DNA from: an uncultured Bacilli bacterium
GTDB taxonomy: Bacteria; Bacillota_I; Bacilli_A; RFN20; CAG-826
Direction of reading: 5' to 3'
Assembly (NCBI GenBank): GCA_944372115.1
Contig: CALVYH010000004.1
Span: 1-64,000, forward strand
Length of the DNA: 64,000 nucleotides
The position numbers and the translations under genes are program-made. The notes under the pieces are model-generated. The model had not been told where the DNA came from. It saw nothing but the letters and a program-made list of their open reading frames with translations, and did not search any database. Below, piece by piece: positions 1 to 64,000 of this stretch (position 1 is the first letter of the stretch; each line of letters begins with the position of its first letter).

Positions 1-15
1 TGGGGTTTAAGGTAG

Positions 16-37
16 AAAAAAAAGAGCTTTCGCTCTT
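16..37 (-). terminator. Rho-independent terminator of the tRNA cluster
   Basis: A 6-bp stem (AAGAGC/GCTCTT) with a 4-base loop is followed on the minus strand by a run of eight T. It lies downstream of three minus-strand tRNA genes, so it probably ends their transcript. Confidence 0.6.
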
Positions 38-157
38 ATATTTCCCATTAATACCCCGTAAAATGTCGGAGTACCACCCCTCTCTATGATCAGACATTTT
101 GTTCTCGTGCTACGAAAATGCTACGAAAATTCAAAAAACATCGATGGTTATCGTATT
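38..157. other. Spacer between tRNA-Thr and its terminator
   Basis: No gene is recognised here. The segment holds a tandem duplication of the 11-mer TGCTACGAAAA-like unit at about 108-129. Short direct repeats next to the 3' end of a tRNA gene can mark an integration site, but no integrase is seen in the window. Confidence 0.3.
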
Positions 158-233
158 TGGTGCCTTCTGCCGGAATCGAACCAGCAACCTACTGATTACA
201 AATCAGTTGCTCTGCCAATTGAGCTAAGAAGGC
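158..233 (-). tRNA. tRNA-Thr (anticodon TGT)
   Basis: A full cloverleaf can be folded: 7-bp acceptor stem GCCTTCT/AGAAGGC, D arm GCTC/GAGC, anticodon stem ACTGA/TCAGT with loop TTTGTAA (anticodon TGT), and T arm with TTCGATT. Discriminator A is followed by an encoded CCA at 158-160. It is the last gene of a three-tRNA minus-strand cluster. Confidence 0.95.
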
Positions 234-247
234 ATTTTATTTTCTAA

Positions 248-322
248 TGGTAGGCGCTATTAGGATCGAACTAATGACCTCTTCCGTGTGAAGGAAGCGC
301 TCTCCCATTGAGCTAAGCGCCC
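248..322 (-). tRNA. tRNA-Val (anticodon CAC)
   Basis: Acceptor stem GGGCGCT/AGCGCCT (terminal G-U pair), D arm GCTC/GAGC, anticodon stem CTTCC/GGAAG with loop TTCACAC, which gives anticodon CAC (reads GTG), and T arm ATTAG/CTAAT. The CCA end is encoded. A CAC valine tRNA is a slightly unexpected choice in so AT-rich a genome. The fold leaves no good alternative register. Confidence 0.85.
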
Positions 323-369
323 ATTACTATCTTTAAATAATGAACTTAGCTTTTAAAGTGATTTTTTAA

Positions 370-446
<77 letters not shown>

Positions 447-610
447 TTCCTTTGATAGCATTTTTCAATGCTTGAATATTATATAGTTAATAATGGATGA
501 ATGTCAAATTAAATTTTTACTTTCTTTATCAAAAAATAATGAGAAGAATCGTAATAATATAATTTACTTATTTATAAATATTAAAACTAATTATATATGT
601 AAATAATTTT

Positions 611-637
611 TTTACAGATAGAAAAATGTGCTAAAAT
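611..637 (+). promoter_or_regulatory. Candidate promoter of the DUF362 gene
   Basis: TTTACA at 611-616 and TAAAAT at 632-637 are separated by 15 bases. The -10 is preceded by TGC, an extended -10 that can offset the short spacer. A strong AAAGGAG ribosome site follows before the ATG at 662. Confidence 0.45.
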
Positions 638-661
638 TTTTAAAGAAAAAGGAGATTTTAT

Positions 662-1537
662 ATGTCAAAATCAAAGGTTTATTTTATTAAAGATATTACT
701 CCAGAAAATGTAGTTAAATTATTCGACCTTTTAAATATAACTTTAAAAGGAAAAGTTGCTTGTAAAGTCCATAGTGGTGAAGAAGGAAACCAAAATTATT
801 TACATCCTGAATTCTTTAAACCAATTATTGATAAAGTAAAAGGTACAGTTGTTGAATGTAATACAGCTTATGAAGGTGAAAGAAATACAAGCGAAAAACA
901 TTTAAAATTATTAAAAAATCATGGATGGAATGATTTATATAAAGTTGATTTAATGGATGAAACTGGTCCTGATGCTATATTAGATATTCCTGATGGAGTT
1001 GAGATTAAAAAAGACTATGTTGGGAAAAATTTATTATCTTATGATTCACTTCTTGTTTTATCCCATTTTAAAGGTCATCCAATGGGTGGATTTGGAGGAG
1101 CTTTAAAACAACTTTCGATTGGTTGTGCTTCTTCATATGGTAAAGGATATATTCATAATAGTGGTGGAGATGCTTATGCTGATATGATGAAAGCTGATCA
1201 AGATGCTTTTATTCGTTCAATGGCTGATGCAGCTAGTGCAGTTTTTAAACATTTTAAAGGTAATGAAGCATTTATTAATGTTATGAAAAATTTATCAGTT
1301 GATTGTGATTGCTGTAGTGTTGCTGAAGATCCATGTATGGAAGATATTGGTATTTTAGCTTCTTTAGATCCTATTGCAATCGATCAAGCATGTATTGATT
1401 TAGTTTATAATTCTAATGATAAAGGAAGAGATCATTTAGTTGAAAGAATTGAATCTAGACATGGTTTATTAATATTAGATACTGCTGAAAAATTAAATTT
1501 TGGTAGTAGAGAATATGAACTTATTGAAGTTAAATAG
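662..1537 (+). CDS. DUF362 family protein
   Basis: A 291-residue protein of the DUF362 family. Many family members also carry a ferredoxin-like 4Fe-4S domain, which is absent here: there is no CxxCxxC run, although a Cys-rich DCDCCSVAEDPC segment sits near residue 218. The glycine-rich HFKGHPMGGFGG region near residues 135-146 is typical of the family. No signal peptide or membrane segment is seen. It starts 7 bases after AAAGGAG, is monocistronic, and ends in a bidirectional terminator shared with addA. The biochemical role is unknown; a redox or metal-linked role is only inferred from the family. Confidence 0.8.
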   Translation: MSKSKVYFIKDITPENVVKLFDLLNITLKGKVACKVHSGEEGNQNYLHPEFFKPIIDKVKGTVVECNTAYEGERNTSEKHLKLLKNHGWNDLYKVDLMDETGPDAILDIPDGVEIKKDYVGKNLLSYDSLLVLSHFKGHPMGGFGGALKQLSIGCASSYGKGYIHNSGGDAYADMMKADQDAFIRSMADAASAVFKHFKGNEAFINVMKNLSVDCDCCSVAEDPCMEDIGILASLDPIAIDQACIDLVYNSNDKGRDHLVERIESRHGLLILDTAEKLNFGSREYELIEVK

Positions 1538-1555
1538 TTAATGATTATATTTAGA

Positions 1556-1583
1556 AAAATGACTCAAAAATATGAGTCATTTT
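1556..1583. terminator. Bidirectional terminator between the DUF362 gene and addA
   Basis: An 11-bp perfect stem (AAAATGACTCA/TGAGTCATTTT) with a 6-base loop and T runs on both strands, placed between two convergent genes. Confidence 0.85.
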
Positions 1584-1586
1584 TCT

Positions 1587-4500
1587 TTATACATCTACTT
1601 TATCTACTTCTTTATATGTTTCTTTTACAATCGATAATAAATACATTTTTATGTTGTTAACTTGTTTATAATCTTTAAAATCTCTTTCAATAACTTTTCG
1701 GTAAATATTAAGTTGTCTAATATATTCTTTATCGTCAATAGATGAAGTTTTATAATCGATAATTTTAATTTTATCTTTATAAACAAGTAATAAATCTATA
1801 CTTCCTTCAATATTATTCATTTCATATTGATATTCACTAAATACATGAGTAGATTCATCAATATCATCAAAAATATCTAATTTTCTTACATTTTCAATTC
1901 TTTTTCTTTCTTTTAAATCGACTATATAAGAAAAGTCAGGATTTATAAAATCTAAAGATTCAAGTAAAAAATGCATATGGCTACCATAATCTAAAGAAGC
2001 TTTTAATTCTTCATTATATTTATCTTCATTAGATAATTCTTTAGATGCTCTTTTATATAATTTTTCTTTAAATTCATAAACTTTATCATTAACTTTTAAA
2101 GAAGGCAAAATATTTTTATTATCGTTATTTAAAGAAGAGATATCTTCATTAATTGATAAATATTTCATTTTAAAATCAACGAAATTTATATTAACTAGAG
2201 GATTATTTAAAAATGAAGGATAAAAAAGTAATAAAAATCTTAAAAATGTTCTATTTTCAAATTTTTCTAAACTTATAACTTCTTTACCATCTTCTTTTAA
2301 AGTTTTCATATAATCATTAAATAATGATTTATATTTCATTTTTTCTATAAAATATGGGTCATTTTGATTAATTAAACCTACTTTTATTCTTCCGTTTATT
2401 TTTTTAAACAATCCATAATTTAATCTTTTAGTTAACTCAAATAGTGATTTTATTAAAAAGGTTAATGAATATTCACATTTTTCTTTAGTTAAAGCTGAAA
2501 TATTATCATTAATTTTTTCTATATCAAAAAAATCTTTTTCTTCAGCTTTTGTTACTTTGTCTTTCTTATAAAGATTTTTAATCGTTTCACTAACTAAAGA
2601 ATTAATCAAAGAAAAATTAATCGAATTTTTAAGTTCAACCATTTTATTTAATTCCTTATTTGCTTTTCTTAAAGAAAAATAATTTGTTAATTCAATAAGT
2701 TTTCTTATTTCGTTTATTTCTTCTTCATTAATTACATTTTCTTTAAATAAAGCATTTAAATAATCTTCATTAATATCAAGTTTAAATTCAAAAGCGTTTA
2801 TAATTTCAGGCATGATTGTATTTCTACTCATCATATTTTTATAAGAATCTAAACTTTTTGAAGGATTAAAACGAGGATTAACAAAATAAAGAGATTCTTT
2901 TTCTCTAGTAAATGCTACATAAAGTAATCTTTCATATTCATTTTTAGTTTCTTGTTTCTCATTTTCATCAAGTAAAGTTTTAAAAATTGTATTCATTTCT
3001 TTATCTAGCTCAATACGTGGTAAAAATAGACCTAAATTTTTATCTAATGAGATTTTTATTCCTTTTAAATTATCATTACCATTATTAAAAGATAAATTAC
3101 ATTCATCTAAAGGAATATAACAAATCTTAAATTCTAATCCTTTAGATTTATGAATAGTCATTAATTCAACACTATTTTCACTAGAAAATAGTGTTTCTTG
3201 AGATAATTTTATTTTGTATTTTTCTAAAGAAGCTAAAAGTAAATTAAAATCTTCAATTTGTGAACCACCATTTTCAAGTTGGTTAGTTAAAGAATAAACA
3301 TATTCGATTTGATTAATATTATTATAAATATCTCCATTATGATTTAATTCTTTTATAACATTAAATTCATCAATTAAATCTAAAATAGTTTCACTTAAAG
3401 ATGAAGTTAAATGAATAGAAACAAAACTAAGCATTTTTAAATAAACTTCATCGTTTTTATAAGTATTATTTTTAATTAAATCATATATTTTTTGATCACT
3501 ATAAGAATATAAATAACTCCTCACTATTGATACAAAGTTATGTTTAATATTATATTCATTATTATTAAATCTAAGTTCATAAAATAATTTAGTTAGTGAT
3601 TCAATAACAATTATTGAATCACTAACTCTAATATCATCATCATATGCTATATTTAAAGGTAATTTATATTGTTCAAATAATTTTTTAAATACTAAATAAT
3701 TGGTTTTTCTTTTTGTTAAAATAGCAAAATCACTATAAATACAATCTCTTAAATAAAGTTTATCATTTTTATCAATATCTACTACTTTATATCCACTTTT
3801 AATTTTAGAAATAATATCATTAATAATTAAAATAATACCATTTTCAACTTCATTTGAAGCGTTTTTATTTATTGATGAAGAAAGTAAAAAATTAAACCCT
3901 CTTTCATTATCATTTCTTTCTTTATAATCTTTAAAAATATCTTTTTTTATATCGTAGACTAATTTTTCTCCTCCTTCAAAAGTTAATCCGCCATTATTTA
4001 TAGACATGTTATTCATAAAATATTTATTAACAAGTTCTAAAATAATTGGTAAAGAACGATAATTAATATTCATATCAATCGCTTCTTTACTTTTATCTAA
4101 TTTAAAATCATCTCTTCTTTTTATAAAAAGTTTTGGATTAGCGTATCTAAAACGATAAATTGATTGTTTAATATCACCAACTAAAAATAATTTATTAGTT
4201 GAATTAAAACTTAAAGCATTAATAAAAGATTCTTGAATATCATTAGTATCTTGATATTCATCAACTAAAATAAATTTAAATGTATTTCTAATTTCTTCTT
4301 TTATTTTTTCAAACCTTTCATCAAATAATAATTTTAACGATAAAAGTTGAACATCATTAAAAGTATATGATGAAGATAAATATTTATATTCATCTAATCT
4401 TTTATTTAATTCATTAACTAAAGTTAAAATTGTTTTTATATCTTCTTTAAAAGATAAAACTTTTAAAATCGTTTCATTAATAAAATCATTACTTAAAAGA

Positions 4501-5375
4501 TTTCTTAATTCATTAATTAAGTTAGTTAATTTTTTACTTGAACCTGGTTCTATTTTATCTATTTCATCTCTTACTTCTTTATTATTTCCTCTATATTGAA
4601 CTTTTGTATTAAAAATAGTTAAAAACGAAGCATAAAAATTAGAAGATAAAGAAAAAATATCATTTAAACATTTATATAAATTAGATTCTTTTAATTTTTC
4701 ATTATTATCAATATCTTTAATTAACTCATAATAATGTTTTATTCCTTTATAATATTTATTATCGATATATTCATTTAAAACTTTTTCTAATTTTTCTTTA
4801 TTTAAATAATTATTTTCATAATTAAATAAAAAATTATCTTTTGAAATAGGATCAAAACGATCGACTTTATTTTTAATATCTAAAATTATTGTTTTAAGAT
4901 TAGAATCAGTCTTAAAACAATATTTATTTAATAATTTTTTTATATTTTCATCCTTTTTTAAATAATATTCATTTAAAATTTCATCTAAAAGTTCATTAGT
5001 TTTAGTTGAAATTATTGCTTCATCAACAACATTAAAATTAGGATTAATATTTAATTCGGTTGAATATTTTTTTATTAAAAAAGATGCAAAAGAATCGAAT
5101 GTTTGGATATGAGAAGAGGCAATTTGAGAAGCAAACTTAGATTCGTTTTTTTCAAACTTAGCAATAATTTTTGTTTTCATTTGATAAGCTGCTTTATCAG
5201 TAAAAGTTAAAACTAATAAATTTTCAGGATTAATATCGTTAGTTTTATCATTAATAATCTCATAAACTTTCTCAGTTAAAACAGCAGTTTTTCCACTTCC
5301 AGCTCCTGCAGAAATAATTAAACTTTTATCTGTTTCTAGCGCCCTTTTTTGATTTTCATTGAATTCTAAAGCCAT
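1587..5375 (-). CDS. addA: AddA helicase-nuclease subunit
   Basis: A 1262-residue subunit of the AddAB double-strand-break resection enzyme, which feeds RecA-dependent repair. The UvrD-type Walker A GAGSGKT is at residues 24-30. A helicase motif II with DEYQDT lies about residue 380. Later motifs include IHKSKGLE and the LLYVAFTRE box. The C-terminal RecB-type nuclease domain shows the IDYKTS motif about 45 residues from the end, with E and D upstream (GSIDLLL). Length is close to that of characterised AddA proteins. The gene starts 3 bases after the addB stop, so the two are cotranscribed and probably translationally coupled. Confidence 0.95.
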   Translation of the reverse strand: MALEFNENQKRALETDKSLIISAGAGSGKTAVLTEKVYEIINDKTNDINPENLLVLTFTDKAAYQMKTKIIAKFEKNESKFASQIASSHIQTFDSFASFLIKKYSTELNINPNFNVVDEAIISTKTNELLDEILNEYYLKKDENIKKLLNKYCFKTDSNLKTIILDIKNKVDRFDPISKDNFLFNYENNYLNKEKLEKVLNEYIDNKYYKGIKHYYELIKDIDNNEKLKESNLYKCLNDIFSLSSNFYASFLTIFNTKVQYRGNNKEVRDEIDKIEPGSSKKLTNLINELRNLLSNDFINETILKVLSFKEDIKTILTLVNELNKRLDEYKYLSSSYTFNDVQLLSLKLLFDERFEKIKEEIRNTFKFILVDEYQDTNDIQESFINALSFNSTNKLFLVGDIKQSIYRFRYANPKLFIKRRDDFKLDKSKEAIDMNINYRSLPIILELVNKYFMNNMSINNGGLTFEGGEKLVYDIKKDIFKDYKERNDNERGFNFLLSSSINKNASNEVENGIILIINDIISKIKSGYKVVDIDKNDKLYLRDCIYSDFAILTKRKTNYLVFKKLFEQYKLPLNIAYDDDIRVSDSIIVIESLTKLFYELRFNNNEYNIKHNFVSIVRSYLYSYSDQKIYDLIKNNTYKNDEVYLKMLSFVSIHLTSSLSETILDLIDEFNVIKELNHNGDIYNNINQIEYVYSLTNQLENGGSQIEDFNLLLASLEKYKIKLSQETLFSSENSVELMTIHKSKGLEFKICYIPLDECNLSFNNGNDNLKGIKISLDKNLGLFLPRIELDKEMNTIFKTLLDENEKQETKNEYERLLYVAFTREKESLYFVNPRFNPSKSLDSYKNMMSRNTIMPEIINAFEFKLDINEDYLNALFKENVINEEEINEIRKLIELTNYFSLRKANKELNKMVELKNSINFSLINSLVSETIKNLYKKDKVTKAEEKDFFDIEKINDNISALTKEKCEYSLTFLIKSLFELTKRLNYGLFKKINGRIKVGLINQNDPYFIEKMKYKSLFNDYMKTLKEDGKEVISLEKFENRTFLRFLLLFYPSFLNNPLVNINFVDFKMKYLSINEDISSLNNDNKNILPSLKVNDKVYEFKEKLYKRASKELSNEDKYNEELKASLDYGSHMHFLLESLDFINPDFSYIVDLKERKRIENVRKLDIFDDIDESTHVFSEYQYEMNNIEGSIDLLLVYKDKIKIIDYKTSSIDDKEYIRQLNIYRKVIERDFKDYKQVNNIKMYLLSIVKETYKEVDKVDV

Positions 5376-5378
5376 CGA

Positions 5379-7643
5379 TTAATCCTCATCTTCATTAAAA
5401 TATTTATAAAAAGTTAATTTGTTTTTATTAAAGCAGATATTTTTATGTTCACAATAAGTACATGGAGATTCATTTTCTTTTTCACAAACTGCAGGAGCAA
5501 TAAAAAATCTAGCTTTTAAATAATCATCAACTATTTTTTTATACGCTATTTCTGCTTCTTTTATTACTTTTTCAACATCTCCGTTAATTTCGATAAATTT
5601 TAAAGAGTCCTTATATTTTTCTAAAGTTAAATTATTACCTTTATCAGTAAATTTTTCTAATAAAGGTTGAATATAACAAGTAATATTACTGAATTTTTGT
5701 TCTTCTTTTAAGTTAGCTTTTACTCCAATTGCATATAAAGGAAGTTGTAAAGAAAACCCATATTTTATATATTTATCATGGATTGTTTCATTTCCACTTT
5801 TATAATCTATAACAATTAAACTATGATTTTTATCGTTAGTAATTATTAAATCACTCTTTCCATTAATTTTTATTTTTATATCATCAACCCTATCTTCAAA
5901 ATTTAATATCATTTCATTTTTAATTATAGAATTTAATTCAAGATTTGAATCGACAAAATCTTTAATCTTTTTAAAGGTGTAGTTAATATATCTTGAAGCA
6001 GTTTCTTTTATAACAAATGCTTCAGATTCATTTAAATCAATCTTTTCATCTTTATAATATTTTTCAAAATAATAATCATAATTACTTAAAAAATCTTTAT
6101 CTTGAACATTTTCTAAAATTTTATGAAATAAATTACCTAATTTTGTAAAGTAAGTTGAAGTAAAATCCTTATTTTCTAATAATTCTTTATCTAAATATGT
6201 TTTAAAAGGACATTCTCTAAATTCACTAATTTTAGACATTGAAAAAGAACATTCATCAACCCTTCTATTTATTCCTTTAAAATTAAAATCATAATCTTTA
6301 TAATTTTGATCATTATCAAAATTATGATCATCTTTAAATCTAGATAAAACTAATTCTTTTGCTTTAGATGTGTATAATCCATTATCAATATTTATATTTC
6401 CATCTATAACTTCTTCTTTTAAAGATAATTCTTTTATAAATGGTGAAGGATAAATTTTATCTTGTTGATGAATTTTAACTCTTGAATAAATAATAGCATC
6501 ACTATAAAGTAAGAAATTTCTCATTAAAACTTTATTTCTTTCAGTTTTTTCATTACTTTTTGATAAGTTTAAACTTTCTAATTCTTTATCAAAAAGATAA
6601 TCATCATCTTTAAAATATTTAAAAAATACATCATATTTGAAATCTAAAATAAATAGATAGATATCATTTTTAAATATTGGTGTTGTAATTAAATTTATCG
6701 CATTTAAAGAAGAAATCGATTTAACAATTAAAGAAGATAAGATTTCTTTTAAAATTAAATAACTTCTTTCAAAATTAGATATTTTATCTAACTCATATAA
6801 TGATAAAAAATTATCTTTTGAAGGATAAGTAATTTTATTTACTTCTTCTTCAATTTCTTTAATATATAATTTTTTATCATTATATGATTTATTTAATAAA
6901 TCCATTATTGATTTATACGATAATAACCCTCTTTTTAAAGGATAATTAATTTTTAAATTATAAAGTGAAGAATAATTTTCTAAATAAAAAGGTTCTTCTT
7001 TTGATGAATAAATATATATTTTTGAAGGATCTATATTATCAAGATTAATAAGCTTATTAATATATGAAAAAACATAGTTATATTCTTCATTTTTATCTCT
7101 AAATACTTTTATTTTTTTATTATTATTAATATTTTCAATTATTTCCTCATTTTTTTCTTTATTAAAATAAATAAAATCAATATCTTCATCTTTAACACCA
7201 TATTTATTTAATAATGTTTTTAAAGATGTATTATTTTTAAACGATTCTTCAAAAATTACTATTTTTTTATTTTTTAAAATTAAAGGGGCATAAATATCTT
7301 TTTTTATAATCCCTTTATCAATCATTTCTTTTTTTAATTTTATGTATTTATTATTTTTTAACTTTTCATCATTTTCATTTAATAAAACTAAAATTTTAGC
7401 TAATTCATTAGCTTTTATATAATCAATAGTATTATCAAAATTATGAATAAGATAAGAAATTATCTCATCATTTATCTTAAATTCTAAAAATGAAGTTAAT
7501 TCATTAATAGAATAATATTTTATCTTTAAAAAAGGGTTGCCCTTTTTTAAAGATAAAAATATATCTCTATAAGAATATTCTCCTATTACTAAATAAGATT
7601 TATTTATATCAAAGTTATAATTAATTAATGTTTTTAAATCCAT
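5379..7643 (-). CDS. addB: AddB nuclease subunit (short form)
   Basis: A 754-residue partner of AddA. Its nuclease motif VIDYKSGN lies near residue 620. Its iron-sulfur staple cysteines are also present: an upstream ECPF Cys near residue 475, and C-x2-C-x5-C close to the C-terminus (CTYCEHKNIC). These are the known hallmarks of AddB. It is far shorter than the Bacillus subtilis protein (about 1160 residues). The N-terminal helicase-like Walker A is missing: the corresponding segment reads YLVIGEYSYRD. I infer a reduced AddB that keeps the nuclease and drops part of the inactive helicase scaffold. The start is the only ATG near the promoter region, and addA follows directly. Confidence 0.88.
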   Translation of the reverse strand: MDLKTLINYNFDINKSYLVIGEYSYRDIFLSLKKGNPFLKIKYYSINELTSFLEFKINDEIISYLIHNFDNTIDYIKANELAKILVLLNENDEKLKNNKYIKLKKEMIDKGIIKKDIYAPLILKNKKIVIFEESFKNNTSLKTLLNKYGVKDEDIDFIYFNKEKNEEIIENINNNKKIKVFRDKNEEYNYVFSYINKLINLDNIDPSKIYIYSSKEEPFYLENYSSLYNLKINYPLKRGLLSYKSIMDLLNKSYNDKKLYIKEIEEEVNKITYPSKDNFLSLYELDKISNFERSYLILKEILSSLIVKSISSLNAINLITTPIFKNDIYLFILDFKYDVFFKYFKDDDYLFDKELESLNLSKSNEKTERNKVLMRNFLLYSDAIIYSRVKIHQQDKIYPSPFIKELSLKEEVIDGNINIDNGLYTSKAKELVLSRFKDDHNFDNDQNYKDYDFNFKGINRRVDECSFSMSKISEFRECPFKTYLDKELLENKDFTSTYFTKLGNLFHKILENVQDKDFLSNYDYYFEKYYKDEKIDLNESEAFVIKETASRYINYTFKKIKDFVDSNLELNSIIKNEMILNFEDRVDDIKIKINGKSDLIITNDKNHSLIVIDYKSGNETIHDKYIKYGFSLQLPLYAIGVKANLKEEQKFSNITCYIQPLLEKFTDKGNNLTLEKYKDSLKFIEINGDVEKVIKEAEIAYKKIVDDYLKARFFIAPAVCEKENESPCTYCEHKNICFNKNKLTFYKYFNEDED

Positions 7644-7756
7644 ATACTTTTAATAGTATAACCAAATATTTAAAAAGTTTCTTTTAAAATTTTAAATAAT
7701 AGTGACAAGCGTTATTACCTTTAAATTATCAGCTATTAAAAATAACAAATAAGTGA

Positions 7757-7789
7757 TAAAAAAAAGACCACCCGTAATGAGTGATCTTT
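7757..7789 (-). terminator. Terminator of rplM-rpsI
   Basis: In minus-strand RNA a 9-bp stem (AAAGATCAC/GTGGTCTTT, one G-U) with a 9-base loop is followed by seven U, 25 bases after the rpsI stop. Confidence 0.85.
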
Positions 7790-7813
7790 GATTCTTTCGA
7801 CGATAATATTTGA

Positions 7814-8206
7814 TTAACGTTTTGAGAATTGTGGTGCTCTTCTTGCTTTTTTAAGACCGTATTTCTTTCTTTCTTTACTTCTAGCGTTACGAGTTAACAT
7901 TCCATGAACTTTTAATGTAGCTCTATCTTCGCCAGCTTCTAAGAGAGCTCTAGCAATACCAAGTCTTAAAGCGCCTGTTTGTCCAGAGAAACCACCGCCA
8001 AGAACAAATGCCTTGACATCATATTTGGATTCAACACCTAAAATTGTAAGAGGTTGTTTTAAGTCTAAAACTAAAGTTGCGTGTGGGAAGTATTCGTTGA
8101 CATCTATATCATTAACGATAATTTTGCCACTACCTTCTGTTAAATAAACTTTAGCAACGGAAGATTTTCTTCTTCCTGTTCCATAGAAAGCTTTCTTTTT
8201 AGCCAT
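7814..8206 (-). CDS. rpsI: 30S ribosomal protein S9
   Basis: A 130-residue S9 with the N-terminal [14 protein letters not shown] signature, the central [19 protein letters not shown] core and the basic [12 protein letters not shown] tail that reaches the decoding site. Full length for the family. The start overlaps the rplM stop by one base, the usual coupled rplM-rpsI pair. In many Bacilli this pair follows ecfA1-ecfA2-ecfT-truA. Here those genes lie 33.6 kb away on the same strand. Confidence 0.98.
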
Positions 8207-8664
8207 TACTTGTTACCTCCTAAATTTGAAAAAGTTAAAACTTCTGGTTTTTGAGCTTCATGTTTATGCTCGCTTCCTCTATAAACAAATAATTTTTTGA
8301 ACATTTGTCTACCGAGTCTTCCTTTTGGAAGCATACCCCAAACAACTCTTTCAAACATTTCTTCAGGATACTTTTCAAGCATTACTCCTAATGTTCTGGT
8401 TCTTAATCCACCATTGTAACCACTAACATTGTAATATTTTTTACCTTCTAATTTCTTTGAGCTAGATAATCTAACTTTATCGCAATTAATAACGATAATA
8501 AAATCACCACAATCTTGGTTTGGTGTCCATGATGGTTTTTCTTTACCCATTAAATATGTTGCAATTTGAGTAGCTAATCTACCTAAAGGTTGGTTAGTAG
8601 CATCAACAACATACCATTTACGAGTAATTTCTTCTTTCTTTAAACTTGTTGTTTCCTTATTCAT
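8206..8664 (-). CDS. rplM: 50S ribosomal protein L13
   Basis: A 152-residue L13 with the typical [17 protein letters not shown] opening, a [10 protein letters not shown] segment, and the [18 protein letters not shown] box. It starts with ATG 10 bases after GGAGG. First gene of the rplM-rpsI operon, preceded by a compact leader hairpin. Confidence 0.98.
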
Positions 8665-8694
8665 AATTCACTATCCTCCATAAAAGTAAAATCT

Positions 8695-8731
8695 TACCGG
8701 GACTTTAATTTTTCTAGAATTAGTGTCGGTA
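8695..8731 (-). promoter_or_regulatory. Putative L13 leader (ribosomal-protein autoregulatory RNA)
   Basis: The rplM leader folds into nested stems TACCG/CGGTA, ACT/AGT and AATT/AATT around a 7-base loop, about 30 bases before the start codon. Structured L13-binding leaders are known upstream of rplM in Bacillota. Position and shape fit, but I matched it by eye only. Confidence 0.5.
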
Positions 8732-8767
8732 AATATTATAAAGATTTAAGTTATTAATAGCAAATAA

Positions 8768-8793
8768 AATTTTAGCGATTTCTCGCTAAAATT
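8768..8793 (-). terminator. Terminator of the zinc-ribbon gene group
   Basis: A perfect 11-bp stem (AATTTTAGCGA/TCGCTAAAATT) with a 4-base loop, 51 bases after the stop of the last zinc-ribbon gene. Confidence 0.75.
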
Positions 8794-8843
8794 CATATTT
8801 TTTGCTTTTATAATGTTGTTATTTTTAATAATTTATTTACTTA

Positions 8844-9227
8844 TTAATGAACCATTCCACTTACATCAACATTTATACCAATAGAATGGAAAATTGCAGG
8901 TCCAAAAATAAAAATTAAAATGAAATAAACAACTGCTAAAACTACACCTAAAATGACACTAATTAAAGCACCAATTCCACATTTTTTAGCTGTTTTTGGT
9001 TTATCATCCATCCAAACTAAAAATAAAATAAGTCCAACAATTGGTACAAAGAAACAAAGTACTCCCCACCAACCAGAAGCTTTATCTTCATCGTTTTTCT
9101 TTACTTCTTCTTTTTTAGCTTCACTGTTAGCAGGATCAATAACTTCTACTTCATCTTTTGAAGGATGTCCACAAAAAGGACAAAAAGCTGCATCGCCAAT
9201 CTCTTTTCCACATTTTCTACAAAACAT
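8844..9227 (-). CDS. Zinc-ribbon membrane protein
   Basis: A 127-residue protein. Residues 1-19 form a CxxC-x10-CxxC zinc ribbon (CRKCGKEIGDAAFCPFCG). An acidic and Lys-rich linker follows, then hydrophobic segments at about residues 53-72 and 83-112. This is the common small ribbon-plus-helices architecture of low-GC bacteria. The function is unknown. The gene is last in a three-gene minus-strand set and its membrane part resembles the next gene upstream. Confidence 0.75.
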   Translation of the reverse strand: MFCRKCGKEIGDAAFCPFCGHPSKDEVEVIDPANSEAKKEEVKKNDEDKASGWWGVLCFFVPIVGLILFLVWMDDKPKTAKKCGIGALISVILGVVLAVVYFILIFIFGPAIFHSIGINVDVSGMVH

Positions 9228-9242
9228 AAAACTCCTTCCTAG

Positions 9243-9485
9243 TTATAATCCACCGTGATTGATTATATAAATATAACTATAAATTAAAAATAATACTAAT
9301 AAAATTATACTTAATAATAAGATAGTTAAAAAGCCAATTAAGGCAGATATTCCACACTTTTTACTAAAATATTTATCTTTATCAGTAAAAACTAAAAATA
9401 ATATAAATCCGACAAATGGAAAGAAAAAACATAAAACATTCCGCCATTTTGAACGATATTCATTATTTATTTCTTTGTTTTCCAT
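9243..9485 (-). CDS. Small membrane protein, ribbon-less paralogue
   Basis: An 80-residue protein with two hydrophobic stretches. The segment WRNVLCFFFPFVGFILFLVF closely parallels the membrane part of its downstream neighbour (WWGVLCFFVPIVGLILFLVW), and both continue with KKCGI/KKCGIGA. It has no zinc ribbon. It looks like a partial duplication; function unknown. Confidence 0.65.
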   Translation of the reverse strand: MENKEINNEYRSKWRNVLCFFFPFVGFILFLVFTDKDKYFSKKCGISALIGFLTILLLSIILLVLFLIYSYIYIINHGGL

Positions 9486-9488
9486 TAA

Positions 9489-9848
9489 TTAATCTTCATC
9501 TTTAGCACAAAGCATTAAAATTCCACCAACTAAACTAACTAAAATTAAAGATGCTATAGCAATTCCTACTAATTCTTTAGCACTATTAGCATTTTTAATT
9601 TTTCTTAAAGCTGTAAGTCCAACAGGTAAAACCCAAATAAGAGGAATTATCGCAATTCCTTGCATAACCATTCCTAAAATTAAAAATACTTTAGCAACAA
9701 CTAAAACAGTTTGTTCTGGATCATATTTTTTTAAAGCAATAGTCCCAGAAGAAGAAACAGAATTATTATTTGTTTCCCCATTATAAGTTCCACAATCTGG
9801 GCAATATAAACTATCACCTATATCTTTCCCGCATTTTTTACAAAACAT
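9489..9848 (-). CDS. Zinc-ribbon membrane protein
   Basis: A 119-residue protein with an N-terminal CKKCGKDIGDSLYCPDCG ribbon and two hydrophobic segments (about 46-72 and 89-112). It is the first gene of the three-gene set, 3 bases before the next. The ribbon is nearly identical to that at 8844-9227, but the membrane region is unrelated by eye. Confidence 0.7.
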   Translation of the reverse strand: MFCKKCGKDIGDSLYCPDCGTYNGETNNNSVSSSGTIALKKYDPEQTVLVVAKVFLILGMVMQGIAIIPLIWVLPVGLTALRKIKNANSAKELVGIAIASLILVSLVGGILMLCAKDED

Positions 9849-10012
9849 ACAAAATACCTCTCTTGGATATTATTTTTTCATTGTTTTTAATTTTTGTAAA
9901 ACAAATTTGATTAATATCTATACTTTGGCATTATTTATTGTCAATTAACAATAAAAAATAAGTGCAAAATAATGTATAATAAAAAAATATAAATAAAAAG
10001 GAGACATTATAA

Positions 10013-10249
10013 ATGGCAAAAAAGTTTTTTAGTTTACCAAGAATAGTTCAAATCATTTTACTTATTATTCCTATTGTTGGATGGATCGTTGAACTTGTTA
10101 TTAGATGGAGTGCAGTCATTGAAAGATTTACTCTTTTAAATTTAATTGCTGCATTAATCTATACATTCTTAGGTTGGGGTATTATCCTTCAAATTGTTGA
10201 TATTATTTGGATTTTACTCTTCAAACACTTATTCCTTACAAAAGCTTAA
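10013..10249 (+). CDS. Small hydrophobic membrane protein
   Basis: A 78-residue protein with two or three hydrophobic helices (about 11-30, 41-58 and 60-74). It has a good AAAGGAG site 8 bases before the ATG and a strong terminator after it, so it is its own transcription unit. No family recognised. Confidence 0.65.
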   Translation: MAKKFFSLPRIVQIILLIIPIVGWIVELVIRWSAVIERFTLLNLIAALIYTFLGWGIILQIVDIIWILLFKHLFLTKA

Positions 10250-10283
10250 TAATTTAAAATTAAATATAACTTTAAAGATATAA

Positions 10284-10320
10284 GTATTAAAAAAACCACA
10301 ATTAGTGGTTTTTTTAATAC
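10284..10320. terminator. Terminator after the 78-residue membrane protein
   Basis: A perfect 16-bp stem (GTATTAAAAAAACCAC and its complement) with a 5-base loop. The stem itself supplies the A and T runs, so it can work in both directions. Confidence 0.85.
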
Positions 10321-10369
10321 ATTTATTCTTGATACTTATATATTATTTCCACTATTAATTTTTTTAATA

Positions 10370-10375
10370 TATAAT
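10370..10375 (+). promoter_or_regulatory. -10 element next to the lipoprotein start codon
   Basis: TATAAT ends 8 bases before the ATG at 10384 and no Shine-Dalgarno sequence lies between. Transcription would start at or beside the ATG, giving a nearly leaderless mRNA. No good -35 is visible. Confidence 0.35.
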
Positions 10376-10383
10376 ACTAACAT

Positions 10384-11076
10384 ATGAAAAAGACATTTAA
10401 ATTATTAGCACTTTTATCAAGTGTATTTGTACTCGCAAGTTGTACACAACCAGAGCCAACACCATCTCCAGATGATGATGGACAAGTCTGTGATGAAAAC
10501 AAATTATATACTCCAGGAGGACATCTTTTTGATTCAGTAAAAATCGAACATCAATATAGAAATGAAAATGCTGATTATACTTTAGGAGGTTATTTATCAA
10601 GAAGTGTTTCTGTATTTAAAGATGTAGATTCTCTTTTAAAATCTGCTACTCCTAGTGGAAAACAAACATTCTATTCAATGTGGACTTACCATAATGAAAC
10701 CGAAAACTTTGGTTTTGATCCATTCCTTCAATGGGATGAAGAGTTCTTTAATGACCATATTTTAATTGTTGGTGGTGTTGATCTCCCTAAAGATACTACT
10801 CTTTATTTCGGTGGATTAACTGAAGAGTTAGAACAAAATAGTGGGATTAATGGTGGAAATCCATATCATTCAGTCTTAATTGATGAAGTTTCTCCAACTG
10901 ATGAAGTTCAATCAGTTACAACTGAAAGACCAGTTTATTTCTTTATTCCTGTTGAAATTCCTGAAGGAGAAACTGTTGATAGTTATTATGCTAAATATAA
11001 AAGCGATAGCTTAATTTATCTTTATTGGAAGGTTGCTGAATCTACATTAACTCATTGTTATGATACTAATAAATAA
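10384..11076 (+). CDS. Lipoprotein of unknown function
   Basis: A 230-residue lipoprotein. Residues 1-20 are a type II signal peptide ending in LASC (Cys20 lipidated). A Pro/Asp-rich linker follows, then a globular extracellular domain without a recognised motif. There is no Shine-Dalgarno site and a -10 box lies just upstream, so translation may be leaderless. It converges on galU, with a shared terminator. Confidence 0.75.
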   Translation: MKKTFKLLALLSSVFVLASCTQPEPTPSPDDDGQVCDENKLYTPGGHLFDSVKIEHQYRNENADYTLGGYLSRSVSVFKDVDSLLKSATPSGKQTFYSMWTYHNETENFGFDPFLQWDEEFFNDHILIVGGVDLPKDTTLYFGGLTEELEQNSGINGGNPYHSVLIDEVSPTDEVQSVTTERPVYFFIPVEIPEGETVDSYYAKYKSDSLIYLYWKVAESTLTHCYDTNK

Positions 11077-11104
11077 GTAACTAAATAAAATAAGATAAAT
11101 ATTT

Positions 11105-11133
11105 AAAAAGTACCGTATTTATCGGTACTTTTT
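11105..11133. terminator. Bidirectional terminator between the lipoprotein gene and galU
   Basis: An 11-bp stem (AAAAAGTACCG/CGGTACTTTTT) with a 7-base loop between convergent genes. Confidence 0.85.
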
Positions 11134-11136
11134 ATA

Positions 11137-12024
11137 TTATTCATTTTCTTTAATTATTTCTTTAAAATATTTAATTAATTCATTTTTATATTCATTATTT
11201 TTAAGTGCAAAATGAATTACTGCTTTTAAATAACCTAATTTATCTCCACAATCATAACGAATTGGATCAAATTCATAAAAGTATGCTCCTTCTTCTTTTA
11301 TTAATGAAGCAATTGCATCGGTAAGTTGAATTTCTCCACCCTTACCAGGTTTAGTATTTTCTATTTTTTCAAATATTTTATAATTAAATACCCATTTACC
11401 AAGTGATGCAAATAAAGATGGAGCTTCTTCTTTTTTAGGTTTTTCAACTATACCTTTTAAAGAATAAGTTTTTTCATCAATTCTTTCTTTAATATCCATC
11501 GCTCCATATTTAGATATATCTTCTCTATTTACTTTTTTTCCACCAACTATCGTTTTATTATCATTTTTAATAAAAGCATCAACTAATTCTTTAACCGCAC
11601 TTGTTTTATAAAAATCGACAATATCATCACCACAACACACAACAAAATTATTATTCTTTATGATATCTTTAGCCATTAAAACAGCATGACCTAAACCTTT
11701 CATTTCTTTTTGAACTGCATAATAAAAGTGTGCTTTTTTTGGAATTGAATCAACTATTGAAGCATAATCTTTCTTATTGGCGTTTATAAGCTCATCATAA
11801 AACTTTTTATCTTCACTATAATATTTTTTAATATCTTCTTTATCATCACTAACAATAAATACAATATTTTTGATATCAGCATTGATACATTCATCAACGA
11901 TATAATCAATTGTTGGTCGATCAACAATATTTAACATTTCTTTAGATACACCTTTTGTAATTGGTAAGAATCTTGTACCTCTTCCAGCAGCTGGAATGAC
12001 TGCCCATTCAACTTTATTATTCAT
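11137..12024 (-). CDS. galU: UTP-glucose-1-phosphate uridylyltransferase
   Basis: Makes UDP-glucose from UTP and glucose-1-phosphate for glycolipid and polysaccharide synthesis. The protein opens with the nucleotidyltransferase loop AVIPAAGRGTRFLPITKG, has the VCCGDDIVD metal-binding region near residue 130, and the EKPKKEE and GGEIQLTDAI boxes of GalU. I place the start at 12024 (MNNKVEW, 295 residues). The reading frame is open 19 codons further upstream, but that extension is not family-like, and AGGAG lies before the internal ATG. That ribosome site is inside one arm of a 13-bp inverted repeat (see 12030-12073). Confidence 0.93.
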   Translation of the reverse strand: MNNKVEWAVIPAAGRGTRFLPITKGVSKEMLNIVDRPTIDYIVDECINADIKNIVFIVSDDKEDIKKYYSEDKKFYDELINANKKDYASIVDSIPKKAHFYYAVQKEMKGLGHAVLMAKDIIKNNNFVVCCGDDIVDFYKTSAVKELVDAFIKNDNKTIVGGKKVNREDISKYGAMDIKERIDEKTYSLKGIVEKPKKEEAPSLFASLGKWVFNYKIFEKIENTKPGKGGEIQLTDAIASLIKEEGAYFYEFDPIRYDCGDKLGYLKAVIHFALKNNEYKNELIKYFKEIIKENE

Positions 12025-12029
12025 AAAAT

Positions 12030-12073
12030 AAAAATTACTCCTATATCTATTGTAAGATAAAGGAGTAATTTTT
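12030..12073. promoter_or_regulatory. 13-bp inverted repeat in the galU / lipoprotein divergent region
   Basis: AAAAATTACTCCT (12030-12042) and its exact complement (12061-12073) flank an 18-base loop. On the minus strand one arm contains the galU AGGAG site, so the hairpin could hide it. As DNA it could equally be an operator between two divergent genes. Confidence 0.5.
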
Positions 12074-12098
12074 AAAAACAAATATTAATAATTAATTT

Positions 12099-13169
12099 AT
12101 GAATATATTAAAAAGAAACAAAAGTAAAACTATTTTATTAATTACTACTTTTTTAACACTGTTAACTTCTTGTAATAATAACATTATAAACGAAGATCAA
12201 AATATATTTTCAGAATCAGATTTCATAAACAAATACCATTTAAATGATTCAAATACCTATGGAAATCTTTCAACTAATAATTACGAAATAAAATTTGAAT
12301 ATTTGCCTTTTTTAGAAAAGGAATCTAAAAATTATTCACGTGGAAACAATAAAAACGAAAATAATGATGATTCATTAGTACAAATTGGTACTTTTTCATA
12401 TAAAAATGCTACTAATGAAATAAGTTTTGGGCAATTTTATGCTACAAATTCAACCACGTCTTCAAATGTAGATTATTTAGTTACAAATATTATTAATGAT
12501 TTTTCTTTAATTTCATCACCAGATAATTATGTTAAGTTTATTGGTGATTGGGAAAATCGTTTTAATGATAGTATTTATTTAAATCTAGAGAAAGATGGAA
12601 AATTCTATGGAATATATCAAAATAAAGTTAAAGGCGTTTATACAAAAGATGAACTTTCACATAATTATATCCTTTTAAATGAAGGATATTTTACTCCATC
12701 TAAAGAAAACAATATTCGCACAAAAAAAATTAGATTATCAAGTAATTCGGAAGATAGGAGATTCTTACGAGGCGGTCTTCCAAACACTAGATGGGAAGAT
12801 GATGTAAATAAAACTGACTATTTTACTGACTTCTATCCAACTTCTAATTTTGATCCTAATAATTATATGGAAGTAAAATTTACTTTCCCAAAAGGTAGCC
12901 CAGTTATAAAAAGCGGGGTTGATTGGTATGATGGAATTTATGTAAATTATGAGTTTATAAATCCGTCTTCAAATAACGAACCATATTATTCAATTAGTTC
13001 GGAAAAATTCGGTTATCTAAGTTTTTTTCATTATGAAAAATTATTAACTGAAGAGAAGGAATTAAATATCAGTTTAAATGGTGCTATTGAAGCCTTAGAA
13101 GGAAGTGGCTCAATATTTATCGATAAATATGAAACTTTTTCTTTCTCAAAAACTTATACTTTTAACTAA
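12099..13169 (+). CDS. Lipoprotein of unknown function
   Basis: A 356-residue lipoprotein with a type II signal peptide ending LTSC (Cys25). The mature part is Asn/Ser-rich with many aromatic residues and no recognised domain. No Shine-Dalgarno sequence lies at a normal distance (the nearest AGGAG is about 33 bases upstream). It ends in a 4-base tail-to-tail overlap with the metQ-like gene. Confidence 0.75.
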   Translation: MNILKRNKSKTILLITTFLTLLTSCNNNIINEDQNIFSESDFINKYHLNDSNTYGNLSTNNYEIKFEYLPFLEKESKNYSRGNNKNENNDDSLVQIGTFSYKNATNEISFGQFYATNSTTSSNVDYLVTNIINDFSLISSPDNYVKFIGDWENRFNDSIYLNLEKDGKFYGIYQNKVKGVYTKDELSHNYILLNEGYFTPSKENNIRTKKIRLSSNSEDRRFLRGGLPNTRWEDDVNKTDYFTDFYPTSNFDPNNYMEVKFTFPKGSPVIKSGVDWYDGIYVNYEFINPSSNNEPYYSISSEKFGYLSFFHYEKLLTEEKELNISLNGAIEALEGSGSIFIDKYETFSFSKTYTFN

Positions 13170-13990
13170 ATTAAAGAAGAATAATAATAAACTACTGTTG
13201 TTCCAAATGTCTCTTCAATAAAATTTTTAACATCTTCACTTTTAAAAGCAGCCATTAATGCTTTAGTTTTATCATTATTTATATCTTTACTTTTAACTGC
13301 TAAAACATTAGCATTTTTTCCGGCTACTTCACTTGTTTCACTTAATATTGTATATTCACTAGCTTTTGTTGCTCCCCAACTAGTTAAAGCGAAATTACCT
13401 GGAATAACTGCAACTCCTCCATCATCCACTACATGAGTTAACAATCCGCTATCAATACAAGAAATACTTACTCCTTTAGAAGTAGTTATATAATCATTTG
13501 GAGAAGAAATATTAAATCCTTCCATAGTATAATCATCAATAATAGCATTAGCTTTAAGTAAAGCTAATGCTCTTTCAATATTAGATATATCATTAATAAT
13601 TGAAATATTTAAATTAGAAATAGAAGAAATATCATGGTTAGAATATAAATTTAATGGTTCATAATGAACATTACAAACTCCACTAATATCATAAGAATAT
13701 GTTTCTTTTTCATTATTTAAAAACGCCATATGTTGAAAATAATTAGCATAAATTCCTTCATCATTTAATGCTTTATTTGGTATTTTATAATCTTGATAAA
13801 TAACTACATCTATCTCATATCCTTCATTTTTTAAAGCATTTTTAAAGGCATCGCTTTCTAAAATAATAGCATGTGGTGAAGGAGTTGCTCCAACTACTAT
13901 TGTATTTTCTTTAGAGTTAGTACATGAAGAAAGTGAAATAAAAAGTGAAGAAAGAATAAATAAAGAAGATAAAATAGCTTTTCTTTTCAT
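13166..13990 (-). CDS. metQ: MetQ/NlpA family substrate-binding lipoprotein
   Basis: A 274-residue extracytoplasmic binding protein for the ABC importer encoded just upstream. The lipobox SLSSC places the lipidated Cys at 23. The mature N-terminus IVVGATPSPHAIIL and the region DEGIYANYFQHMAFLN match the NlpA family, which binds D/L-methionine or related ligands. AGAGGT precedes the ATG. Substrate is inferred from family and context. Confidence 0.87.
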   Translation of the reverse strand: MKRKAILSSLFILSSLFISLSSCTNSKENTIVVGATPSPHAIILESDAFKNALKNEGYEIDVVIYQDYKIPNKALNDEGIYANYFQHMAFLNNEKETYSYDISGVCNVHYEPLNLYSNHDISSISNLNISIINDISNIERALALLKANAIIDDYTMEGFNISSPNDYITTSKGVSISCIDSGLLTHVVDDGGVAVIPGNFALTSWGATKASEYTILSETSEVAGKNANVLAVKSKDINNDKTKALMAAFKSEDVKNFIEETFGTTVVYYYSSLI

Positions 13991-14054
13991 AATTAATTAA
14001 ACCTCTAAAATACATATAAATAATAATTAAATAAATAATAAATTAACTAGTAAA

Positions 14055-14720
14055 TTATCGTCTTTTACGATCAATTTTTCTAGATATAAGTAATGTAACT
14101 TCTTGAATAATTTGAACAATGATTATAATTGCAATAACACAAAGCCACATCGCCGTTTCATTTGTCCCATAAAATCCTAAATTAAATGCATAATAAATAA
14201 GTCCTCCTCCTGCAATATATCCTGCAAAAGAGGTATAACCAATAATTGAAACAATACTTACTGCAAATCCACTTAATAAAGAAGATCTAGCTTCTGAAAG
14301 CATTACTTTATATATAATTTGAAAAGTGGTTGCACCTAAACTTTTAGCCGCTTCAATTTTTCCGTTCTCAATTTCATTTAAACTAGTTTCAACCATTCTA
14401 GCAATAAAACCAAAAGATACAAATACTAAAGGAATAATCATTGAATACCAATGTCCTTGCCAGTTTCCTTTTCCTAAAATAATATTACTTAAAGGAATTA
14501 AAATAACAATTGCTAATAAGCATGGAATTGATCTTAAAATATTAACAATAATTCCTAATATTGTATTAACATATTTATTAGGTTTTAAGCCTTTTTTTGA
14601 TGTTATTGAAAGTAAAATACCTAAAGGTAGACCAATAATATAGGCAATAAGAGTTGAAACTAAAACCATTAAAATAGTTTCAACTATGGAGTTCATTAAT
14701 CCTTCAACTGTGAAACTCAT
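14055..14720 (-). CDS. metI: MetI-type ABC permease
   Basis: A 221-residue inner-membrane permease with five hydrophobic segments and the binding-protein-dependent transport signature EAAKSLGATTFQIIYKVMLSEARSS (EAA loop, about residues 122-146), which docks on MetN. The start overlaps the metN stop by 4 bases (ATGA), so translation is coupled. Confidence 0.9.
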   Translation of the reverse strand: MSFTVEGLMNSIVETILMVLVSTLIAYIIGLPLGILLSITSKKGLKPNKYVNTILGIIVNILRSIPCLLAIVILIPLSNIILGKGNWQGHWYSMIIPLVFVSFGFIARMVETSLNEIENGKIEAAKSLGATTFQIIYKVMLSEARSSLLSGFAVSIVSIIGYTSFAGYIAGGGLIYYAFNLGFYGTNETAMWLCVIAIIIIVQIIQEVTLLISRKIDRKRR

Positions 14721-15730
14721 AAATTAATTTCCTCCATTTTTATATTATGTAATCTTAAAAATTCTTTAACTTTATCAATATCTTTTTCATAGTAAGGAAG
14801 TTGAATAATAATTTGTCCATAAGCTTTATCTTCACTTACTCTTGTATCTGCAAAATATATATTTACTAAACATTTACAAGTTTCAATTAACATCGTGATA
14901 ATTGGTTCATTAACGTTTCCATCAAAAATTAAACGTAAACCTCTTTTATCATCGAGTTTCATATTTAATTTTTCACTGTAAATAAGTCTTTTAGCAACAT
15001 CACTTTTAGGAAGCATGAAGACTTTGGCTAAACTTCCTTCTTCAACTATTTTATGAGAAGAAAGAATTGCAACTTTATTACATATTTTTTCAACCATATT
15101 CATTTGATGAGAGATAAAAACTATTGTAATTCCTAATTCTTTGTTTAATTTTCTTAAATATTCTAATATTTCATTAGCAGTTTCTGGATCTAGAGCACTA
15201 GTTGCTTCATCACAAAGTAAAATAGAAGGATTATTAACTAAGGCTCTTGCAATCGCGACTCTTTGTTTTTCTCCACCACTAAGTTCACTAGGATAACGAT
15301 TTATTTTATCTTTTAAATGTAATATTTCTAATAAGGAGATTATTTTTTCTTTATCTTCTTTACTTATTTTTCTTTTTGATAATGTTAAAGGAAATTTTAC
15401 ATTATCATAAACACTTTTTTGTTCGAATAAATTAAAATGTTGAAAGATCATTGCAACTTTTTTTCGATATTCATTTAATTCTTTATTTTTTAAAGACATT
15501 ATATCGATATATTCATTTATTTCTTTATCAAAAAATAATATTTTACCTTTATCTAAAGTTTCTAAACGGTTAATACATCTTACTAATGTAGATTTACCTT
15601 CACCACTTAAGCCTATAATTCCATAAATATCACCATCTTCAATGGTGATATTTATATCTTCTAATACTTTTATTTCTTCTTTTTTACTTTTATAAGATTT
15701 ATATAAACCTTCTATTTTTAATATATCCAT
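14717..15730 (-). CDS. metN: MetN-type ABC ATPase
   Basis: A 337-residue ATPase of the methionine uptake family. Walker A GLSGEGKST is near residue 41, the Q-loop IFQHFNLF follows, the signature is LSGGEKQRVAIARAL, and Walker B is ILLCDEATSALD. Residues from about 265 match the NIL regulatory domain that binds methionine in MetN proteins. First gene of metN-metI-metQ. The promoter directly upstream is overlapped by a long inverted repeat. Confidence 0.92.
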   Translation of the reverse strand: MDILKIEGLYKSYKSKKEEIKVLEDINITIEDGDIYGIIGLSGEGKSTLVRCINRLETLDKGKILFFDKEINEYIDIMSLKNKELNEYRKKVAMIFQHFNLFEQKSVYDNVKFPLTLSKRKISKEDKEKIISLLEILHLKDKINRYPSELSGGEKQRVAIARALVNNPSILLCDEATSALDPETANEILEYLRKLNKELGITIVFISHQMNMVEKICNKVAILSSHKIVEEGSLAKVFMLPKSDVAKRLIYSEKLNMKLDDKRGLRLIFDGNVNEPIITMLIETCKCLVNIYFADTRVSEDKAYGQIIIQLPYYEKDIDKVKEFLRLHNIKMEEINL

Positions 15731-15769
15731 AACAAAAATATATGCAACCTTAATAAAATTTACCTTTTT

Positions 15770-15797
15770 ATTATAAATTTTTATCTAGTTTTGTCTA
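15770..15797 (-). promoter_or_regulatory. metNIQ promoter
   Basis: On the minus strand -35 TAGACA (15797-15792) and -10 TATAAT (15775-15770) are 16 bases apart, 40 bases before the metN start. Confidence 0.6.
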
Positions 15798-15826
15798 GAT
15801 TTATTAATAGGAGAAACTAGATAAAA
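15779..15826. promoter_or_regulatory. Operator-like inverted repeat over the metNIQ promoter
   Basis: The 13-bp arms TTTTATCTAGTTT (15779-15791) and AAACTAGATAAAA (15814-15826) are exact complements. The proximal arm fills the -35/-10 spacer. I see no SAM riboswitch or T-box features, so protein-mediated repression is the simpler reading. Confidence 0.55.
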
Positions 15827-15838
15827 TCATAATTATTT

Positions 15839-16063
15839 TTAATAATTAAAGATGATTCTTTTTTTTAAGAAAGAAATTAAGTAAATTGGAAGATTAATTA
15901 TTTGTTTATTATTATTTTCATTTATTAAGGAAATATTATAATTAGATTTAATATAACCTTTATTTAAATTATATTCTTCAGTATTTAACAAATTTGTTAA
16001 CGCTTTATGAGTTTTTCCAGATTTAATTTCTAATGGGATAATTTCATTATTAAATTATGCTAA
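15839..16063 (-). pseudogene. C-terminal remnant of an AAA ATPase (DUF4143-like)
   Basis: A decayed fragment of about 70 codons that reads NEIIPLEIKSGKTHKAL and ends LPIYLISFLKKRIIFNY before a TAA. The PLEIKSG motif is the C-terminal nuclease-like box of AAA_14/DUF4143 ATPases. An in-frame TAA interrupts it just upstream, and the N-terminal part is gone. It explains most of the gap between the metN promoter and the exporter terminator. Confidence 0.6.
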
Positions 16064-16098
16064 ATAAAAAGGATTACACATCATTTTGTATAATCCTT
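16062..16098 (-). terminator. Terminator of the marR-ABC exporter operon
   Basis: In minus-strand RNA a 12-bp stem (AAGGATTATACA/TGTGTAATCCTT, one G-U) with a 6-base loop is followed by five U, 21 bases after the stop of the exporter. Confidence 0.85.
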
Positions 16099-16118
16099 CA
16101 TTTTTATAAAATATTTAA

Positions 16119-18026
16119 CTATTCAAGTTCGAAAACACCAGTATAAAGTTGATAATAGTAACCATGCATTGCGATTAATTGATCATGAGTACCTCTTTCA
16201 ATAATTTTACCATGTTCAAGAACCATAATAGCTTCAGCATCTTGAATAGTCGAAAGTCTATGTGCAATTAAGAAAACAGTTCTTCCTTTCATCAAATTAG
16301 CCATACCTTTTAAAACAATCTGTTCAGTACGTGTATCGATTGAAGATGTTGCTTCATCTAAAATCATAACTGGACATCCACTAACTGCGGCTCTTGCAAT
16401 AGAAAGAAGTTGAGCTTGACCTTGAGAAATTGATGAACCATTTCCTTTGATATAAGTATTATATCCTTGAGGTAAACGAGTAATAAATGAATCAGCATTA
16501 GCAAGTTTGGCAGCTTCTATACATTCTTCATCGGTTGCATCAAGTCTACCAAATCTAATATTATCCATGATGGTTCCACTAAAAAGGTTTGTATCTTGAA
16601 GAACCATTCCAAGAGATCTTCTTAAATCTTTTTTCTTAATTTTATTAATATTAATTCCATCATATCTAATCTTTCCATCAGCAATATCATAGAATCTATT
16701 AATTAAATTAGTAATTGTGGTTTTTCCAGCACCAGTTGCTCCAACGAAAGCAATTTTTTGTCCTGGTTTAGCGTAAAGTGATACATCGTGAAGAACAATT
16801 TTTTCAGGAACATATCCAAAATCAACGTTAAACATTCTAATATCACCTTGTAAAAGTGTATAAGTAATTGAACCATCAGCTGTATGAGGATGTTTCCAAG
16901 CCCATAATGTATGTTCTTTTCTAGAACATTCAACAATATTACCTTTATCATCGTATTTACCCATTACTAAAGTAACATAGCCATTGTCAGTTTCTTTTTC
17001 TTCGTCTAAAAGTTCATAAACTCTACTTGTACCAGCAATTGCCATTGCAATAGGGTTAACTTGGTTAGAAACTTCAGCAACATTGTTAGTAAATTGTCTA
17101 ATCATTGGGAGGAATGAAACAATAACACCAATTGAAATGGTTCCGCTTATTCCTACTATAGTTACATTTGGAACTTCATAAATAAATAATAATGTAGCAA
17201 CGACTGCAATAATAATATAAAGAAGGTTGCCAATATTCCCTAAAATTGGCATTAACATATTTGCAAAAATATTACCATTGCATGATGTTTTTTGTAAATT
17301 TACAGCCAATACTTCAAAATCTTTTTTACATTCTTCTTCATGAGTAAATGATTTAATGACTTTTAAACCATTCATCATTTCTTCAACGTAACCTTCAAGT
17401 TTTGCGACGTTATATTGTCCATCTTTAAAGTTTTTAGCACTTCTTCCGCCAATTGATTTAGTAACAATAATCATTGCAACTGAACCTACAAGAACAATAA
17501 GTGTCAAATAAACGCTTGAAATAAGCATGATAACAAAAATTGAAATAAAAGTAACACTACAAATTAAGATTGTTGTAATTGATTGAGATAAAAGTTGCCT
17601 AATTGTATCAACGTCATTTGTAAATGTTGACATAATTCCTCCGTTATCATGAGTATCAAAATAACGAATAGGAAGATCTTGCATGTGATTAAATAAACGA
17701 CATCTCATTTCATGCATATATTTTTGAGCATATCTAGCTGTAATTTGAGAATAAGTGAATCCACCAGCTAATGAAATACAATATGCAGAAACTAGAATAA
17801 TTAAAAATTTTGTAAAATCAACTGAAATAGTTTCAAAACTACCTGCAACGATTGCTTTTTCAATTAAATTTGTAACATTTTGAATCATTAAAGGAGCGAC
17901 AATTGCACCTAAAGCAGAAATAAAAACACAAACTGTAGAAATAGCTAATGCAATTGGATGTGCTTTAAAATAATCAAAAATACATCTAAGAAGGACATGC
18001 TGTTTTTTATTATTTTTTGTTTTCAT
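16119..18026 (-). CDS. ABC exporter half-transporter, catalytically competent subunit
   Basis: A 635-residue half-transporter: six transmembrane helices in roughly the first 320 residues, then a nucleotide-binding domain. Walker A GATGAGKT is near residue 433, the signature is SISQGQAQLLSIARAA near 532, and Walker B MILDEATSSID near 555 keeps the catalytic Glu. It pairs with the neighbouring half-transporter, whose Walker B Glu is replaced, as in known heterodimeric multidrug or peptide exporters. An insertion of about 40 residues between the membrane domain and the ATPase (near 340-380) is unusual. Substrate unknown; MarR control suggests a toxic compound. Confidence 0.9.
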   Translation of the reverse strand: MKTKNNKKQHVLLRCIFDYFKAHPIALAISTVCVFISALGAIVAPLMIQNVTNLIEKAIVAGSFETISVDFTKFLIILVSAYCISLAGGFTYSQITARYAQKYMHEMRCRLFNHMQDLPIRYFDTHDNGGIMSTFTNDVDTIRQLLSQSITTILICSVTFISIFVIMLISSVYLTLIVLVGSVAMIIVTKSIGGRSAKNFKDGQYNVAKLEGYVEEMMNGLKVIKSFTHEEECKKDFEVLAVNLQKTSCNGNIFANMLMPILGNIGNLLYIIIAVVATLLFIYEVPNVTIVGISGTISIGVIVSFLPMIRQFTNNVAEVSNQVNPIAMAIAGTSRVYELLDEEKETDNGYVTLVMGKYDDKGNIVECSRKEHTLWAWKHPHTADGSITYTLLQGDIRMFNVDFGYVPEKIVLHDVSLYAKPGQKIAFVGATGAGKTTITNLINRFYDIADGKIRYDGININKIKKKDLRRSLGMVLQDTNLFSGTIMDNIRFGRLDATDEECIEAAKLANADSFITRLPQGYNTYIKGNGSSISQGQAQLLSIARAAVSGCPVMILDEATSSIDTRTEQIVLKGMANLMKGRTVFLIAHRLSTIQDAEAIMVLEHGKIIERGTHDQLIAMHGYYYQLYTGVFELE

Positions 18027-18028
18027 AA

Positions 18029-19858
18029 TTAATGTGCGCCTCCTACTCTATTTTGAATTTCATAAACTTCTTGATAAATTGCATTTGTCTTTAAAAGCTC
18101 TTCATGAGTACCTATACCATTAATTTCGCCATTATCCATTACGATAATCATATCAGCATCTTGGACAGAAGATATTCTTTGAGCAATAATAATTTTTGTG
18201 ATACCTGGAATAAATTCTTTAAATCCTTTTCTAATATAAGCATCAGTTTTTGTATCTACTGCACTAGTTGAATCATCTAAGATTAATACTTTTGGTTTTT
18301 TAAGTAATGCTCTAGCAATACAAAGTCTTTGTCTTTGACCACCAGAAACGTTAACACCGCCTTGTTCAATCCAACTATCATATTTTTTAGGGAAAGTTTC
18401 AATAAATGAATCGGCTTGAGCGATTTTGCAAGCTTCAATTATTTCTTCTTGAGTTGCATCTTTATTTCCCCATCTAAGGTTATCATTAATTGTTCCAGAG
18501 AATAGAATATTTTTTTGTAAAACCATCGCAACGTTATCTCTTAATGTTTTTACATCATAATTTTTAACGTTTTCTCCACCAACTTTAACTTCACCAACGC
18601 TTGCGTCATAGAATCTAGAAAGAAGATTAACTAAAGTTGATTTTGATGAACCTGTTCCACCAATAATACCAACAGTTTGACCGCTCTTAATATGTAAATT
18701 GATATTAGCTAAAGCATATTTTTCTGCATCTTCTTTATATTTAAATGAAACATTTTCATAATCAATATCCCCATTTTTAACTTCATAAAGAGGATTTTCA
18801 GGATTTTTAATGGTTGATTCTTCAGTTAAAACTTCATATGATCTTTCAATTGCTGGAACAGCCATAATGATCATAAAAAGTATCATTGCAACCATCATTA
18901 AAGATGACAAAACTTGAGCTGAATATGTAATCATAGCCGATAATGAACCAACATTAAATGGTGCATTTTCAGGACCAAATTCAATACCAAGTTCAATACA
19001 AAGCATACTTCCCATGAAAAGAATCAAACTCATTGAAAGATACATGACTGCTTGCATTGATGGATTAACTGCACTCATTATTTGTTCAACCTTTTGGAAA
19101 CCTTTACCCATTACTCCAGATTCATGTGCAAATTTTTCTTTTTGTTGATCTTCTCTGGCATAAGTTTTAACAACTCTCATTCCACGAATATTTTCTTCTG
19201 TTAATTCATTTAAATCATCATATTTTTTAAATAACTTAACAAATAATTTAGTAGCAGCCGGAATTAAACAAGCCAAAATAATAACAATAAATGGAATAGT
19301 AATTAAGAAAATCCAAGAAATTGGAGTTGCAACAACTAAAGCCATAATAAATGAGAATATAAACATAAATGGTGCTCTTACAGCAATTCTAATTAAAAGC
19401 ATATAAGCCATTTGAATATTCCATATATCTGTAGTTTGTCTTGTAATTAATGAAGAAGTTGAAAATTTATCAATGTTATTAAAAGAATAAGATGTAATTT
19501 TTTTAAATATATCAACTCTTAAATTTTTTGTTAAACCAGTAGCTGCTATTGCACTCATTCTACCAGCCGTTATTCCACAAACTAACGATAAAGCACCTAA
19601 TACTAATAAAATAACAGCATAAATTAAAACAGAATGTAAAGCTTGCTCTTTTAAGGCGTCTGTTACGGTAACATTAATAAATGAAGATAAGACTTCAATT
19701 AAAAGTGACATTATATAAGGAATGACACATTCTAATATAGTTTCCAATAAAACAAAAATAATGGATCCAAAAGCATATTTTTTATACTCACGAATGGAAT
19801 GCATTAAATATCTGAATTTTGGAATAAAACTCAACTTATGTTTAATACTTTTCGTCAT
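18029..19858 (-). CDS. ABC exporter half-transporter, degenerate-site subunit
   Basis: A 609-residue half-transporter with an N-terminal six-helix domain. Walker A GGTGSSKST is near residue 400 and the signature NVSGGQRQRLCIARAL near 504. Walker B VLILDDSTSAVD near 527 has Asp where the catalytic Glu normally sits. This is the degenerate partner of a heterodimeric exporter. It is 2 bases from the next gene and overlaps marR by 17 bases, so the three are one operon. Confidence 0.9.
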   Translation of the reverse strand: MTKSIKHKLSFIPKFRYLMHSIREYKKYAFGSIIFVLLETILECVIPYIMSLLIEVLSSFINVTVTDALKEQALHSVLIYAVILLVLGALSLVCGITAGRMSAIAATGLTKNLRVDIFKKITSYSFNNIDKFSTSSLITRQTTDIWNIQMAYMLLIRIAVRAPFMFIFSFIMALVVATPISWIFLITIPFIVIILACLIPAATKLFVKLFKKYDDLNELTEENIRGMRVVKTYAREDQQKEKFAHESGVMGKGFQKVEQIMSAVNPSMQAVMYLSMSLILFMGSMLCIELGIEFGPENAPFNVGSLSAMITYSAQVLSSLMMVAMILFMIIMAVPAIERSYEVLTEESTIKNPENPLYEVKNGDIDYENVSFKYKEDAEKYALANINLHIKSGQTVGIIGGTGSSKSTLVNLLSRFYDASVGEVKVGGENVKNYDVKTLRDNVAMVLQKNILFSGTINDNLRWGNKDATQEEIIEACKIAQADSFIETFPKKYDSWIEQGGVNVSGGQRQRLCIARALLKKPKVLILDDSTSAVDTKTDAYIRKGFKEFIPGITKIIIAQRISSVQDADMIIVMDNGEINGIGTHEELLKTNAIYQEVYEIQNRVGGAH

Positions 19859-20291
19859 TTTCTTCCTCCCTAATTTTCAAAATCAATTCTTCGAATAATT
19901 TGAATAAAGTATCTCTATCTTTCTTCTTTAACTTATCAGTCAATTGATTGTCGAATTTTTTTACCTTTTCAAGATTAAAATCATTAAAATCATGACCTTT
20001 TTTTGTAACAGTTAATATCTTTTTTCTTTGATCTGAAGGATCAACTCTTCTTTCAATATAACCTTTTTTCTCTAAAGAAGAAATAAGATCACTTGCAACA
20101 GCCTTACCAATATAAAACTCATCTTCTATATCTTTTTGAATTGTATCTAGATTTTCATTTTCTCTATGACAAATATAATCAACCACCATGCAATCGTGAG
20201 TTGAAATTCCATTTTCCTTGTCATATCTTTCGAGTTTCTTAGAAATATAACGAGATAAATAATGTAAATAGTAAGATACTGTCTTTTCCAT
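19842..20291 (-). CDS. MarR family transcriptional regulator
   Basis: A winged-helix repressor of about 150 residues. The start is set at 20291 (MEKTVSYYLHYL) because the upstream extension runs through the operator and promoter. The central helix-turn-helix region (GKAVASDLISSLEKKGYIERR) and the wing motif DPSDQRKKILTVTKKG are typical. It is first in the operon with the exporter genes. Two tandem palindromes at its promoter suggest that it represses itself and the exporter. Confidence 0.92.
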   Translation of the reverse strand: MEKTVSYYLHYLSRYISKKLERYDKENGISTHDCMVVDYICHRENENLDTIQKDIEDEFYIGKAVASDLISSLEKKGYIERRVDPSDQRKKILTVTKKGHDFNDFNLEKVKKFDNQLTDKLKKKDRDTLFKLFEELILKIREEENDEKY

Positions 20292-20296
20292 AATTA

Positions 20297-20333
20297 GTTC
20301 GTTTTCGAACAAAATTATAGTTTGTAAACGAAC
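20297..20333. promoter_or_regulatory. Two tandem MarR operators
   Basis: GTTCG-N4-CGAAC at 20297-20310 and GTTTG-N4-CGAAC at 20320-20333 are two copies of the same dyad, 23 bp apart start to start. One lies just downstream of the -10 and the other in the -35/-10 spacer, a layout suited to autorepression. Confidence 0.75.
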
Positions 20334-20342
20334 TAAAATCAA
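20314..20342 (-). promoter_or_regulatory. Promoter of the marR-exporter operon
   Basis: On the minus strand -35 TTGATT (20342-20337) and -10 TATAAT (20319-20314) are separated by 17 bases. Confidence 0.75.
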
Positions 20343-20392
20343 GATAATTTTTATATATTAATATATCGTAATTAGTTTTTTAAAAATTAAAA

Positions 20393-20420
20393 GAAAAATA
20401 CGATATTTATCGTATTTTTC
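20393..20420. terminator. Bidirectional terminator
   Basis: A 12-bp stem (GAAAAATACGAT/ATCGTATTTTTC) with a 4-base loop. It lies about 80 bases after the end of the small gene at 20497-20660 in the minus direction. Confidence 0.75.
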
Positions 20421-20496
20421 AATATTTATAATTAAAATAAAATTTTTATTTTTATTATTTCTACAATTATGAAAGCGGTTACAATGAAATGAGACA

Positions 20497-20660
20497 CTAA
20501 AACCAATCATTTCTTCTTATCGGAACTAAAGCTTCGTCTGTTCCGCCATTTTCAAGAATATATTTTTTAAGCAAAAATCTTCGTATTTTTTATTTTCTTC
20601 ACGAATTTTCTTGCTTCTTTCTAAATCTTTTCTTTTTTGTTTTTTAGTTAATCTCTTCAT
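20497..20660 (-). pseudogene. Small basic protein gene with an A-tract frameshift
   Basis: It has a strong AAGGAGG site and an ATG at 20660, and opens MKRLTKKQKRKDLERSKKIR. The zero frame ends after 44 codons at 20526. The -1 frame past an A6 tract (about 20555-20562) continues naturally as KKYILENGGTDEALVPIRRN and ends at 20497. One missing A in the tract would explain this. So would -1 slippage, because the zero-frame heptamer is A-AAA-AAT. Function unknown; the intact form would be about 54 residues. Confidence 0.55.
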
Positions 20661-20740
20661 TATTGTCCTCCTTATAATCATTATAACTTTTAGAATAGAA
20701 TTTTTTTATTAAGTCAAAAGCGATTTCTTTTACTACTTAA

Positions 20741-20777
20741 AAGAAAAATATCGCTTCTTATTAGCGATATTTTTCTT
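20741..20777. terminator. Terminator of the YebC-like gene
   Basis: A perfect 15-bp stem (AAGAAAAATATCGCT and complement) with a 7-base loop, about 40 bases after the yebC-like stop. Confidence 0.85.
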
Positions 20778-20814
20778 AATTGTTATTAATAAATATATAA
20801 ATATAAAGATAAAA

Positions 20815-21531
20815 TTAGTTAGATGCTGATAAATCAACATTATGATAAACGTTTTGAACATCTTCACAATCATCAAGTTGATCAAGTAAATCTTTAAACT
20901 TAGTTAACTCTTCGCCACCTAATGTAATTTTATCATTTGCAAGCATTGTAATTTCAGCAGCTTCAAAATCTTCAACTCCTAATGTTTTTAATGCTTCTTT
21001 TGCTTTTTCAAAATCAGAAGGTGAAACAATAACTTCTACTTCACCATCTTCATTATCAATGCTTCTAACATCAACATCATTTAAAATTAATGCTTCTTCT
21101 AAACTATCTTCACTACCTTCATATTTAAAATCTAATAATCCGACATGTTCAAAATTATAAGAAACACTTCCGAGTTGTCCACCTTTTCTAGTAACGATTG
21201 TTCTAACATTAACTAAGGCTCTATTTGAATTATCAGTTAATGTATCAATGATTAAAAGTGAACCAGCTGGGCCTAAAGCTTCATATCTTCCTTCAATATA
21301 AGAAGTATTATCTCCGCCTTGAGCTTTTTTAATTGCTCTATCAATAACGTCTTTTGGACATTGTTTTCTATATTTATCAATTGCACTTCTTAAAGCAAGA
21401 TTGGAGTTAGGATCAGGAACACCCTTTTTGGCGGCCATATAGATTTCTTTTGAGGCACGCATATAAATTGCACTTTTCTTTTTTGCAGTTGCAGCCATGG
21501 AAGCAGCTCTTACTTCAAAATGTCTTCCCAT
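20815..21531 (-). CDS. YebC/PmpR family regulator (YeeN-like branch)
   Basis: A 238-residue cytoplasmic protein of the YebC family (DNA-binding regulators; some members ease ribosome stalling). The opening MGRHFEVRAASMAATAKKKS is that of the YeeN branch rather than the MAGHSKWANI type. The central ALGPAGSLLIIDTLTDN and RKGGQLGSVSYNFEHVG segments are conserved in the family. Full length, monocistronic, with a GGAG site before the ATG. Confidence 0.9.
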   Translation of the reverse strand: MGRHFEVRAASMAATAKKKSAIYMRASKEIYMAAKKGVPDPNSNLALRSAIDKYRKQCPKDVIDRAIKKAQGGDNTSYIEGRYEALGPAGSLLIIDTLTDNSNRALVNVRTIVTRKGGQLGSVSYNFEHVGLLDFKYEGSEDSLEEALILNDVDVRSIDNEDGEVEVIVSPSDFEKAKEALKTLGVEDFEAAEITMLANDKITLGGEELTKFKDLLDQLDDCEDVQNVYHNVDLSASN

Positions 21532-21867
21532 ATTCTTCTTCTCCTTTTAAATTAATAATAAAAAATTTATTTATCTATAAATAAATCTTTTTAATTTTAT
21601 TACTTATTAAATAAGTATTCAATAATTATTAAAACATCGTTAAATTCTAATAAATATTGACAAATTCATATATAAAAAGATTCGATTTATAAATAATTTT
21701 TAACAATTTAATAAAAACTAATCTATCTAAAACTTACTTATGCAATATTGCACAAGTAAGTTTTAAGTTTGATGAAATATTATAATTTTGAAGATAGTGA
21801 AGTGATTGTGAAGTTTTCTTCACTATTACTTCACTATTTTCTTCACTAAATAGTGAAGTAATTAATT
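21532..21867. repeat. Intergenic hairpins and a six-copy AGTGAAG array
   Basis: This holds a near-perfect 36-base palindrome at 21729-21764 (AAAACTTACTT arms around TGCAA/TTGCA). Six copies of AGTGAAG or its complement follow between 21796 and 21858, at 21796, 21807, 21818, 21829, 21841 and 21852, roughly every 11-12 bases. The last copies form a 15-bp inverted repeat (21825-21839 with 21848-21862), directly after the stop of the COG2865 gene. The same motif occurs once upstream of that gene pair at 23371-23380. Confidence 0.7.
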
Positions 21868-22779
21868 TTATTCAATAAAAACCTTTTCCTTATTTGAAAA
21901 ATAAACAGATTCTTTTTTGCTTATATTCTTTTTAATTAAATAATTATCTTTAACAAGAGGTAAAATAACATTTTTTCTAAAATAGCTGGAAGGTTTTATT
22001 TTTAAATAAGATGCAATTTCTTTAACATTTTTTGCTTTATTAAAACAATAAGATAATATTTCTAAATCGTATTTATTATCTCTTTTTTCATTTATATATA
22101 TTTTTGGAGCGATATTTGAATTGACCACTCCTCCTTTAAATGACAAATCTGGTAAAGTTAAAGAAAAATATGAAGAAGATGAAGAGACATATGGTGAATA
22201 AACTTTATCATAACGAGAATACTCTTCTTCAATTTTATCGAATCCACTGCCTTTCTTTTCCATTAATTTTAAAATAGTAAAAATATTACATATCACTTCA
22301 TTTCTTCTAATAGGTGGGATAGAAGCTAAGTCTTTCTCTTTATTTAAATAAGGCGAATTTAATAAAGAACCTGGAGAAATAATCTCTAATCGATCTTTAA
22401 AAAGATTAATTTCTATTTGACTACCATTTATAAAATAATTTCTATGAGCTAAGGCATTTATAATTCCTTTATCAAGAGCTTTTAAAGGATAGGAAATTAA
22501 CTCTTCTTGTCCTCCATCACTTTTTTTAATAAAACCATTTGCAGTTCTAGAAAGAATAAATTCCTTTATTTGTAAATATTCGTCTAAAAGATTGCTTTTT
22601 ATTGTTTTTGTAGCAAAAAAAGTGTTATCACCTTTGGAAACTCCTAAAAATTGACTACATTCAACAAGTGTTTTCTCTAAATTATAGTTGTCTTTAAATA
22701 ATATTGCTCCTTTTGTTAATTTCTTATTTATAGATATAAAATTAATTGATATCAACTCTTTAATAGTAAGTTTTTTCAA
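21868..22779 (-). CDS. COG2865-type regulator, ATPase and winged-helix half
   Basis: 303 residues matching the C-terminal two thirds of the protein at 45979-47406. A GHKL-like ATP-binding region has the motif GIINALAHRNYF near residue 110 and EIISPGSL near 133, then RRNEVICNIF and EKKGSGFDKI. A C-terminal winged helix spans about residues 235-300 (EILSYCFNKAKNVKEIASYL). It starts with TTG, overlapping the TGA of the upstream half (TTGA), with an in-frame TAA just before the TTG and no ribosome site. Translation therefore depends on re-initiation. Family members are normally one chain. Confidence 0.75.
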   Translation of the reverse strand: MKKLTIKELISINFISINKKLTKGAILFKDNYNLEKTLVECSQFLGVSKGDNTFFATKTIKSNLLDEYLQIKEFILSRTANGFIKKSDGGQEELISYPLKALDKGIINALAHRNYFINGSQIEINLFKDRLEIISPGSLLNSPYLNKEKDLASIPPIRRNEVICNIFTILKLMEKKGSGFDKIEEEYSRYDKVYSPYVSSSSSYFSLTLPDLSFKGGVVNSNIAPKIYINEKRDNKYDLEILSYCFNKAKNVKEIASYLKIKPSSYFRKNVILPLVKDNYLIKKNISKKESVYFSNKEKVFIE

Positions 22780-23339
22780 TTAACTTTTTCATAATAATCA
22801 AAAAGTTTTGAAAATTCTTTTTCATTAAAATCTTCGGAAGTAACTTCTTCATCAAAAGAAATGTTTTCGCTATTTAAAACTAATTCTCGAATTTCTTCTC
22901 CGCTTGCAATCGAAGTTTCTCCAAAATGTCTAACAAAAATAAAACCTATACCATGAAATCTTAATGAAATCGGTTTATATTTTGCTTCAAAAATTTCTAA
23001 TTTTAAAACATAGCTTGTAAAAGAATCTTTTTCTTTAATAGGAATTTCGCTAATTTCATATTTAATTGGTGGCTCTAAATGATTCTTTATATTTCTATGA
23101 ATCATCAAAATTATTTTGTCAGCTAAAGTATGATTAAAAGGCTTGATCTCATGAGTCTCATCATCAACTCCAATATAAATTATTCCTCCTGAACAATTTG
23201 CAAAAGCGGCTATCTCTTTAAGCCGATTAAATTCATAACGCTCACCGGTTTTTTCGTTAACTCCTTCTTTTAAAATTCTTTTAAATTCAACTTTATTTGT
23301 TTCTATATTTACACCTATTTCTAATTCTTCAATATTCAT
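22776..23339 (-). CDS. COG2865-type regulator, AlbA_2 half
   Basis: 187 residues forming an AlbA_2 (Schlafen-type) domain: the KVEFKRILKEGVNEKTGERY opening, FANCSGGIIYIGVDDE, and the FIFVRHFGETSIASGEEI strand pair. It equals the first 185 residues or so of the single-chain protein at 45979-47406. It ends in a TGA overlapping the next gene's TTG. A copy of the AGTGAAG motif lies between its -10 (TATAAT, 23367-23362 on the minus strand) and upstream sequence. Confidence 0.75.
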   Translation of the reverse strand: MNIEELEIGVNIETNKVEFKRILKEGVNEKTGERYEFNRLKEIAAFANCSGGIIYIGVDDETHEIKPFNHTLADKIILMIHRNIKNHLEPPIKYEISEIPIKEKDSFTSYVLKLEIFEAKYKPISLRFHGIGFIFVRHFGETSIASGEEIRELVLNSENISFDEEVTSEDFNEKEFSKLFDYYEKVN

Positions 23340-24385
23340 ATAAACCTCGAATTTATTTAATTATACAAAATAGTGAAGTAGTTTTTCGTTATTCATATAG
23401 TGCAAGAAAACTTTTTATGAATTAAATTATTAAGATTTTATATCTAGATTAACTTCTTCTTTTATTTATATATCAACTACTATTTCATTTGTTCTTAAAA
23501 ATAGAAAAATGGATTAATAAACAATCCATTTTTCATTTATATAATAGTTATTTATTACTTAAATAAAATAATTCTTTAAAAATTAAAATATATAAGGCAC
23601 TAATATTTAAAAAATTATCAAGAGAAAAATAATATTATTAAAAAATAACTAATACGATAATAATTAAAGACTATGAAGAATTATTTATTAATAAAGTAAT
23701 AAAACAACTATTTATCATTAAAATATTTTCGCTAGTTAATAAAGTAATAATATTATTAGTTTCATATTTATTTAAATAAATGATTTCATTTATAAAACCT
23801 ATTTAACTTTTAAAGAATAAATATCTTACTTACCTTTCACTAGCTTTAACTAAAAATTTAGGGATAGGACATATGTTAAAAAGAAAATTTAGTTAAAGTT
23901 AGTGAAAAAGTGTGAAGATATGTTGTTACGAATTGTGACTAATTATATTTTTGATAAAAATTTAATCTTTGATTAATTTGAAAATACAAAATTAAAATTT
24001 GCTCTCTTTCTATTTCAAAAAAATTACATTAGTATCAAAAATTTTAAGTAGATATTATTCCACCTTTCTCTAATAAAGTTTATTAACCATTCAGCCTATT
24101 TATCCATTCCACTAAAACTTTAAATATTTTTCTCTTAAACACAGCATTTCTTTTTTTAAAAAGATCATATTTGTCGTCATTTCAACATGTTTTTTGCAAA
24201 AAGTTAGGTTTTTCAGAGCTTTATTTCTTTCAATATGGACCAAGTACATTAGGAACAATATCTAAAGAGCTTTTTAAAAATATTGATTTCGCTTTATATT
24301 TAGTTAATCTTAAAATCTTTCTATAAAATATAAGTAATTAAAATTATATAAAAATAAATCAAACAATAGTTTTATTATGATATTT
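23340..24385. other. Gene-poor interval with a hairpin element and decayed coding fragments
   Basis: No intact gene is seen. It contains an AGTGAAG copy (23371-23380), a 101-base fold-back element (23821-23921), a 20-base dispersed motif (24193-24212) and minus-strand open fragments without starts. Examples are a stretch opening KYDLFKKRNAVFKRKIFKVL near 24175-24080, and KYKAKSIFLKSSLDIVPNVL near 24300-24230. I could not assign the fragments to a family. Confidence 0.45.
23821..23921. repeat. Fold-back (MITE-like) element
   Basis: TTTCACTAGCTTTAACTAAA (23835-23854) pairs with 23888-23907 with a single mismatch. The pairing resumes further out with ATATCTT/AAGATAT, making imperfect arms of over 30 bases around a loop of about 33 bases. 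No coding is seen. A miniature transposable element or a long hairpin RNA would both fit. Confidence 0.45.
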
Positions 24386-25696
24386 TTAATATTTATTAAA
24401 AATATCTTCATCTAAAAGGAAATCATAAAGATTTAAATATAATATTCCATCTTCATCATAATAATTTCCGCTATTAACTTTTGTAATGATAATTTTTTTA
24501 AAATTATCATTTATTTTTAATAAACTATTTTTCTCTTGTTTTCTTTTTTCTTCATTATCAATAAAAAACGCTGATTGTAGATAATAGGTTAATCCATTTT
24601 TTTCTATTATAAAATCAACCTCATAAGTTTTTTTAACTTGTTTAGAGTTAATAAACTCATTTTTTACAATATTTCCAATAAATACATTATATTTTCTTTT
24701 AATTAATTCATTATAAATAACATTTTCCATATAATGAGGTTCTTGAGTAAAATTATTAAAATTATTTGCGGCATATCTAATTCCTAAATCATTGAAATAT
24801 ATTTTTTTATTAGTTCCTAATATTTTTTTACCCTTTAAATCTTTTATTTCAACGCTTCTAAAAATATAAGCTTCTTCAATCTTTTTTAAATAAGAAGATA
24901 TTGTTGGAGAAGATACCTCAATATGTTCTTTACTTTTAAAAATATTCTCTAATTTCAACGTATTAAAAAGAGTTCCGACATTATTAGCTAAATAATTAAT
25001 TAAAGTTAATAAAAAAGTAGAGTTTTTTCGAATTTTATTATTTTCAATGATATCTTTAATATAAATGGTTTTATATATATCAGTTAAATATTCTCTTTTT
25101 TCATTTTCACTATTTAATTCCAATGTTAAAGGAAGACCTCCATATCGAATATAATATTGATATATTTTTTCAATATCGTTATTAAACATATTTTTATAGC
25201 AATCATAATATTCTTTAAAAGAAAGAGGGAATACTTCTATATTGTAATTTCTTCCTCTAAATTCAGTAGCAATCTCACTACTTAACATATGGGAATTTGA
25301 ACCAGTTACAAAGATTTGAACATTTTTTATATCGTTTAATTCCATTAAAGCATCATAAAAGGTTAAAATATTTCCTTCTACGTCTTTATTTTTCATTGAT
25401 TTAAGGTTTTGAATTTCATCAATTAATAGATAATTTGTTTTTCCATCATAAATTATTCTTTCTTTAAAATATTTCACAAATTCATAAAGATTTCTATATT
25501 TAGCATTTGAAAGAATATCAAGTTTTAACTCAATAATGTGATCATCTCTAACTCCATTTTCAATTAAATAATTTTTAAAAATATTATAAAGTAAAAATGA
25601 TTTTCCTACTCTTCTAGGACCAACGATAACTTTAATTAACTTTGTGTTTAAAGATGAAACTAAATCTTTCAAATAATTATCTCTTTTAATATACAT
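24386..25696 (-). CDS. AAA_14 / DUF4143 ATPase
   Basis: A 436-residue ATPase of the AAA_14 family common in host-associated Bacillota. Walker A GPRRVGKS is near residue 25, Walker B NYLLIDEIQNLKS near 100, and sensor motif IFVTGSNSHML near 140. The C-terminal DUF4143 region has a nuclease-like VDFIIEKNG box near residue 355. Such proteins have been linked to mobile DNA and toxin-antitoxin-like behaviour, but their role is unproven. It is monocistronic. Two related palindromes lie upstream (25736 and 25798), the proximal one over the -35 region. Confidence 0.82.
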   Translation of the reverse strand: MYIKRDNYLKDLVSSLNTKLIKVIVGPRRVGKSFLLYNIFKNYLIENGVRDDHIIELKLDILSNAKYRNLYEFVKYFKERIIYDGKTNYLLIDEIQNLKSMKNKDVEGNILTFYDALMELNDIKNVQIFVTGSNSHMLSSEIATEFRGRNYNIEVFPLSFKEYYDCYKNMFNNDIEKIYQYYIRYGGLPLTLELNSENEKREYLTDIYKTIYIKDIIENNKIRKNSTFLLTLINYLANNVGTLFNTLKLENIFKSKEHIEVSSPTISSYLKKIEEAYIFRSVEIKDLKGKKILGTNKKIYFNDLGIRYAANNFNNFTQEPHYMENVIYNELIKRKYNVFIGNIVKNEFINSKQVKKTYEVDFIIEKNGLTYYLQSAFFIDNEEKRKQEKNSLLKINDNFKKIIITKVNSGNYYDEDGILYLNLYDFLLDEDIFNKY

Positions 25697-25735
25697 AAAC
25701 TTTTTACTCTTTTTAAATATTATATTTTAAATTTA

Positions 25736-25810
25736 AGTAGAGTTCTACTATTTTTTAAAATAAAATTAATAAAAAATTCTTTTTAACTTTAAATTTTGGT
25801 AGAATTCTAT
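25736..25810. promoter_or_regulatory. Paired palindromes upstream of the AAA_14 gene
   Basis: AGTAGAGTTCTACT (25736-25749) and GGTAGAATTCTAT (25798-25810) share the dyad GTAGA-N2-TCTA(C/T). On the minus strand a TATAAT lies 17 bases after the proximal copy, so it would overlap the -35. They look like operators; the cognate protein is unknown. Confidence 0.5.
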
Positions 25811-25950
25811 ATAAATTGATAATATGGATACTTCAAGTTTTACTTTCTTTAATAATAAAAATTACTTTTTTATAAGGGTGGAAATTCCGAAGTAAATATT
25901 TAAATATCATTAATTAATAAACCTCACAAAATAAATAACAAGACTAAAAA

Positions 25951-26101
25951 TATATATAGGTTTTTACTTTTCCTAAAGAAAAACTTCATTGATTTCTGAT
26001 TTTTTAGTTAAGAAAGCCTCATAAAAGAATATAAGACTAATAGGAAGTAGGTCAAAAGTCAAATTAAAAAGAAAATATAGTTTTCAAAGAATAACTCCTT
26101 A
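25951..26101 (+). repeat. Dispersed ~150-bp repeat, copy 1
   Basis: This segment matches the reverse complement of 41488-41644 over almost its whole length. Shared blocks include AGTTAAGAAAGCCTCAT, GGTCAAAAGTCAAATTAAAA and AAGAAAATATAGTT, with small indels between. No coding is evident. Probably the remains of a mobile element. Confidence 0.65.
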
Positions 26102-26134
26102 TTTCCTTTCTAGAGAAATAAGGAAAAGAACGAT

Positions 26135-26347
26135 TTAAAAAATAAAACGACAAATAAAATTAATAATCATTTTAAAATCATTAATTTTATTTTCTTTAAG
26201 TTTTGAATTTTTTATTTTAAAAGCAAGAGATAAAGAAATTAATATAAATGTTAAACTAGCTACTATTAGTATTATTAAGGTTGAATTTAAATAAATTATA
26301 TAAGTTTTAAGATTGGTATTTAATAAATAAATAGCAATTGAATTGGT
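26135..26347 (-). pseudogene. Fragment of a membrane protein
   Basis: An open stretch of about 70 codons with one clear transmembrane segment (STLIILIVASLTFILISLSL) and a basic tail, ending at a TAA at 26135. It is closed upstream by TAA and has no start codon or ribosome site. Probably the 3' remnant of a lost gene. Confidence 0.35.
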
Positions 26348-26564
26348 ACCTTACTTTTAAAAGGTAGCAATAAAAGTTTTGTTAAAAAAGTAAGTTAAGT
26401 TTAATGAGAAAACTAACAATTGACAATAGGAAAAAAGATAAACTTAAATGAAAGTTACCACCGTCTGTCACTATTATTTTTCATCTTTTTCTTACTCAAA
26501 ATCAATCAAAAACACGATATTCATTGAACTATTTCAATTAAAAACATAGATTTTCTTTTTTTAA

Positions 26565-27060
26565 AAAATTTATTATCTTTTCCCAATGATTTCCTATTGA
26601 CCAGTTTTTCTTAAAACTATTTCTTTTAATAATTCCTTCATTTTAAATGACAATAAATACTATCTTCAGAGATTTATTTAATTTTGTTTTTAAAATAGGG
26701 ACTCTCACATACATATCTTTTCTAATTTCGAATAATGTCTTATCATTTATCTTATCATTTATCTTGTCATTTATCTTGTCATTTAAAAAATTACTATTAC
26801 GATAGAAAATAAATGTAAAAGCAAGTTCATCATTTTTATATTCTTTTCTTATGTTAGTGTTTTCATAAAAAACAAATCTTCTATTAAAGCCTTTATTAAA
26901 AGCATCAATATTAATAACCGTTGTTTAAATAAAACTAGTGTAATTAAAATAAACATTTATAAATTTAAGTTTAAACTTCTTTTTTAATAAATCTTATTGG
27001 ATCAATATTTTTTGTTAAATATTGATCCAATATTATAAATACTTATATAGAAGAATTAAT
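26565..27060 (-). pseudogene. Relic of a COG2865 regulator (copy of the gene at 31079-32434)
   Basis: The DNA aligns with the 3' part of the intact gene at 31079-32434: the winged-helix region, four copies of the 12-bp repeat unit (26738-26785), a FYRNS-like segment, and further upstream the segment encoding the DPIRF region. Frameshifts, stops and deletions prevent translation. It shows that the repeat array belongs to this gene type rather than to one locus. Confidence 0.7.
26738..26785. repeat. Four tandem 12-bp units in the COG2865 relic
   Basis: Four head-to-tail copies of TCTTATCATTTA, the last two with G at position 5. It is the same unit as at 31255-31314 and 32451-32519. Confidence 0.85.
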
Positions 27061-27170
27061 AAATATAAGAAATTATTAATTAAAATCTTTATTAATAAAA
27101 ATATTAATATTATTAAGTAAAACGTAAGCGTTGAAAATTTCACGTTCTTATCGAATGAAAATAATAAAAT

Positions 27171-27219
27171 AAAAACTACCAATATTGGAGTATTTATTTT
27201 CCTAAAATTGGTAGTTTTT
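27171..27219. terminator. Bidirectional terminator after the FtsH-like gene
   Basis: A perfect 13-bp stem (AAAAACTACCAAT and complement) with a 23-base loop, about 60 bases after the stop of the FtsH-like gene. Confidence 0.7.
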
Positions 27220-27276
27220 ATTTATTATTCTCACCATTTAAAGCAGTTAAATTATATTTTCCTTAAAAAATTATTT

Positions 27277-28554
27277 CTATTGTTTAAAAACAATATTTTG
27301 TAATTTAGCCTTAATAATTTTTGTTATCTCTCCTCTTGTTAAAGTTTGTTGTTTCACTAATTTTTCAGCAATTAAAAGTAATTCTTTTTTACATTTTTTT
27401 AGTTTCTTTTTAACTATTCGATAATTTTTCTTTATTAATTTATTGGTTTTTTTAATATAAGATGTTTTTTCAAATTCACTAACATAACTAGGTTCAAAAT
27501 CAAAATCTTCAGGACAATTATTATCAATCCCTTCAATATTTGCTTCATTCATTAAACTGAAAGCTATTTTATAAGCTGCTCGTAAATCCCTTTTGCATCC
27601 AATATCATGCTTTTTGAAAAAAATTTCTTCAGCTATTAGTCCAGAAAGAGCAATTTGTATAGATTCGATTTCGCTATCTCGAGAAATATACATTTTATTG
27701 CTTGTTGAATAAGTTTTACCACCGCCATTACTACAACATACTCTTAATAACTTCTGATTTTTACTAAATTTATAAATATACAAAGCATGACCTGCTTCAT
27801 GAATTGCAATAAATTTTGGAACATCATATTTCTCTTTTTTATTAACTACTCCATTATCAAAAAAGTAATTTTCATTTAAAAAATCGTCTAAAGATGCATC
27901 TTTTCCATATCTTAAATAAACACTGTTAAATAAAGCTTTAATTTTACTTACAGAGTGATCTTTTAAATGTAAAATTAATTCCTCAACACCTTCTTTATTA
28001 TTTTTAAGATCAAAATTATGAGTTTCTAATAATTTTTCTACTATTATTTTTAAATCATCTTCATCACGAATTTCGATTTCAAATTTTCTATCAAATCTAC
28101 CTTCCCTAATTAATGATTTAGGAAGATTATAAAAATTATTAGCAGTTGCTAAAGTTAAGACATTTACATTTTTATTAAAACCATCGAGTTGAGTTTGTAA
28201 AACTCTTTCCAATCTTGAATCTTTATCTATTAATCGATCTATTTCATCAATAATTACAATTGCACCATCTTTCTCTTCTTTTGCTTTATTATAGGTAGAA
28301 ACTAATTCTTCATCTAAATTTTCACTATCTCCTTCTAAAACATAAATTTTATAATCAAAAGATTTAGCAAATTCTCTTACTAAAAGTGTTTTGCCATATC
28401 CTGGATCTCCATAAAATAATATTCCATGAGGGAGATATTCTTTTTTCTTTATATCTAAATCATTATTTTTATACCATCCTAATACTTGATATAATTCATC
28501 TTTTATTTCTTCATAACCATAAACTTCATTTAAAAAATCTTTTCTTTCAACCAT
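27277..28554 (-). CDS. Soluble FtsH-like AAA+ zinc protease
   Basis: The start is placed at 28554 (MVERKDFLNEVYGYEEI, 425 residues) because GAGGAAA precedes it and the upstream extension is not conserved-looking. Walker A GDPGYGKT is at about 49-56, Walker B IVIIDEID at 99-106, and the arginine-finger segment LIREGRFDRKFEI near 148-160. The zinc-protease motif HEAGH is at 252-256, with the third ligand Asp (GCKRDLRAA) near 323. These are the FtsH motifs, but the two N-terminal membrane helices of FtsH are absent and the protein is much shorter (FtsH is about 600 or more). It lies 110 bases after a WYL regulator gene on the same strand. I infer a cytosolic regulated protease; substrates unknown. 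Confidence 0.8.
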   Translation of the reverse strand: MVERKDFLNEVYGYEEIKDELYQVLGWYKNNDLDIKKKEYLPHGILFYGDPGYGKTLLVREFAKSFDYKIYVLEGDSENLDEELVSTYNKAKEEKDGAIVIIDEIDRLIDKDSRLERVLQTQLDGFNKNVNVLTLATANNFYNLPKSLIREGRFDRKFEIEIRDEDDLKIIVEKLLETHNFDLKNNKEGVEELILHLKDHSVSKIKALFNSVYLRYGKDASLDDFLNENYFFDNGVVNKKEKYDVPKFIAIHEAGHALYIYKFSKNQKLLRVCCSNGGGKTYSTSNKMYISRDSEIESIQIALSGLIAEEIFFKKHDIGCKRDLRAAYKIAFSLMNEANIEGIDNNCPEDFDFEPSYVSEFEKTSYIKKTNKLIKKNYRIVKKKLKKCKKELLLIAEKLVKQQTLTRGEITKIIKAKLQNIVFKQ

Positions 28555-28664
28555 ATTTTTTCCTCTTTTATTATTTAACAATCTATTTTTATTAACTGAA
28601 TTATAAAAGAAAAGATGTCCCAAAAAAGGGACATCAAGTGATTAAAATAAAATATTTATCTTTT

Positions 28665-29672
28665 TTATTCTTCGTCTTTTAAATAATCTAGAAGGATATT
28701 TTTTATTTTTTCTTTTAAAGATAAAGGAGAAACTACTTTTAAAATTTGAAGATATTGTAAACACCAAAATAAAATTGCATTTTCATTACCTTTTATAAAT
28801 GCATAAATTTTATCATTTTCATTAATAATTTTAGCGTTTTCATTAAACCAATCTTTTATAAATAAAACAGCATGCTCATTTTTTAATTCAATTTTAGCTT
28901 CAATTACATCTCCCCCATAAAAATATATATGATTATTAATATATTTGACGATATCAAAATCTTTATATTTTTCGTCTAATTCTTTTAAAGGTATATAATA
29001 TGGATCATTTTCAATTATTTTAATATCTTTTAAATAATCAACCCTAAAAGTATTTAAAGTTTTATAATCAGCTCGATAATTACTTAGTAAATAATATCTT
29101 CCAAAATTATTTACTAAGTAATAAGGAGATACTTTATAAATAAATCCATCTAATCTTTCTATTTCTTTACCATTTTTATCATAATCAATTACTTTAAAAG
29201 AAATTCGTTTTTTTAATCTAATAGCTTCTAAAATTATTGAAATATTGTACATAACTTCTTTATTTTTAGTACGATTTATTTCAGTAGTTTTATATAAATA
29301 TGATGAAAAAGATTTAAATTCTTCCTTTTTATATTTAGAAAAAATAGACGTAACTTTATTAATTAAATTTTTTGCTTCTTTAGAATTAATACTTCGACTA
29401 GAAAATATTGAGTCAATTAAATATGAAGCTTCGCTATCATCAATTAGTCTAGAAAAAAGAGCAACTCCTCCATTATCTTTTCTAACAATGTCATAATCTA
29501 ATTCTTCAAGTAAAAAAAGAGAATATGCAATTGATTTTCTTTCTAACTCAATAGAAAAATCTTGATAAATTTTATCAATGATTTCTTTTTGAGTTAGAAA
29601 GTGATTTTCATCACTATATTTCTCTAAAACTTTTAAAACAAGTAAAATGGATGCTTTTTTATTCTCAATCAT
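28665..29672 (-). CDS. WYL-domain transcriptional regulator
   Basis: 335 residues: an N-terminal winged helix (about 1-65, LTQKEIIDKIYQDFSIELER), then a WYL domain (about 145-230) with SPYYLVNNFGRYYLLSNY, and a C-terminal WCX-like extension. WYL proteins sense nucleic-acid or nucleotide ligands and regulate defence and repair genes. The adjacent downstream FtsH-like protease gene is a likely target. Confidence 0.85.
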   Translation of the reverse strand: MIENKKASILLVLKVLEKYSDENHFLTQKEIIDKIYQDFSIELERKSIAYSLFLLEELDYDIVRKDNGGVALFSRLIDDSEASYLIDSIFSSRSINSKEAKNLINKVTSIFSKYKKEEFKSFSSYLYKTTEINRTKNKEVMYNISIILEAIRLKKRISFKVIDYDKNGKEIERLDGFIYKVSPYYLVNNFGRYYLLSNYRADYKTLNTFRVDYLKDIKIIENDPYYIPLKELDEKYKDFDIVKYINNHIYFYGGDVIEAKIELKNEHAVLFIKDWFNENAKIINENDKIYAFIKGNENAILFWCLQYLQILKVVSPLSLKEKIKNILLDYLKDEE

Positions 29673-29760
29673 AAATTTATTAATAATATTATAATCGTTT
29701 ATATCTTATTTTATTATTTTCAATTTACGAAAAATATTGATATATGAAATTAATAAATAT
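29673..29760. other. WYL gene upstream region / left flank of the IS1595-like element
   Basis: AT-rich sequence with no gene. It borders the left inverted repeat of the IS1595-like element. Confidence 0.4.
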
Positions 29761-29869
29761 AAATCTTAATTTGCACATTGTTGTTAAATAATGCGATGAA
29801 ATTCAATTTTTCGTTATTTCTTTGAGAAAAAATTTCTATATTTTACTGAATTTTGTGATGAAAGTAATA

Positions 29870-30762
29870 ATTCTATTAATTTTGCAGCTCTATCCAATTC
29901 GGTTTTTCGGGTATTTGAGATAAAGGAATATAAATTTAATTAATCTTGTATTTTTTCTCTTTCAAATCCAGAATGATTGCTCAAAAAATTTTTAAGTAAA
30001 CATATTTCTTGATTAATTTTATTTAATGGATTACTTTTATCATTGGAAATTGTTTTTAGGTAAGTAGATTTAAAATATTCTTCTTTTAATTTAAAAACAT
30101 CTACTAATTTTTTATGGGTTAACTCACAATCATGAATTAAAATAGATTCCTCAACAATATGTGGACTATAAGTTTTAAATGTTCTATCTATTGAAGGCTT
30201 ACTTTTACCTTCATAAATAAATATTTTATTATCAAATTTATCAACGCCAACTGCAATACATAATTTATCTTTAGAGATGTCTCTTAGTTTTTTATTTCCT
30301 TTACATTTTGTATCTTTTAGCTTTACTTTATAAAACGTTTCATCGATCCATATTTTACTTTTTAACTTAATATTAGTTTGATAATCTTTTAAAACGATGA
30401 AAAGTTTTTCTAACCAATATTTTGATGTGTTTAACGAATTTTTATTTAATCTTGATGTCTGATTTAAGCTTTGAAAATGAATTAGATTTAAGCTAAAATC
30501 GAGAAATTCTAAAATACTAATTTTATGATTTTCTAAAATCGTATTTGATAAAGGATTAAATTTTTTTGCAGTGTTTGCATTTATACCTCTTAATTCCTTC
30601 CTTAGTTTTGTCATATTTTATTATTTTTTGAGAATTGCAAAATGGACAATAATCTTTATTTAAAGAATTTACTAACTGAACCTCTAAAAGATTATCATAA
30701 GGTTTTTCGTGTTTAAGATTATAAGCTGCCAAGTTTTTTTCTTTTAATGCTTTTTCTAAAAT
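29870..30762 (-). pseudogene. IS1595 (ISXO2-like) transposase, broken
   Basis: The N-terminal part includes a zinc-finger-like YCPFCNSQKI then RYKCKHCKK, with the frame lost at an A7 tract near 30555. The main open stretch 29940-30614 carries IWIDETFYKVKLKD, the IHDCELTHKK region and NKINQEICLLKNFLSNHSGF, typical of ISXO2-like DDE transposases. A TAA at 29940 interrupts the C-terminus, and the homologous tail (LNLYSFISN... ELDRAAKLIELL) continues in the same frame to about 29870. At least two lesions, so inactive. Confidence 0.78.
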
Positions 30763-30841
30763 TTAAACTTCTTTTTTGTTATCCTAAGGAGTTTTCTTGC
30801 GTGAAAGAAAAACAAGTTTCGTATTATTTTTTATTTTCATG

Positions 30842-30888
30842 TTGGCAACTCACTTTCTTTAAGTAACCAGTATTGAGCGAGTCGCCAA
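30842..30888 (-). ncRNA. Hairpin in the leader of the IS1595-like element
   Basis: In minus-strand RNA TTGGCGACTCGCT pairs with AGTGAGTTGCCAA (13 bp with two G-U pairs) around a 21-base loop. A second hairpin (TCTTGTGG/CCACAAGA) lies near 30923-30944. Two G-U pairs in an otherwise complete stem hint at RNA rather than DNA selection. Confidence 0.35.
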
Positions 30889-31078
30889 ACAAGACCAATA
30901 TTAGCTACTTAAAAAATCTTGTGGTTTTACCCACAAGATAATTGTACCATTTGAATTAAGTTGTATCTAAAATTTTACAACACTGTGCAAATTAAGATTT
31001 AAAATTTATATAATAAGTAATATTATTTAAAAAATTCTTTAAATAAATAAAAATATTCATGTTTTTGATTAAAAAAGA

Positions 31079-32434
31079 TTAATCAACTTTATCAATTATT
31101 TCCCAATGACCAGTTTTTCTTGAACCACTTCTTTTAATAACTCCTTCATTAATTAAAGCTTTTAAATGACGATAGATAGTCGATTCAGATTTACCTAATT
31201 TTGTTTTTAAAATAGGTATTGTAATATATTTATCCTTTCTGATTTCAAATAATATCTTATCATTTATCTTATCATTTATCTTGTCATTTATCTTATCATT
31301 TATCTTATCATTCAAAAAATTGCTGTTACGATAGAAAATAAAAGTAAAACCAAATTCATCGTTTCGATATTCATATTTTACATTAGAGTTATCACATAAA
31401 GTAAATGTTCTATCAAAACCTGTACCAAAAGCATCTATATAACCACACTTATATAATACCGAGGCTATTAAAACATTTCTTATCTTACTACCAACTTCTC
31501 CTTTAGCAAATCTTATCGGATCAACATCTTTAAATATTGATCCCGGATTATAAATTCTTATAGAAGATTTAAATATAACAAACTGGTTATGATCTCCGCT
31601 AACTGAATATTTACTATGAGCAAAACTATTAATAACGATCTCTCTAATAGCTTGGGCTGGTATTTCTGGAGTTTCAACTCTGGTTAAACCGATAATTTCC
31701 GATTTATAGTTTATATGATTTTGTATATATGATGTAGCTTCTCGAATACATTCAAAAATATTTCCTTTAAATTCTTTTATTTCTCCAAATTCAGTCCTTG
31801 TATCTGTTGGATAACTAGCTTCTTTAATTAAAAGTGGTTTTCCTTTTCCAAATAGATAATAACCAGCTTTTTTAATTCTTCCTTCATCATCTAATAAATC
31901 CAATTTAGTTAAAGCTGTTTGAATATCATCATAAACGTAGTTTAATCTTCCTTTTTCATTGGAAAGTCTTATAACATTAATTAATAAATCTTCGTCTATA
32001 TCATCATAAGAATAGGATGTAGGTGTTTCTTCCCATTTTGAATAATTATCTTCTTTATTTTCAAAAAAATTTTGAAGTTGAGAACTGCTCATTAAAATAT
32101 CTCCATCATCAATTCTTATAAAATATCTTCCATAAGCAGAATAAGGAGTATCATTACCTTCCACAACTATTTTAATAACATCAACTTCTTCAATTTTAAC
32201 AACTTCTATTTCTAGTTTATTTGGTAAAGGTTTTAAATTTGTTCTTATTTCATTAGAAATATCAGCTAAAGTTTTTTTAGAAATAGTATATTTATAAACT
32301 CTTTTATCTGGTCCTATTCCAAAATACAATTCACCTCTATTTTTACTATTTAGCATAGATGATAATGATATAACACCTTCTTTAAGTTGTGCTAAAGACT
32401 TCTTATATTCTAATGTAACGCTTTCCTCATCCAT
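31079..32434 (-). CDS. COG2865-type regulator with (NDKI)5 linker
   Basis: A 451-residue protein with three parts: an AlbA_2 domain (about 1-125; EYKKSLAQLKEGVISLSSML and GELYFGIG), a GHKL-like ATP-binding domain (about 190-365; AIREIVINSFAHSKYS, RIYNPGSIF, GTGFDRTF), and a C-terminal winged helix (395-451; KSESTIYRHLKALINEGVIK). Between the last two, residues 375-394 are five Asn-Asp-Lys-Ile units encoded by a 12-bp DNA repeat. The same repeat occurs five times just upstream of the start. Proteins of this type are predicted transcriptional regulators. Self-regulation through the repeats is my inference. Confidence 0.82.
   Translation of the reverse strand: MDEESVTLEYKKSLAQLKEGVISLSSMLNSKNRGELYFGIGPDKRVYKYTISKKTLADISNEIRTNLKPLPNKLEIEVVKIEEVDVIKIVVEGNDTPYSAYGRYFIRIDDGDILMSSSQLQNFFENKEDNYSKWEETPTSYSYDDIDEDLLINVIRLSNEKGRLNYVYDDIQTALTKLDLLDDEGRIKKAGYYLFGKGKPLLIKEASYPTDTRTEFGEIKEFKGNIFECIREATSYIQNHINYKSEIIGLTRVETPEIPAQAIREIVINSFAHSKYSVSGDHNQFVIFKSSIRIYNPGSIFKDVDPIRFAKGEVGSKIRNVLIASVLYKCGYIDAFGTGFDRTFTLCDNSNVKYEYRNDEFGFTFIFYRNSNFLNDKINDKINDKINDKINDKILFEIRKDKYITIPILKTKLGKSESTIYRHLKALINEGVIKRSGSRKTGHWEIIDKVD
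31255..31314. repeat. Five in-frame 12-bp repeats inside the COG2865 gene
   Basis: Copies of TCTTATCATTTA start at 31255, 31267, 31279 (G variant), 31291 and 31303 (last copy ends TCA). Each is exactly four codons on the minus strand (NDKI), so copy number can change without breaking the frame. Confidence 0.92.
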
Positions 32435-32450
32435 AAATTTTATCCTTTTA

Positions 32451-32519
32451 TCTTATCATTTATCTTATCATTTATCTTATCATTTTCCAATAATATCTTA
32501 TCATTTATCTTATCATTTA
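32451..32519. repeat. Five 12-bp repeats upstream of the COG2865 start
   Basis: TCTTATCATTTA units start at 32451, 32463, 32475, about 32496 and about 32508, with a 9-base break after the third. They directly precede the AAAGGA ribosome site and ATG (32434), where an operator for autoregulation would lie. The unit is identical to that inside the gene. Confidence 0.88.
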
Positions 32520-32655
32520 TACTTCGCTATACGCTATTTTATTTCTTTTTTAATTAAGAAAAAAACACTATTATCCAATTATATTTAATCGATTTTTTCT
32601 AATTTTCGCTGGTAATGTCAATATAAAAATTACCACACAAGGGGATGCGGACATT

Positions 32656-33363
32656 TTATTGGACAGTTTTTAAATTTTTCCATAGTCTAACTTTTATTCT
32701 TTTTTCTGTAAACCATTTTAAATATTTATTTAATTTATCAATGAAGTCAGAACATGTTGTCTCTGTCCAATCGTAAGGATAATAAAATTCGTTTTTTATT
32801 GTTCCAAAGAAACCCTCACACATTGAATTATCCGGCGAACAACCTTTTTTGCTCATAGATCTTGTATAGCCAAATTTATCCATTAATGTTATCCGACTCG
32901 GGACACGATAATGAAATCCTCTATCATTATGAATAGTACAATTATTATTTTTAATTATTTCGTGGCCTTTTATAAGCATTGTATTAGTTAGCTCCGAATT
33001 AGGTGATGTGCCACAAGTATAAACTATTGGCAAACCATCATAACAATCAATTAAAGGAGATAAGTATACTTTTCCATCTTTTAAAGAGAATTCTGTTATA
33101 TCAGTCAATACTTTTGTATAAGGTTTATCCACTTTAAAGTCTCTATTTAATAAATTAGGAACTTTAGGGAAAATTTCGCCTTCATAAGACGAGTATTTTC
33201 TTTTTCTCTTTTGATAAACAAAAAGGCCAATTTGTTTCATTAAGCGTCTAACAACTTTTTCACTAATATTAATGTTGAAAGTATCAATAAGAGCTATTTT
33301 AATTCTTCTATAGCCGTAACATTTATAATTTTCATTAAATATTATTTTTTTCTTTAATATCAT
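32656..33363 (-). CDS. IS3-family transposase, OrfB-like catalytic part
   Basis: 235 residues with the retroviral-integrase core. YGYRRIKIAL is near the start, the first Asp is in KVLTDITEF, the second in DCYDGLPIVY-type context, and the catalytic Glu in NSMCEGFFGTIKNE. The C-terminus (RIKVRLWKNLKTVQ) lacks the usual SPVEYR-like box, which suggests a small deletion. Its frame is +1 relative to OrfA at an A7 tract. It is not in the classical -1 relation. Confidence 0.82.
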   Translation of the reverse strand: MILKKKIIFNENYKCYGYRRIKIALIDTFNINISEKVVRRLMKQIGLFVYQKRKRKYSSYEGEIFPKVPNLLNRDFKVDKPYTKVLTDITEFSLKDGKVYLSPLIDCYDGLPIVYTCGTSPNSELTNTMLIKGHEIIKNNNCTIHNDRGFHYRVPSRITLMDKFGYTRSMSKKGCSPDNSMCEGFFGTIKNEFYYPYDWTETTCSDFIDKLNKYLKWFTEKRIKVRLWKNLKTVQ

Positions 33364-34138
33364 CGTATTTATCGACTAAATTTCTAGTACATTCATAGTA
33401 AAAAGTAGATCTTTTTAGTTTTAATTTATTTAATAAAGCTGTGGTTGGATATGCTCCTTTTAAGGCGTTAACTACAATAGTTTTTTCTTTGTTGGTTAAA
33501 TTACCGTAATTAACGCCTATTTCTTTTTTTATTAATTCATTTGCCTTCTTTAGTATTTTATTCTCGAGTTCTAAATCATTCCTCTCTTTTCTTAATTTTT
33601 CAATTTCAGCGAGTAATTCGTCTTTATTGTTGTTCTTGTCAATATCCATTTTTTCTCCCGTTAATTTTCTTTGCCAAATATAAATAGTTTCTCTCGTAAC
33701 ACCCAATTTTTCGGCCAATTCTTTCCCAGGAATTGTCCTATTGACAAATTCTTTTACAATAGTAATTTTATCATCTTCCGAATAATTATTTTTATTTACT
33801 TTTATTTTTCTTTTATGTTTTTTATATCTTTTATCTTTTTTAACCCGTAATTTTAGACAAGATATTGATGGATACCCAAATTTTTTAACTGCATTAGAAA
33901 TATTTTCTCCGTGTTCAAAATAATAATCGCACACCTGTTTCATTTGTTCAGAAGTCCGTTTACCTTTTTTAGTGTGAACAAACGGTCTTATCAAAAGAGG
34001 TAAACCAGCTTTTTCGCAGTTGTACCATCTTCTTATAGTTCTTACTTTTATTCCAGTTTCTCTTGATGTCTTTGCAAATTGACAATCATATTTATGAAGT
34101 AGTTTAAGCGTTTTCTTTATTGTTTTTAAATCGTACAT
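33335..34138 (-). CDS. IS3-family transposase, OrfA-like part
   Basis: A 267-residue protein with two helix-turn-helix regions (about 15-50 and 120-160; VTRETIYIWQRKL), a leucine-zipper-like coiled coil (about 170-200) and the start of the OrfB linker. It ends in A-rich codons (IKEKNNI) overlapping OrfB by 29 bases. Removing one A from the tract would fuse the two frames. Confidence 0.8.
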   Translation of the reverse strand: MYDLKTIKKTLKLLHKYDCQFAKTSRETGIKVRTIRRWYNCEKAGLPLLIRPFVHTKKGKRTSEQMKQVCDYYFEHGENISNAVKKFGYPSISCLKLRVKKDKRYKKHKRKIKVNKNNYSEDDKITIVKEFVNRTIPGKELAEKLGVTRETIYIWQRKLTGEKMDIDKNNNKDELLAEIEKLRKERNDLELENKILKKANELIKKEIGVNYGNLTNKEKTIVVNALKGAYPTTALLNKLKLKRSTFYYECTRNLVDKYDDIKEKNNI

Positions 34139-34187
34139 ATAAGTTAAGCCCCTTTAATTTAATGTCCAACTTTTTGTCCGCACCCCC

Positions 34188-35332
34188 AATTGGTACAAAA
34201 TATTATGACCTTATCAATTAAAGCTTCAATTTCATTATACATATTTTGATATTTAACAAGTATTTCGTGCTTATAATCAGAAACATTTAAATTCTTAAAA
34301 ACATAGAAATATCTTTCTTGCCCTTTTAAATCCTGTTTAAATAGTAATTTTTCAACTCTTTTTCCGTATATTTTCTCTGATGGGATATAGTTCATTGGGC
34401 TTTCGACATCATCTCTTGCTAAATCGATTGCCTCTTTTATTGTGTTTACCGATGTTTTTGCCATCATTACAAAACCGTTTGAACATTTTAAAATTTTTTC
34501 AACATTAGATTGAGAATAATATCCTCTGTCTAAAACGAAGACCACATCCTTTAACCCTATGGATTTACATTTATCTATTAATTTTTTAATTTCGACAATG
34601 TCTGTAACACTTCCAGAATATAATTCGTAAAAAAGAGGAATTCCATTCTTTTGATCGAAAACATAACTTATATTTATTTGTTTTTTTGTTTCATAATCTT
34701 TTGCTGCGCCATATTCAGCTATATCAACCCCATTTGCTTCACAATTCATATTTGTAGAATCGTAGGAAATATAAATGCTACCTTTTCCAACATTTTCAAC
34801 CCATTTTTTTAAAAAAGTATGAATTTTTGCATCATTAATGTAATTTTTAAAGAAGAGTGACACAGTAGAATCAGGATATATTTTTTTTGAAAAAATAGCA
34901 TAATTTCTACAATAACCATCAAAATGTTGAATTGTTGAAGTTCCTGAAATGAAAAATAAGAAGCCAAATCAAGTATTGAATTTGTTGAATCTGATGAATC
35001 AAACGCCTCATTCAAAATATTTTTTATTCTTTTTCCTCACAAATTTTATTAATAACATAATTGTTTCCAACTTTTAAAGTATCAGAAAATTCTGGTGCTT
35101 CATTAAGCACTTTTTCTTTAACTTTTACATCGCCAAAAATTTCAAAATAATTATCATTAGGATTCATAGTTTTTTCGTCAATCATCCTGCCAATAAGTGT
35201 TCTTTTTTCTTTATAGTATTTCTTTTCTTTAATATAATCAGTTCTTTCGACATAGTAAACATAATTTCCTGATTCTTTTCTATGTATTTTTGTATTTTTT
35301 GGTATTTCTACAATAATCTTCTTTTTATTCAT
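34188..35332 (-). pseudogene. IS1634-type transposase, frameshifted and truncated
   Basis: The start region (35332-35024) reads like an IS1634 N-terminus (ESGNYVYYVERTDYIKEKKY, then PNDNYFEIFGDVKV). The frame breaks at an A5 tract near 35030 and again near 34930. The catalytic part 34863-34195 has YISYDSTNMN (first Asp) and VVFVLDRGYYSQ (second Asp). The C-terminal third with the catalytic Glu is missing, cut off by the IS3-like element at 34182. No remainder is recognisable on the far side of that element. Confidence 0.78.
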
Positions 35333-35392
35333 AATTAAGTTTCCTTTTAGGTTATATTTTACTACCTAAAATTACATCAAATTTCGATAAAG

Positions 35393-35446
35393 AAAAAAAG
35401 ACTTTTTTGCGATAATTATCATTATTTTGCTTAAAAGTCTTTTTAA
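35393..35446. terminator. Terminator of the SipW/TasA-like cluster
   Basis: A 12-bp perfect outer stem (AAAAAGACTTTT/AAAAGTCTTTTT) with a 25-base inner region that can fold further. It lies 38 bases after the last gene of the cluster and has a T run in the minus direction. Confidence 0.8.
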
Positions 35447-35483
35447 AGTAACAATTAGTATAAAAGTTTAGAATAAAATAAGA

Positions 35484-36182
35484 TTAATTAAATGGAGAAT
35501 TATCAGTTGGAGCAATTGTTAAAGTTAAAGTAATTAAAGAATTATCAGCATTATTTACATAACTCTTAACATCACTAACAATTTGTTTATATTGCTCTAT
35601 TGTAATTGGAGTATACTCACTTTTATATTCAAAACAACGATTCAAATATAACGTTCCTTCATCAGCTAAAGAAAAAGTATTATTTCCATCTTCTTTAAAC
35701 TGAAAAATAAATTCTTTATTTATTTCATCAAAAGAATCATAATGACCTTTATTTAAACTTTCACTTTCTTCATTAAGTTCAAAATAATAAGATAAAGGAC
35801 TATTAATATTAAATTTTAAACTAGCTTTAAAATCATCAACTCTATAAGTTTCTCCACTATATCCATCTTTAGGAGTAATTTTAAAATTAAATGTTGAATC
35901 AGTTTGAGCATCTAAAACTGTATCATTAGCTTTATAATAAAATACTATTCCTCCATAATTAGAATATTGAGTATTATTACTTTCAATATAAAAATAATTA
36001 GGACAATGAATGATTTCTACCTTTCCAAATTCCAAATAATTTTCAATATTTAAAGATAAAGAAAAACTTTTAGAAGAACTTCCTTCATTAAATTCCCATA
36101 AAGCAAAACCACTTCCAATAAGACTAAAAGAAGCAATTAAACTTAATATTGATGTTAAAATAAATACTTTTTTTCTACCCAT
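35484..36182 (-). CDS. TasA-like exported protein (probable SipW substrate)
   Basis: A 232-residue secreted protein. The signal region ends LIGSGFALWEF, closely like the LVGSGFSAWTF of the protein at 40160-40831. SipW-processed TasA/camelysin proteins have this kind of Gly-x-x-x-Ala-x-aromatic cleavage zone. The mature part is predicted to be beta-rich, as judged by alternating hydrophobic runs. It is last in the cluster, just after the signal peptidase gene. A minor fibre subunit or adaptor is plausible. Confidence 0.65.
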   Translation of the reverse strand: MGRKKVFILTSILSLIASFSLIGSGFALWEFNEGSSSKSFSLSLNIENYLEFGKVEIIHCPNYFYIESNNTQYSNYGGIVFYYKANDTVLDAQTDSTFNFKITPKDGYSGETYRVDDFKASLKFNINSPLSYYFELNEESESLNKGHYDSFDEINKEFIFQFKEDGNNTFSLADEGTLYLNRCFEYKSEYTPITIEQYKQIVSDVKSYVNNADNSLITLTLTIAPTDNSPFN

Positions 36183-36220
36183 ATTCTTTTTTTCTCTTAC
36201 TTTTTATCTATTTTATCTTC

Positions 36221-37228
36221 TTACTTTATTTCATTATTAATAGTAAAGATAGTTGATGTTAATGTATTATCATCTTCATTATTATCACTTTTAACAATAT
36301 TTACTTCTTTTATTAACTTATCAATATCTTCTTCAATAGAATATATTGAAGAAGATTTATTATAATAATGTTTACATAATATAAATGAATCTAAGCGTAA
36401 TTTATAAGCTTTATTAATTCTTTCTTCAGCAATTGTTGCAAGCGCTAAAAAGGTAAATGCGGCACATAATGCAATTAAACCAATTTCACTTTTAATATAA
36501 GTAATAGCTACTCCTAATCCATAATTATTAAATCCATTATATTTACCAATTATATCTTTATATTCTAATTCTCTTTCATAAGATAATGAAAGAGAATTAG
36601 AATCTCCTCTTAAAGTGTATATTTTTTTATTATCTTCGTTTGTTTTTATTTCAATAATACGGTGAATAATTAAAATATCTTCATGTTTATAAGCTACTAC
36701 ATCATATAATTTTAATTCATCTTCACTATTTATTTTTTCTATTCCAATTAAAGAATATTGATCAATTTGATTAGTTAAATTATAGTCAAATAAATAATCA
36801 TTTTCTTCATTTCTTTCTTCCATACTTCCACTTAAAATAGTGAGATAGGTAGTATTATTAATATAAATTTGATCACCTTGAAGACGATAAGTTAATCCAA
36901 CTGCTGATATAGAAATTAAAATAACTATAACAATAGAAGAAAATACATCCATTAATATATGGAGTCTTTTTTGAATAACTTCTTCTCTTTTAATCATTTC
37001 TACACAACTAATAAAACTTTCATTTCTTTTTCTTTTATGAACATTTATTTTATATATTCTAGAGCGATATTCTTTTTTTAATTCTCTATCTTCAAGTCCA
37101 ACATTAATATGACTTACTTTATAAAAAGAATATAAAAAGAAAAGAAAAGAAAAAACAATTGCTAAACCTACAATTACAAATATTGAAACAATTATAGCGA
37201 TAACAAATAGTTTCTCTTGTCCATTCAT
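36221..37228 (-). CDS. sipW: SipW-type signal peptidase I
   Basis: A 335-residue membrane peptidase. The catalytic Ser lies in LSGSM (Ser135). The second catalytic residue is His189 in the IIHRIIEI box, which replaces the usual Lys; this Ser/His arrangement marks the ER/SipW type. The GDSN box lies near residue 211. It has extra N-terminal helices (about 6-36 and 92-114) and a C-terminal helix (about 240-265), longer than B. subtilis SipW (about 190). It sits between its probable substrates. Confidence 0.85.
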   Translation of the reverse strand: MNGQEKLFVIAIIVSIFVIVGLAIVFSFLFFLYSFYKVSHINVGLEDRELKKEYRSRIYKINVHKRKRNESFISCVEMIKREEVIQKRLHILMDVFSSIVIVILISISAVGLTYRLQGDQIYINNTTYLTILSGSMEERNEENDYLFDYNLTNQIDQYSLIGIEKINSEDELKLYDVVAYKHEDILIIHRIIEIKTNEDNKKIYTLRGDSNSLSLSYERELEYKDIIGKYNGFNNYGLGVAITYIKSEIGLIALCAAFTFLALATIAEERINKAYKLRLDSFILCKHYYNKSSSIYSIEEDIDKLIKEVNIVKSDNNEDDNTLTSTIFTINNEIK

Positions 37229-37253
37229 ATTTTATCTTTTCCTCCTTTCTTTA

Positions 37254-40046
37254 TTAACTAGTTACTTTTTCTATATATAAAATATAGTTTTTCCTTATTC
37301 TAAATAAGAATCTATTTGAGAATTCATATTGAGTAGAATCAGTTGAAACTGGTTTATATTCTGCAAATGTTAAGCCGGTTACATAATCAATTACTCGATA
37401 AGTACTTCCGTCTTTATTAACTTTTTTAGCTATAGCTTCTTCTAAAGTTATTTTTTGATCTTCATCGACATGTCTTCCATCAATATTCATACCAATGTAG
37501 TAACGTTTTTCCCATAAAGTAGGTAAATCATCATGATCAACAAATCCATCGTTATCTAAATGTAAAGTAAAATCATCATAACTATTAACATCTACTAATT
37601 TAAAAAAAACATTAGAATGTCTAAAAGCATATAAATGATAGTGAATTGGTGTTGAAATACCATCAACTGGGTTTTCACAGGCATATAAAATGAAATCATA
37701 AAGTCCTAAATATTGTTGACTTTTTGCTTCATAATATCTTCCATTACTAGTTCCATCATGATCATGAGCATTAAAAAGGGTAAAGTAATAAGAAGCATTT
37801 AAAAATACTTCATTATCATCAACTTCATCATCTCCATTAATATCATAAAATAGAGTGTTATTACCATGATCATCTAAATAATCATTATCAATACCACTAG
37901 TTTGGTGAGTTTGATCACCTAAATTAGAAGGATAAAAATGGACTTGATCTCCTTGATATTTAGAAAACAATCTTATTTGGAATGCCGCTTCTTCTACACT
38001 TTTATAAGTTGTAAAATCAACATTTTTAATAATATAAATATTTTCATTATCTAAAGGTGGTAATCCTTTTACTATGTCAGTAGTAGGAATATCTGTAACA
38101 ATTGTATTACCTTGATTATCTACTTCTGTATGAGTAACTGTACTTTTAGCTTGATAAATAGGATGAGTTTGTTTAACCATTGAAGGTGCAATATTATATA
38201 AACGATCAACTTGATCGTTTATACTACTTCCATTATTTCTAGAAGATAATCCACTAACAAATTTAGCTTCAGTAACTTTTTCAATTGCAAAAACAAAATA
38301 ACTTTCATTATAATCTGCCGAATTAGAAATTGCTTGAGGAGTATTTATAACAAACTCTAAATTTTTATTAGAAATAGGTTCAGGAAGATTATCTAAAATA
38401 TATTCTTTTAAAGCTGTTCCATTATTTCGATAATAATCACCAGAATTTAAATCTTCTATTTTATAACGATCATCCCCTAACAGTTTAGTTCTTGTTATTC
38501 GTTGATATGAATTAGGGGAAACAACAAACATAAATAAATTGTATAATCCACTTCCGTATTTTTCTAAAATTAGTTGAGTAGCTGATTTATTTTGGGCATC
38601 TTTTTGATAAATTGTTAAGACTTCTTCCCAAGTTCCATTCCATGCGCCGATTCCGCTTCCTCCGTCTTCGGAATGCTTTAATGCTGCACCTTTTAAATAA
38701 ATATTAGTTATATTACTATCTTCAAGATTAATATTTAAATTATTAATCGAAGCATATTTAATTGGTAATTCGTCTAAATTTGTACGATCTAAAATTTCTT
38801 CTTTAGTATATAAAAAATATTGAGTATCTGGAAAATAAACACCTGGAGTTGTTTCATCTTCATATTCAAAATCTATTTGAAGAGCATCTCTTCCCCCATT
38901 ACGATATTCTTCTCCATTTCCATTATCAGCTTTAAAAGTCATTGAATCGCCATTGTTATTTAAAATATTATCAAGATCAGATTCCGATAATTGGGAACGA
39001 TAATCTTTCCCATTAGAAAAAATAGGAAATAAACGAATAACGTTTTTATCATCAGCATATTCTTCTAAGTTACGCATTAAATCAAAATAACTATGTAAGT
39101 CACTTGAAGAAAAAGAACTTAAAACTGTATTTCCATCATAATTACCTGTTGTTAAAGCTGAAAAGGTATTAGTATCATCAAAATATCCCCAACCATTAAA
39201 AGTTAAGTTATACCAAGCTCCAGCAGGATTTGAATCTCCCATATCATTATATGGGAGAGGATTAAGTTTTTGATATAAAGCGATAGGTAAATTATCTTCA
39301 ATTGTTATTTTATAAGGTAAATATCGACCTTCTCCACTAGCTAATTCAGGCCAATAACCCATTCTATCACTTCTAAATTTTGGACGATTTTTAGTTCTTC
39401 CACTAATATCAGGATTTGTATTATTTTCATTTTGGTTATATTCAAGTGGTTCGTTTAACCATTTAGGCGAACCACTGTCGCTTTTATATTTATTCCAAGT
39501 TTGATAATAAGCATCGATTGAACTAGGCTCATTGTTTCCATAATCTTCTTGTAAATAAGTATTTCTATCACTATAGATATGTCCTGCTTGATTACCGACA
39601 TAATTTAAATAATATTCATCACCATTACTCCAAGTAGCATTATTTACTTTAAAAGAATCATGTATGTTAGAAGGTGTTACAACATTATCAATATTTATAT
39701 CATAATCCCCTTGATTTAAACTGTAAGTTACATCGATATATCCAAACATATCTTCAGGGAGTATTTCAGAATTATTAGTAATGGTATTCTTTTTATTTAA
39801 ACAATTGTGATATTGTTGAGAATATAAGGTAGAAGGAAAAAAATAGATAGTATATTCTTTAGATGTATAATCTTGATTAACACTACTATCATAATTTTCT
39901 CTAATATTATCAATACCTCCTAAAGTTATATTTTCATTATTTTCTATAGGAAATGATGAAAATATAAAAAGAGAATATGCTCCTATAGGAAGCACAATAA
40001 ATAAAGATATAAAGGCTATAAATATTGCTAATATTCTTTTTTTCAT
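37254..40046 (-). CDS. Large exported protein with EF-hand-like loops
   Basis: 930 residues starting with a signal or anchor segment (about 5-31). It is rich in Asn, Asp and Tyr. Calcium-loop-like segments appear near the C-terminus: DINGDDEVDDNE near residue 735 and LDNDGFVDHDD near 832. No sortase motif, lipobox or C-terminal helix is seen. The gene lies between the TasA-like subunit and sipW, so a fibre-associated surface protein or adhesin is likely by context. I recognise no family. Confidence 0.6.
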   Translation of the reverse strand: MKKRILAIFIAFISLFIVLPIGAYSLFIFSSFPIENNENITLGGIDNIRENYDSSVNQDYTSKEYTIYFFPSTLYSQQYHNCLNKKNTITNNSEILPEDMFGYIDVTYSLNQGDYDINIDNVVTPSNIHDSFKVNNATWSNGDEYYLNYVGNQAGHIYSDRNTYLQEDYGNNEPSSIDAYYQTWNKYKSDSGSPKWLNEPLEYNQNENNTNPDISGRTKNRPKFRSDRMGYWPELASGEGRYLPYKITIEDNLPIALYQKLNPLPYNDMGDSNPAGAWYNLTFNGWGYFDDTNTFSALTTGNYDGNTVLSSFSSSDLHSYFDLMRNLEEYADDKNVIRLFPIFSNGKDYRSQLSESDLDNILNNNGDSMTFKADNGNGEEYRNGGRDALQIDFEYEDETTPGVYFPDTQYFLYTKEEILDRTNLDELPIKYASINNLNINLEDSNITNIYLKGAALKHSEDGGSGIGAWNGTWEEVLTIYQKDAQNKSATQLILEKYGSGLYNLFMFVVSPNSYQRITRTKLLGDDRYKIEDLNSGDYYRNNGTALKEYILDNLPEPISNKNLEFVINTPQAISNSADYNESYFVFAIEKVTEAKFVSGLSSRNNGSSINDQVDRLYNIAPSMVKQTHPIYQAKSTVTHTEVDNQGNTIVTDIPTTDIVKGLPPLDNENIYIIKNVDFTTYKSVEEAAFQIRLFSKYQGDQVHFYPSNLGDQTHQTSGIDNDYLDDHGNNTLFYDINGDDEVDDNEVFLNASYYFTLFNAHDHDGTSNGRYYEAKSQQYLGLYDFILYACENPVDGISTPIHYHLYAFRHSNVFFKLVDVNSYDDFTLHLDNDGFVDHDDLPTLWEKRYYIGMNIDGRHVDEDQKITLEEAIAKKVNKDGSTYRVIDYVTGLTFAEYKPVSTDSTQYEFSNRFLFRIRKNYILYIEKVTS

Positions 40047-40086
40047 TGTTCTATTTATTTATATATTAATAATTATATCCTATAAA

Positions 40087-40114
40087 GGGATAGAAAATAT
40101 TTATTTCCTATCCC
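40087..40114 (-). terminator. Internal attenuator-like hairpin
   Basis: GGGATAG and CTATCCC arms, extended by A/T pairs, form a hairpin between the first TasA-like gene and the 930-residue gene. On the minus strand it is followed by only a short T-rich tract, which suggests partial termination that would lower expression of downstream genes relative to the first subunit. Confidence 0.5.
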
Positions 40115-40159
40115 GAATATAATTATTGGTGTTTATATAATTATCTATACTTTATTTAA

Positions 40160-40831
40160 TTAAACTAAAACTGCTGAAACTGTAATTGTAAATTGTTTTC
40201 TTGTTGTATCAGTAACTGCGTTATTTAAACCATTCCATTCATCATGGTCAGCTGGTTTTCCAATAGCACCTGCACTATTGGTATAATTGAAAATTTTGTT
40301 ATGTGAAGTTGCTTCGTTTAAATCAACGATTAAATTAGCAGTATTTTTACTAAAACCGACGTTAGCGAAAGTAAATGTACCACCGTTTGACCTTGTTCCT
40401 GTAATTCCATTTGGTATTGTAGCAGATAAATCATCGTTTGACCATTCTAAATAGGTTCCTAATGTAGTTGTATCAAAAGTAAAAGTAACTGTAATGGTGC
40501 AAGATTGAGCACTATTTGAACTATCTTTAGTAACTGCGATAGAAAGGTTTCCATCATTACTAAAAATATCTCCAGTTTGATTACCAAACTGTATGCCTGT
40601 TTCTGTATTTGTTAATTTATCAAGACCTGTACCTTGATCTAATTGTAAAGCGTTAGGAGCTGTGACTTGTAATCCGATATCTTTATCTTCAACAGGTGTG
40701 ACATATATATTACCAACTTTATCTTGAGTAGCGTTTCCACTACCAAATGTCCATGCTGAAAAACCACTTCCTACTAAAATTCCAGCAGTTAAAAGTGGCA
40801 AAACTGTCATTACTAATTTTCTTTTTAACAT
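40160..40831 (-). CDS. TasA-like fibre subunit (probable SipW substrate)
   Basis: A 223-residue secreted protein with signal region LTAGILVGSGFSAWTFG. It is Thr/Asn/Gly-rich and mostly beta-like, and ends in a hydrophobic strand (FTITVSAVLV). It fits the TasA/camelysin class processed by SipW, which in Bacillus forms biofilm fibres. It is first in the cluster, with a strong GGGGAG site and an attenuator-like hairpin after it, as expected for the most abundant subunit. Assignment rests on the signal motif and on the adjacent SipW. Confidence 0.65.
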   Translation of the reverse strand: MLKRKLVMTVLPLLTAGILVGSGFSAWTFGSGNATQDKVGNIYVTPVEDKDIGLQVTAPNALQLDQGTGLDKLTNTETGIQFGNQTGDIFSNDGNLSIAVTKDSSNSAQSCTITVTFTFDTTTLGTYLEWSNDDLSATIPNGITGTRSNGGTFTFANVGFSKNTANLIVDLNEATSHNKIFNYTNSAGAIGKPADHDEWNGLNNAVTDTTRKQFTITVSAVLV

Positions 40832-40888
40832 ATGTTCTTTTCTCCCCTAATAAGAAAATAATATAATTGTATGAAATTATATATATTA

Positions 40889-40918
40889 AAATTAGACAGC
40901 TATCCCTCTGTCTAATTT
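40889..40918. promoter_or_regulatory. Leader hairpin of the TasA-like operon
   Basis: Perfect 11-bp arms (AAATTAGACAG and complement) with an 8-base loop, about 60 bases before the subunit start. In minus-strand RNA the loop is AGGGATAG, the exact complement of CTATCCCT in the 3' arm of the hairpin at 40087-40114. Confidence 0.5.
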
Positions 40919-41216
40919 ATATTAACATATCATAATATTATAACAAGTATAACTTTTAATATTGACTAGATAGTTAATATAAAATATATATCTTATTATA
41001 ATAATATTTTTAATCAAATTCTAAATTTATTAAAAATATACTATTCTTAATATCATTGACATTATAATTAATAATTATATTAATTAAATAAAAATGAGTT
41101 ATATTATTAAAAAAGTAGGTATAATATCGTAATATTTAGTTAAAATTTATTAAATAAATATATCGTTTGTACCTATTTAGATATGAAAATCAGGTATTAG
41201 TAAAATATTAGTGATG

Positions 41217-41270
41217 AAAACCTAACTTTTTGCAAATTTTGGCACTTTCAAAACCTAACTTTTTGCAAAT
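41217..41270 (+). repeat. Direct repeat of a 21-base motif
   Basis: AAAACCTAACTTTTTGCAAAT occurs at 41217-41237 and 41250-41270 (33-base period). A 20-base identical stretch lies in the opposite orientation at 24193-24212. Multiple direct copies at an end are typical of IS21-like termini, but no transposase remains. Confidence 0.6.
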
Positions 41271-41487
41271 GACCTTTTAAAAATGCGATAAATATCGTAG
41301 TTTATCCAATTACAACTTTATGTAACTAAAATTCAGTTTTAGTGTTAAATAATCTGTGTCTACTTTTTTGTTACCACTACACTACTTTTAGGTTACCACT
41401 ACATTTTATTGCAAATTCCTCCGCCAAAATGATATAAAAAATAAAATAAGAAGTACCAATTTGGCAATTCTTATATTGACTTTATCA

Positions 41488-41644
41488 TAAGGACCATTTC
41501 TTTAACAACTATATTTTCTTTTTAATTTGACTTTTGACCAATTTCTTATAAGTCTTATAATTTCAATGAGGCTTTCTTAACTATTTAAAAATCAAAAAAT
41601 CAATAAAGTTTTTCTTTTTTGAAAAGCAAAAACCTTATATATAA
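41488..41644 (-). repeat. Dispersed ~150-bp repeat, copy 2
   Basis: Reverse-complement homologue of 25951-26101, with the same shared blocks and small indels. It lies in a gene-free stretch next to other repeat relics. Confidence 0.65.
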
Positions 41645-41829
41645 CTCATTTACATTTATCTAATCTATTAAATTTATATATTAAAATTATTTATCAAAAT
41701 AGAAAGCAAAAAAATTAAAGCTTAGGTAAAATTTTAAATAACTATTCATATTTTATAGCATTTATTAAATATAAATAATTGAAAAAATAAGCGAAAATAA
41801 ACCAATTATTAGCAATATAATATCAAATA

Positions 41830-42057
41830 CTAAAAACCTATTCTCGAACGCTTATTTTCTCTATCTATTTTTATCCACTCTAAAATTAAATCAACAAGGC
41901 TACAGAATAAGACAATCCCGCCAGTAATTAATATTATTCCTTTATAAGAAAATTCATTATTTAAAATTAATAATAGAAAAGTGACTATTATAGAAACAAT
42001 AGCTAAAGTTTTAAAAATTAGTGAAAAAATAATTTTTTTAGAATATTTTTTATACAT
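41830..42057 (-). CDS. Small membrane protein
   Basis: 75 residues with two hydrophobic helices (about 10-33 and 39-60) separated by a short loop, then a basic tail (KIDRENKRSRIGF). It resembles two-helix small membrane proteins without a named family. The ribosome site is weak. Confidence 0.5.
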   Translation of the reverse strand: MYKKYSKKIIFSLIFKTLAIVSIIVTFLLLILNNEFSYKGIILITGGIVLFCSLVDLILEWIKIDRENKRSRIGF

Positions 42058-42260
42058 ATCTAAACCTGCCTAATTGAAAATTAAATTTTTATAAATTAAC
42101 TTAATTATATCTAATTTTTCAAATAAAAAAGCAACATTTTAATAGTTTTAATTCTATAGATGTTGCTTTATTACTTGTTATTTTTAAATAATTTATTAAA
42201 TCTATTAAAAGTATAAATTTTCACAAATTTTCATCTTTTATTGACTTTTTCTTCACTTAT

Positions 42261-43070
42261 TTATTTATAAAATACTTTATATAAATATAATCCTTTAGCT
42301 TCGACTTGATAGTTTATTATTTTTCTTTCTTTTATATTAGTTAAATAATTTTTTATCTCTTCCTTACTAATTTTATTTTCATTATATGCTAAAAAAGTTC
42401 CAATTATTTTTCTAATTTCATAACGCATAAAACCATCACCCATAAACGTTATTTTTATATATTTATTACTAATTTTTGATATTTTTATATCAAAAATTGT
42501 TCTTATAAAATTTTCTTCATCTTCTTTTTTAGATGTAAAATTAATAAAGTTATGTTTACCAATAAATTCTTTAGATATATCGATTAATTTTCTTATATCT
42601 ATATTATTTTTATAAAATAATTCATAGTTTCTTTTTAATGGATCATATTCTTTTATATTAATAAGATAATAGTATTCTTTTTTTAACGAAGAAAAACGTG
42701 AAGAAAAAGATAAAGGAACTTTGCTTATTTTCTTTATATAAATATCTGAAGGTAAAAGTTTATTCATTTTATATTTAAAAAGGGATAAATCATCGATTTT
42801 TTTATTAGTGAAAAAATTTGCTACTTGATTTAAAGCATGTACTCCTTTATCAGTTCTTCCACTACTATAAATTTTAGTCTCTTTTTGAGAAGTAATAATT
42901 ATATTTAAAATTTTTTCAATTTCTTCTTGAACACTTCTTTCATTTTTTTGTTTTTGATAACCAAAAAAAGAAGTTCCATCATAAGAAAAAATAATTTTAT
43001 AGTTATAATTACCTAATTTTTCTTGTATATTTTTAATTTTTATTCTTGTTTCTTCATTTCTTTCGTGCAT
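42261..43070 (-). CDS. truA: tRNA pseudouridine38-40 synthase
   Basis: A 269-residue enzyme that isomerises U38-U40 in the tRNA anticodon arm. The catalytic Asp is in YSSGRTDKGVHAL (Asp74). The opening YNYKIIFSYDGTSFFGYQKQ and the C-terminal GFMRYEIRKIIGTFL are TruA signatures. About 20 extra N-terminal residues precede the usual start, so the true start may be internal. It lies after ecfT as in Bacilli, but rplM-rpsI do not follow here. Confidence 0.94.
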   Translation of the reverse strand: MHERNEETRIKIKNIQEKLGNYNYKIIFSYDGTSFFGYQKQKNERSVQEEIEKILNIIITSQKETKIYSSGRTDKGVHALNQVANFFTNKKIDDLSLFKYKMNKLLPSDIYIKKISKVPLSFSSRFSSLKKEYYYLINIKEYDPLKRNYELFYKNNIDIRKLIDISKEFIGKHNFINFTSKKEDEENFIRTIFDIKISKISNKYIKITFMGDGFMRYEIRKIIGTFLAYNENKISKEEIKNYLTNIKERKIINYQVEAKGLYLYKVFYK

Positions 43071-43254
43071 ATAAATATTTTATCAACTATAAAGAATTAT
43101 TAGTTATAAAATTTTAAATTTTATTTCAAAAAATATAATAAAATAAAAAAGTCGATAATTATCATATATTTTACAATTTTTGTAAAAAAATCGAACGAGT
43201 TTTAAAGAAATTTACAAATTTCCCAAACGACTTTTATAAAAACCAACTCTCGAT

Positions 43255-44136
43255 TTACCATGTAGGAATATTGAATATTGAGTTTAAGAAATCATCAAAA
43301 CCTGGAACATACGAAGCAAAGCATGATGCAGTAATCATAATTCCAGCTACTAGAAGAATAAAAATAATTGCTAATAAATCTCTATATGTAAAATGAAGTG
43401 TTTTATAATGACTTCTTTTTTTATAAGGATCATATCCTCTTGCTTCCATTGCAATAGCAAGTTCATCACTTCTTGAAAAACAACTTACTAAAAGAGGAAT
43501 AATTAATGTAGTTATTGATCTAATTTTACTCATTAAAAAACCACGATTATAATCAACACCTCTACTTTTTTGAGCATTCATTATTCTATTGGATTCATTT
43601 AAAAGAGTTGGAATAAATCTTAAAGCTAGTGAAATTGTTAAAGAAACTATTTGAGTAGGAAATTTAACGACTCTTAATGGGGTCAAATACCATTCAAGAG
43701 CATATGTAATATCCATTGGTAAGGTTGTTGAAGTTAAAATAATAGTTAAAGCAACCATTAAAATGAGTCTTAAAATAACATGACCTACATTTAAAAGACC
43801 ATCGTAATATAAGGTATAGCCATTTTCAAATTGATAAATTAAATATTTTCCTTCATTTGGTAAGAAAAACATAAAAATAAGCAGGAAAATAAACATAACC
43901 CACATTGAAGAAAGGCTTTTAAAGAATGATTTAAAAGAAACTTTTCCTATAATCATTATTAAAGCGATGATTATAGTTAAAAATCCTAAAACTAAAAAAC
44001 GATTGGTATAATTTCCATAAGGTAAAAATGTAACAACCATTAATAAAATTAAACTAAATAATTTAAAACGTGGATCTAGACGATGAATAATCGTATTATA
44101 TGGAGAATATTTACCTAAAATATTGCTATTTGCCAT
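43255..44136 (-). CDS. ecfT: ECF transporter transmembrane component
   Basis: The 293-residue EcfT scaffold of a group II energy-coupling-factor vitamin importer. It has five or six hydrophobic segments, the opening YSPYNTIIHRLDPRFKLFSL, and the coupling-helix Ala-Arg-Gly motifs (MNAQKSRGVD and AMEARGYDPY) that contact the ATPases. It overlaps ecfA2 by 11 bases. An S component is encoded at 55319-56140. Confidence 0.94.
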   Translation of the reverse strand: MANSNILGKYSPYNTIIHRLDPRFKLFSLILLMVVTFLPYGNYTNRFLVLGFLTIIIALIMIIGKVSFKSFFKSLSSMWVMFIFLLIFMFFLPNEGKYLIYQFENGYTLYYDGLLNVGHVILRLILMVALTIILTSTTLPMDITYALEWYLTPLRVVKFPTQIVSLTISLALRFIPTLLNESNRIMNAQKSRGVDYNRGFLMSKIRSITTLIIPLLVSCFSRSDELAIAMEARGYDPYKKRSHYKTLHFTYRDLLAIIFILLVAGIMITASCFASYVPGFDDFLNSIFNIPTW

Positions 44137-45025
44137 AATTTTCTCCTATTACATCAACTAATTCATCAATTGTATTAGCATTTGAAATATCATTTTTAAA
44201 ACCAAATTCATCTAAATATCTTTTAAATTTATAAAAAGAAGGTATTTCTAATGAATAATTACTTAAATCTTTAGAATTAAATAATTCATTTGGAGTAACC
44301 ATTTTTATAAAACGAGAATCTTTTAAAACAGCAACTTTTGTAGCATATTCCATTACTACATCCATATCGTGAGTAACAATAATTATAGTTGTTCCTTTTT
44401 CATGAATTTTTTTAATTAAATCTAAAATTTCTTTTTTTCCATTTGGATCAAGGCCAACGGTTGGTTCATCTAAAACTAAAATTGAAGGAGATGAAGCAAT
44501 AATTCCAGCAATTGCAACTCTTCTTTTTTCTCCACCACTTATTTCAAAAGGACTTTTTTCATAATAACTTTCATCAATACCAACTTCATTTAAAGCTTCG
44601 ATTGCTTTTTCTTTAGCCTCTTTTTCATTCATTCCAAAATTTAAAGGGCCAAACATTACATCCTTAATAATTGTTTCGCTAAAAAGTTGATATTCTGGAA
44701 ATTGGAAAACCATACCTACTTCTTTTCTAAGATTAGAAAACTTTTTAAAATCTTTACTTTTTAATCTTTTTTCTTTTTTTAACTTTTTAATAATTTCTTT
44801 ATCACCTGTTACATAAAAATCTAAAACTTTTGTATAACCACTTGTTGGAAGTAATAAGCCATTTAAAGTTTGAACTAAAGTTGATTTTCCACTTCCTGTA
44901 TGACCAACAAGAGCAATAAAATCACCTTTTTCAATATTAAAACTTACCTCTTTTAAGGCGTCATAATGATTAGGATCTTTTTTGTTATAAATAAAAGATA
45001 TGTTATTAAAATTTATTAACGACAT
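44126..45025 (-). CDS. ecfA2: ECF transporter ATPase A2
   Basis: A 299-residue ATPase. Walker A GHTGSGKST is near residue 42, the Q-loop VFQFPEYQLF, the signature SGGEKRRVAIAGI, and Walker B ILVLDEPTVGLD. It pairs with EcfA1 on EcfT. It overlaps both neighbours by about 10 bases. Confidence 0.95.
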   Translation of the reverse strand: MSLINFNNISFIYNKKDPNHYDALKEVSFNIEKGDFIALVGHTGSGKSTLVQTLNGLLLPTSGYTKVLDFYVTGDKEIIKKLKKEKRLKSKDFKKFSNLRKEVGMVFQFPEYQLFSETIIKDVMFGPLNFGMNEKEAKEKAIEALNEVGIDESYYEKSPFEISGGEKRRVAIAGIIASSPSILVLDEPTVGLDPNGKKEILDLIKKIHEKGTTIIIVTHDMDVVMEYATKVAVLKDSRFIKMVTPNELFNSKDLSNYSLEIPSFYKFKRYLDEFGFKNDISNANTIDELVDVIGENYGK

Positions 45026-45837
45026 ATAAATTTAGCTAATTCCTCAATAGTTTTAATATTTTCATCGATAATTATCCCTTTTTCATTTAATTTATTTTTA
45101 ATTTTTAAAACAAAAGGAATATCTAAATCGATTTTTTTCATTTCTTCTTCACTTGAAAAAACTTTTGAAGGAATATCGTTTTTAAATACTTTTCCTTCAT
45201 TTAAAATTATTACTCGATCACTTAAATAAGCTTCTTCAATATCATGAGTTATAGAAATTACGGTTAATTCTGGATTTTCTTTTTTCATTTTTAAGATTAA
45301 ATTTCTAATTTCTTCAACTCCTTCGGGATCCAACATTGAAGTAGCTTCATCAAATATCATAATTTTTAAATTTAAAGCTAAAATTCCAGCTATAGCGACT
45401 CTTTGCTTTTGCCCACCACTTAATTCTTCTGGTTCTTTAGTTAAAAATTTATCCATTCCAACTTTTTTAGAATATTCTTTAACGATTTCTTTCATTTTCT
45501 TTTGTTCAATATTTCTATTTTCTAGCCCAAAAGCTATATCATCTTCAACAGTTGAACCGATAAATTGATTATCTGGATTTTGGAAAACTATACCTATTTT
45601 ATTTCTTATATCTTTAATAGTTTTTTCGTTTAATTCTTCATTTTCGATATAAATCTTTCCTTTTTGAGGTTCTAAAATATAAGATAAAAGTTTAGCTAGT
45701 GTCGATTTACCACTACCATTATGACCAATAAGAGTTACATATTCTCCCTTATTAATATAAAAAGATACATCATCGAGTATCTTTTTATCTTTTTCATATC
45801 CAAATGTTATATTTTTAACTTCAATAATTTTTTCCAT
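45016..45837 (-). CDS. ecfA1: ECF transporter ATPase A1
   Basis: A 273-residue ATPase. Walker A GHNGSGKST is near residue 38, the Q-loop VFQNPDNQFIG, the signature LSGGQKQRVAIAGI, and Walker B IMIFDEATSMLD. First gene of ecfA1-ecfA2-ecfT. There is no clear Shine-Dalgarno site; a 28-base palindrome sits just before the start. Confidence 0.95.
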   Translation of the reverse strand: MEKIIEVKNITFGYEKDKKILDDVSFYINKGEYVTLIGHNGSGKSTLAKLLSYILEPQKGKIYIENEELNEKTIKDIRNKIGIVFQNPDNQFIGSTVEDDIAFGLENRNIEQKKMKEIVKEYSKKVGMDKFLTKEPEELSGGQKQRVAIAGILALNLKIMIFDEATSMLDPEGVEEIRNLILKMKKENPELTVISITHDIEEAYLSDRVIILNEGKVFKNDIPSKVFSSEEEMKKIDLDIPFVLKIKNKLNEKGIIIDENIKTIEELAKFICR

Positions 45838-45844
45838 TTTTAAA

Positions 45845-45872
45845 ATCTAATTAATTTATTAATTAATTAGAT
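45845..45872. promoter_or_regulatory. Palindrome directly upstream of ecfA1
   Basis: ATCTAATTAATT and its complement (12-bp arms, 4-base loop) end 8 bases before the ecfA1 ATG. Pure A/T apart from one G-C pair per arm. It may be an operator or a translation-affecting hairpin. Confidence 0.4.
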
Positions 45873-45941
45873 AATTATTATTACTTTATTTAATGTTAAT
45901 TTCAACTAAATTAATAATATAAATATCCTTAAAAAGTAGTT

Positions 45942-45986
45942 ACTTCTATGGTCACTTCTATTTAAACTTCCACTAGTTCTATTTAA
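45942..45986. repeat. 12-bp repeat array over the COG2865 stop codon
   Basis: ACTTCTATGGTC (45942), ACTTCTATTTAA (45954), a degenerate ACTTCCACTAGT (45966) and a last AGTTCTATTTAA overlapping it (45975-45986). The TAG stop of the gene (45979-45981) lies in the last unit. Same units as at 47448-47507. Confidence 0.85.
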
Positions 45987-47406
45987 GTTTTACATTATCA
46001 CGATTTGAATAATATAAATCAGCTTTAAATCTATCGTTTCTCTTTAAAAAATTGGTTTCGACCAATGGTAAAAGTATTTTTTTTCTAAAATATGTTGATA
46101 AACTAATGTTTAAAAATTTAGCGATTTCTTCAGTTGTTCTTGCTTTGTTATAACAATATGAGAGTACTTTTAATTGTTTTTCACTTAATAATTCTTCTCC
46201 CATACAAGTAATATCAGGATTTTCACTATCTTTATTAAATGAATAATTAATATTTGGTAACGTTAAAATAAAATAGTTCTCTTTTGCAGTTACATAAGGT
46301 TTATGATTTTCATCCATTAGCTTATAATCTTGGCTGATTTTATCAAATCCCGAACCTTCTTTTTCCATGAAATGACACATAGTTAGAATATTTGCGATAA
46401 CTTCATTTCTTCTAGTTGGCTTTATATTATCAATATTTTTTTCTTTATTTAAATTAATATTTGTTGTTAATCCACCAGGCGAAGCGATTTCCATTCTGTC
46501 TTTAAAAATATCTACTTCAATTAAACTATCTCTAAAAAAATAATTTTTATGGGCAAAAGCGTTTACAATTCCTTCAAAAACCGATCTTAATGGAAAATCA
46601 TAAATGGTTATTCTACCAATGTCTTCTTTTTTCTCATATGATCCAATATTTTCTCTAATTACATCTAATGATTTATTAATAGAAGAAATAATATTTTCAC
46701 GTATATCCAATAAATTCTTATAGGCATTATCGCCTTTAGTAAAACCAAACCATTTTGTTATTTTTATTATTGTTTCATTTTCGGAATAATCATCTTTAAA
46801 AAGTAAGGCGCCAGTTTTTAAAACGCCTTCTTCATTCATAAAATTATTAGAAATAAGAATTTTTTCATTTAATTGATAGCCGTTTTTGTTTATGAAAGTA
46901 TCGAAAAGAATATTAAAATCATTTTTATCAAATTTTTCATTAGATAAACGATTATCAAAACTATCGCTATGACTTGATAAAACTAAATAAACTATGTCTT
47001 CTCTTTGAGCAGGTATATTTCTTCCTTCCTCTCTAATATAAATTGAAGGCACACCATGAAACATCAAAATCACTGGTAAATCCATCGCCTTATCAATTTT
47101 TATATCTATTACAAAAAGATCTTTTTTAATTTCTTGATAGTTAAATTCGTATTTTGGAAGAGGAGAAATATGTTCTTTAACATTTCGATGAAATACTTGA
47201 ACTTGTTCATTTACTAATTCTTTAGGTAGACCTATTGCTTCGCCATTATCTTTAACTCCAACAAATAAATGACCTCCGTTTGTATTAGAAAAAGCTACAA
47301 CACTTTTTAACCAACTTTCAGATTTATCACCATCATTTAATATTTGTTTAAATTCAATAGTTTTTGTTTCAAAAGGAAATTTTAAATCTAAATTTTTTGT
47401 AACCAT
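45979..47406 (-). CDS. COG2865-type AlbA/ATPase/winged-helix regulator
   Basis: 475 residues in one chain: AlbA_2 domain (about 10-160; TIEFKQILNDGDK, NTNGGHLFVGVKDNG, PSIYIREEGRNI), GHKL-like ATP-binding domain (about 255-385; FEGIVNAFAHKNYF, MEIASPGGL, EKEGSGFDKI) and C-terminal winged helix (about 405-470; VLSYCYNKARTTEEIAKFL). It is the closest relative in the window of the split pair at 21868-23339. Twelve-bp repeats flank it on both sides, five upstream and about four across its stop codon. Confidence 0.83.
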   Translation of the reverse strand: MVTKNLDLKFPFETKTIEFKQILNDGDKSESWLKSVVAFSNTNGGHLFVGVKDNGEAIGLPKELVNEQVQVFHRNVKEHISPLPKYEFNYQEIKKDLFVIDIKIDKAMDLPVILMFHGVPSIYIREEGRNIPAQREDIVYLVLSSHSDSFDNRLSNEKFDKNDFNILFDTFINKNGYQLNEKILISNNFMNEEGVLKTGALLFKDDYSENETIIKITKWFGFTKGDNAYKNLLDIRENIISSINKSLDVIRENIGSYEKKEDIGRITIYDFPLRSVFEGIVNAFAHKNYFFRDSLIEVDIFKDRMEIASPGGLTTNINLNKEKNIDNIKPTRRNEVIANILTMCHFMEKEGSGFDKISQDYKLMDENHKPYVTAKENYFILTLPNINYSFNKDSENPDITCMGEELLSEKQLKVLSYCYNKARTTEEIAKFLNISLSTYFRKKILLPLVETNFLKRNDRFKADLYYSNRDNVKLK

Positions 47407-47447
47407 ATTGCCACCTTTTTTATATATTTTATCATAAACATAAATTT

Positions 47448-47507
47448 ACTTCTATGATTACTTCTATTTAAACTTCTATGGTCACTTCTATTTAAACTTC
47501 TAAAAAC
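47448..47507. repeat. Five tandem 12-bp repeats upstream of the COG2865 start
   Basis: ACTTCTAT plus a 4-base tail at exact 12-bp steps (47448, 47460, 47472, 47484, 47496). Tails alternate GATT, TTAA, GGTC, TTAA; the last unit is degenerate. The array ends 42 bases before the start codon at 47406. Confidence 0.92.
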
Positions 47508-47619
47508 CTAGAAATATTTTAAATCAATTCAAAACTAATACCAGTTTTAAATTAATATACTTTAAAGTATTATACTTACGAGTATATTAACAAATTAGTA
47601 ATTACTATTTTTTTACCTA

Positions 47620-47654
47620 ATAAAAAGAGGAATTTAATAATTTTATTTCCTCTT
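47620..47654 (-). terminator. Terminator of the dCMP deaminase operon
   Basis: An 8-bp stem (AAGAGGAA/TTCCTCTT) with a 14-base loop and a T run on the minus strand, 24 bases after the stop. Confidence 0.75.
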
Positions 47655-47677
47655 ATTATTAGTTAATTAATTAAATT

Positions 47678-48163
47678 TTATTCAATTAATTCAATTTCTT
47701 TATATCTACCTTTATATGGTTCATACTTTACATTTGCAAGATCAAATAATTTTCTACTTGCTCTAGTTTCTAAAGAATCATGATATTTATCTTCTAAATA
47801 AATAATTTTTTTAATACCTACTTGGATAATTGCTTTAGCACATTCATTACATGGGAAAAGAGTTACATATAAAGTACATCCTTTTAAAGACATATTATTT
47901 TTAGTGTTTAATATCGCATTAAATTCAGCATGACAAACATAAAGATATTTACTATCTAAATCTTCATTTTTATCCCATGATAATTTATTTTCATCTAATC
48001 CTTTAGGCATTCCATTATATCCAATAGATATAACTTTATTATCATCATCTACTATACATGCTCCAACTTGAGTGGATGGATCTTTACTTCTTTTTTTACT
48101 TAATAATGCTATCCCCATGAAATATTCATCCCATGAGATAATATCTTTTCTTCCCGAATGCAT
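47678..48163 (-). CDS. Deoxycytidylate deaminase (ComEB-like)
   Basis: A 161-residue cytidine-deaminase-fold enzyme converting dCMP to dUMP for thymidylate synthesis. The zinc motif is CHAEFNAIL (His and catalytic Glu near 77-79) with FPCNECAKAII (two Cys near 104-107). The opening WDEYFMGIALLSKKRSKDPS and VGACIVDDDNKVISIGYNG are typical. Length matches the family. Confidence 0.92.
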   Translation of the reverse strand: MHSGRKDIISWDEYFMGIALLSKKRSKDPSTQVGACIVDDDNKVISIGYNGMPKGLDENKLSWDKNEDLDSKYLYVCHAEFNAILNTKNNMSLKGCTLYVTLFPCNECAKAIIQVGIKKIIYLEDKYHDSLETRASRKLFDLANVKYEPYKGRYKEIELIE

Positions 48164-48173
48164 ATTTTTAGTC

Positions 48174-49586
48174 CTACTTTTCTTCCTTATTTAAAGTTAA
48201 TTTATCAAAATCTTTATCTTTTATTCTTTCATCTTTTAAAAGAATAAAAGATACTAAAGAAATAAGTATTGAAACACCTTCTAAAATAACTACAAGTAAA
48301 GGATATAAATTAATAGTATATACATCATCTAAATTAGAATAATAAGTAGAAAGTGTAAATAAAACTAAAATTAATACTGAAAGAATAAATCCAAAAATAG
48401 TAAAAATAAGATTATTTAAGCGATAAGTATTATATTTTCTAATCATTCTAAAAGAATAAAGAGTAGAAAGAGAAATAAATATCGCACATAAAATATAAAT
48501 AAAATAACCAACAAATCCTAAATAGAAACTTAAGCCATTATTTGAATCTGAAAAAGAAATTAAAAGATTATTTAAATATGTATGAATTGTTTCATTGAAG
48601 GTAGGAGTAACAATAAAACGATAAGAAAGTAAAACTAACGCGCCAATTCCTAAAAATGAAGAGACACTAAGTAAAATTCTTCTAACTATTAAAGTTGTTT
48701 CTTTAACTACTGAAGCTTTAAAAATATAATATCCGCCAATTAAAGCTAAATAAACAAGTGAAATAATAACAAATACTAAAATGGTAGGTGAATACATTAA
48801 TACACTAGTATCAAGTGAAATAGAAATCATCGAAGCAAAACAAATTAATAGATCAATTAAAACTAAAACATAATAATTATTTTTAATGTCATGTCTATTA
48901 AGTTTATTTAATCCTTGAATTAAAACAATTAAAAAGAACGTAATTGAAACAACCATAAATGCTAAAACAAATATAAATTGTAATATTGGAGCAAGTCCAT
49001 GAGCTACTCCATTAGCAAAATAGCCATATGAAAAACCTTCAACGACATTAGCCCAATTATCAATTAAAAATGTATAAGGATAAATAAGTGCGTTACCATT
49101 ATTAGAAACAATTAATGGTAAAAAGGAGAATATTGAACCAAGTAAAAGAATTAAAGCCGAAAAAATAAATGAACTAAGGTGGAAAATTTTTTCAATCTTT
49201 AACATTTTTTCGGCACTAATTTTACTTTTTGAAGAAGCAAAATCTTCGCTATATTCTTTTATTTTTGCTTTTTTAATATTTTTATATTCATCTTCATTTA
49301 ATCTTCTGATTTTAGAATTAAAAACTCTTTGTTTAATTTCTTTTTGCTCCTTTAAATATTCTTCTTCATCAATTACATCGATATCGATTGTATTAATTGA
49401 TTGAGTTTCACAATTGCTAACACTTGTAAAACGATATCCACATTTTGGGCAAATTTTAGAATTTGCACTAGTAACAGCATTACAACGTGGGCATCTTAAA
49501 TTGTGATCACTCAATGAAGCTCCACAATCAATACAGAATTTCGCATTATCGTTATTCTCTTTTCCACAATTTGGACATTTTTTCAT
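48174..49586 (-). CDS. Double zinc-ribbon multi-pass membrane protein
   Basis: A 470-residue protein. Two CxxC...CxxC ribbons at residues 4-22 and 32-49, a charged helical linker (about 75-125), then about eight hydrophobic helices (about 133-455). Ribbon-plus-membrane proteins of this kind are common in low-GC hosts; function unknown. It lies 24 bases after the LRR protein gene. Confidence 0.7.
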   Translation of the reverse strand: MKKCPNCGKENNDNAKFCIDCGASLSDHNLRCPRCNAVTSANSKICPKCGYRFTSVSNCETQSINTIDIDVIDEEEYLKEQKEIKQRVFNSKIRRLNEDEYKNIKKAKIKEYSEDFASSKSKISAEKMLKIEKIFHLSSFIFSALILLLGSIFSFLPLIVSNNGNALIYPYTFLIDNWANVVEGFSYGYFANGVAHGLAPILQFIFVLAFMVVSITFFLIVLIQGLNKLNRHDIKNNYYVLVLIDLLICFASMISISLDTSVLMYSPTILVFVIISLVYLALIGGYYIFKASVVKETTLIVRRILLSVSSFLGIGALVLLSYRFIVTPTFNETIHTYLNNLLISFSDSNNGLSFYLGFVGYFIYILCAIFISLSTLYSFRMIRKYNTYRLNNLIFTIFGFILSVLILVLFTLSTYYSNLDDVYTINLYPLLVVILEGVSILISLVSFILLKDERIKDKDFDKLTLNKEEK

Positions 49587-49610
49587 AATATTCCATACCC
49601 CTTTCTTTTT

Positions 49611-52256
49611 TTATCTTAATAAAACATTAACAAATTCAGCTGTAGAAGAAACCATGATTTCGTTAGAATATTTTCCTCTAATTCTTACTTCCATAATTAT
49701 AAATTGTTGTCTTTCAGAAGAATTTTCATGGCGAGTAATAACTAAATTGTTATTAATTACTTTAGCATCAATTTGAGAAGACGAATCGGTTGCGACAAAT
49801 TCAACATTATATTCATCGCTTGAAATTACATTTCCATTCTTATCTTGGAATAAATAATATAAAGGAACGCTTATTTCATTACCTTCAAGGACAATTTCTC
49901 CGATTTGATTATCATCTAGTTCAACTCGATACATTGAAGAATCAAAATATCTTTCATAATGTAATTCTAAGTTAAGAGATGAATGACCTTGAACGTTATA
50001 TCTATAATTTGTGTCGTCAACATTACAAATAATAGGTTCATCATCTAAGTTCATCTTATTTAAAATAACTGCACGATAATTTTCTCTAGGAGAAATTGTA
50101 ATATTAAGTAAATCTTCACAGTTATAATAAATTCCACTTATACTTGTTCCATTATCATAAGTAATTGTATATGGTCTTTCTTTAAAACCAATTCGACGAG
50201 CTTCACTATGAGCACTATCATCATCACTTCCAAAATCATAAGTATTATAGAATTCAACTAAACTATCAGTATTAGCAAAAGCATTATCGCCAATATTTTT
50301 TACACTTCTAGGAAGAGTAAATGAAGTTAATGATGAACATCCATCAAAAGCATTATTTCCAATAGTTTCAAGTTCACTTGGAGTGTCAGAAAAAATAAAA
50401 CTTTCTAAGGAAACACAACCTTTAAAACAATTTTCAGGAATTTCTTTAATAAAATGTGGGAAATTATTAACTTGAACAATACTTCTATTATTTTGGAAGG
50501 CTGTTGGAGAAATTTCAGCAACTGGGATTCCATTTAAAATATAAGCGAGGGTAATTCTATTTGAATAAGTAGGTGTTGGATCATAATCAACAATTGTATA
50601 GAATTCTCTATTTTCATCAGTTTCATAAGTTACGCCATATTGATCAGTAATTACTAAAGCTGAAAGGAAAATTGGATCTGCTTCTATCGAATAATAACCC
50701 GAACAAGAGAAAGTAACTCCTTCTTTATCGTCATCGACATTTTTAAAATCAGTAGGATCACCATTAATTTGATAGCCGGTAAAATCATAATCTTCTTCAT
50801 TTGAAATAGGTAGAGTAATATTATCCCAATTGTAATAAGTAATTTTATAATCACTATCGGCAATAGTTAAAATTCTAGGAGTTAAACCAATATCTTCTTC
50901 ATCAAAATCAGCGTTAGTTTGTTTAGTTAAATTAATTAAATTTGGTGTATTTAAGAAGGCATTACTTCCTATAGAAGTAACAAATTGAGGGATATTTAAA
51001 GTTTCTAAAGTTGTACAATCTTTGAATGCGTTTTCTCCAATTCTAGATAAAACACTATTTTCTGAGAATGTAAATGAAGTTAAGAAATCACAACTTTCAA
51101 ATGTTGAAGCAGGGATTTCTGTAATAAATTTAGGGAAATTTATAACTTGTTGAATTGACGAATCATAAAAAACATCGCTTTCAATCATATTAACAGGCAT
51201 TCCATCAATTTCATCTTCAAAAGTAACTATATTACTATCAAAGTTATAACCGATAATAGTAAATCCATTGCGGTCATTTTTAGCATATGTAACGCCATTT
51301 AAAGTAATAGGAGCATCATTAACACTTGCACCAACTCCTACCCCAACAAAAATACAAATTAAAGATACAGCTAAACAAGAAAGTGCGATAGTTAAGCCTT
51401 TTTTTGACATCTTTAATTCTTTTTTAATCTTTGGTCTAATTTCATCAAGTAAATCATCAGCTTCATGATTTACATAAGTGGTTTCCAAGAAATCTTTAAT
51501 TTCTAATAATTTATCTTGGTCTGTTGTATTATCAATAATCTTCTTAAATATAACTAATAGATATGCTAAAACAGTTTTATGATCTTTTACACATTGAGCA
51601 ATAATATCTTTAATATCAGAAATATCATCAAAGTGATAAAGAATATCCATATAATATTGGAAAGATGATTCCATTTTGCTTAAAATTGGAACAAAATTAT
51701 CTTTTGAAAGATTTTCATCGATATAATCTGTATCAATGTATCTAAAAGAACGATATAAAATTCCTAAAATTAAAGAAATTGTATAGGTATAATCGATTCC
51801 TTTGCTTTTTTGAATTCTTAAATGTTTTAAAAGTTGTTCAACATCAGCGTTATCTAAGTTAAGTTCGAGTTCTTTATATTCAACTTCTTCAATAATTTGA
51901 TTTAACTCATCTTTTAATTTTTTATCGCCAAGTTCATAAGCCGCTTTAAAAAAAGATGAAGAAACAATGCTATTACTAGCTTTTTTCTCTAAATCCGCAT
52001 AATTTTTAATATTAAATTTAATATAAAGTTTAGCTAAATAAACATAAGCATTATTTTCATCAAGCTCATAAGCAATTTCAATTTCTTTTTTTGCTTCTTC
52101 CTTTTTTCCATTAGAAAGCAAACTAAAAGCTTTATCACAATGTGATTTAGCCATCAAAATGTTTTTAGCATTTATGACGCTTTTTATTGATTCATCGTTA
52201 ATTGTAGTTTCATTAACCTCATTAACTATGTTTTCTTTTTCTTCATTTTTCTTCAT
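49611..52256 (-). CDS. TPR - transmembrane - BspA-type LRR surface protein
   Basis: An 881-residue single-pass protein. Cytosolic residues about 30-270 are helical with TPR-like segments (NAYVYLAKLYIKF). One transmembrane helix lies near 284-308 (SCLAVSLICIFVGVGVGASV). The outside part carries LRR_5 repeats in two blocks (about 350-440 and 585-660; signatures IGENAFKDCTTLETLNIPQF and IGNNAFDGCSSLTSFTLPRS). BspA-type repeats mediate surface contacts in other bacteria. A link between inside and outside is inferred from the architecture. Confidence 0.75.
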   Translation of the reverse strand: MKKNEEKENIVNEVNETTINDESIKSVINAKNILMAKSHCDKAFSLLSNGKKEEAKKEIEIAYELDENNAYVYLAKLYIKFNIKNYADLEKKASNSIVSSSFFKAAYELGDKKLKDELNQIIEEVEYKELELNLDNADVEQLLKHLRIQKSKGIDYTYTISLILGILYRSFRYIDTDYIDENLSKDNFVPILSKMESSFQYYMDILYHFDDISDIKDIIAQCVKDHKTVLAYLLVIFKKIIDNTTDQDKLLEIKDFLETTYVNHEADDLLDEIRPKIKKELKMSKKGLTIALSCLAVSLICIFVGVGVGASVNDAPITLNGVTYAKNDRNGFTIIGYNFDSNIVTFEDEIDGMPVNMIESDVFYDSSIQQVINFPKFITEIPASTFESCDFLTSFTFSENSVLSRIGENAFKDCTTLETLNIPQFVTSIGSNAFLNTPNLINLTKQTNADFDEEDIGLTPRILTIADSDYKITYYNWDNITLPISNEEDYDFTGYQINGDPTDFKNVDDDKEGVTFSCSGYYSIEADPIFLSALVITDQYGVTYETDENREFYTIVDYDPTPTYSNRITLAYILNGIPVAEISPTAFQNNRSIVQVNNFPHFIKEIPENCFKGCVSLESFIFSDTPSELETIGNNAFDGCSSLTSFTLPRSVKNIGDNAFANTDSLVEFYNTYDFGSDDDSAHSEARRIGFKERPYTITYDNGTSISGIYYNCEDLLNITISPRENYRAVILNKMNLDDEPIICNVDDTNYRYNVQGHSSLNLELHYERYFDSSMYRVELDDNQIGEIVLEGNEISVPLYYLFQDKNGNVISSDEYNVEFVATDSSSQIDAKVINNNLVITRHENSSERQQFIIMEVRIRGKYSNEIMVSSTAEFVNVLLR

Positions 52257-52257
52257 T

Positions 52258-53454
52258 TTATTTAAATAATTCTTTTAAAATCTCTACCATTGTATTCATT
52301 TGATTAATTGAAACAATTTCAAATCTTCCATGAGGTGAAAAATCTCCTACCCCTAAATTTGGGCAAGGTAAACCTAAATAAGTAATAGTTGCTCCATCGG
52401 TTCCACCTCTAATTGGATCATAAGAAATCTTAATCTTTGAAGAAATATAAGCTTTATTAATTAAATTAATTGCGCTCATATCTTCTTTAAAATAATCAAA
52501 CATATTACGATATTCATCGTGAATTTTTAATTCTAATTTTGCTTTAGGATATTCGTTTTGAATTACGTTTAACGCATTTTTTAAAATTTTTTTCTTTTCT
52601 TCTAATAAATCTTTATCATGGTCTCTTAAAATAAATGAAAGATGAGCTTCTTCAACATCTCCTTTAATATCAGTAAGATGTATAAAACCTTCTCTACCTT
52701 CAGTTTTTTCTGGAACCATTTCTTTTGGTAAAAGATTAACAAATTTAGTGGCTAATAAAGCAGCGTTAACCATAATATTTTTAGCACTTCCTGGATGTAC
52801 TCCTACTCCATAAATAGAAATAGTTGCACTTGCAGCATTAAAGTTTTCATAACTTGCTTCATAAATAGATCCGCCATCAAGTGTATAAGCAACATCGGCA
52901 TTCATTTTTTTAACATCAAAATGAAGTGCACCTTGGCCAATTTCTTCATCTGGAGTAAAAGAAATAGCTAAATTATAGTTAAATTCATCTTTATGTTTTA
53001 AATAATAAGATAAAAAAGTAAGAATAATTGCAATTCCTGCTTTATCATCTCCACCTAAAAGATGTTCTCCATCAGTAACAATGATATCATCACCAGTGAT
53101 TTCTTTTAAAAATGGGAATTCATCTGAATCCATCGTATATTTTTCATTTAATTTTATTGGAGAACCATCGTATTTTTCTATAATTCTAGGATTTTTAATT
53201 CCACCTTTTAAAGCTGGAGAGGTATCCATATGAGCGATTAATCCAATAGTTTTATCTTTGTTATTATCAACATGAGCATAAACCAAACCAAATTCATCTC
53301 TATATGCATCGTTTACTCCTTCTTCTTTTAAAATATCAACAAGTTTAGAAGCAAACTCAAGTTCGCTTGCACTTGAAGGATAGGTTGATGAAGATTCATC
53401 ACTCATTGTGTCAAAACTAATTAATTCTTTAAATAAATCAACAATATTTTTCAT
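52258..53454 (-). CDS. pepT: Peptidase T (tripeptide aminopeptidase)
   Basis: A 398-residue M20B metallopeptidase that removes the N-terminal residue of tripeptides. Metal and catalytic motifs: AHMDTSP near 78, GGDDKAG near 140, FTPDEEIGQGA near 172, and the late FSPHGRFE box near 378. Typical length. It starts the minus-strand run that continues with the LRR protein 1 base later. Confidence 0.93.
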   Translation of the reverse strand: MKNIVDLFKELISFDTMSDESSSTYPSSASELEFASKLVDILKEEGVNDAYRDEFGLVYAHVDNNKDKTIGLIAHMDTSPALKGGIKNPRIIEKYDGSPIKLNEKYTMDSDEFPFLKEITGDDIIVTDGEHLLGGDDKAGIAIILTFLSYYLKHKDEFNYNLAISFTPDEEIGQGALHFDVKKMNADVAYTLDGGSIYEASYENFNAASATISIYGVGVHPGSAKNIMVNAALLATKFVNLLPKEMVPEKTEGREGFIHLTDIKGDVEEAHLSFILRDHDKDLLEEKKKILKNALNVIQNEYPKAKLELKIHDEYRNMFDYFKEDMSAINLINKAYISSKIKISYDPIRGGTDGATITYLGLPCPNLGVGDFSPHGRFEIVSINQMNTMVEILKELFK

Positions 53455-53480
53455 AAAAATCTAAATTCCTCTTTTAAAAT

Positions 53481-54125
53481 CTATTCAGCAAAAAATTCAA
53501 GATCAATTCTTGAAACTTGAAAATCATAAGTTTTTGTTTCGTCACTATTAGTTAGGGTTTCAAAATTTCCTTCTTTAATAACATTAATAAATCCATCAGT
53601 AAACTTATTTTTTGAGTAACTACCTAATTCAAATTCATCAAATTTTAATGAAGTTGAAAAAGGAAGTAACCCAGATGATGAAGTTTTTAATTCGTTTTCA
53701 TTAGCTTTTAATGATAAATATATTCCTGGATATGCAGATATTTTTTCTAATCCAGCATTTACGTTATTAATAAATTCTTCACTATATTCAAATGAAAAAG
53801 AAACATTTATAGATACTTTTCTACCATCTTCAGCAAAATTTGAATCATAAATTGAAGAAATATCTATTTTTGAAACTATATTTTCTTCATCACTTGATAA
53901 TAAAAAATAATTTTTTTCATCATTATTTAAACTTGAATATACAGTTTTTAAATATTCTTCTTCAGTGGTTGCTAAAGAATATTCGTTAGTAACATTAATT
54001 CCATTTTTATACATTAAATATTTAGGCGAAGTTAAAGAAGGGATTAAAATAAGTAATAATCCAACGAGAATAAAAAATATTCCTGTGCCAAAACAACTAT
54101 ATTTTATAATCTTTGATTTTTCCAT
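53481..54125 (-). CDS. Membrane-anchored extracellular protein
   Basis: 214 residues: one N-terminal transmembrane segment (about 8-32), then an extracellular domain of about 180 residues without a recognised motif. No lipobox. It lies 26 bases upstream of pepT in the same direction. Confidence 0.6.
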   Translation of the reverse strand: MEKSKIIKYSCFGTGIFFILVGLLLILIPSLTSPKYLMYKNGINVTNEYSLATTEEEYLKTVYSSLNNDEKNYFLLSSDEENIVSKIDISSIYDSNFAEDGRKVSINVSFSFEYSEEFINNVNAGLEKISAYPGIYLSLKANENELKTSSSGLLPFSTSLKFDEFELGSYSKNKFTDGFINVIKEGNFETLTNSDETKTYDFQVSRIDLEFFAE

Positions 54126-54307
54126 TTTTTAAAAAGTAATTATAAATAATTACTTTACCTATTATATAATAGTTTCGTTCTCATAAAAAGAAGTTATCAC
54201 TTTTTAAAACTCCTAGTTAAAACCAATAAAAGTAGCATTTTGTTACGTTAACAATAAAATTCACAAATTTTCAAACTTTTTTAAAAATTAGGCATATAAT
54301 AAAAGAA

Positions 54308-55120
54308 ATGTATAAACCAACTTATCTAATTGATGCACATACTCATCTTGGCTGGTGGGGTTCTTTAAAAGAATGTGAAAATAATCTACTTTATTCATTC
54401 AATAATTATGATTTATCATTCATATTAATTTCTTATGATAATGGTGAATATGATTATAAAAAGAATGAACATATTTCTTTTGAAAAATCTTTAACATATT
54501 TAAAAAACTTTGTTTTGCGTTTTAAAGGAATGGGGATGTTAATTTGGATTCCTTTTGGTAAAACTAAGATTAATTTATCCGAATTAGAAAAGTTCATAGT
54601 TGAAAATAAATCTATTATTTATGGATTAAAATTTCATCCGTTTTTATCGAGAAAATTAGTTACATCAAATAGAATAAATCCTTATTTAGCATTAGCTAGA
54701 AAACATGATTTACCAATATTAATTCATACAGCTTTAGATGAATATTCTTATATAGATAGCATTAAAGAATTAGCCTTAAATAATAAAGATTTAACTTTTA
54801 TTGCAGCCCATTTAGAACTTGGAAGTGACCATTTACATGCATTAAAAGTTTTAAAAGAAACGCCAAATTTATATGGCGATACTGCTTGGGTTGATCCTTC
54901 ATTACTTAAAAATATTATTAAAGATGGATTAATAGATAAAATTTGTTTTGGTAGTGATACTCCAATTGATGGAAAAGATACTTTAGGTGAAGATATTTAT
55001 CAAAAATATATTAAAAATCATTACAAATTAAAAAAGAGCGATTATGACAAAATTATGTATTTAAACGCTCTTAAGATTTATAAAATTAAAAAAGAAGACT
55101 TATTAAATCGCAATCTATAG
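54308..55120 (+). CDS. Amidohydrolase-fold metal-dependent hydrolase
   Basis: A 270-residue TIM-barrel hydrolase of the amidohydrolase superfamily (amidohydrolase_2/TatD-like). Metal ligands: DAHTHLGWWG (HxH) at 9-18, a KFHPF segment near 113, ILIHTALDE near 138, IAAHLELGS near 165, and GSDTPIDG near 218. Substrate unknown. A TATAAT ends 8 bases before the ATG and there is no Shine-Dalgarno site. Its 3' end overlaps the convergent gene at 55086 by 35 bases. Confidence 0.75.
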   Translation: MYKPTYLIDAHTHLGWWGSLKECENNLLYSFNNYDLSFILISYDNGEYDYKKNEHISFEKSLTYLKNFVLRFKGMGMLIWIPFGKTKINLSELEKFIVENKSIIYGLKFHPFLSRKLVTSNRINPYLALARKHDLPILIHTALDEYSYIDSIKELALNNKDLTFIAAHLELGSDHLHALKVLKETPNLYGDTAWVDPSLLKNIIKDGLIDKICFGSDTPIDGKDTLGEDIYQKYIKNHYKLKKSDYDKIMYLNALKIYKIKKEDLLNRNL

Positions 55121-55319
55121 GACAAGTACCACTTCCACAATCATTTCCTTCACTAGAAGAAGGATTTAATCCATTTATAATTGCAATTCCAATAATTAAT
55201 CCAATAACTATTACAAAAAGGATAATTATAAAAATAATTAATCCTTTTTTATGTTTCTTATTTTTTAAATCGTTTTCTTCATTTTCTTCAACAATATGAG
55301 GTTTTTCGTTTTCTAACAT
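55086..55319 (-). CDS. Small membrane protein with a cysteine-rich tail
   Basis: 77 residues: an acidic and basic N-terminus, one transmembrane helix (about 26-50), and a short tail with three Cys (CGSGTCPIDCDLISLLF), probably outside. It has good spacing after the ECF S-component gene (1-base overlap). The coding end overlaps the hydrolase gene on the other strand. Function unknown; disulfide or metal binding is possible. Confidence 0.55.
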   Translation of the reverse strand: MLENEKPHIVEENEENDLKNKKHKKGLIIFIIILFVIVIGLIIGIAIINGLNPSSSEGNDCGSGTCPIDCDLISLLF

Positions 55320-56140
55320 TATAAATTTTCTCCTTTCTTACCGTCTTCGAAAATTAAATCTTTTGGTAAAAGTGCGCCTTTAACACCACTTTTAAGTGAA
55401 ACATTAAGTGCTACTACAACAATAATATAATGTACAAATGCAGTTAAAAATCCTGTTAATCCCCTAACTCCGAAAATAACTTCAAATGAATAATTTAATC
55501 TATATACAAAAATAAGAGATGACACAGGTATTTTAAAGAAAAAATATGTTATAAACATCGAAGCAGCGATTAAATATAGATTGTAATATTTATTTATCTT
55601 TCTATCTTTATATTTTCTTTTAAAAAGAATAATGCCAACATAAAAAATAATTGATAAAACAAAGAAAACAAGCGGAATTACAATTTTTAAAGTTGGAGTA
55701 AATTCATATACCTTTGAAGTTGTTGTATAAGAAAAAGTATCATGAGTTAAAACAAATACTAAAACAAATACATCAAGCAAAAGCATAATTATTCCTAAAA
55801 TTATTGGATATTTACGATCAACTTTAGCTTTTTCTAAAATTTTATAAACAAAATAAGGTATAAAGCCTTGTATTATTGCTGGAATTGAAAATAAAAAATC
55901 ATATGGTCCACCTTGAGGAAATAGTATCGCTCCAAAAAAATCTACAGCAAAAGAAACTATTGTTCCATATAAAGGACCTAAATAAAATGTAGCAAAAAAT
56001 ATAACGCTCATCGCAAAAGAAATCTTTAAAAATGGAAGACCAAATAAATAAGGTAAAGAGAAAAATCTAGATAAAATAATACCTAGAGCAATAAATAACG
56101 CACTAAATGCTATTTTATATAAAACAGTCATTTTTCTCAT
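55319..56140 (-). CDS. ECF transporter S component (folate-type)
   Basis: A 273-residue membrane protein with about six hydrophobic helices. The opening LYKIAFSALFIALGIILSRF and the GPLYGTIVSFAVDFFGAILF segment, with PQGGPYDFLFSIPAIIQGFI, are typical of FolT-like substrate-binding subunits, which work with the EcfAA'T module encoded at 43-46 kb. Folate specificity is a family-level inference. Longer than usual, with an extra central region. Confidence 0.75.
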   Translation of the reverse strand: MRKMTVLYKIAFSALFIALGIILSRFFSLPYLFGLPFLKISFAMSVIFFATFYLGPLYGTIVSFAVDFFGAILFPQGGPYDFLFSIPAIIQGFIPYFVYKILEKAKVDRKYPIILGIIMLLLDVFVLVFVLTHDTFSYTTTSKVYEFTPTLKIVIPLVFFVLSIIFYVGIILFKRKYKDRKINKYYNLYLIAASMFITYFFFKIPVSSLIFVYRLNYSFEVIFGVRGLTGFLTAFVHYIIVVVALNVSLKSGVKGALLPKDLIFEDGKKGENL

Positions 56141-56146
56141 AATTAT

Positions 56147-56605
56147 CTATCTTTTTAAAGCTTTAGCGATATTTCTATCAATGTCTCTTTTCTTAATTGT
56201 TTCTCGTTTATCATATAATTTTTTACCTTTTGCTAAAGCGATTTCAATTTTACATTTTCCTTTTTTTAAATAAACTTTAGTAGGAACAATCGTATATCCA
56301 TCTCTTTCAATACGGTTTCTGAGTTTTAAAATTTCTTTTTTATGCAAAAGAAGTCTTCTATTTCTTAATGGATCATGATTAAAAACACTACTTTTTTCGT
56401 AAATAGCAATGTTCATATTTATAACAAAAGCTTCATTATTTCTAATAATTACATAAGCATCATCAATATTAACTTTATTATTTCGAATTGATTTTATTTC
56501 GCTTCCTTTAAGTTCAACTCCGCACTCTAAAAAATCACTTAAAAAATAATTAAAGTGAGCTTTTCTGTTATTACTTACAATTTTAATTCCGTTTGAATTT
56601 TCCAC
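56147..56605 (-). CDS. smpB: SsrA-binding protein
   Basis: SmpB binds tmRNA and brings it to stalled ribosomes. The core is NRKAHFNYF, the GVELKGSEIKSIRNNKVNIDDAY signature split over residues about 30-52, and the C-terminal tail KKRDIDRNIAKALKR. I favour GTG at 56605 (VENSNGIKIV), preceded by GAGGAAA. The frame is open to a TTG at 56635 inside the upstream dehydratase gene. The tmRNA gene itself is not visible nearby. Confidence 0.92.
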   Translation of the reverse strand: MENSNGIKIVSNNRKAHFNYFLSDFLECGVELKGSEIKSIRNNKVNIDDAYVIIRNNEAFVINMNIAIYEKSSVFNHDPLRNRRLLLHKKEILKLRNRIERDGYTIVPTKVYLKKGKCKIEIALAKGKKLYDKRETIKKRDIDRNIAKALKR

Positions 56606-56612
56606 GTGAAAT

Positions 56613-57560
56613 CTATTTTCCTCGATAATAATCAATAGTCAAGTCTATAGCATATTCAAAATCATAATCATGGCGATAGCCTAACTCTTTTTCAATTTTG
56701 CTTGTATCAACAGCATATTTACGATCGTGTATCTTACGATCTTCGACAAATTTAATTAAAGATTCTTTTTTTCTCATCTTTTGTAAGATAAATTTGATTA
56801 ATTCTAAATTTTGATGAGGTTCGTGAGATGAAACATTATAAGCCTCTCCACTTTTACCATTTTTAATAATCAAATCTATGGCTTTACAGTGGTCAAGAAC
56901 ATAAATCCAATCTCTAACATTCTTACCATCACCAAAAACTGGAATTTCCATGTTATTTAATGCTCTATTAATAACAAGTGGAATAAGTTTATCACTTGCT
57001 TGATATTTTCCAAAATTATTTGTTGATCTAGAAATTGTTACATTTAACCCATGAACTTTATGATACATCATTAAAAATTCTTCAGCTTGAGCTTTACTTA
57101 AAGCATATGGATTTTTTGGATTAAATGAATCAGTTTCTTTAAAATAATAATCACTACTTACATCTAAATCACCATAAATTTCATCAGTAGAAACTTGATG
57201 TAATCTTTTAACGTTATATTTTAAACATAAAGTTGCTAAATTAATTACACCTAAAACATTCGTTTCAAAAAAGGTTGCTTCATCCATAAAAGATTTATCA
57301 ACACTTGTTTCAGCAGCAAAATTAATTACATAATCAAATTTTTCTTTTCTAAAAACCTTTTCTAGGAATGAATAATCAGAAATATCACCCTTATAAAATG
57401 AAAACGTTGAAAAATTCTTGAATTGGTCAAGCATTTTTTTATTTGCGGCATAAGTTAATTTATCAACAATAACTAACTCATCATTTTTATATTTCCCTAA
57501 AAAGAATTTAGTAAAGTTTACACCTATAAATCCTAATCCACCTGTAATTAATACTTTCAT
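56613..57560 (-). CDS. rfbB: dTDP-glucose 4,6-dehydratase-like enzyme
   Basis: A 315-residue short-chain dehydrogenase fold enzyme that would convert dTDP-glucose to the 4-keto-6-deoxy sugar. NAD motif GGLGFIG at 7-13. The active-site triad is in VSTDEIYG (Thr, Asp, Glu near 123-125) with Tyr-x3-Lys in NPYALSKAQAE. ISRSTNNFGKYQ and FGDGKNVRDWIYV are typical. No other dTDP-sugar genes are in the window, so the exact nucleotide sugar is uncertain. Confidence 0.85.
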   Translation of the reverse strand: MKVLITGGLGFIGVNFTKFFLGKYKNDELVIVDKLTYAANKKMLDQFKNFSTFSFYKGDISDYSFLEKVFRKEKFDYVINFAAETSVDKSFMDEATFFETNVLGVINLATLCLKYNVKRLHQVSTDEIYGDLDVSSDYYFKETDSFNPKNPYALSKAQAEEFLMMYHKVHGLNVTISRSTNNFGKYQASDKLIPLVINRALNNMEIPVFGDGKNVRDWIYVLDHCKAIDLIIKNGKSGEAYNVSSHEPHQNLELIKFILQKMRKKESLIKFVEDRKIHDRKYAVDTSKIEKELGYRHDYDFEYAIDLTIDYYRGK

Positions 57561-57724
57561 TTAATTAAACCTCATATTCCAATTTCTTGCTTACTAATTA
57601 TAAACTACTTCTTTCTTTAAAGATACCTTAATGAAAATGAAGTTAATTTAAAAAGAGACAGAAAGTGAAACAATTAATTTATTTCATATATTTTTTAATC
57701 AAACCATTAAATTTTTAGAATAAT

Positions 57725-57990
57725 TTTTTGATTTTTTGACTTCTTGTATAGTGAGGGAGGCTTATTGTGTCAATATTCGACAATCCCTTTTATGAGGACC
57801 TCTGTCTCTTGTTAATCTTATTTTTCCAAAGAAGTGATAAAGGAGAGATTGACGTGTGAAAACTAAAAAAAGAGGAAGTCGCATTGTGATTTTTGAAGAT
57901 ACAATCAACCTCTTCCTCCTCAAACTCATATTTATTATAACTGAGGAAATTTAAGATGACAAGAGGCATGTCCTCACTCTCTCTCATTAT
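57725..57990. ncRNA. Fold-back region, candidate structured RNA
   Basis: A region visibly richer in G+C than its neighbours. TGAGGAC (about 57796) pairs with GTCCTCA near 57970. CTCTTGT, ATCTTA and TTTCC just inside pair with GGAAA, TAAGAT and ACAAGAG near 57940-57965, giving a rod of about 35 paired positions per side. An inner hairpin has AAGAGG/CCTCTT and ATTGT/ACAAT arms near 57875-57925. The only open frame (65 codons, minus) shows no family features. Orientation is unresolved. A 6S-like rod, another ncRNA or a fold-back element are all possible. Confidence 0.45.
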
Positions 57991-58014
57991 ATTGAATAAT
58001 CAATACCTTATTTT

Positions 58015-60288
58015 TTAGTTTCTTTTTATAAATAATGTTAAGGCGTTTAAACAAACCGTAACACTAGATAAAGCCATTAACATCGAGCAATACATTGGTT
58101 CTAATACAAATCCTAATTTAGCAAATACTCCAGCTGCTACTGGAATAAATATCACATTATAAATAAATGCCCAAAATAGATTAAAAGAGATATTATTTCT
58201 TATTCTTTTAGATATATTTAAAATTTTAAATATATCTGTTAAAGAAGATCTCATTAATATAAATTCTGCGCTAGCTAAAGCAATATCACTTCCTTTAGCA
58301 ACAGCAACTCCAACATCACTTCTAGTTAAAGCAATTGAATCATTAACACCATCGCCAACCATCATAACTTTATATCCTTCATTTTGAAGGCGAATAATTT
58401 CTTTATCTTTTTCAGTTGGTTTAACTTCGCTAATAACTTCTTCAATTCCTACTTCTTTAGCAATATAAGATGCAATATTTTTATTATCTCCAGTTAATAA
58501 AACAATCTTTTTAAATCTTTTTTTAGCTTCTTTAATAAATTCTTTGCTCTCAGCTTTAAGTTTATCTTTTAAATAATAAAATCCATAAATTTCTCCATTT
58601 TTATTATAAACACAAATAGGAATTTCACCTTTAAAAGATCTTTCTTCTACTTCTTTTAAGATTTCTTCATTTAAAGAAACAATATCTTTCGCATAAGATA
58701 AATTTGTAATATAAATAACTTCATCTTTAAAGGTAGCTTTAATTCCTGCTCCAGGTAAAGTTTCATTCATCATAAATTTATCATTTAATGAATTAACTTC
58801 ATTTTTTAAATATAAAGTTATTGCTTTAGCAATTGGATGTTCACTATAAGATTCCATCGTATAAATCTTTTCTTTTAATTCACTAGTTAATTCTTTTTTA
58901 AAATTAGTAAATGAAACAGTTAATTCACCTTCAGTGATAGTATTTGTTTTATCTAAAACTAAACAATCAATATCTTTTACTTTTTCAATTCCTTCACTTT
59001 TTTGAACTAAAACGTAATTTTTACTAAATACTGATGAACCAACAAGCAAAGAAATTGGGGTAGCAAGTCCTAAAGCACAAGGACAAGAAATAACTAAAAC
59101 TCCTACTGCAAAAGTAAATGCTTCATCAAATCCATTTATAAAATGTGAAGAAGTTATAATTACTCCCTTTTCATTACCAATTGTATAGCCTAAACTTATC
59201 CAAATTATAAAAACAATAACGGCTAAAATCATGACTGTAGGAACAAAAATTTTAGCAACTTTATCAACATTTTTAGTTAAAGGTGTTTTCATATTACTAG
59301 CTTCGCTAACTAAAGAAGCAATTTTATTTAATAAATTATCTTTTTTATCTTTATTAACTAATATTTTTAAAGGCGATTCTTTATTTACACTTCCTCCAAC
59401 TACTATGTCATCTTCTTTTTTAAATATAGGAAGTGATTCTCCACTAATAATTGATTCATCAACACTACTTTTTCCACTTAATACTATTCCATCACAAGGT
59501 ATAGTTTCTCCAGGTTTAACAACTAAAACATCATGTAATTTAACTAATTTAGTAGGAGTATCAACTATTTCATTATTAATTAAGACATGGGCAGTTTTAG
59601 GGCGTAATGCTAAAAGTGCTCTAATTGTTGATTTAGCTTTATTTTTAGATAAGTCTTCAATATATTTTCCTAAGGAAACAACAACTAAAACCATCGCAGC
59701 ACTATCTAAATATAAATGAAAATGAGAAAAAGGATATATTCCAGGATTAACTATTACGTTTATTGTTAAATATATCGAATAAATAAAAGAGAAGAAACTA
59801 CCTAAAAATACTAATGAATCCATATTAAAAGATAGTTTTATTATCGATAAGAATCCATTTTTATAATAATCAAAAAACATTATTACAATAATAATAGTTA
59901 TTACATATTGAACAACATTTGAAATAATAAAAGGACTTTCTTTTATTATTTCAGGGAATATATCACTATACATTCCTCCCATTCCAAAAAATAAAAGAGG
60001 TATAAGAAGAATAAACCCAATAATTATTTTAACTAATCTTTTATAATCTTTTTTATTTTCATAGACGCTTTCTTCGTCAAAATCATCAACTAATTCATAT
60101 CCCGCATCTTTAATAGCTTTTTTTAACTTTTCTTTATCTATCTTTTTTTCATCAAAAGATATTTTTGCACTATTAGTCATTAAATTTACTTCACAAGAAG
60201 TAACTCCATCAACCTTTTTAGCAGCATTTTCTACATTTATCTTACAAGCTGCACAGTGCATATTTTTAACGCTATATTCTTTTTCCAT
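58015..60288 (-). CDS. copA: Copper-type P1B ATPase with an altered phosphorylation motif
   Basis: A 757-residue metal-exporting ATPase. N-terminal HMA domain with MHCAAC (residues 10-15), eight membrane helices, the TGE-type ISGESLP loop, CPC in the sixth helix (SCPCALGLATPISL), HP motif (SEHPIA) and GDGVNDSIAL hinge. CPC plus HMA points to Cu(I). The phosphorylated Asp446 lies in DKTNT, where the family has DKTGT: Asn449 replaces the nearly invariant Gly. Activity is therefore uncertain. Confidence 0.9.
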   Translation of the reverse strand: MEKEYSVKNMHCAACKINVENAAKKVDGVTSCEVNLMTNSAKISFDEKKIDKEKLKKAIKDAGYELVDDFDEESVYENKKDYKRLVKIIIGFILLIPLLFFGMGGMYSDIFPEIIKESPFIISNVVQYVITIIIVIMFFDYYKNGFLSIIKLSFNMDSLVFLGSFFSFIYSIYLTINVIVNPGIYPFSHFHLYLDSAAMVLVVVSLGKYIEDLSKNKAKSTIRALLALRPKTAHVLINNEIVDTPTKLVKLHDVLVVKPGETIPCDGIVLSGKSSVDESIISGESLPIFKKEDDIVVGGSVNKESPLKILVNKDKKDNLLNKIASLVSEASNMKTPLTKNVDKVAKIFVPTVMILAVIVFIIWISLGYTIGNEKGVIITSSHFINGFDEAFTFAVGVLVISCPCALGLATPISLLVGSSVFSKNYVLVQKSEGIEKVKDIDCLVLDKTNTITEGELTVSFTNFKKELTSELKEKIYTMESYSEHPIAKAITLYLKNEVNSLNDKFMMNETLPGAGIKATFKDEVIYITNLSYAKDIVSLNEEILKEVEERSFKGEIPICVYNKNGEIYGFYYLKDKLKAESKEFIKEAKKRFKKIVLLTGDNKNIASYIAKEVGIEEVISEVKPTEKDKEIIRLQNEGYKVMMVGDGVNDSIALTRSDVGVAVAKGSDIALASAEFILMRSSLTDIFKILNISKRIRNNISFNLFWAFIYNVIFIPVAAGVFAKLGFVLEPMYCSMLMALSSVTVCLNALTLFIKRN

Positions 60289-60334
60289 AACTTCTTTATT
60301 TAAGAATAAATAGCTTTTTTAGACTTTAAAATAC

Positions 60335-60871
60335 TTATTTATTATTTTTATTAATTTTTAAACGATGATAAACATCTAACATTTTGTCAAGTTTAGAAAC
60401 ATCTGTTAAATCCATTGGTGTAGTTAACCTTGCGCTTATTTGATCTAAAGGTAAATTTTGTTTTTTAGCTGCAGCTTCTAAACCAATTTTCATCATTTTT
60501 TGCATGATTTTACTCATTTTTGAATAATCCATACCTCCTGGAAGAAGATAGAGTCTAACATGGTAATAATTTAATCCATTTGAAGTTATAACTATATCTT
60601 TCTTTTCATCGGTAATAGGTTCAATTCCCGTACAAAAAATGAATATATTTTTATCTTTAAACTTTTCGTAATGTTTTAAAAACTTATCTAAACCAAGTAT
60701 TTTGCTATTTCTTAATGGCCCTCCAAAAAATATAAAATCGACATCCTTTGTCATTTTTACCTTAAATTTTTTAATATCAACTACTTCTGATTCTGGTAAT
60801 CTTCTTTCTAAAGAATCAACATATTTTTTAGTAAAACCAGTATCACTTTTATAAACAATTAAATTTTCCAT
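60335..60871 (-). CDS. Flavodoxin-like protein
   Basis: 178 residues with a flavodoxin fold (flavodoxin_5-type). The opening LIVYKSDTGFTKKYVDSLER resembles the FMN phosphate-binding loop (SxTG), then DFIFFGGPLRNSKI and NIFIFCTGIEP. The second half is helical. It lies 47 bases upstream of copA on the same strand, so possibly cotranscribed. A redox role is inferred from the fold. Confidence 0.75.
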   Translation of the reverse strand: MENLIVYKSDTGFTKKYVDSLERRLPESEVVDIKKFKVKMTKDVDFIFFGGPLRNSKILGLDKFLKHYEKFKDKNIFIFCTGIEPITDEKKDIVITSNGLNYYHVRLYLLPGGMDYSKMSKIMQKMMKIGLEAAAKKQNLPLDQISARLTTPMDLTDVSKLDKMLDVYHRLKINKNNK

Positions 60872-60995
60872 AATATCCTTATTATATATATGAAAATCTT
60901 GAAAACAAGTACGTCAATTTTTAAAAATTTAAGAATTAACTAATTTTGAATTTAATCCATTAATAAATTATTTTCAAGCAATATGCATTTTTAAC

Positions 60996-61025
60996 TTGAC
61001 AGTTGAATAGTTGTTCAACTATTAT
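60996..61025 (+). promoter_or_regulatory. Promoter of the ArsR-HMA-ATPase operon with embedded operator
   Basis: TTGACA (60996-61001) and TATTAT (61020-61025) are 18 bases apart. The spacer is exactly the dyad GTTGAATAGTTGTTCAAC (61002-61019), an ArsR/SmtB-type operator. AATAGTTG-TT-CAACTATT extends it past the -10. Confidence 0.8.
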
Positions 61026-61053
61026 ATTGTTGCAAGTTTTGGAGGAGTCGCTA

Positions 61054-61383
61054 ATGGAAGAAAAATTAACCGCAATTAATCGATTAACTAGAAAAATTAA
61101 AGATGAAGAAATTTATGATTTATCGGATTTTTTTAAAGTCCTTGGTGATTCTACTCGTTTAAAAATACTTTGGGCATTAGATCGAAATGAAATGACTGTC
61201 ACTGAATTATGTTCCCTATTAGGAATGACAAAAAGTGCAATATCACATCAACTAAAAGTATTAAAAGATAATAAATTAGTAAATTATCGAAAGGTTGGTA
61301 AAAATGTTATTTATGAACTTGATGATTTACATATTTCTACAATTATAGAAACAGCTCAAATTCATTTAAAAGAAGGGAGATAA
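61054..61383 (+). CDS. ArsR/SmtB family metal-responsive repressor
   Basis: The start is set at 61054 (MEEKLTAINRL, 109 residues), 8 bases after GGAGGAG; the upstream open frame overlaps the promoter. Winged helix with VLGDSTRLKILWALDRNEMT and LLGMTKSAISHQLKVLKDNK (recognition helix), wing VNYRKVGKNVIYELDD, and a final helix DLHISTIIETAQIH. The Asp/His pair of alpha-5 resembles zinc- or cadmium-sensing CzrA/SmtB members. First gene of the metal-export operon. Confidence 0.92.
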   Translation: MEEKLTAINRLTRKIKDEEIYDLSDFFKVLGDSTRLKILWALDRNEMTVTELCSLLGMTKSAISHQLKVLKDNKLVNYRKVGKNVIYELDDLHISTIIETAQIHLKEGR

Positions 61384-61391
61384 ATTAGTTT

Positions 61392-61604
61392 ATGGAAAGA
61401 ATTTATATTATTAAAGGATTAGATTGTGCTAATTGTGCAAGAGAATTTGAAGAAAAAATAAATAAAATTAACGGAGTTAATAAAGCTATAGTTAATTTTA
61501 TGACTTTAAAACTTATTGTTGATTTATCTAACGATTGTGAAAATGAAATTTTAACAATCGCTAGAAATTTTGAAGACGGATTAACTTTAAAAAGAATTAA
61601 ATAA
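61392..61604 (+). CDS. Free-standing HMA metal-binding protein
   Basis: 70 residues forming one heavy-metal-associated domain with GLDCANCA (Cys12, Cys15). It lies 8 bases after the repressor gene and 36 bases before the ATPase. That ATPase lacks an N-terminal HMA domain, so this protein probably supplies it in trans, or acts as a metallochaperone. Confidence 0.85.
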   Translation: MERIYIIKGLDCANCAREFEEKINKINGVNKAIVNFMTLKLIVDLSNDCENEILTIARNFEDGLTLKRIK

Positions 61605-61640
61605 ATTTTATATATTAGTTAAAAAAAGAAGGTGATATAT

Positions 61641-63554
61641 ATGTCTAAAAAGGAAAAATATGACATTTTTGCAATTATCTTTGGGATTATTATAACAATT
61701 CCAATGTTAATATTATCTTTTAGTATTGGAGATAATAAATTATGGATTAGTGATGTTAAAACATTAATTATCTTACCATTATCACTTCTTGCTTATTTAT
61801 TATTAATATATGATTTTTTAATTAAAACTTTTAAAAATTTTAAGAAAAAAAGATTTTTTGATGAAATAACCCTAACTTTAATTGCTTCTATTGTTGCTTT
61901 TATTGTTGGAGAATACGTTGAAGGTTTAGCGGTTGTTTTATTTTTCCAAATCGGTGAAAAATTTGAAGATTATGCCGTAAATAAATCTAGAAAATCTATT
62001 AAAGAAGTTTTAGATATTAGATCAGATAAAGCAACTTTATATATTGATGGAATAGAAAAAAATGTTGATCCATATAATGTAAATGTTGATGATTTAATTA
62101 TTGTAAAAAATGGAGAAAGAATTCCTCTTGATGGAAATGTTTATAAAGGAGAATCTTTCTTAGATACTTCTTCTTTAACTGGTGAACCGGTTCCTAAAAG
62201 AGTTAAAGAAGGAGATGTTGTTTTAAGTGGAGTTATTAATAAAGGATCGCCTTTAATTATTAAAGTAAGCAAACCATTTTATGACTCAACCGTTTCAAAA
62301 ATTATGGATATGGTTGAAAATGCTACTAATACAAAAACAAAAAATGAAAGATTTATATCTAAATTTTGTAAATATTACACGCCAATTGTTTTAATTCTTG
62401 CTTTAATTATTGCCCTTATTACACCATTTTTTGGAGATTATACCTCTTTAAATGTTTGGAGTAATTCCTTTTTTAACGCGGCTTCTCTTTTAGTTGTTTC
62501 TTGTCCATGTGCACTTGTCTTATCAGTTCCGATGGCTTATTTTGTTGGAATTGGAGAAGCTAGTAAAATAAAGATGCTTATTAAAGGAAGTGCTTATTTA
62601 GAAGATTTATCTAAACTTGATACTGTAATTTTAGATAAAACTGGAACAATTACTAAAGGAAATTTTGTTTTAACAGATATTATTCCTGCTTCAAATGATA
62701 TTTCTAAAGAAGAAATCTTATCTTTAGCAAAAATTGCTGAATATAATTCTCTTCATCCAATTGCTTTATCAATTATTGGAGAAGATAAATCAAATATTGA
62801 TATAAGTGAATGGAAAGATGATAAAACAGTTGAAGGTGAAGGAATTGAAGGCTTATATAAAAATAAGCTACTTCTTGTAGGGAATATTAAATTATTAAAA
62901 AGACATACTATTGAATTTATCGAAAATAAAGAAGTTGGAACAATAATTTATGTTGCATATGATAATAAATTCTTAGGATCAATGGTTATAAAGGATGAAA
63001 TTAAAGAAGATAGCAAAAAGGCATTAATTGATTTAAAAAAGATTGGTATTAAAAACACTTATATGTTAACCGGTGATAACTTAGAAACTGCTAATTATGT
63101 TGCTTCTTTATGTCATATTGATAATGTAAAGGCTAATCTTTTACCTTTAGATAAAGTTGAGGAAGTTAAAAAAATTGAAAACGATAAAACACATAAAAAA
63201 GTTGCTTTTTGTGGAGATGGGGTAAACGATGCTCCTTCAATGGGAATTGTTGATTTAGGAATTTCAATGGGTGGAATTGGTAGTGACGCCGCTATTGAAG
63301 CTAGTGATATTGTTATAATGGATGATAAATTATCAACTTTAGTAAAGGGAAAACATATTGCTAAAAGAACATTAAATGTAGTTTATATTAATATAGTTTT
63401 TGCTATTTTAATTAAGTTAATTGCTGTAATAATTGCAACGCTTAATCTTATTCCTGCTTATATTATGTGGGTAGCAATTTTTGCAGATGTTGGAGTTACT
63501 TTTCTTTGTGTTTGTCACTCATTAACATTGATGATTCATAAAAAATACAGATAA
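61641..63554 (+). CDS. cadA: P1B-type ATPase, Zn/Cd/Pb class
   Basis: A 637-residue exporter, with the start at 61641 (MSKKEKYDIF) after AAGAAGGTG. Phosphorylation motif DKTGTITKG, actuator TSSLTGEPVP, CPC helix SCPCALVLSVPMAYFVGIG, HP motif LHPIA, hinge GDGVNDAPSMGIVD, and the late Lys/Asp context of Zn/Cd pumps. No N-terminal metal-binding domain; the upstream HMA gene fits that role. It is controlled by the ArsR gene at the operon start. Confidence 0.9.
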   Translation: MSKKEKYDIFAIIFGIIITIPMLILSFSIGDNKLWISDVKTLIILPLSLLAYLLLIYDFLIKTFKNFKKKRFFDEITLTLIASIVAFIVGEYVEGLAVVLFFQIGEKFEDYAVNKSRKSIKEVLDIRSDKATLYIDGIEKNVDPYNVNVDDLIIVKNGERIPLDGNVYKGESFLDTSSLTGEPVPKRVKEGDVVLSGVINKGSPLIIKVSKPFYDSTVSKIMDMVENATNTKTKNERFISKFCKYYTPIVLILALIIALITPFFGDYTSLNVWSNSFFNAASLLVVSCPCALVLSVPMAYFVGIGEASKIKMLIKGSAYLEDLSKLDTVILDKTGTITKGNFVLTDIIPASNDISKEEILSLAKIAEYNSLHPIALSIIGEDKSNIDISEWKDDKTVEGEGIEGLYKNKLLLVGNIKLLKRHTIEFIENKEVGTIIYVAYDNKFLGSMVIKDEIKEDSKKALIDLKKIGIKNTYMLTGDNLETANYVASLCHIDNVKANLLPLDKVEEVKKIENDKTHKKVAFCGDGVNDAPSMGIVDLGISMGGIGSDAAIEASDIVIMDDKLSTLVKGKHIAKRTLNVVYINIVFAILIKLIAVIIATLNLIPAYIMWVAIFADVGVTFLCVCHSLTLMIHKKYR

Positions 63555-63618
63555 ACTAATAATTTAAATTTATATTTTAAAAACTAACGAATCTAGTATT
63601 TAAAACTAGAAATTCGAA

Positions 63619-63648
63619 TAAAGCCTTAATTTAGGGCTTTTTTCTTTT
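63619..63648 (+). terminator. Terminator of the metal-export operon
   Basis: AAAGCC/GGGCTTT stem with an A/T-rich loop followed by a run of T, about 65 bases after the ATPase stop. Confidence 0.7.
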
Positions 63649-63725
63649 GACATAACAAAATAATAAGTATATATTTTAATCGTGACAAATTTATTAGACG
63701 TTTTACTTTAAAAGGTATTTGATAT

Positions 63726-64000
63726 ATGAAACTTAAAAGAACAAAACTCATCTTTTGCTCGTTTTTTATTGCTTTAGCTACACTAACAAGTTGTGGAATA
63801 AATAAAAGCGACACTACTTCTTCAGACGATACTACACAAGAAGAAATTTTAAACGATTCTGAATTAAATAACGAGATAAAAACCAAGATTTTTAATACAT
63901 TAAATAATTCTACTTATTCAATTGATAACGATTCTTATATATCTCTTAGAAACGGTCAAAACTTTTATAAAAATTACAATATAAATTATGGGGAAATTGT
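63726..64000 (+). CDS. Lipoprotein, truncated by the window end
   Basis: An ATG at 63726, 10 bases after AAAAGG, opens a frame that runs off the window (91 codons visible). The signal peptide ends LTSC (Cys23), then a Ser/Thr/Asp-rich linker and an Asn-rich mature part. No domain recognised in the visible part. Confidence 0.75.
   Translation, partial: MKLKRTKLIFCSFFIALATLTSCGINKSDTTSSDDTTQEEILNDSELNNEIKTKIFNTLNNSTYSIDNDSYISLRNGQNFYKNYNINYGEI

Follow-up and report, generated by a model that had tools for sequence, protein, structure and literature searches.

Private repeat arrays as probable recognition sites of Schlafen-type winged-helix proteins at their own genes

Results

Three loci and their repeats

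The window, by which we mean the whole stretch of DNA analysed, comprises 64,000 nt (positions 1-64,000) of contig CALVYH010000004.1 from assembly GCA_944372115.1, an uncultured Bacilli bacterium (RFN20; CAG-826). Three loci, A, B and C, each encode a protein with SLFN_AlbA_2, HATPase_c_4 and winged-helix domains (Pfam), the gene at A being frameshifted. The features are listed in window coordinates.

21796..21858, unstranded: locus A downstream array, six TAGTGAAG-type (AGTGAAG-type) copies in both orientations
21868..22779, minus strand: locus A 3' part, HATPase_c_4 and winged-helix ORF, 303 aa (Pfam)
22776..23339, minus strand: locus A 5' part, SLFN_AlbA_2 ORF, 187 aa (Pfam)
23371..23379, unstranded: lone upstream repeat copy of locus A, ATAGTGAAG
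~26540..27000, minus strand: decayed locus B paralogue, 64% identity, one stop
31079..32434, minus strand: locus B protein, 451 aa, intact (Pfam)
31253..31314, minus strand: locus B coding array, five 12-bp units (coding strand TAAATGATAAGA; translation NDKINDKINDKINDKINDK, NDKI x5)
32447..32520, minus strand: locus B promoter array, TCTTATCATTTA x5, the same 12-mer as in the coding array
45942..45986, minus strand: locus C 3'-end array, ATAGAAGT twice without mismatch along with degenerate copies; it overlaps the stop codon
45979..47406, minus strand: locus C protein, 475 aa, intact (Pfam; AlphaFold2 model)
46096..46104, minus strand: locus C codons 435-437 (S-L-S), with codon 436 at 46099-46101 as computed from the gene coordinates
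47448..47507, minus strand: locus C promoter array, ACTTCTAT-N4, 4-5 copies (ATAGAAGT-N4 x4 exact and one TTAGAAGT)

The domain assignments are above threshold, with SLFN_AlbA_2 scoring 72.7, 55.5 and 74.3 bits in A, B and C (Pfam cut-off 25.3) and HATPase_c_4 (GHKL) scoring 64.4, 39.9 and 66.4 bits (cut-off 26). Protein B consists of SLFN_AlbA_2 (4-115), HATPase_c_4 (281-364), a linker of five NDKI repeats (~375-394) and a winged helix (393-434) that matches HTH_24 (8e-8; Pfam). Protein C has SLFN_AlbA_2 at 13-133, HATPase_c_4 at 295-383 and a winged helix whose AlphaFold2 model contains helices 409-417, 425-431 and 438-450, the last being the recognition helix, and strands 454-457 and 464-467. 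Residues N282, H286 and G353 are conserved in 125-131 of 132 family members. E13 is kept in 121/132 relatives and E18 in 115/132, whereas only 83/132 have D at the third position; together these positions presumably correspond to the three-carboxylate (E, E, D) active site of Schlafen endoRNase. The closest solved structure to the family is 3lmm from C. diphtheriae; a PDB search with protein B as the sole query gave no match. PADLOC hits were partial throughout and concerned domains of other systems, and NCBIfam returned matches below threshold only.

All of the repeats reported in a preliminary description of this DNA were found at A, B and C, in the positions and placement given there, although three of its other statements need adjustment. 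It counted three intact loci, which holds for B and C; at A the gene is split into two ORFs that overlap by TTGA, the 3' ORF lying in frame -1 relative to the 5' ORF. It also assigned a different repeat to each locus. The repeats do differ, but those of A and C are related through a common GAAGT core (AGTGAAGT vs ATAGAAGT), and the two proteins are paralogues with 42% identity over the 3' part. Finally, the statement that no repeat type occurs near another locus is slightly wrong, for the decayed B paralogue carries four TCTTATCATTTA copies (26738-26785), with NDKI still readable in one frame.

The promoter array of B forms two blocks (3 + 2) in one orientation, and its last copy adjoins the ribosome-binding site. 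An orthologue of B (71% identical) retains GATAAGATAAA at both places with different spacing. An IS3-like element adjoins locus B, and the repeats on the two sides of locus C run in the same orientation.

Restriction of the repeats to their own loci

In the 1.25 Mb genome, the B 20-mer occurs only at locus B and in its decayed copy; a genome-wide search gave a single further match, with 3 mismatches, which is within the control count. Similarly, the C repeat pair, allowing at most one mismatch, was found genome-wide at locus C only. A wider regulon was considered, and no B or C repeats beyond background were detected at other genes in the genome. Together with the covariation of helix and repeat described below, these observations suggest that each protein would recognise and control only its own gene.

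Arrays across the family

Periodic arrays were present in 89 of 132 non-redundant relatives (52 upstream, 36 in the gene and 15 downstream), and 0% of shuffled upstream regions reached the threshold; the remaining 43/132 had no array by the criterion used. When enrichment was scored as one 7-mer occurring at least four times within 300 bp upstream, 27.6% of relatives qualified; among dinucleotide shuffles the figure was 0.1%, and of 39 other genes in the window none qualified. The preliminary description had named equally frequent repeats around unrelated genes as evidence against its reading, and upstream of such genes periodic repeats proved rare. Among other genes in the loci of the relatives, 9% carried at least four copies. 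However, three of the five array-bearing control genes owe their copies to arrays beside family members (L200 twice, L204), so the true background is below 9%. Each gene had on average 3.93 upstream copies of its own motif and 0.11 of motifs of another class.

Upstream copies show a spacing peak at 10-12 bp and lie at about -120 to -20 relative to the start. These are direct repeats at helical spacing beside the gene of a regulator, as is characteristic of iteron-type regulators. The sites fall in the expected -35/-10 region, and in the class with coding arrays they frequently form an inverted pair on the two sides of a -10-like box; a TATAAT-like -10 lies between inverted copies in L145, L149, L155 and L188. 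Scans with promoter consensus sequences found sites no more numerous than in shuffles, within error, and the location of the promoters at B and C is therefore uncertain. In mycoplasma-type genomes the downstream arrays reach 13-46 copies.

Arrays within the coding sequence

The internal arrays are translated as tandem tetrapeptides (NDKI, NVGV, DPIN and others) in the linker directly before the winged helix. The period is 12 bp in every case, which is four codons and the sole multiple of 3 within the 10-12 bp range. In a significant subset, the promoter carries the same 12-mer: 7 of 38 coding arrays match their own upstream region better than any of the other 128 (P=2e-8, with 0.3 expected). 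Upstream matches occur in several unrelated unit types (NDKI, VDKL, DPIN, SPNK, NVGV, DQIN), and promoter and coding units match in Mycoplasmopsis arginini (L306) as well. Since the units match irrespective of orientation, a feature of the DNA is indicated. Furthermore, the codon after Asn starts with G in 22/26 Asn-phased coding arrays (background 31%; P=2e-8). The coding arrays are, to judge from the sequences, under constraint at the DNA level, in that D, E, G, V and A interchange while AATG is kept. Promoter arrays and coding repeats tend toward mutual exclusion (P=4e-5), as would be expected if both serve the same purpose, and many members have a promoter array and no coding repeat.

We considered whether the tandem tetrapeptides are a feature of the protein alone, making up a flexible and polar linker that grew by slippage in 12-bp steps, with the upstream similarity ascribed to DNA copied by slippage or gene conversion. 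The linkers are indeed polar and of low complexity, their perfect copies suggest slippage, and 25/38 coding arrays have no convincing upstream match. A second site for the NEHL and NGTV coding units is not clearly present in their genomes. Because of these cases, the coding repeats could be partly a protein-level linker. As a full account we regard it as unlikely, since it does not explain upstream matches in both orientations that flank a -10-like box in several unrelated unit types, the restriction of the codon after Asn to GNN, or the many members whose promoter arrays occur without a coding repeat in layouts that tend to exclude each other.

Covariation of repeat and recognition helix

The covariation of protein and repeat was analysed in the A/C subfamily, whose repeat is NNNGAAGT, using 67 non-redundant sequences and 479 alignment columns. 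Residue 436, at the N-terminus of recognition helix 438-450 in the AlphaFold2 model of protein C, ranked first of the 479 columns in predicting the variable repeat bases, and it still ranked first when pairs were matched for overall identity. D at this position goes with TTGAAGT in 34/34 cases, P or A mostly with GTGAAGT, and V or L with TAGAAGT; the exceptions are L290 (N, TA), L017 (P, TT) and L269 (V, TT). The signal comes largely from one D/N-TTGAAGT clade. Tree-based counting of independent switches gave 2 for and 0 against on supported branches, in a comparison with few pairs that is underpowered. The proposal in the preliminary description that repeat and winged helix co-evolve is thereby supported, at the level of sequence, by the covariation test that it had suggested.

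Discussion

We propose that the 10-12 bp repeats act as iteron-like sites of the winged helix, each gene having repeats of its own, and that each protein controls its own gene through them; we put the probability of this explanation as a whole, specificity determinant included, at roughly 80%. The protein would bind two arrays, one at its promoter and another within its own coding sequence or at the 3' end, and in this way control its own expression. Repression is the most likely outcome, the position of the sites being the basis for preferring it to activation. In about a quarter of the genes, the second array would be written into the protein as the tandem tetrapeptide linker. At least part of the specificity would come from the recognition helix, through the residue at its N-terminus. 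We infer each of four elements of this scheme: binding, autorepression, looping between the arrays, and the Schlafen RNase as the activity under control.

A different role for bound sites would be that of a docking or titration platform, a "DNA antitoxin" that keeps the Schlafen toxin inactive and has no part in autoregulation. Loss or degradation of host DNA in phage attack would then free the protein and trigger the RNase. Arrays at the promoter, in the gene or downstream, with no other genomic targets, would suit such a role, and the 13-46 downstream copies in mycoplasma-type genomes exceed the needs of a promoter. Additionally, related Schlafen-kinase-wHTH proteins are reported beside BREX loci, with an anti-phage function cited (PMC12839542). 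If this were true, the toxin, its operator and a portion of its coding sequence would form one co-evolving, mutually orthogonal unit. However, arrays are still found most commonly in the promoter region, where copies are few, and we consider this reading quite improbable.

Least probable by our estimate, and very doubtful, is that the repeats mark cassettes for recombination or mobility, in which case they would be direct repeats where these multi-copy genes are exchanged or inserted, regardless of DNA binding by the encoded protein: the patchy, multi-copy genes, the same-orientation repeats flanking C, the IS3-like element by B and the decayed B copy nearby would fit, but this does not predict covariation of repeat and recognition helix, in-frame linker copies of period 12 only, or copies at -120 to -20 with helical spacing or straddling a -10 box, and the units differ between neighbouring family members.

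The autoregulatory reading has a parallel in iteron-regulated plasmid Rep proteins, which are winged-helix proteins that bind direct repeats of ~11-22 bp and repress their own gene. By analogy, the window loci have direct repeats about one helical turn apart near a winged-helix gene, and autoregulation is likely. Unlike plasmid Rep genes, the loci studied here are chromosomal, multi-copy and mutually distinct, their proteins lack a replication initiator domain, and the sites may fall inside the coding sequence. We take proteins with the SLFN_AlbA_2-HATPase_c_4-wHTH architecture to be those known as COG2865, "RecG-like" or "putative transcriptional regulator"; the three-domain architecture of prokaryotic COG2865 proteins is identical to that of the window proteins. 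As in autoregulated toxin-antitoxin systems, a putative RNase toxin domain is combined with a DNA-binding domain that is probably autoregulatory, although in the proteins studied here both reside in a single chain. A predicted Xre-COG2865 toxin-antitoxin family is mentioned in PMC5308263. No Xre antitoxin gene was found beside A, B or C among the neighbours with Pfam matches; the neighbour at 29940-30614 is without a match.

Proteins combining a Schlafen RNase, a minimal histidine kinase and a wHTH have been reported to accompany BREX systems (PMC12839542), and the accessible part of that account mentions no private arrays, coding-region operators or specificity residue. The protein family is already known, whereas for its private arrays, coding operators and covariation of helix and repeat we found no report in the literature searched on COG2865 and Schlafen proteins. 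Many bacteria encode members of the family, frequently several per genome. The family has been linked to phage defence, with no DNA target reported in the literature that we found. Should every gene prove to have its own operator beside or within it, the binding sites of hundreds of members could be read directly from genomes, providing a natural data set for the winged-helix recognition code and for insulation between paralogues. With operator copies read in frame as a linker, one sequence would double as protein and regulatory DNA, an unusual arrangement.

Across the genomes, the family genes are patchy in distribution and multi-copy, with up to 12 per genome, and neighbouring family members do not have repeat units in common.

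Repeat arrays at the window loci

All three COG2865-type loci of the window, A, B and C, encode the SLFN_AlbA_2, HATPase_c_4 and winged-helix architecture, and every repeat reported for them in the preliminary description was recovered at its position. That description also took the three loci to be intact, which holds for B and C, whereas the A gene consists of two ORFs separated by a frameshift.

31079-32434, minus strand: locus B gene, intact
45979-47406, minus strand: locus C gene, intact
22776-23339 and 21868-22779, minus strand: locus A gene, split by frameshift
about 26540-27000: decayed paralogue of locus B, with four repeat copies retained and NDKI still readable in frame

The break in locus A (21868-23339) is a -1 shift with the overlap TTGA and may reflect degeneration of the gene, a mistake in the draft assembly or a gene that is genuinely split; a homologue in genome G004 (L132, L137) is likewise two ORFs. 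Proteins A and C are paralogues (42% identity, 3' part compared), and their repeats have GAAGT in common. The locus B array at 31255-31314 is intragenic and encodes NDKI five times in the linker immediately N-terminal to the winged helix. An IS3-like transposase pair (HTH_Tnp_1; HTH_21 plus rve) lies immediately upstream of locus B, at 32656-34138.

Within the 1.25 Mb genome (24 contigs), the B 20-mer was found in the locus B promoter, the locus B gene and the decayed B copy, with one 3-mismatch match elsewhere compared to two for the reversed control. The C unit pair (at most one mismatch) was confined to locus C.

Private arrays across the family

The family sample comprised 132 non-redundant full-length genes out of 205 loci, and a periodic array was defined as a 7-mer in at least three copies spaced 9-13 or 19-25 bp. 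Such arrays lie upstream of 52 genes and downstream of 15, and 36 genes contain a 12-bp coding repeat; 89 of the 132 have at least one of these types, and no shuffled upstream passed the upstream threshold. A second criterion, one 7-mer at least four times within 300 bp, selected 27.6% of family upstreams versus 0.1% of dinucleotide shuffles, 0 of 39 other window genes and 5 of 53 other genes of the collected loci, three of these five owing to arrays adjoining family members. Copies in family upstreams show a spacing peak at 10-12 bp and lie mostly at -120 to -20 relative to the start codon. The words differ among members (GAGGGGT 13 times, GGGACAT 8, TGGTGAC 6, TTCCCGA 6, TTGAAGT 7-11). Coding-array units of dissimilar members share an AAATG half (TAAATGATAAGA, TAAATGTCGGTG, TAAATGAGCACC, AAAATGACACCC), as if a conserved part of the protein read one half-site.

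Coding copies in the linker

A coding-repeat period of 12 was present in 40 genes at 75% or above, a period of 15 in three and a period of 9 in none. With two exceptions these repeats fall at 0.81-0.86 of protein length, in the segment that links the ATPase to the winged helix, where they encode units such as NDKI, VDKL, NVGV, DPIN, SPNK, DQIN, NEHL and NDTQ. In Asn-phased arrays the codon after Asn starts with G in 22 of 26 (background 31%; P=2e-8). AATG is thereby kept while D, E, G, V and A replace one another, and in this codon pattern a constraint at the DNA level is visible.

When each coding array was scored against its own upstream and 128 others, the own upstream ranked first for 7 of 38 (0.3 expected; P=2e-8) and within the top 5% for 13 of 38 (P=2e-8), with matches in either orientation. 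L114, a 71%-identical orthologue of B, retains GATAAGATAAA in promoter and linker at a different spacing, and in a Mycoplasmopsis arginini gene adjoining hsdS and hsdR the promoter and linker units are identical (TGTCACTAG). An inverted unit pair flanks a TATAAT-like -10 element in L145, L149, L155 and L188. Only 4 genes combine a promoter array with a coding array versus about 14 expected (P=4e-5), a tendency to mutual exclusion that would be expected if both were layouts of one function. Operon-embedded members (Aliarcobacter, Parabacteroides) have linker repeats and lack an upstream array.

A candidate specificity residue

Scanning genome contigs with the subfamily of A and C gave 80 named loci, mainly from Bacillota, with Treponema and Coriobacteriaceae. 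At least three exact upstream copies of the gene's own NNNGAAGT word occur in 84% of 83 usable genes (3.93 own-word copies per gene versus 0.11 of other-class words), largely in one direction (290:36). Mutual information with the two variable bases was computed for 479 alignment columns in 67 non-redundant members. Residue 436 (numbering of the 475-aa protein C) was the top predictor, and it again came first in pairs matched at 35-50% overall identity. The recognition helix spans 438-450 (AlphaFold2 model, mean pLDDT 87.8), which places residue 436 at its N-terminus.

Variable bases by residue 436
D: TT 34/34
N: TT 7, TA 1
P: GT 7, AT 3, other 4
A: GT 2, TA 1
V/L: TA 4, TT 1

In the tree, L253 (D, TTGAAGT) is nested in the P/A clade, whereas the D/N clade includes L230 (Y, AATGAAGT) as well as L236 (T, AAAGAAGT). 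The covariation of repeat and helix anticipated in the preliminary description thus emerges in a strong column ranking, tempered by three exceptions (L290, L017, L269) and by a phylogeny controlled in part only, because independent pairs on supported branches (2 for, 0 against) are too few to decide.

Three pairs of paralogues of this subfamily sharing one genome were observed, and in each pair the two members differed in repeat class: L219/L227 (Treponema ruminis), L241/L256 (one Coriobacteriaceae draft genome) and A/C of the window. These differences hint at selection against cross-talk.

Proposed role of the arrays

Most likely, each protein uses its winged helix to bind a short repeat of its own, at predicted sites positioned to control its gene, and the specificities of protein and site would change together. 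Repression appears likelier than activation, since the sites overlap or straddle promoter elements; consensus scans at loci B and C pinned down no promoter. The system would then be an iteron-type operator, probably autoregulatory, that lies partly within the coding sequence of its own gene and belongs to a family in which it was not expected.

A further reading, in which the array itself would hold a toxin in check, is encouraged by the downstream arrays of mycoplasma-type genomes (L200:111-1068; L204:2050-2609; L197:2128-2418), and we consider it very improbable. With 13-46 near-perfect copies of 11-12 bp, these arrays greatly exceed those elsewhere in length; with TGA read as Trp, the gene stays open in L200 and L204.

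Predicted product and published context

E13 (121 of 132) and E18 (115 of 132) are well conserved and a third position is D in 83 of 132; these are the three presumed catalytic carboxylates of the Schlafen-type protein that the arrays would regulate. The protein family is already known, with 3lmm as a solved relative. In the portion of the literature accessible to our search, neither private arrays nor operator copies within coding regions nor a specificity residue had been described, and to that extent these features are what is new here. One report (PMC12839542) describes Schlafen-kinase-wHTH proteins adjoining BREX, with a citation for anti-phage activity among bacterial Schlafens, and another (PMC5308263) names an Xre-COG2865 toxin-antitoxin family; no Xre gene was recognised among the Pfam-matched neighbours of loci A, B and C. 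Two family loci, L306 and L307, are located within type I restriction (hsd) clusters of Mycoplasmopsis arginini and Aliarcobacter.
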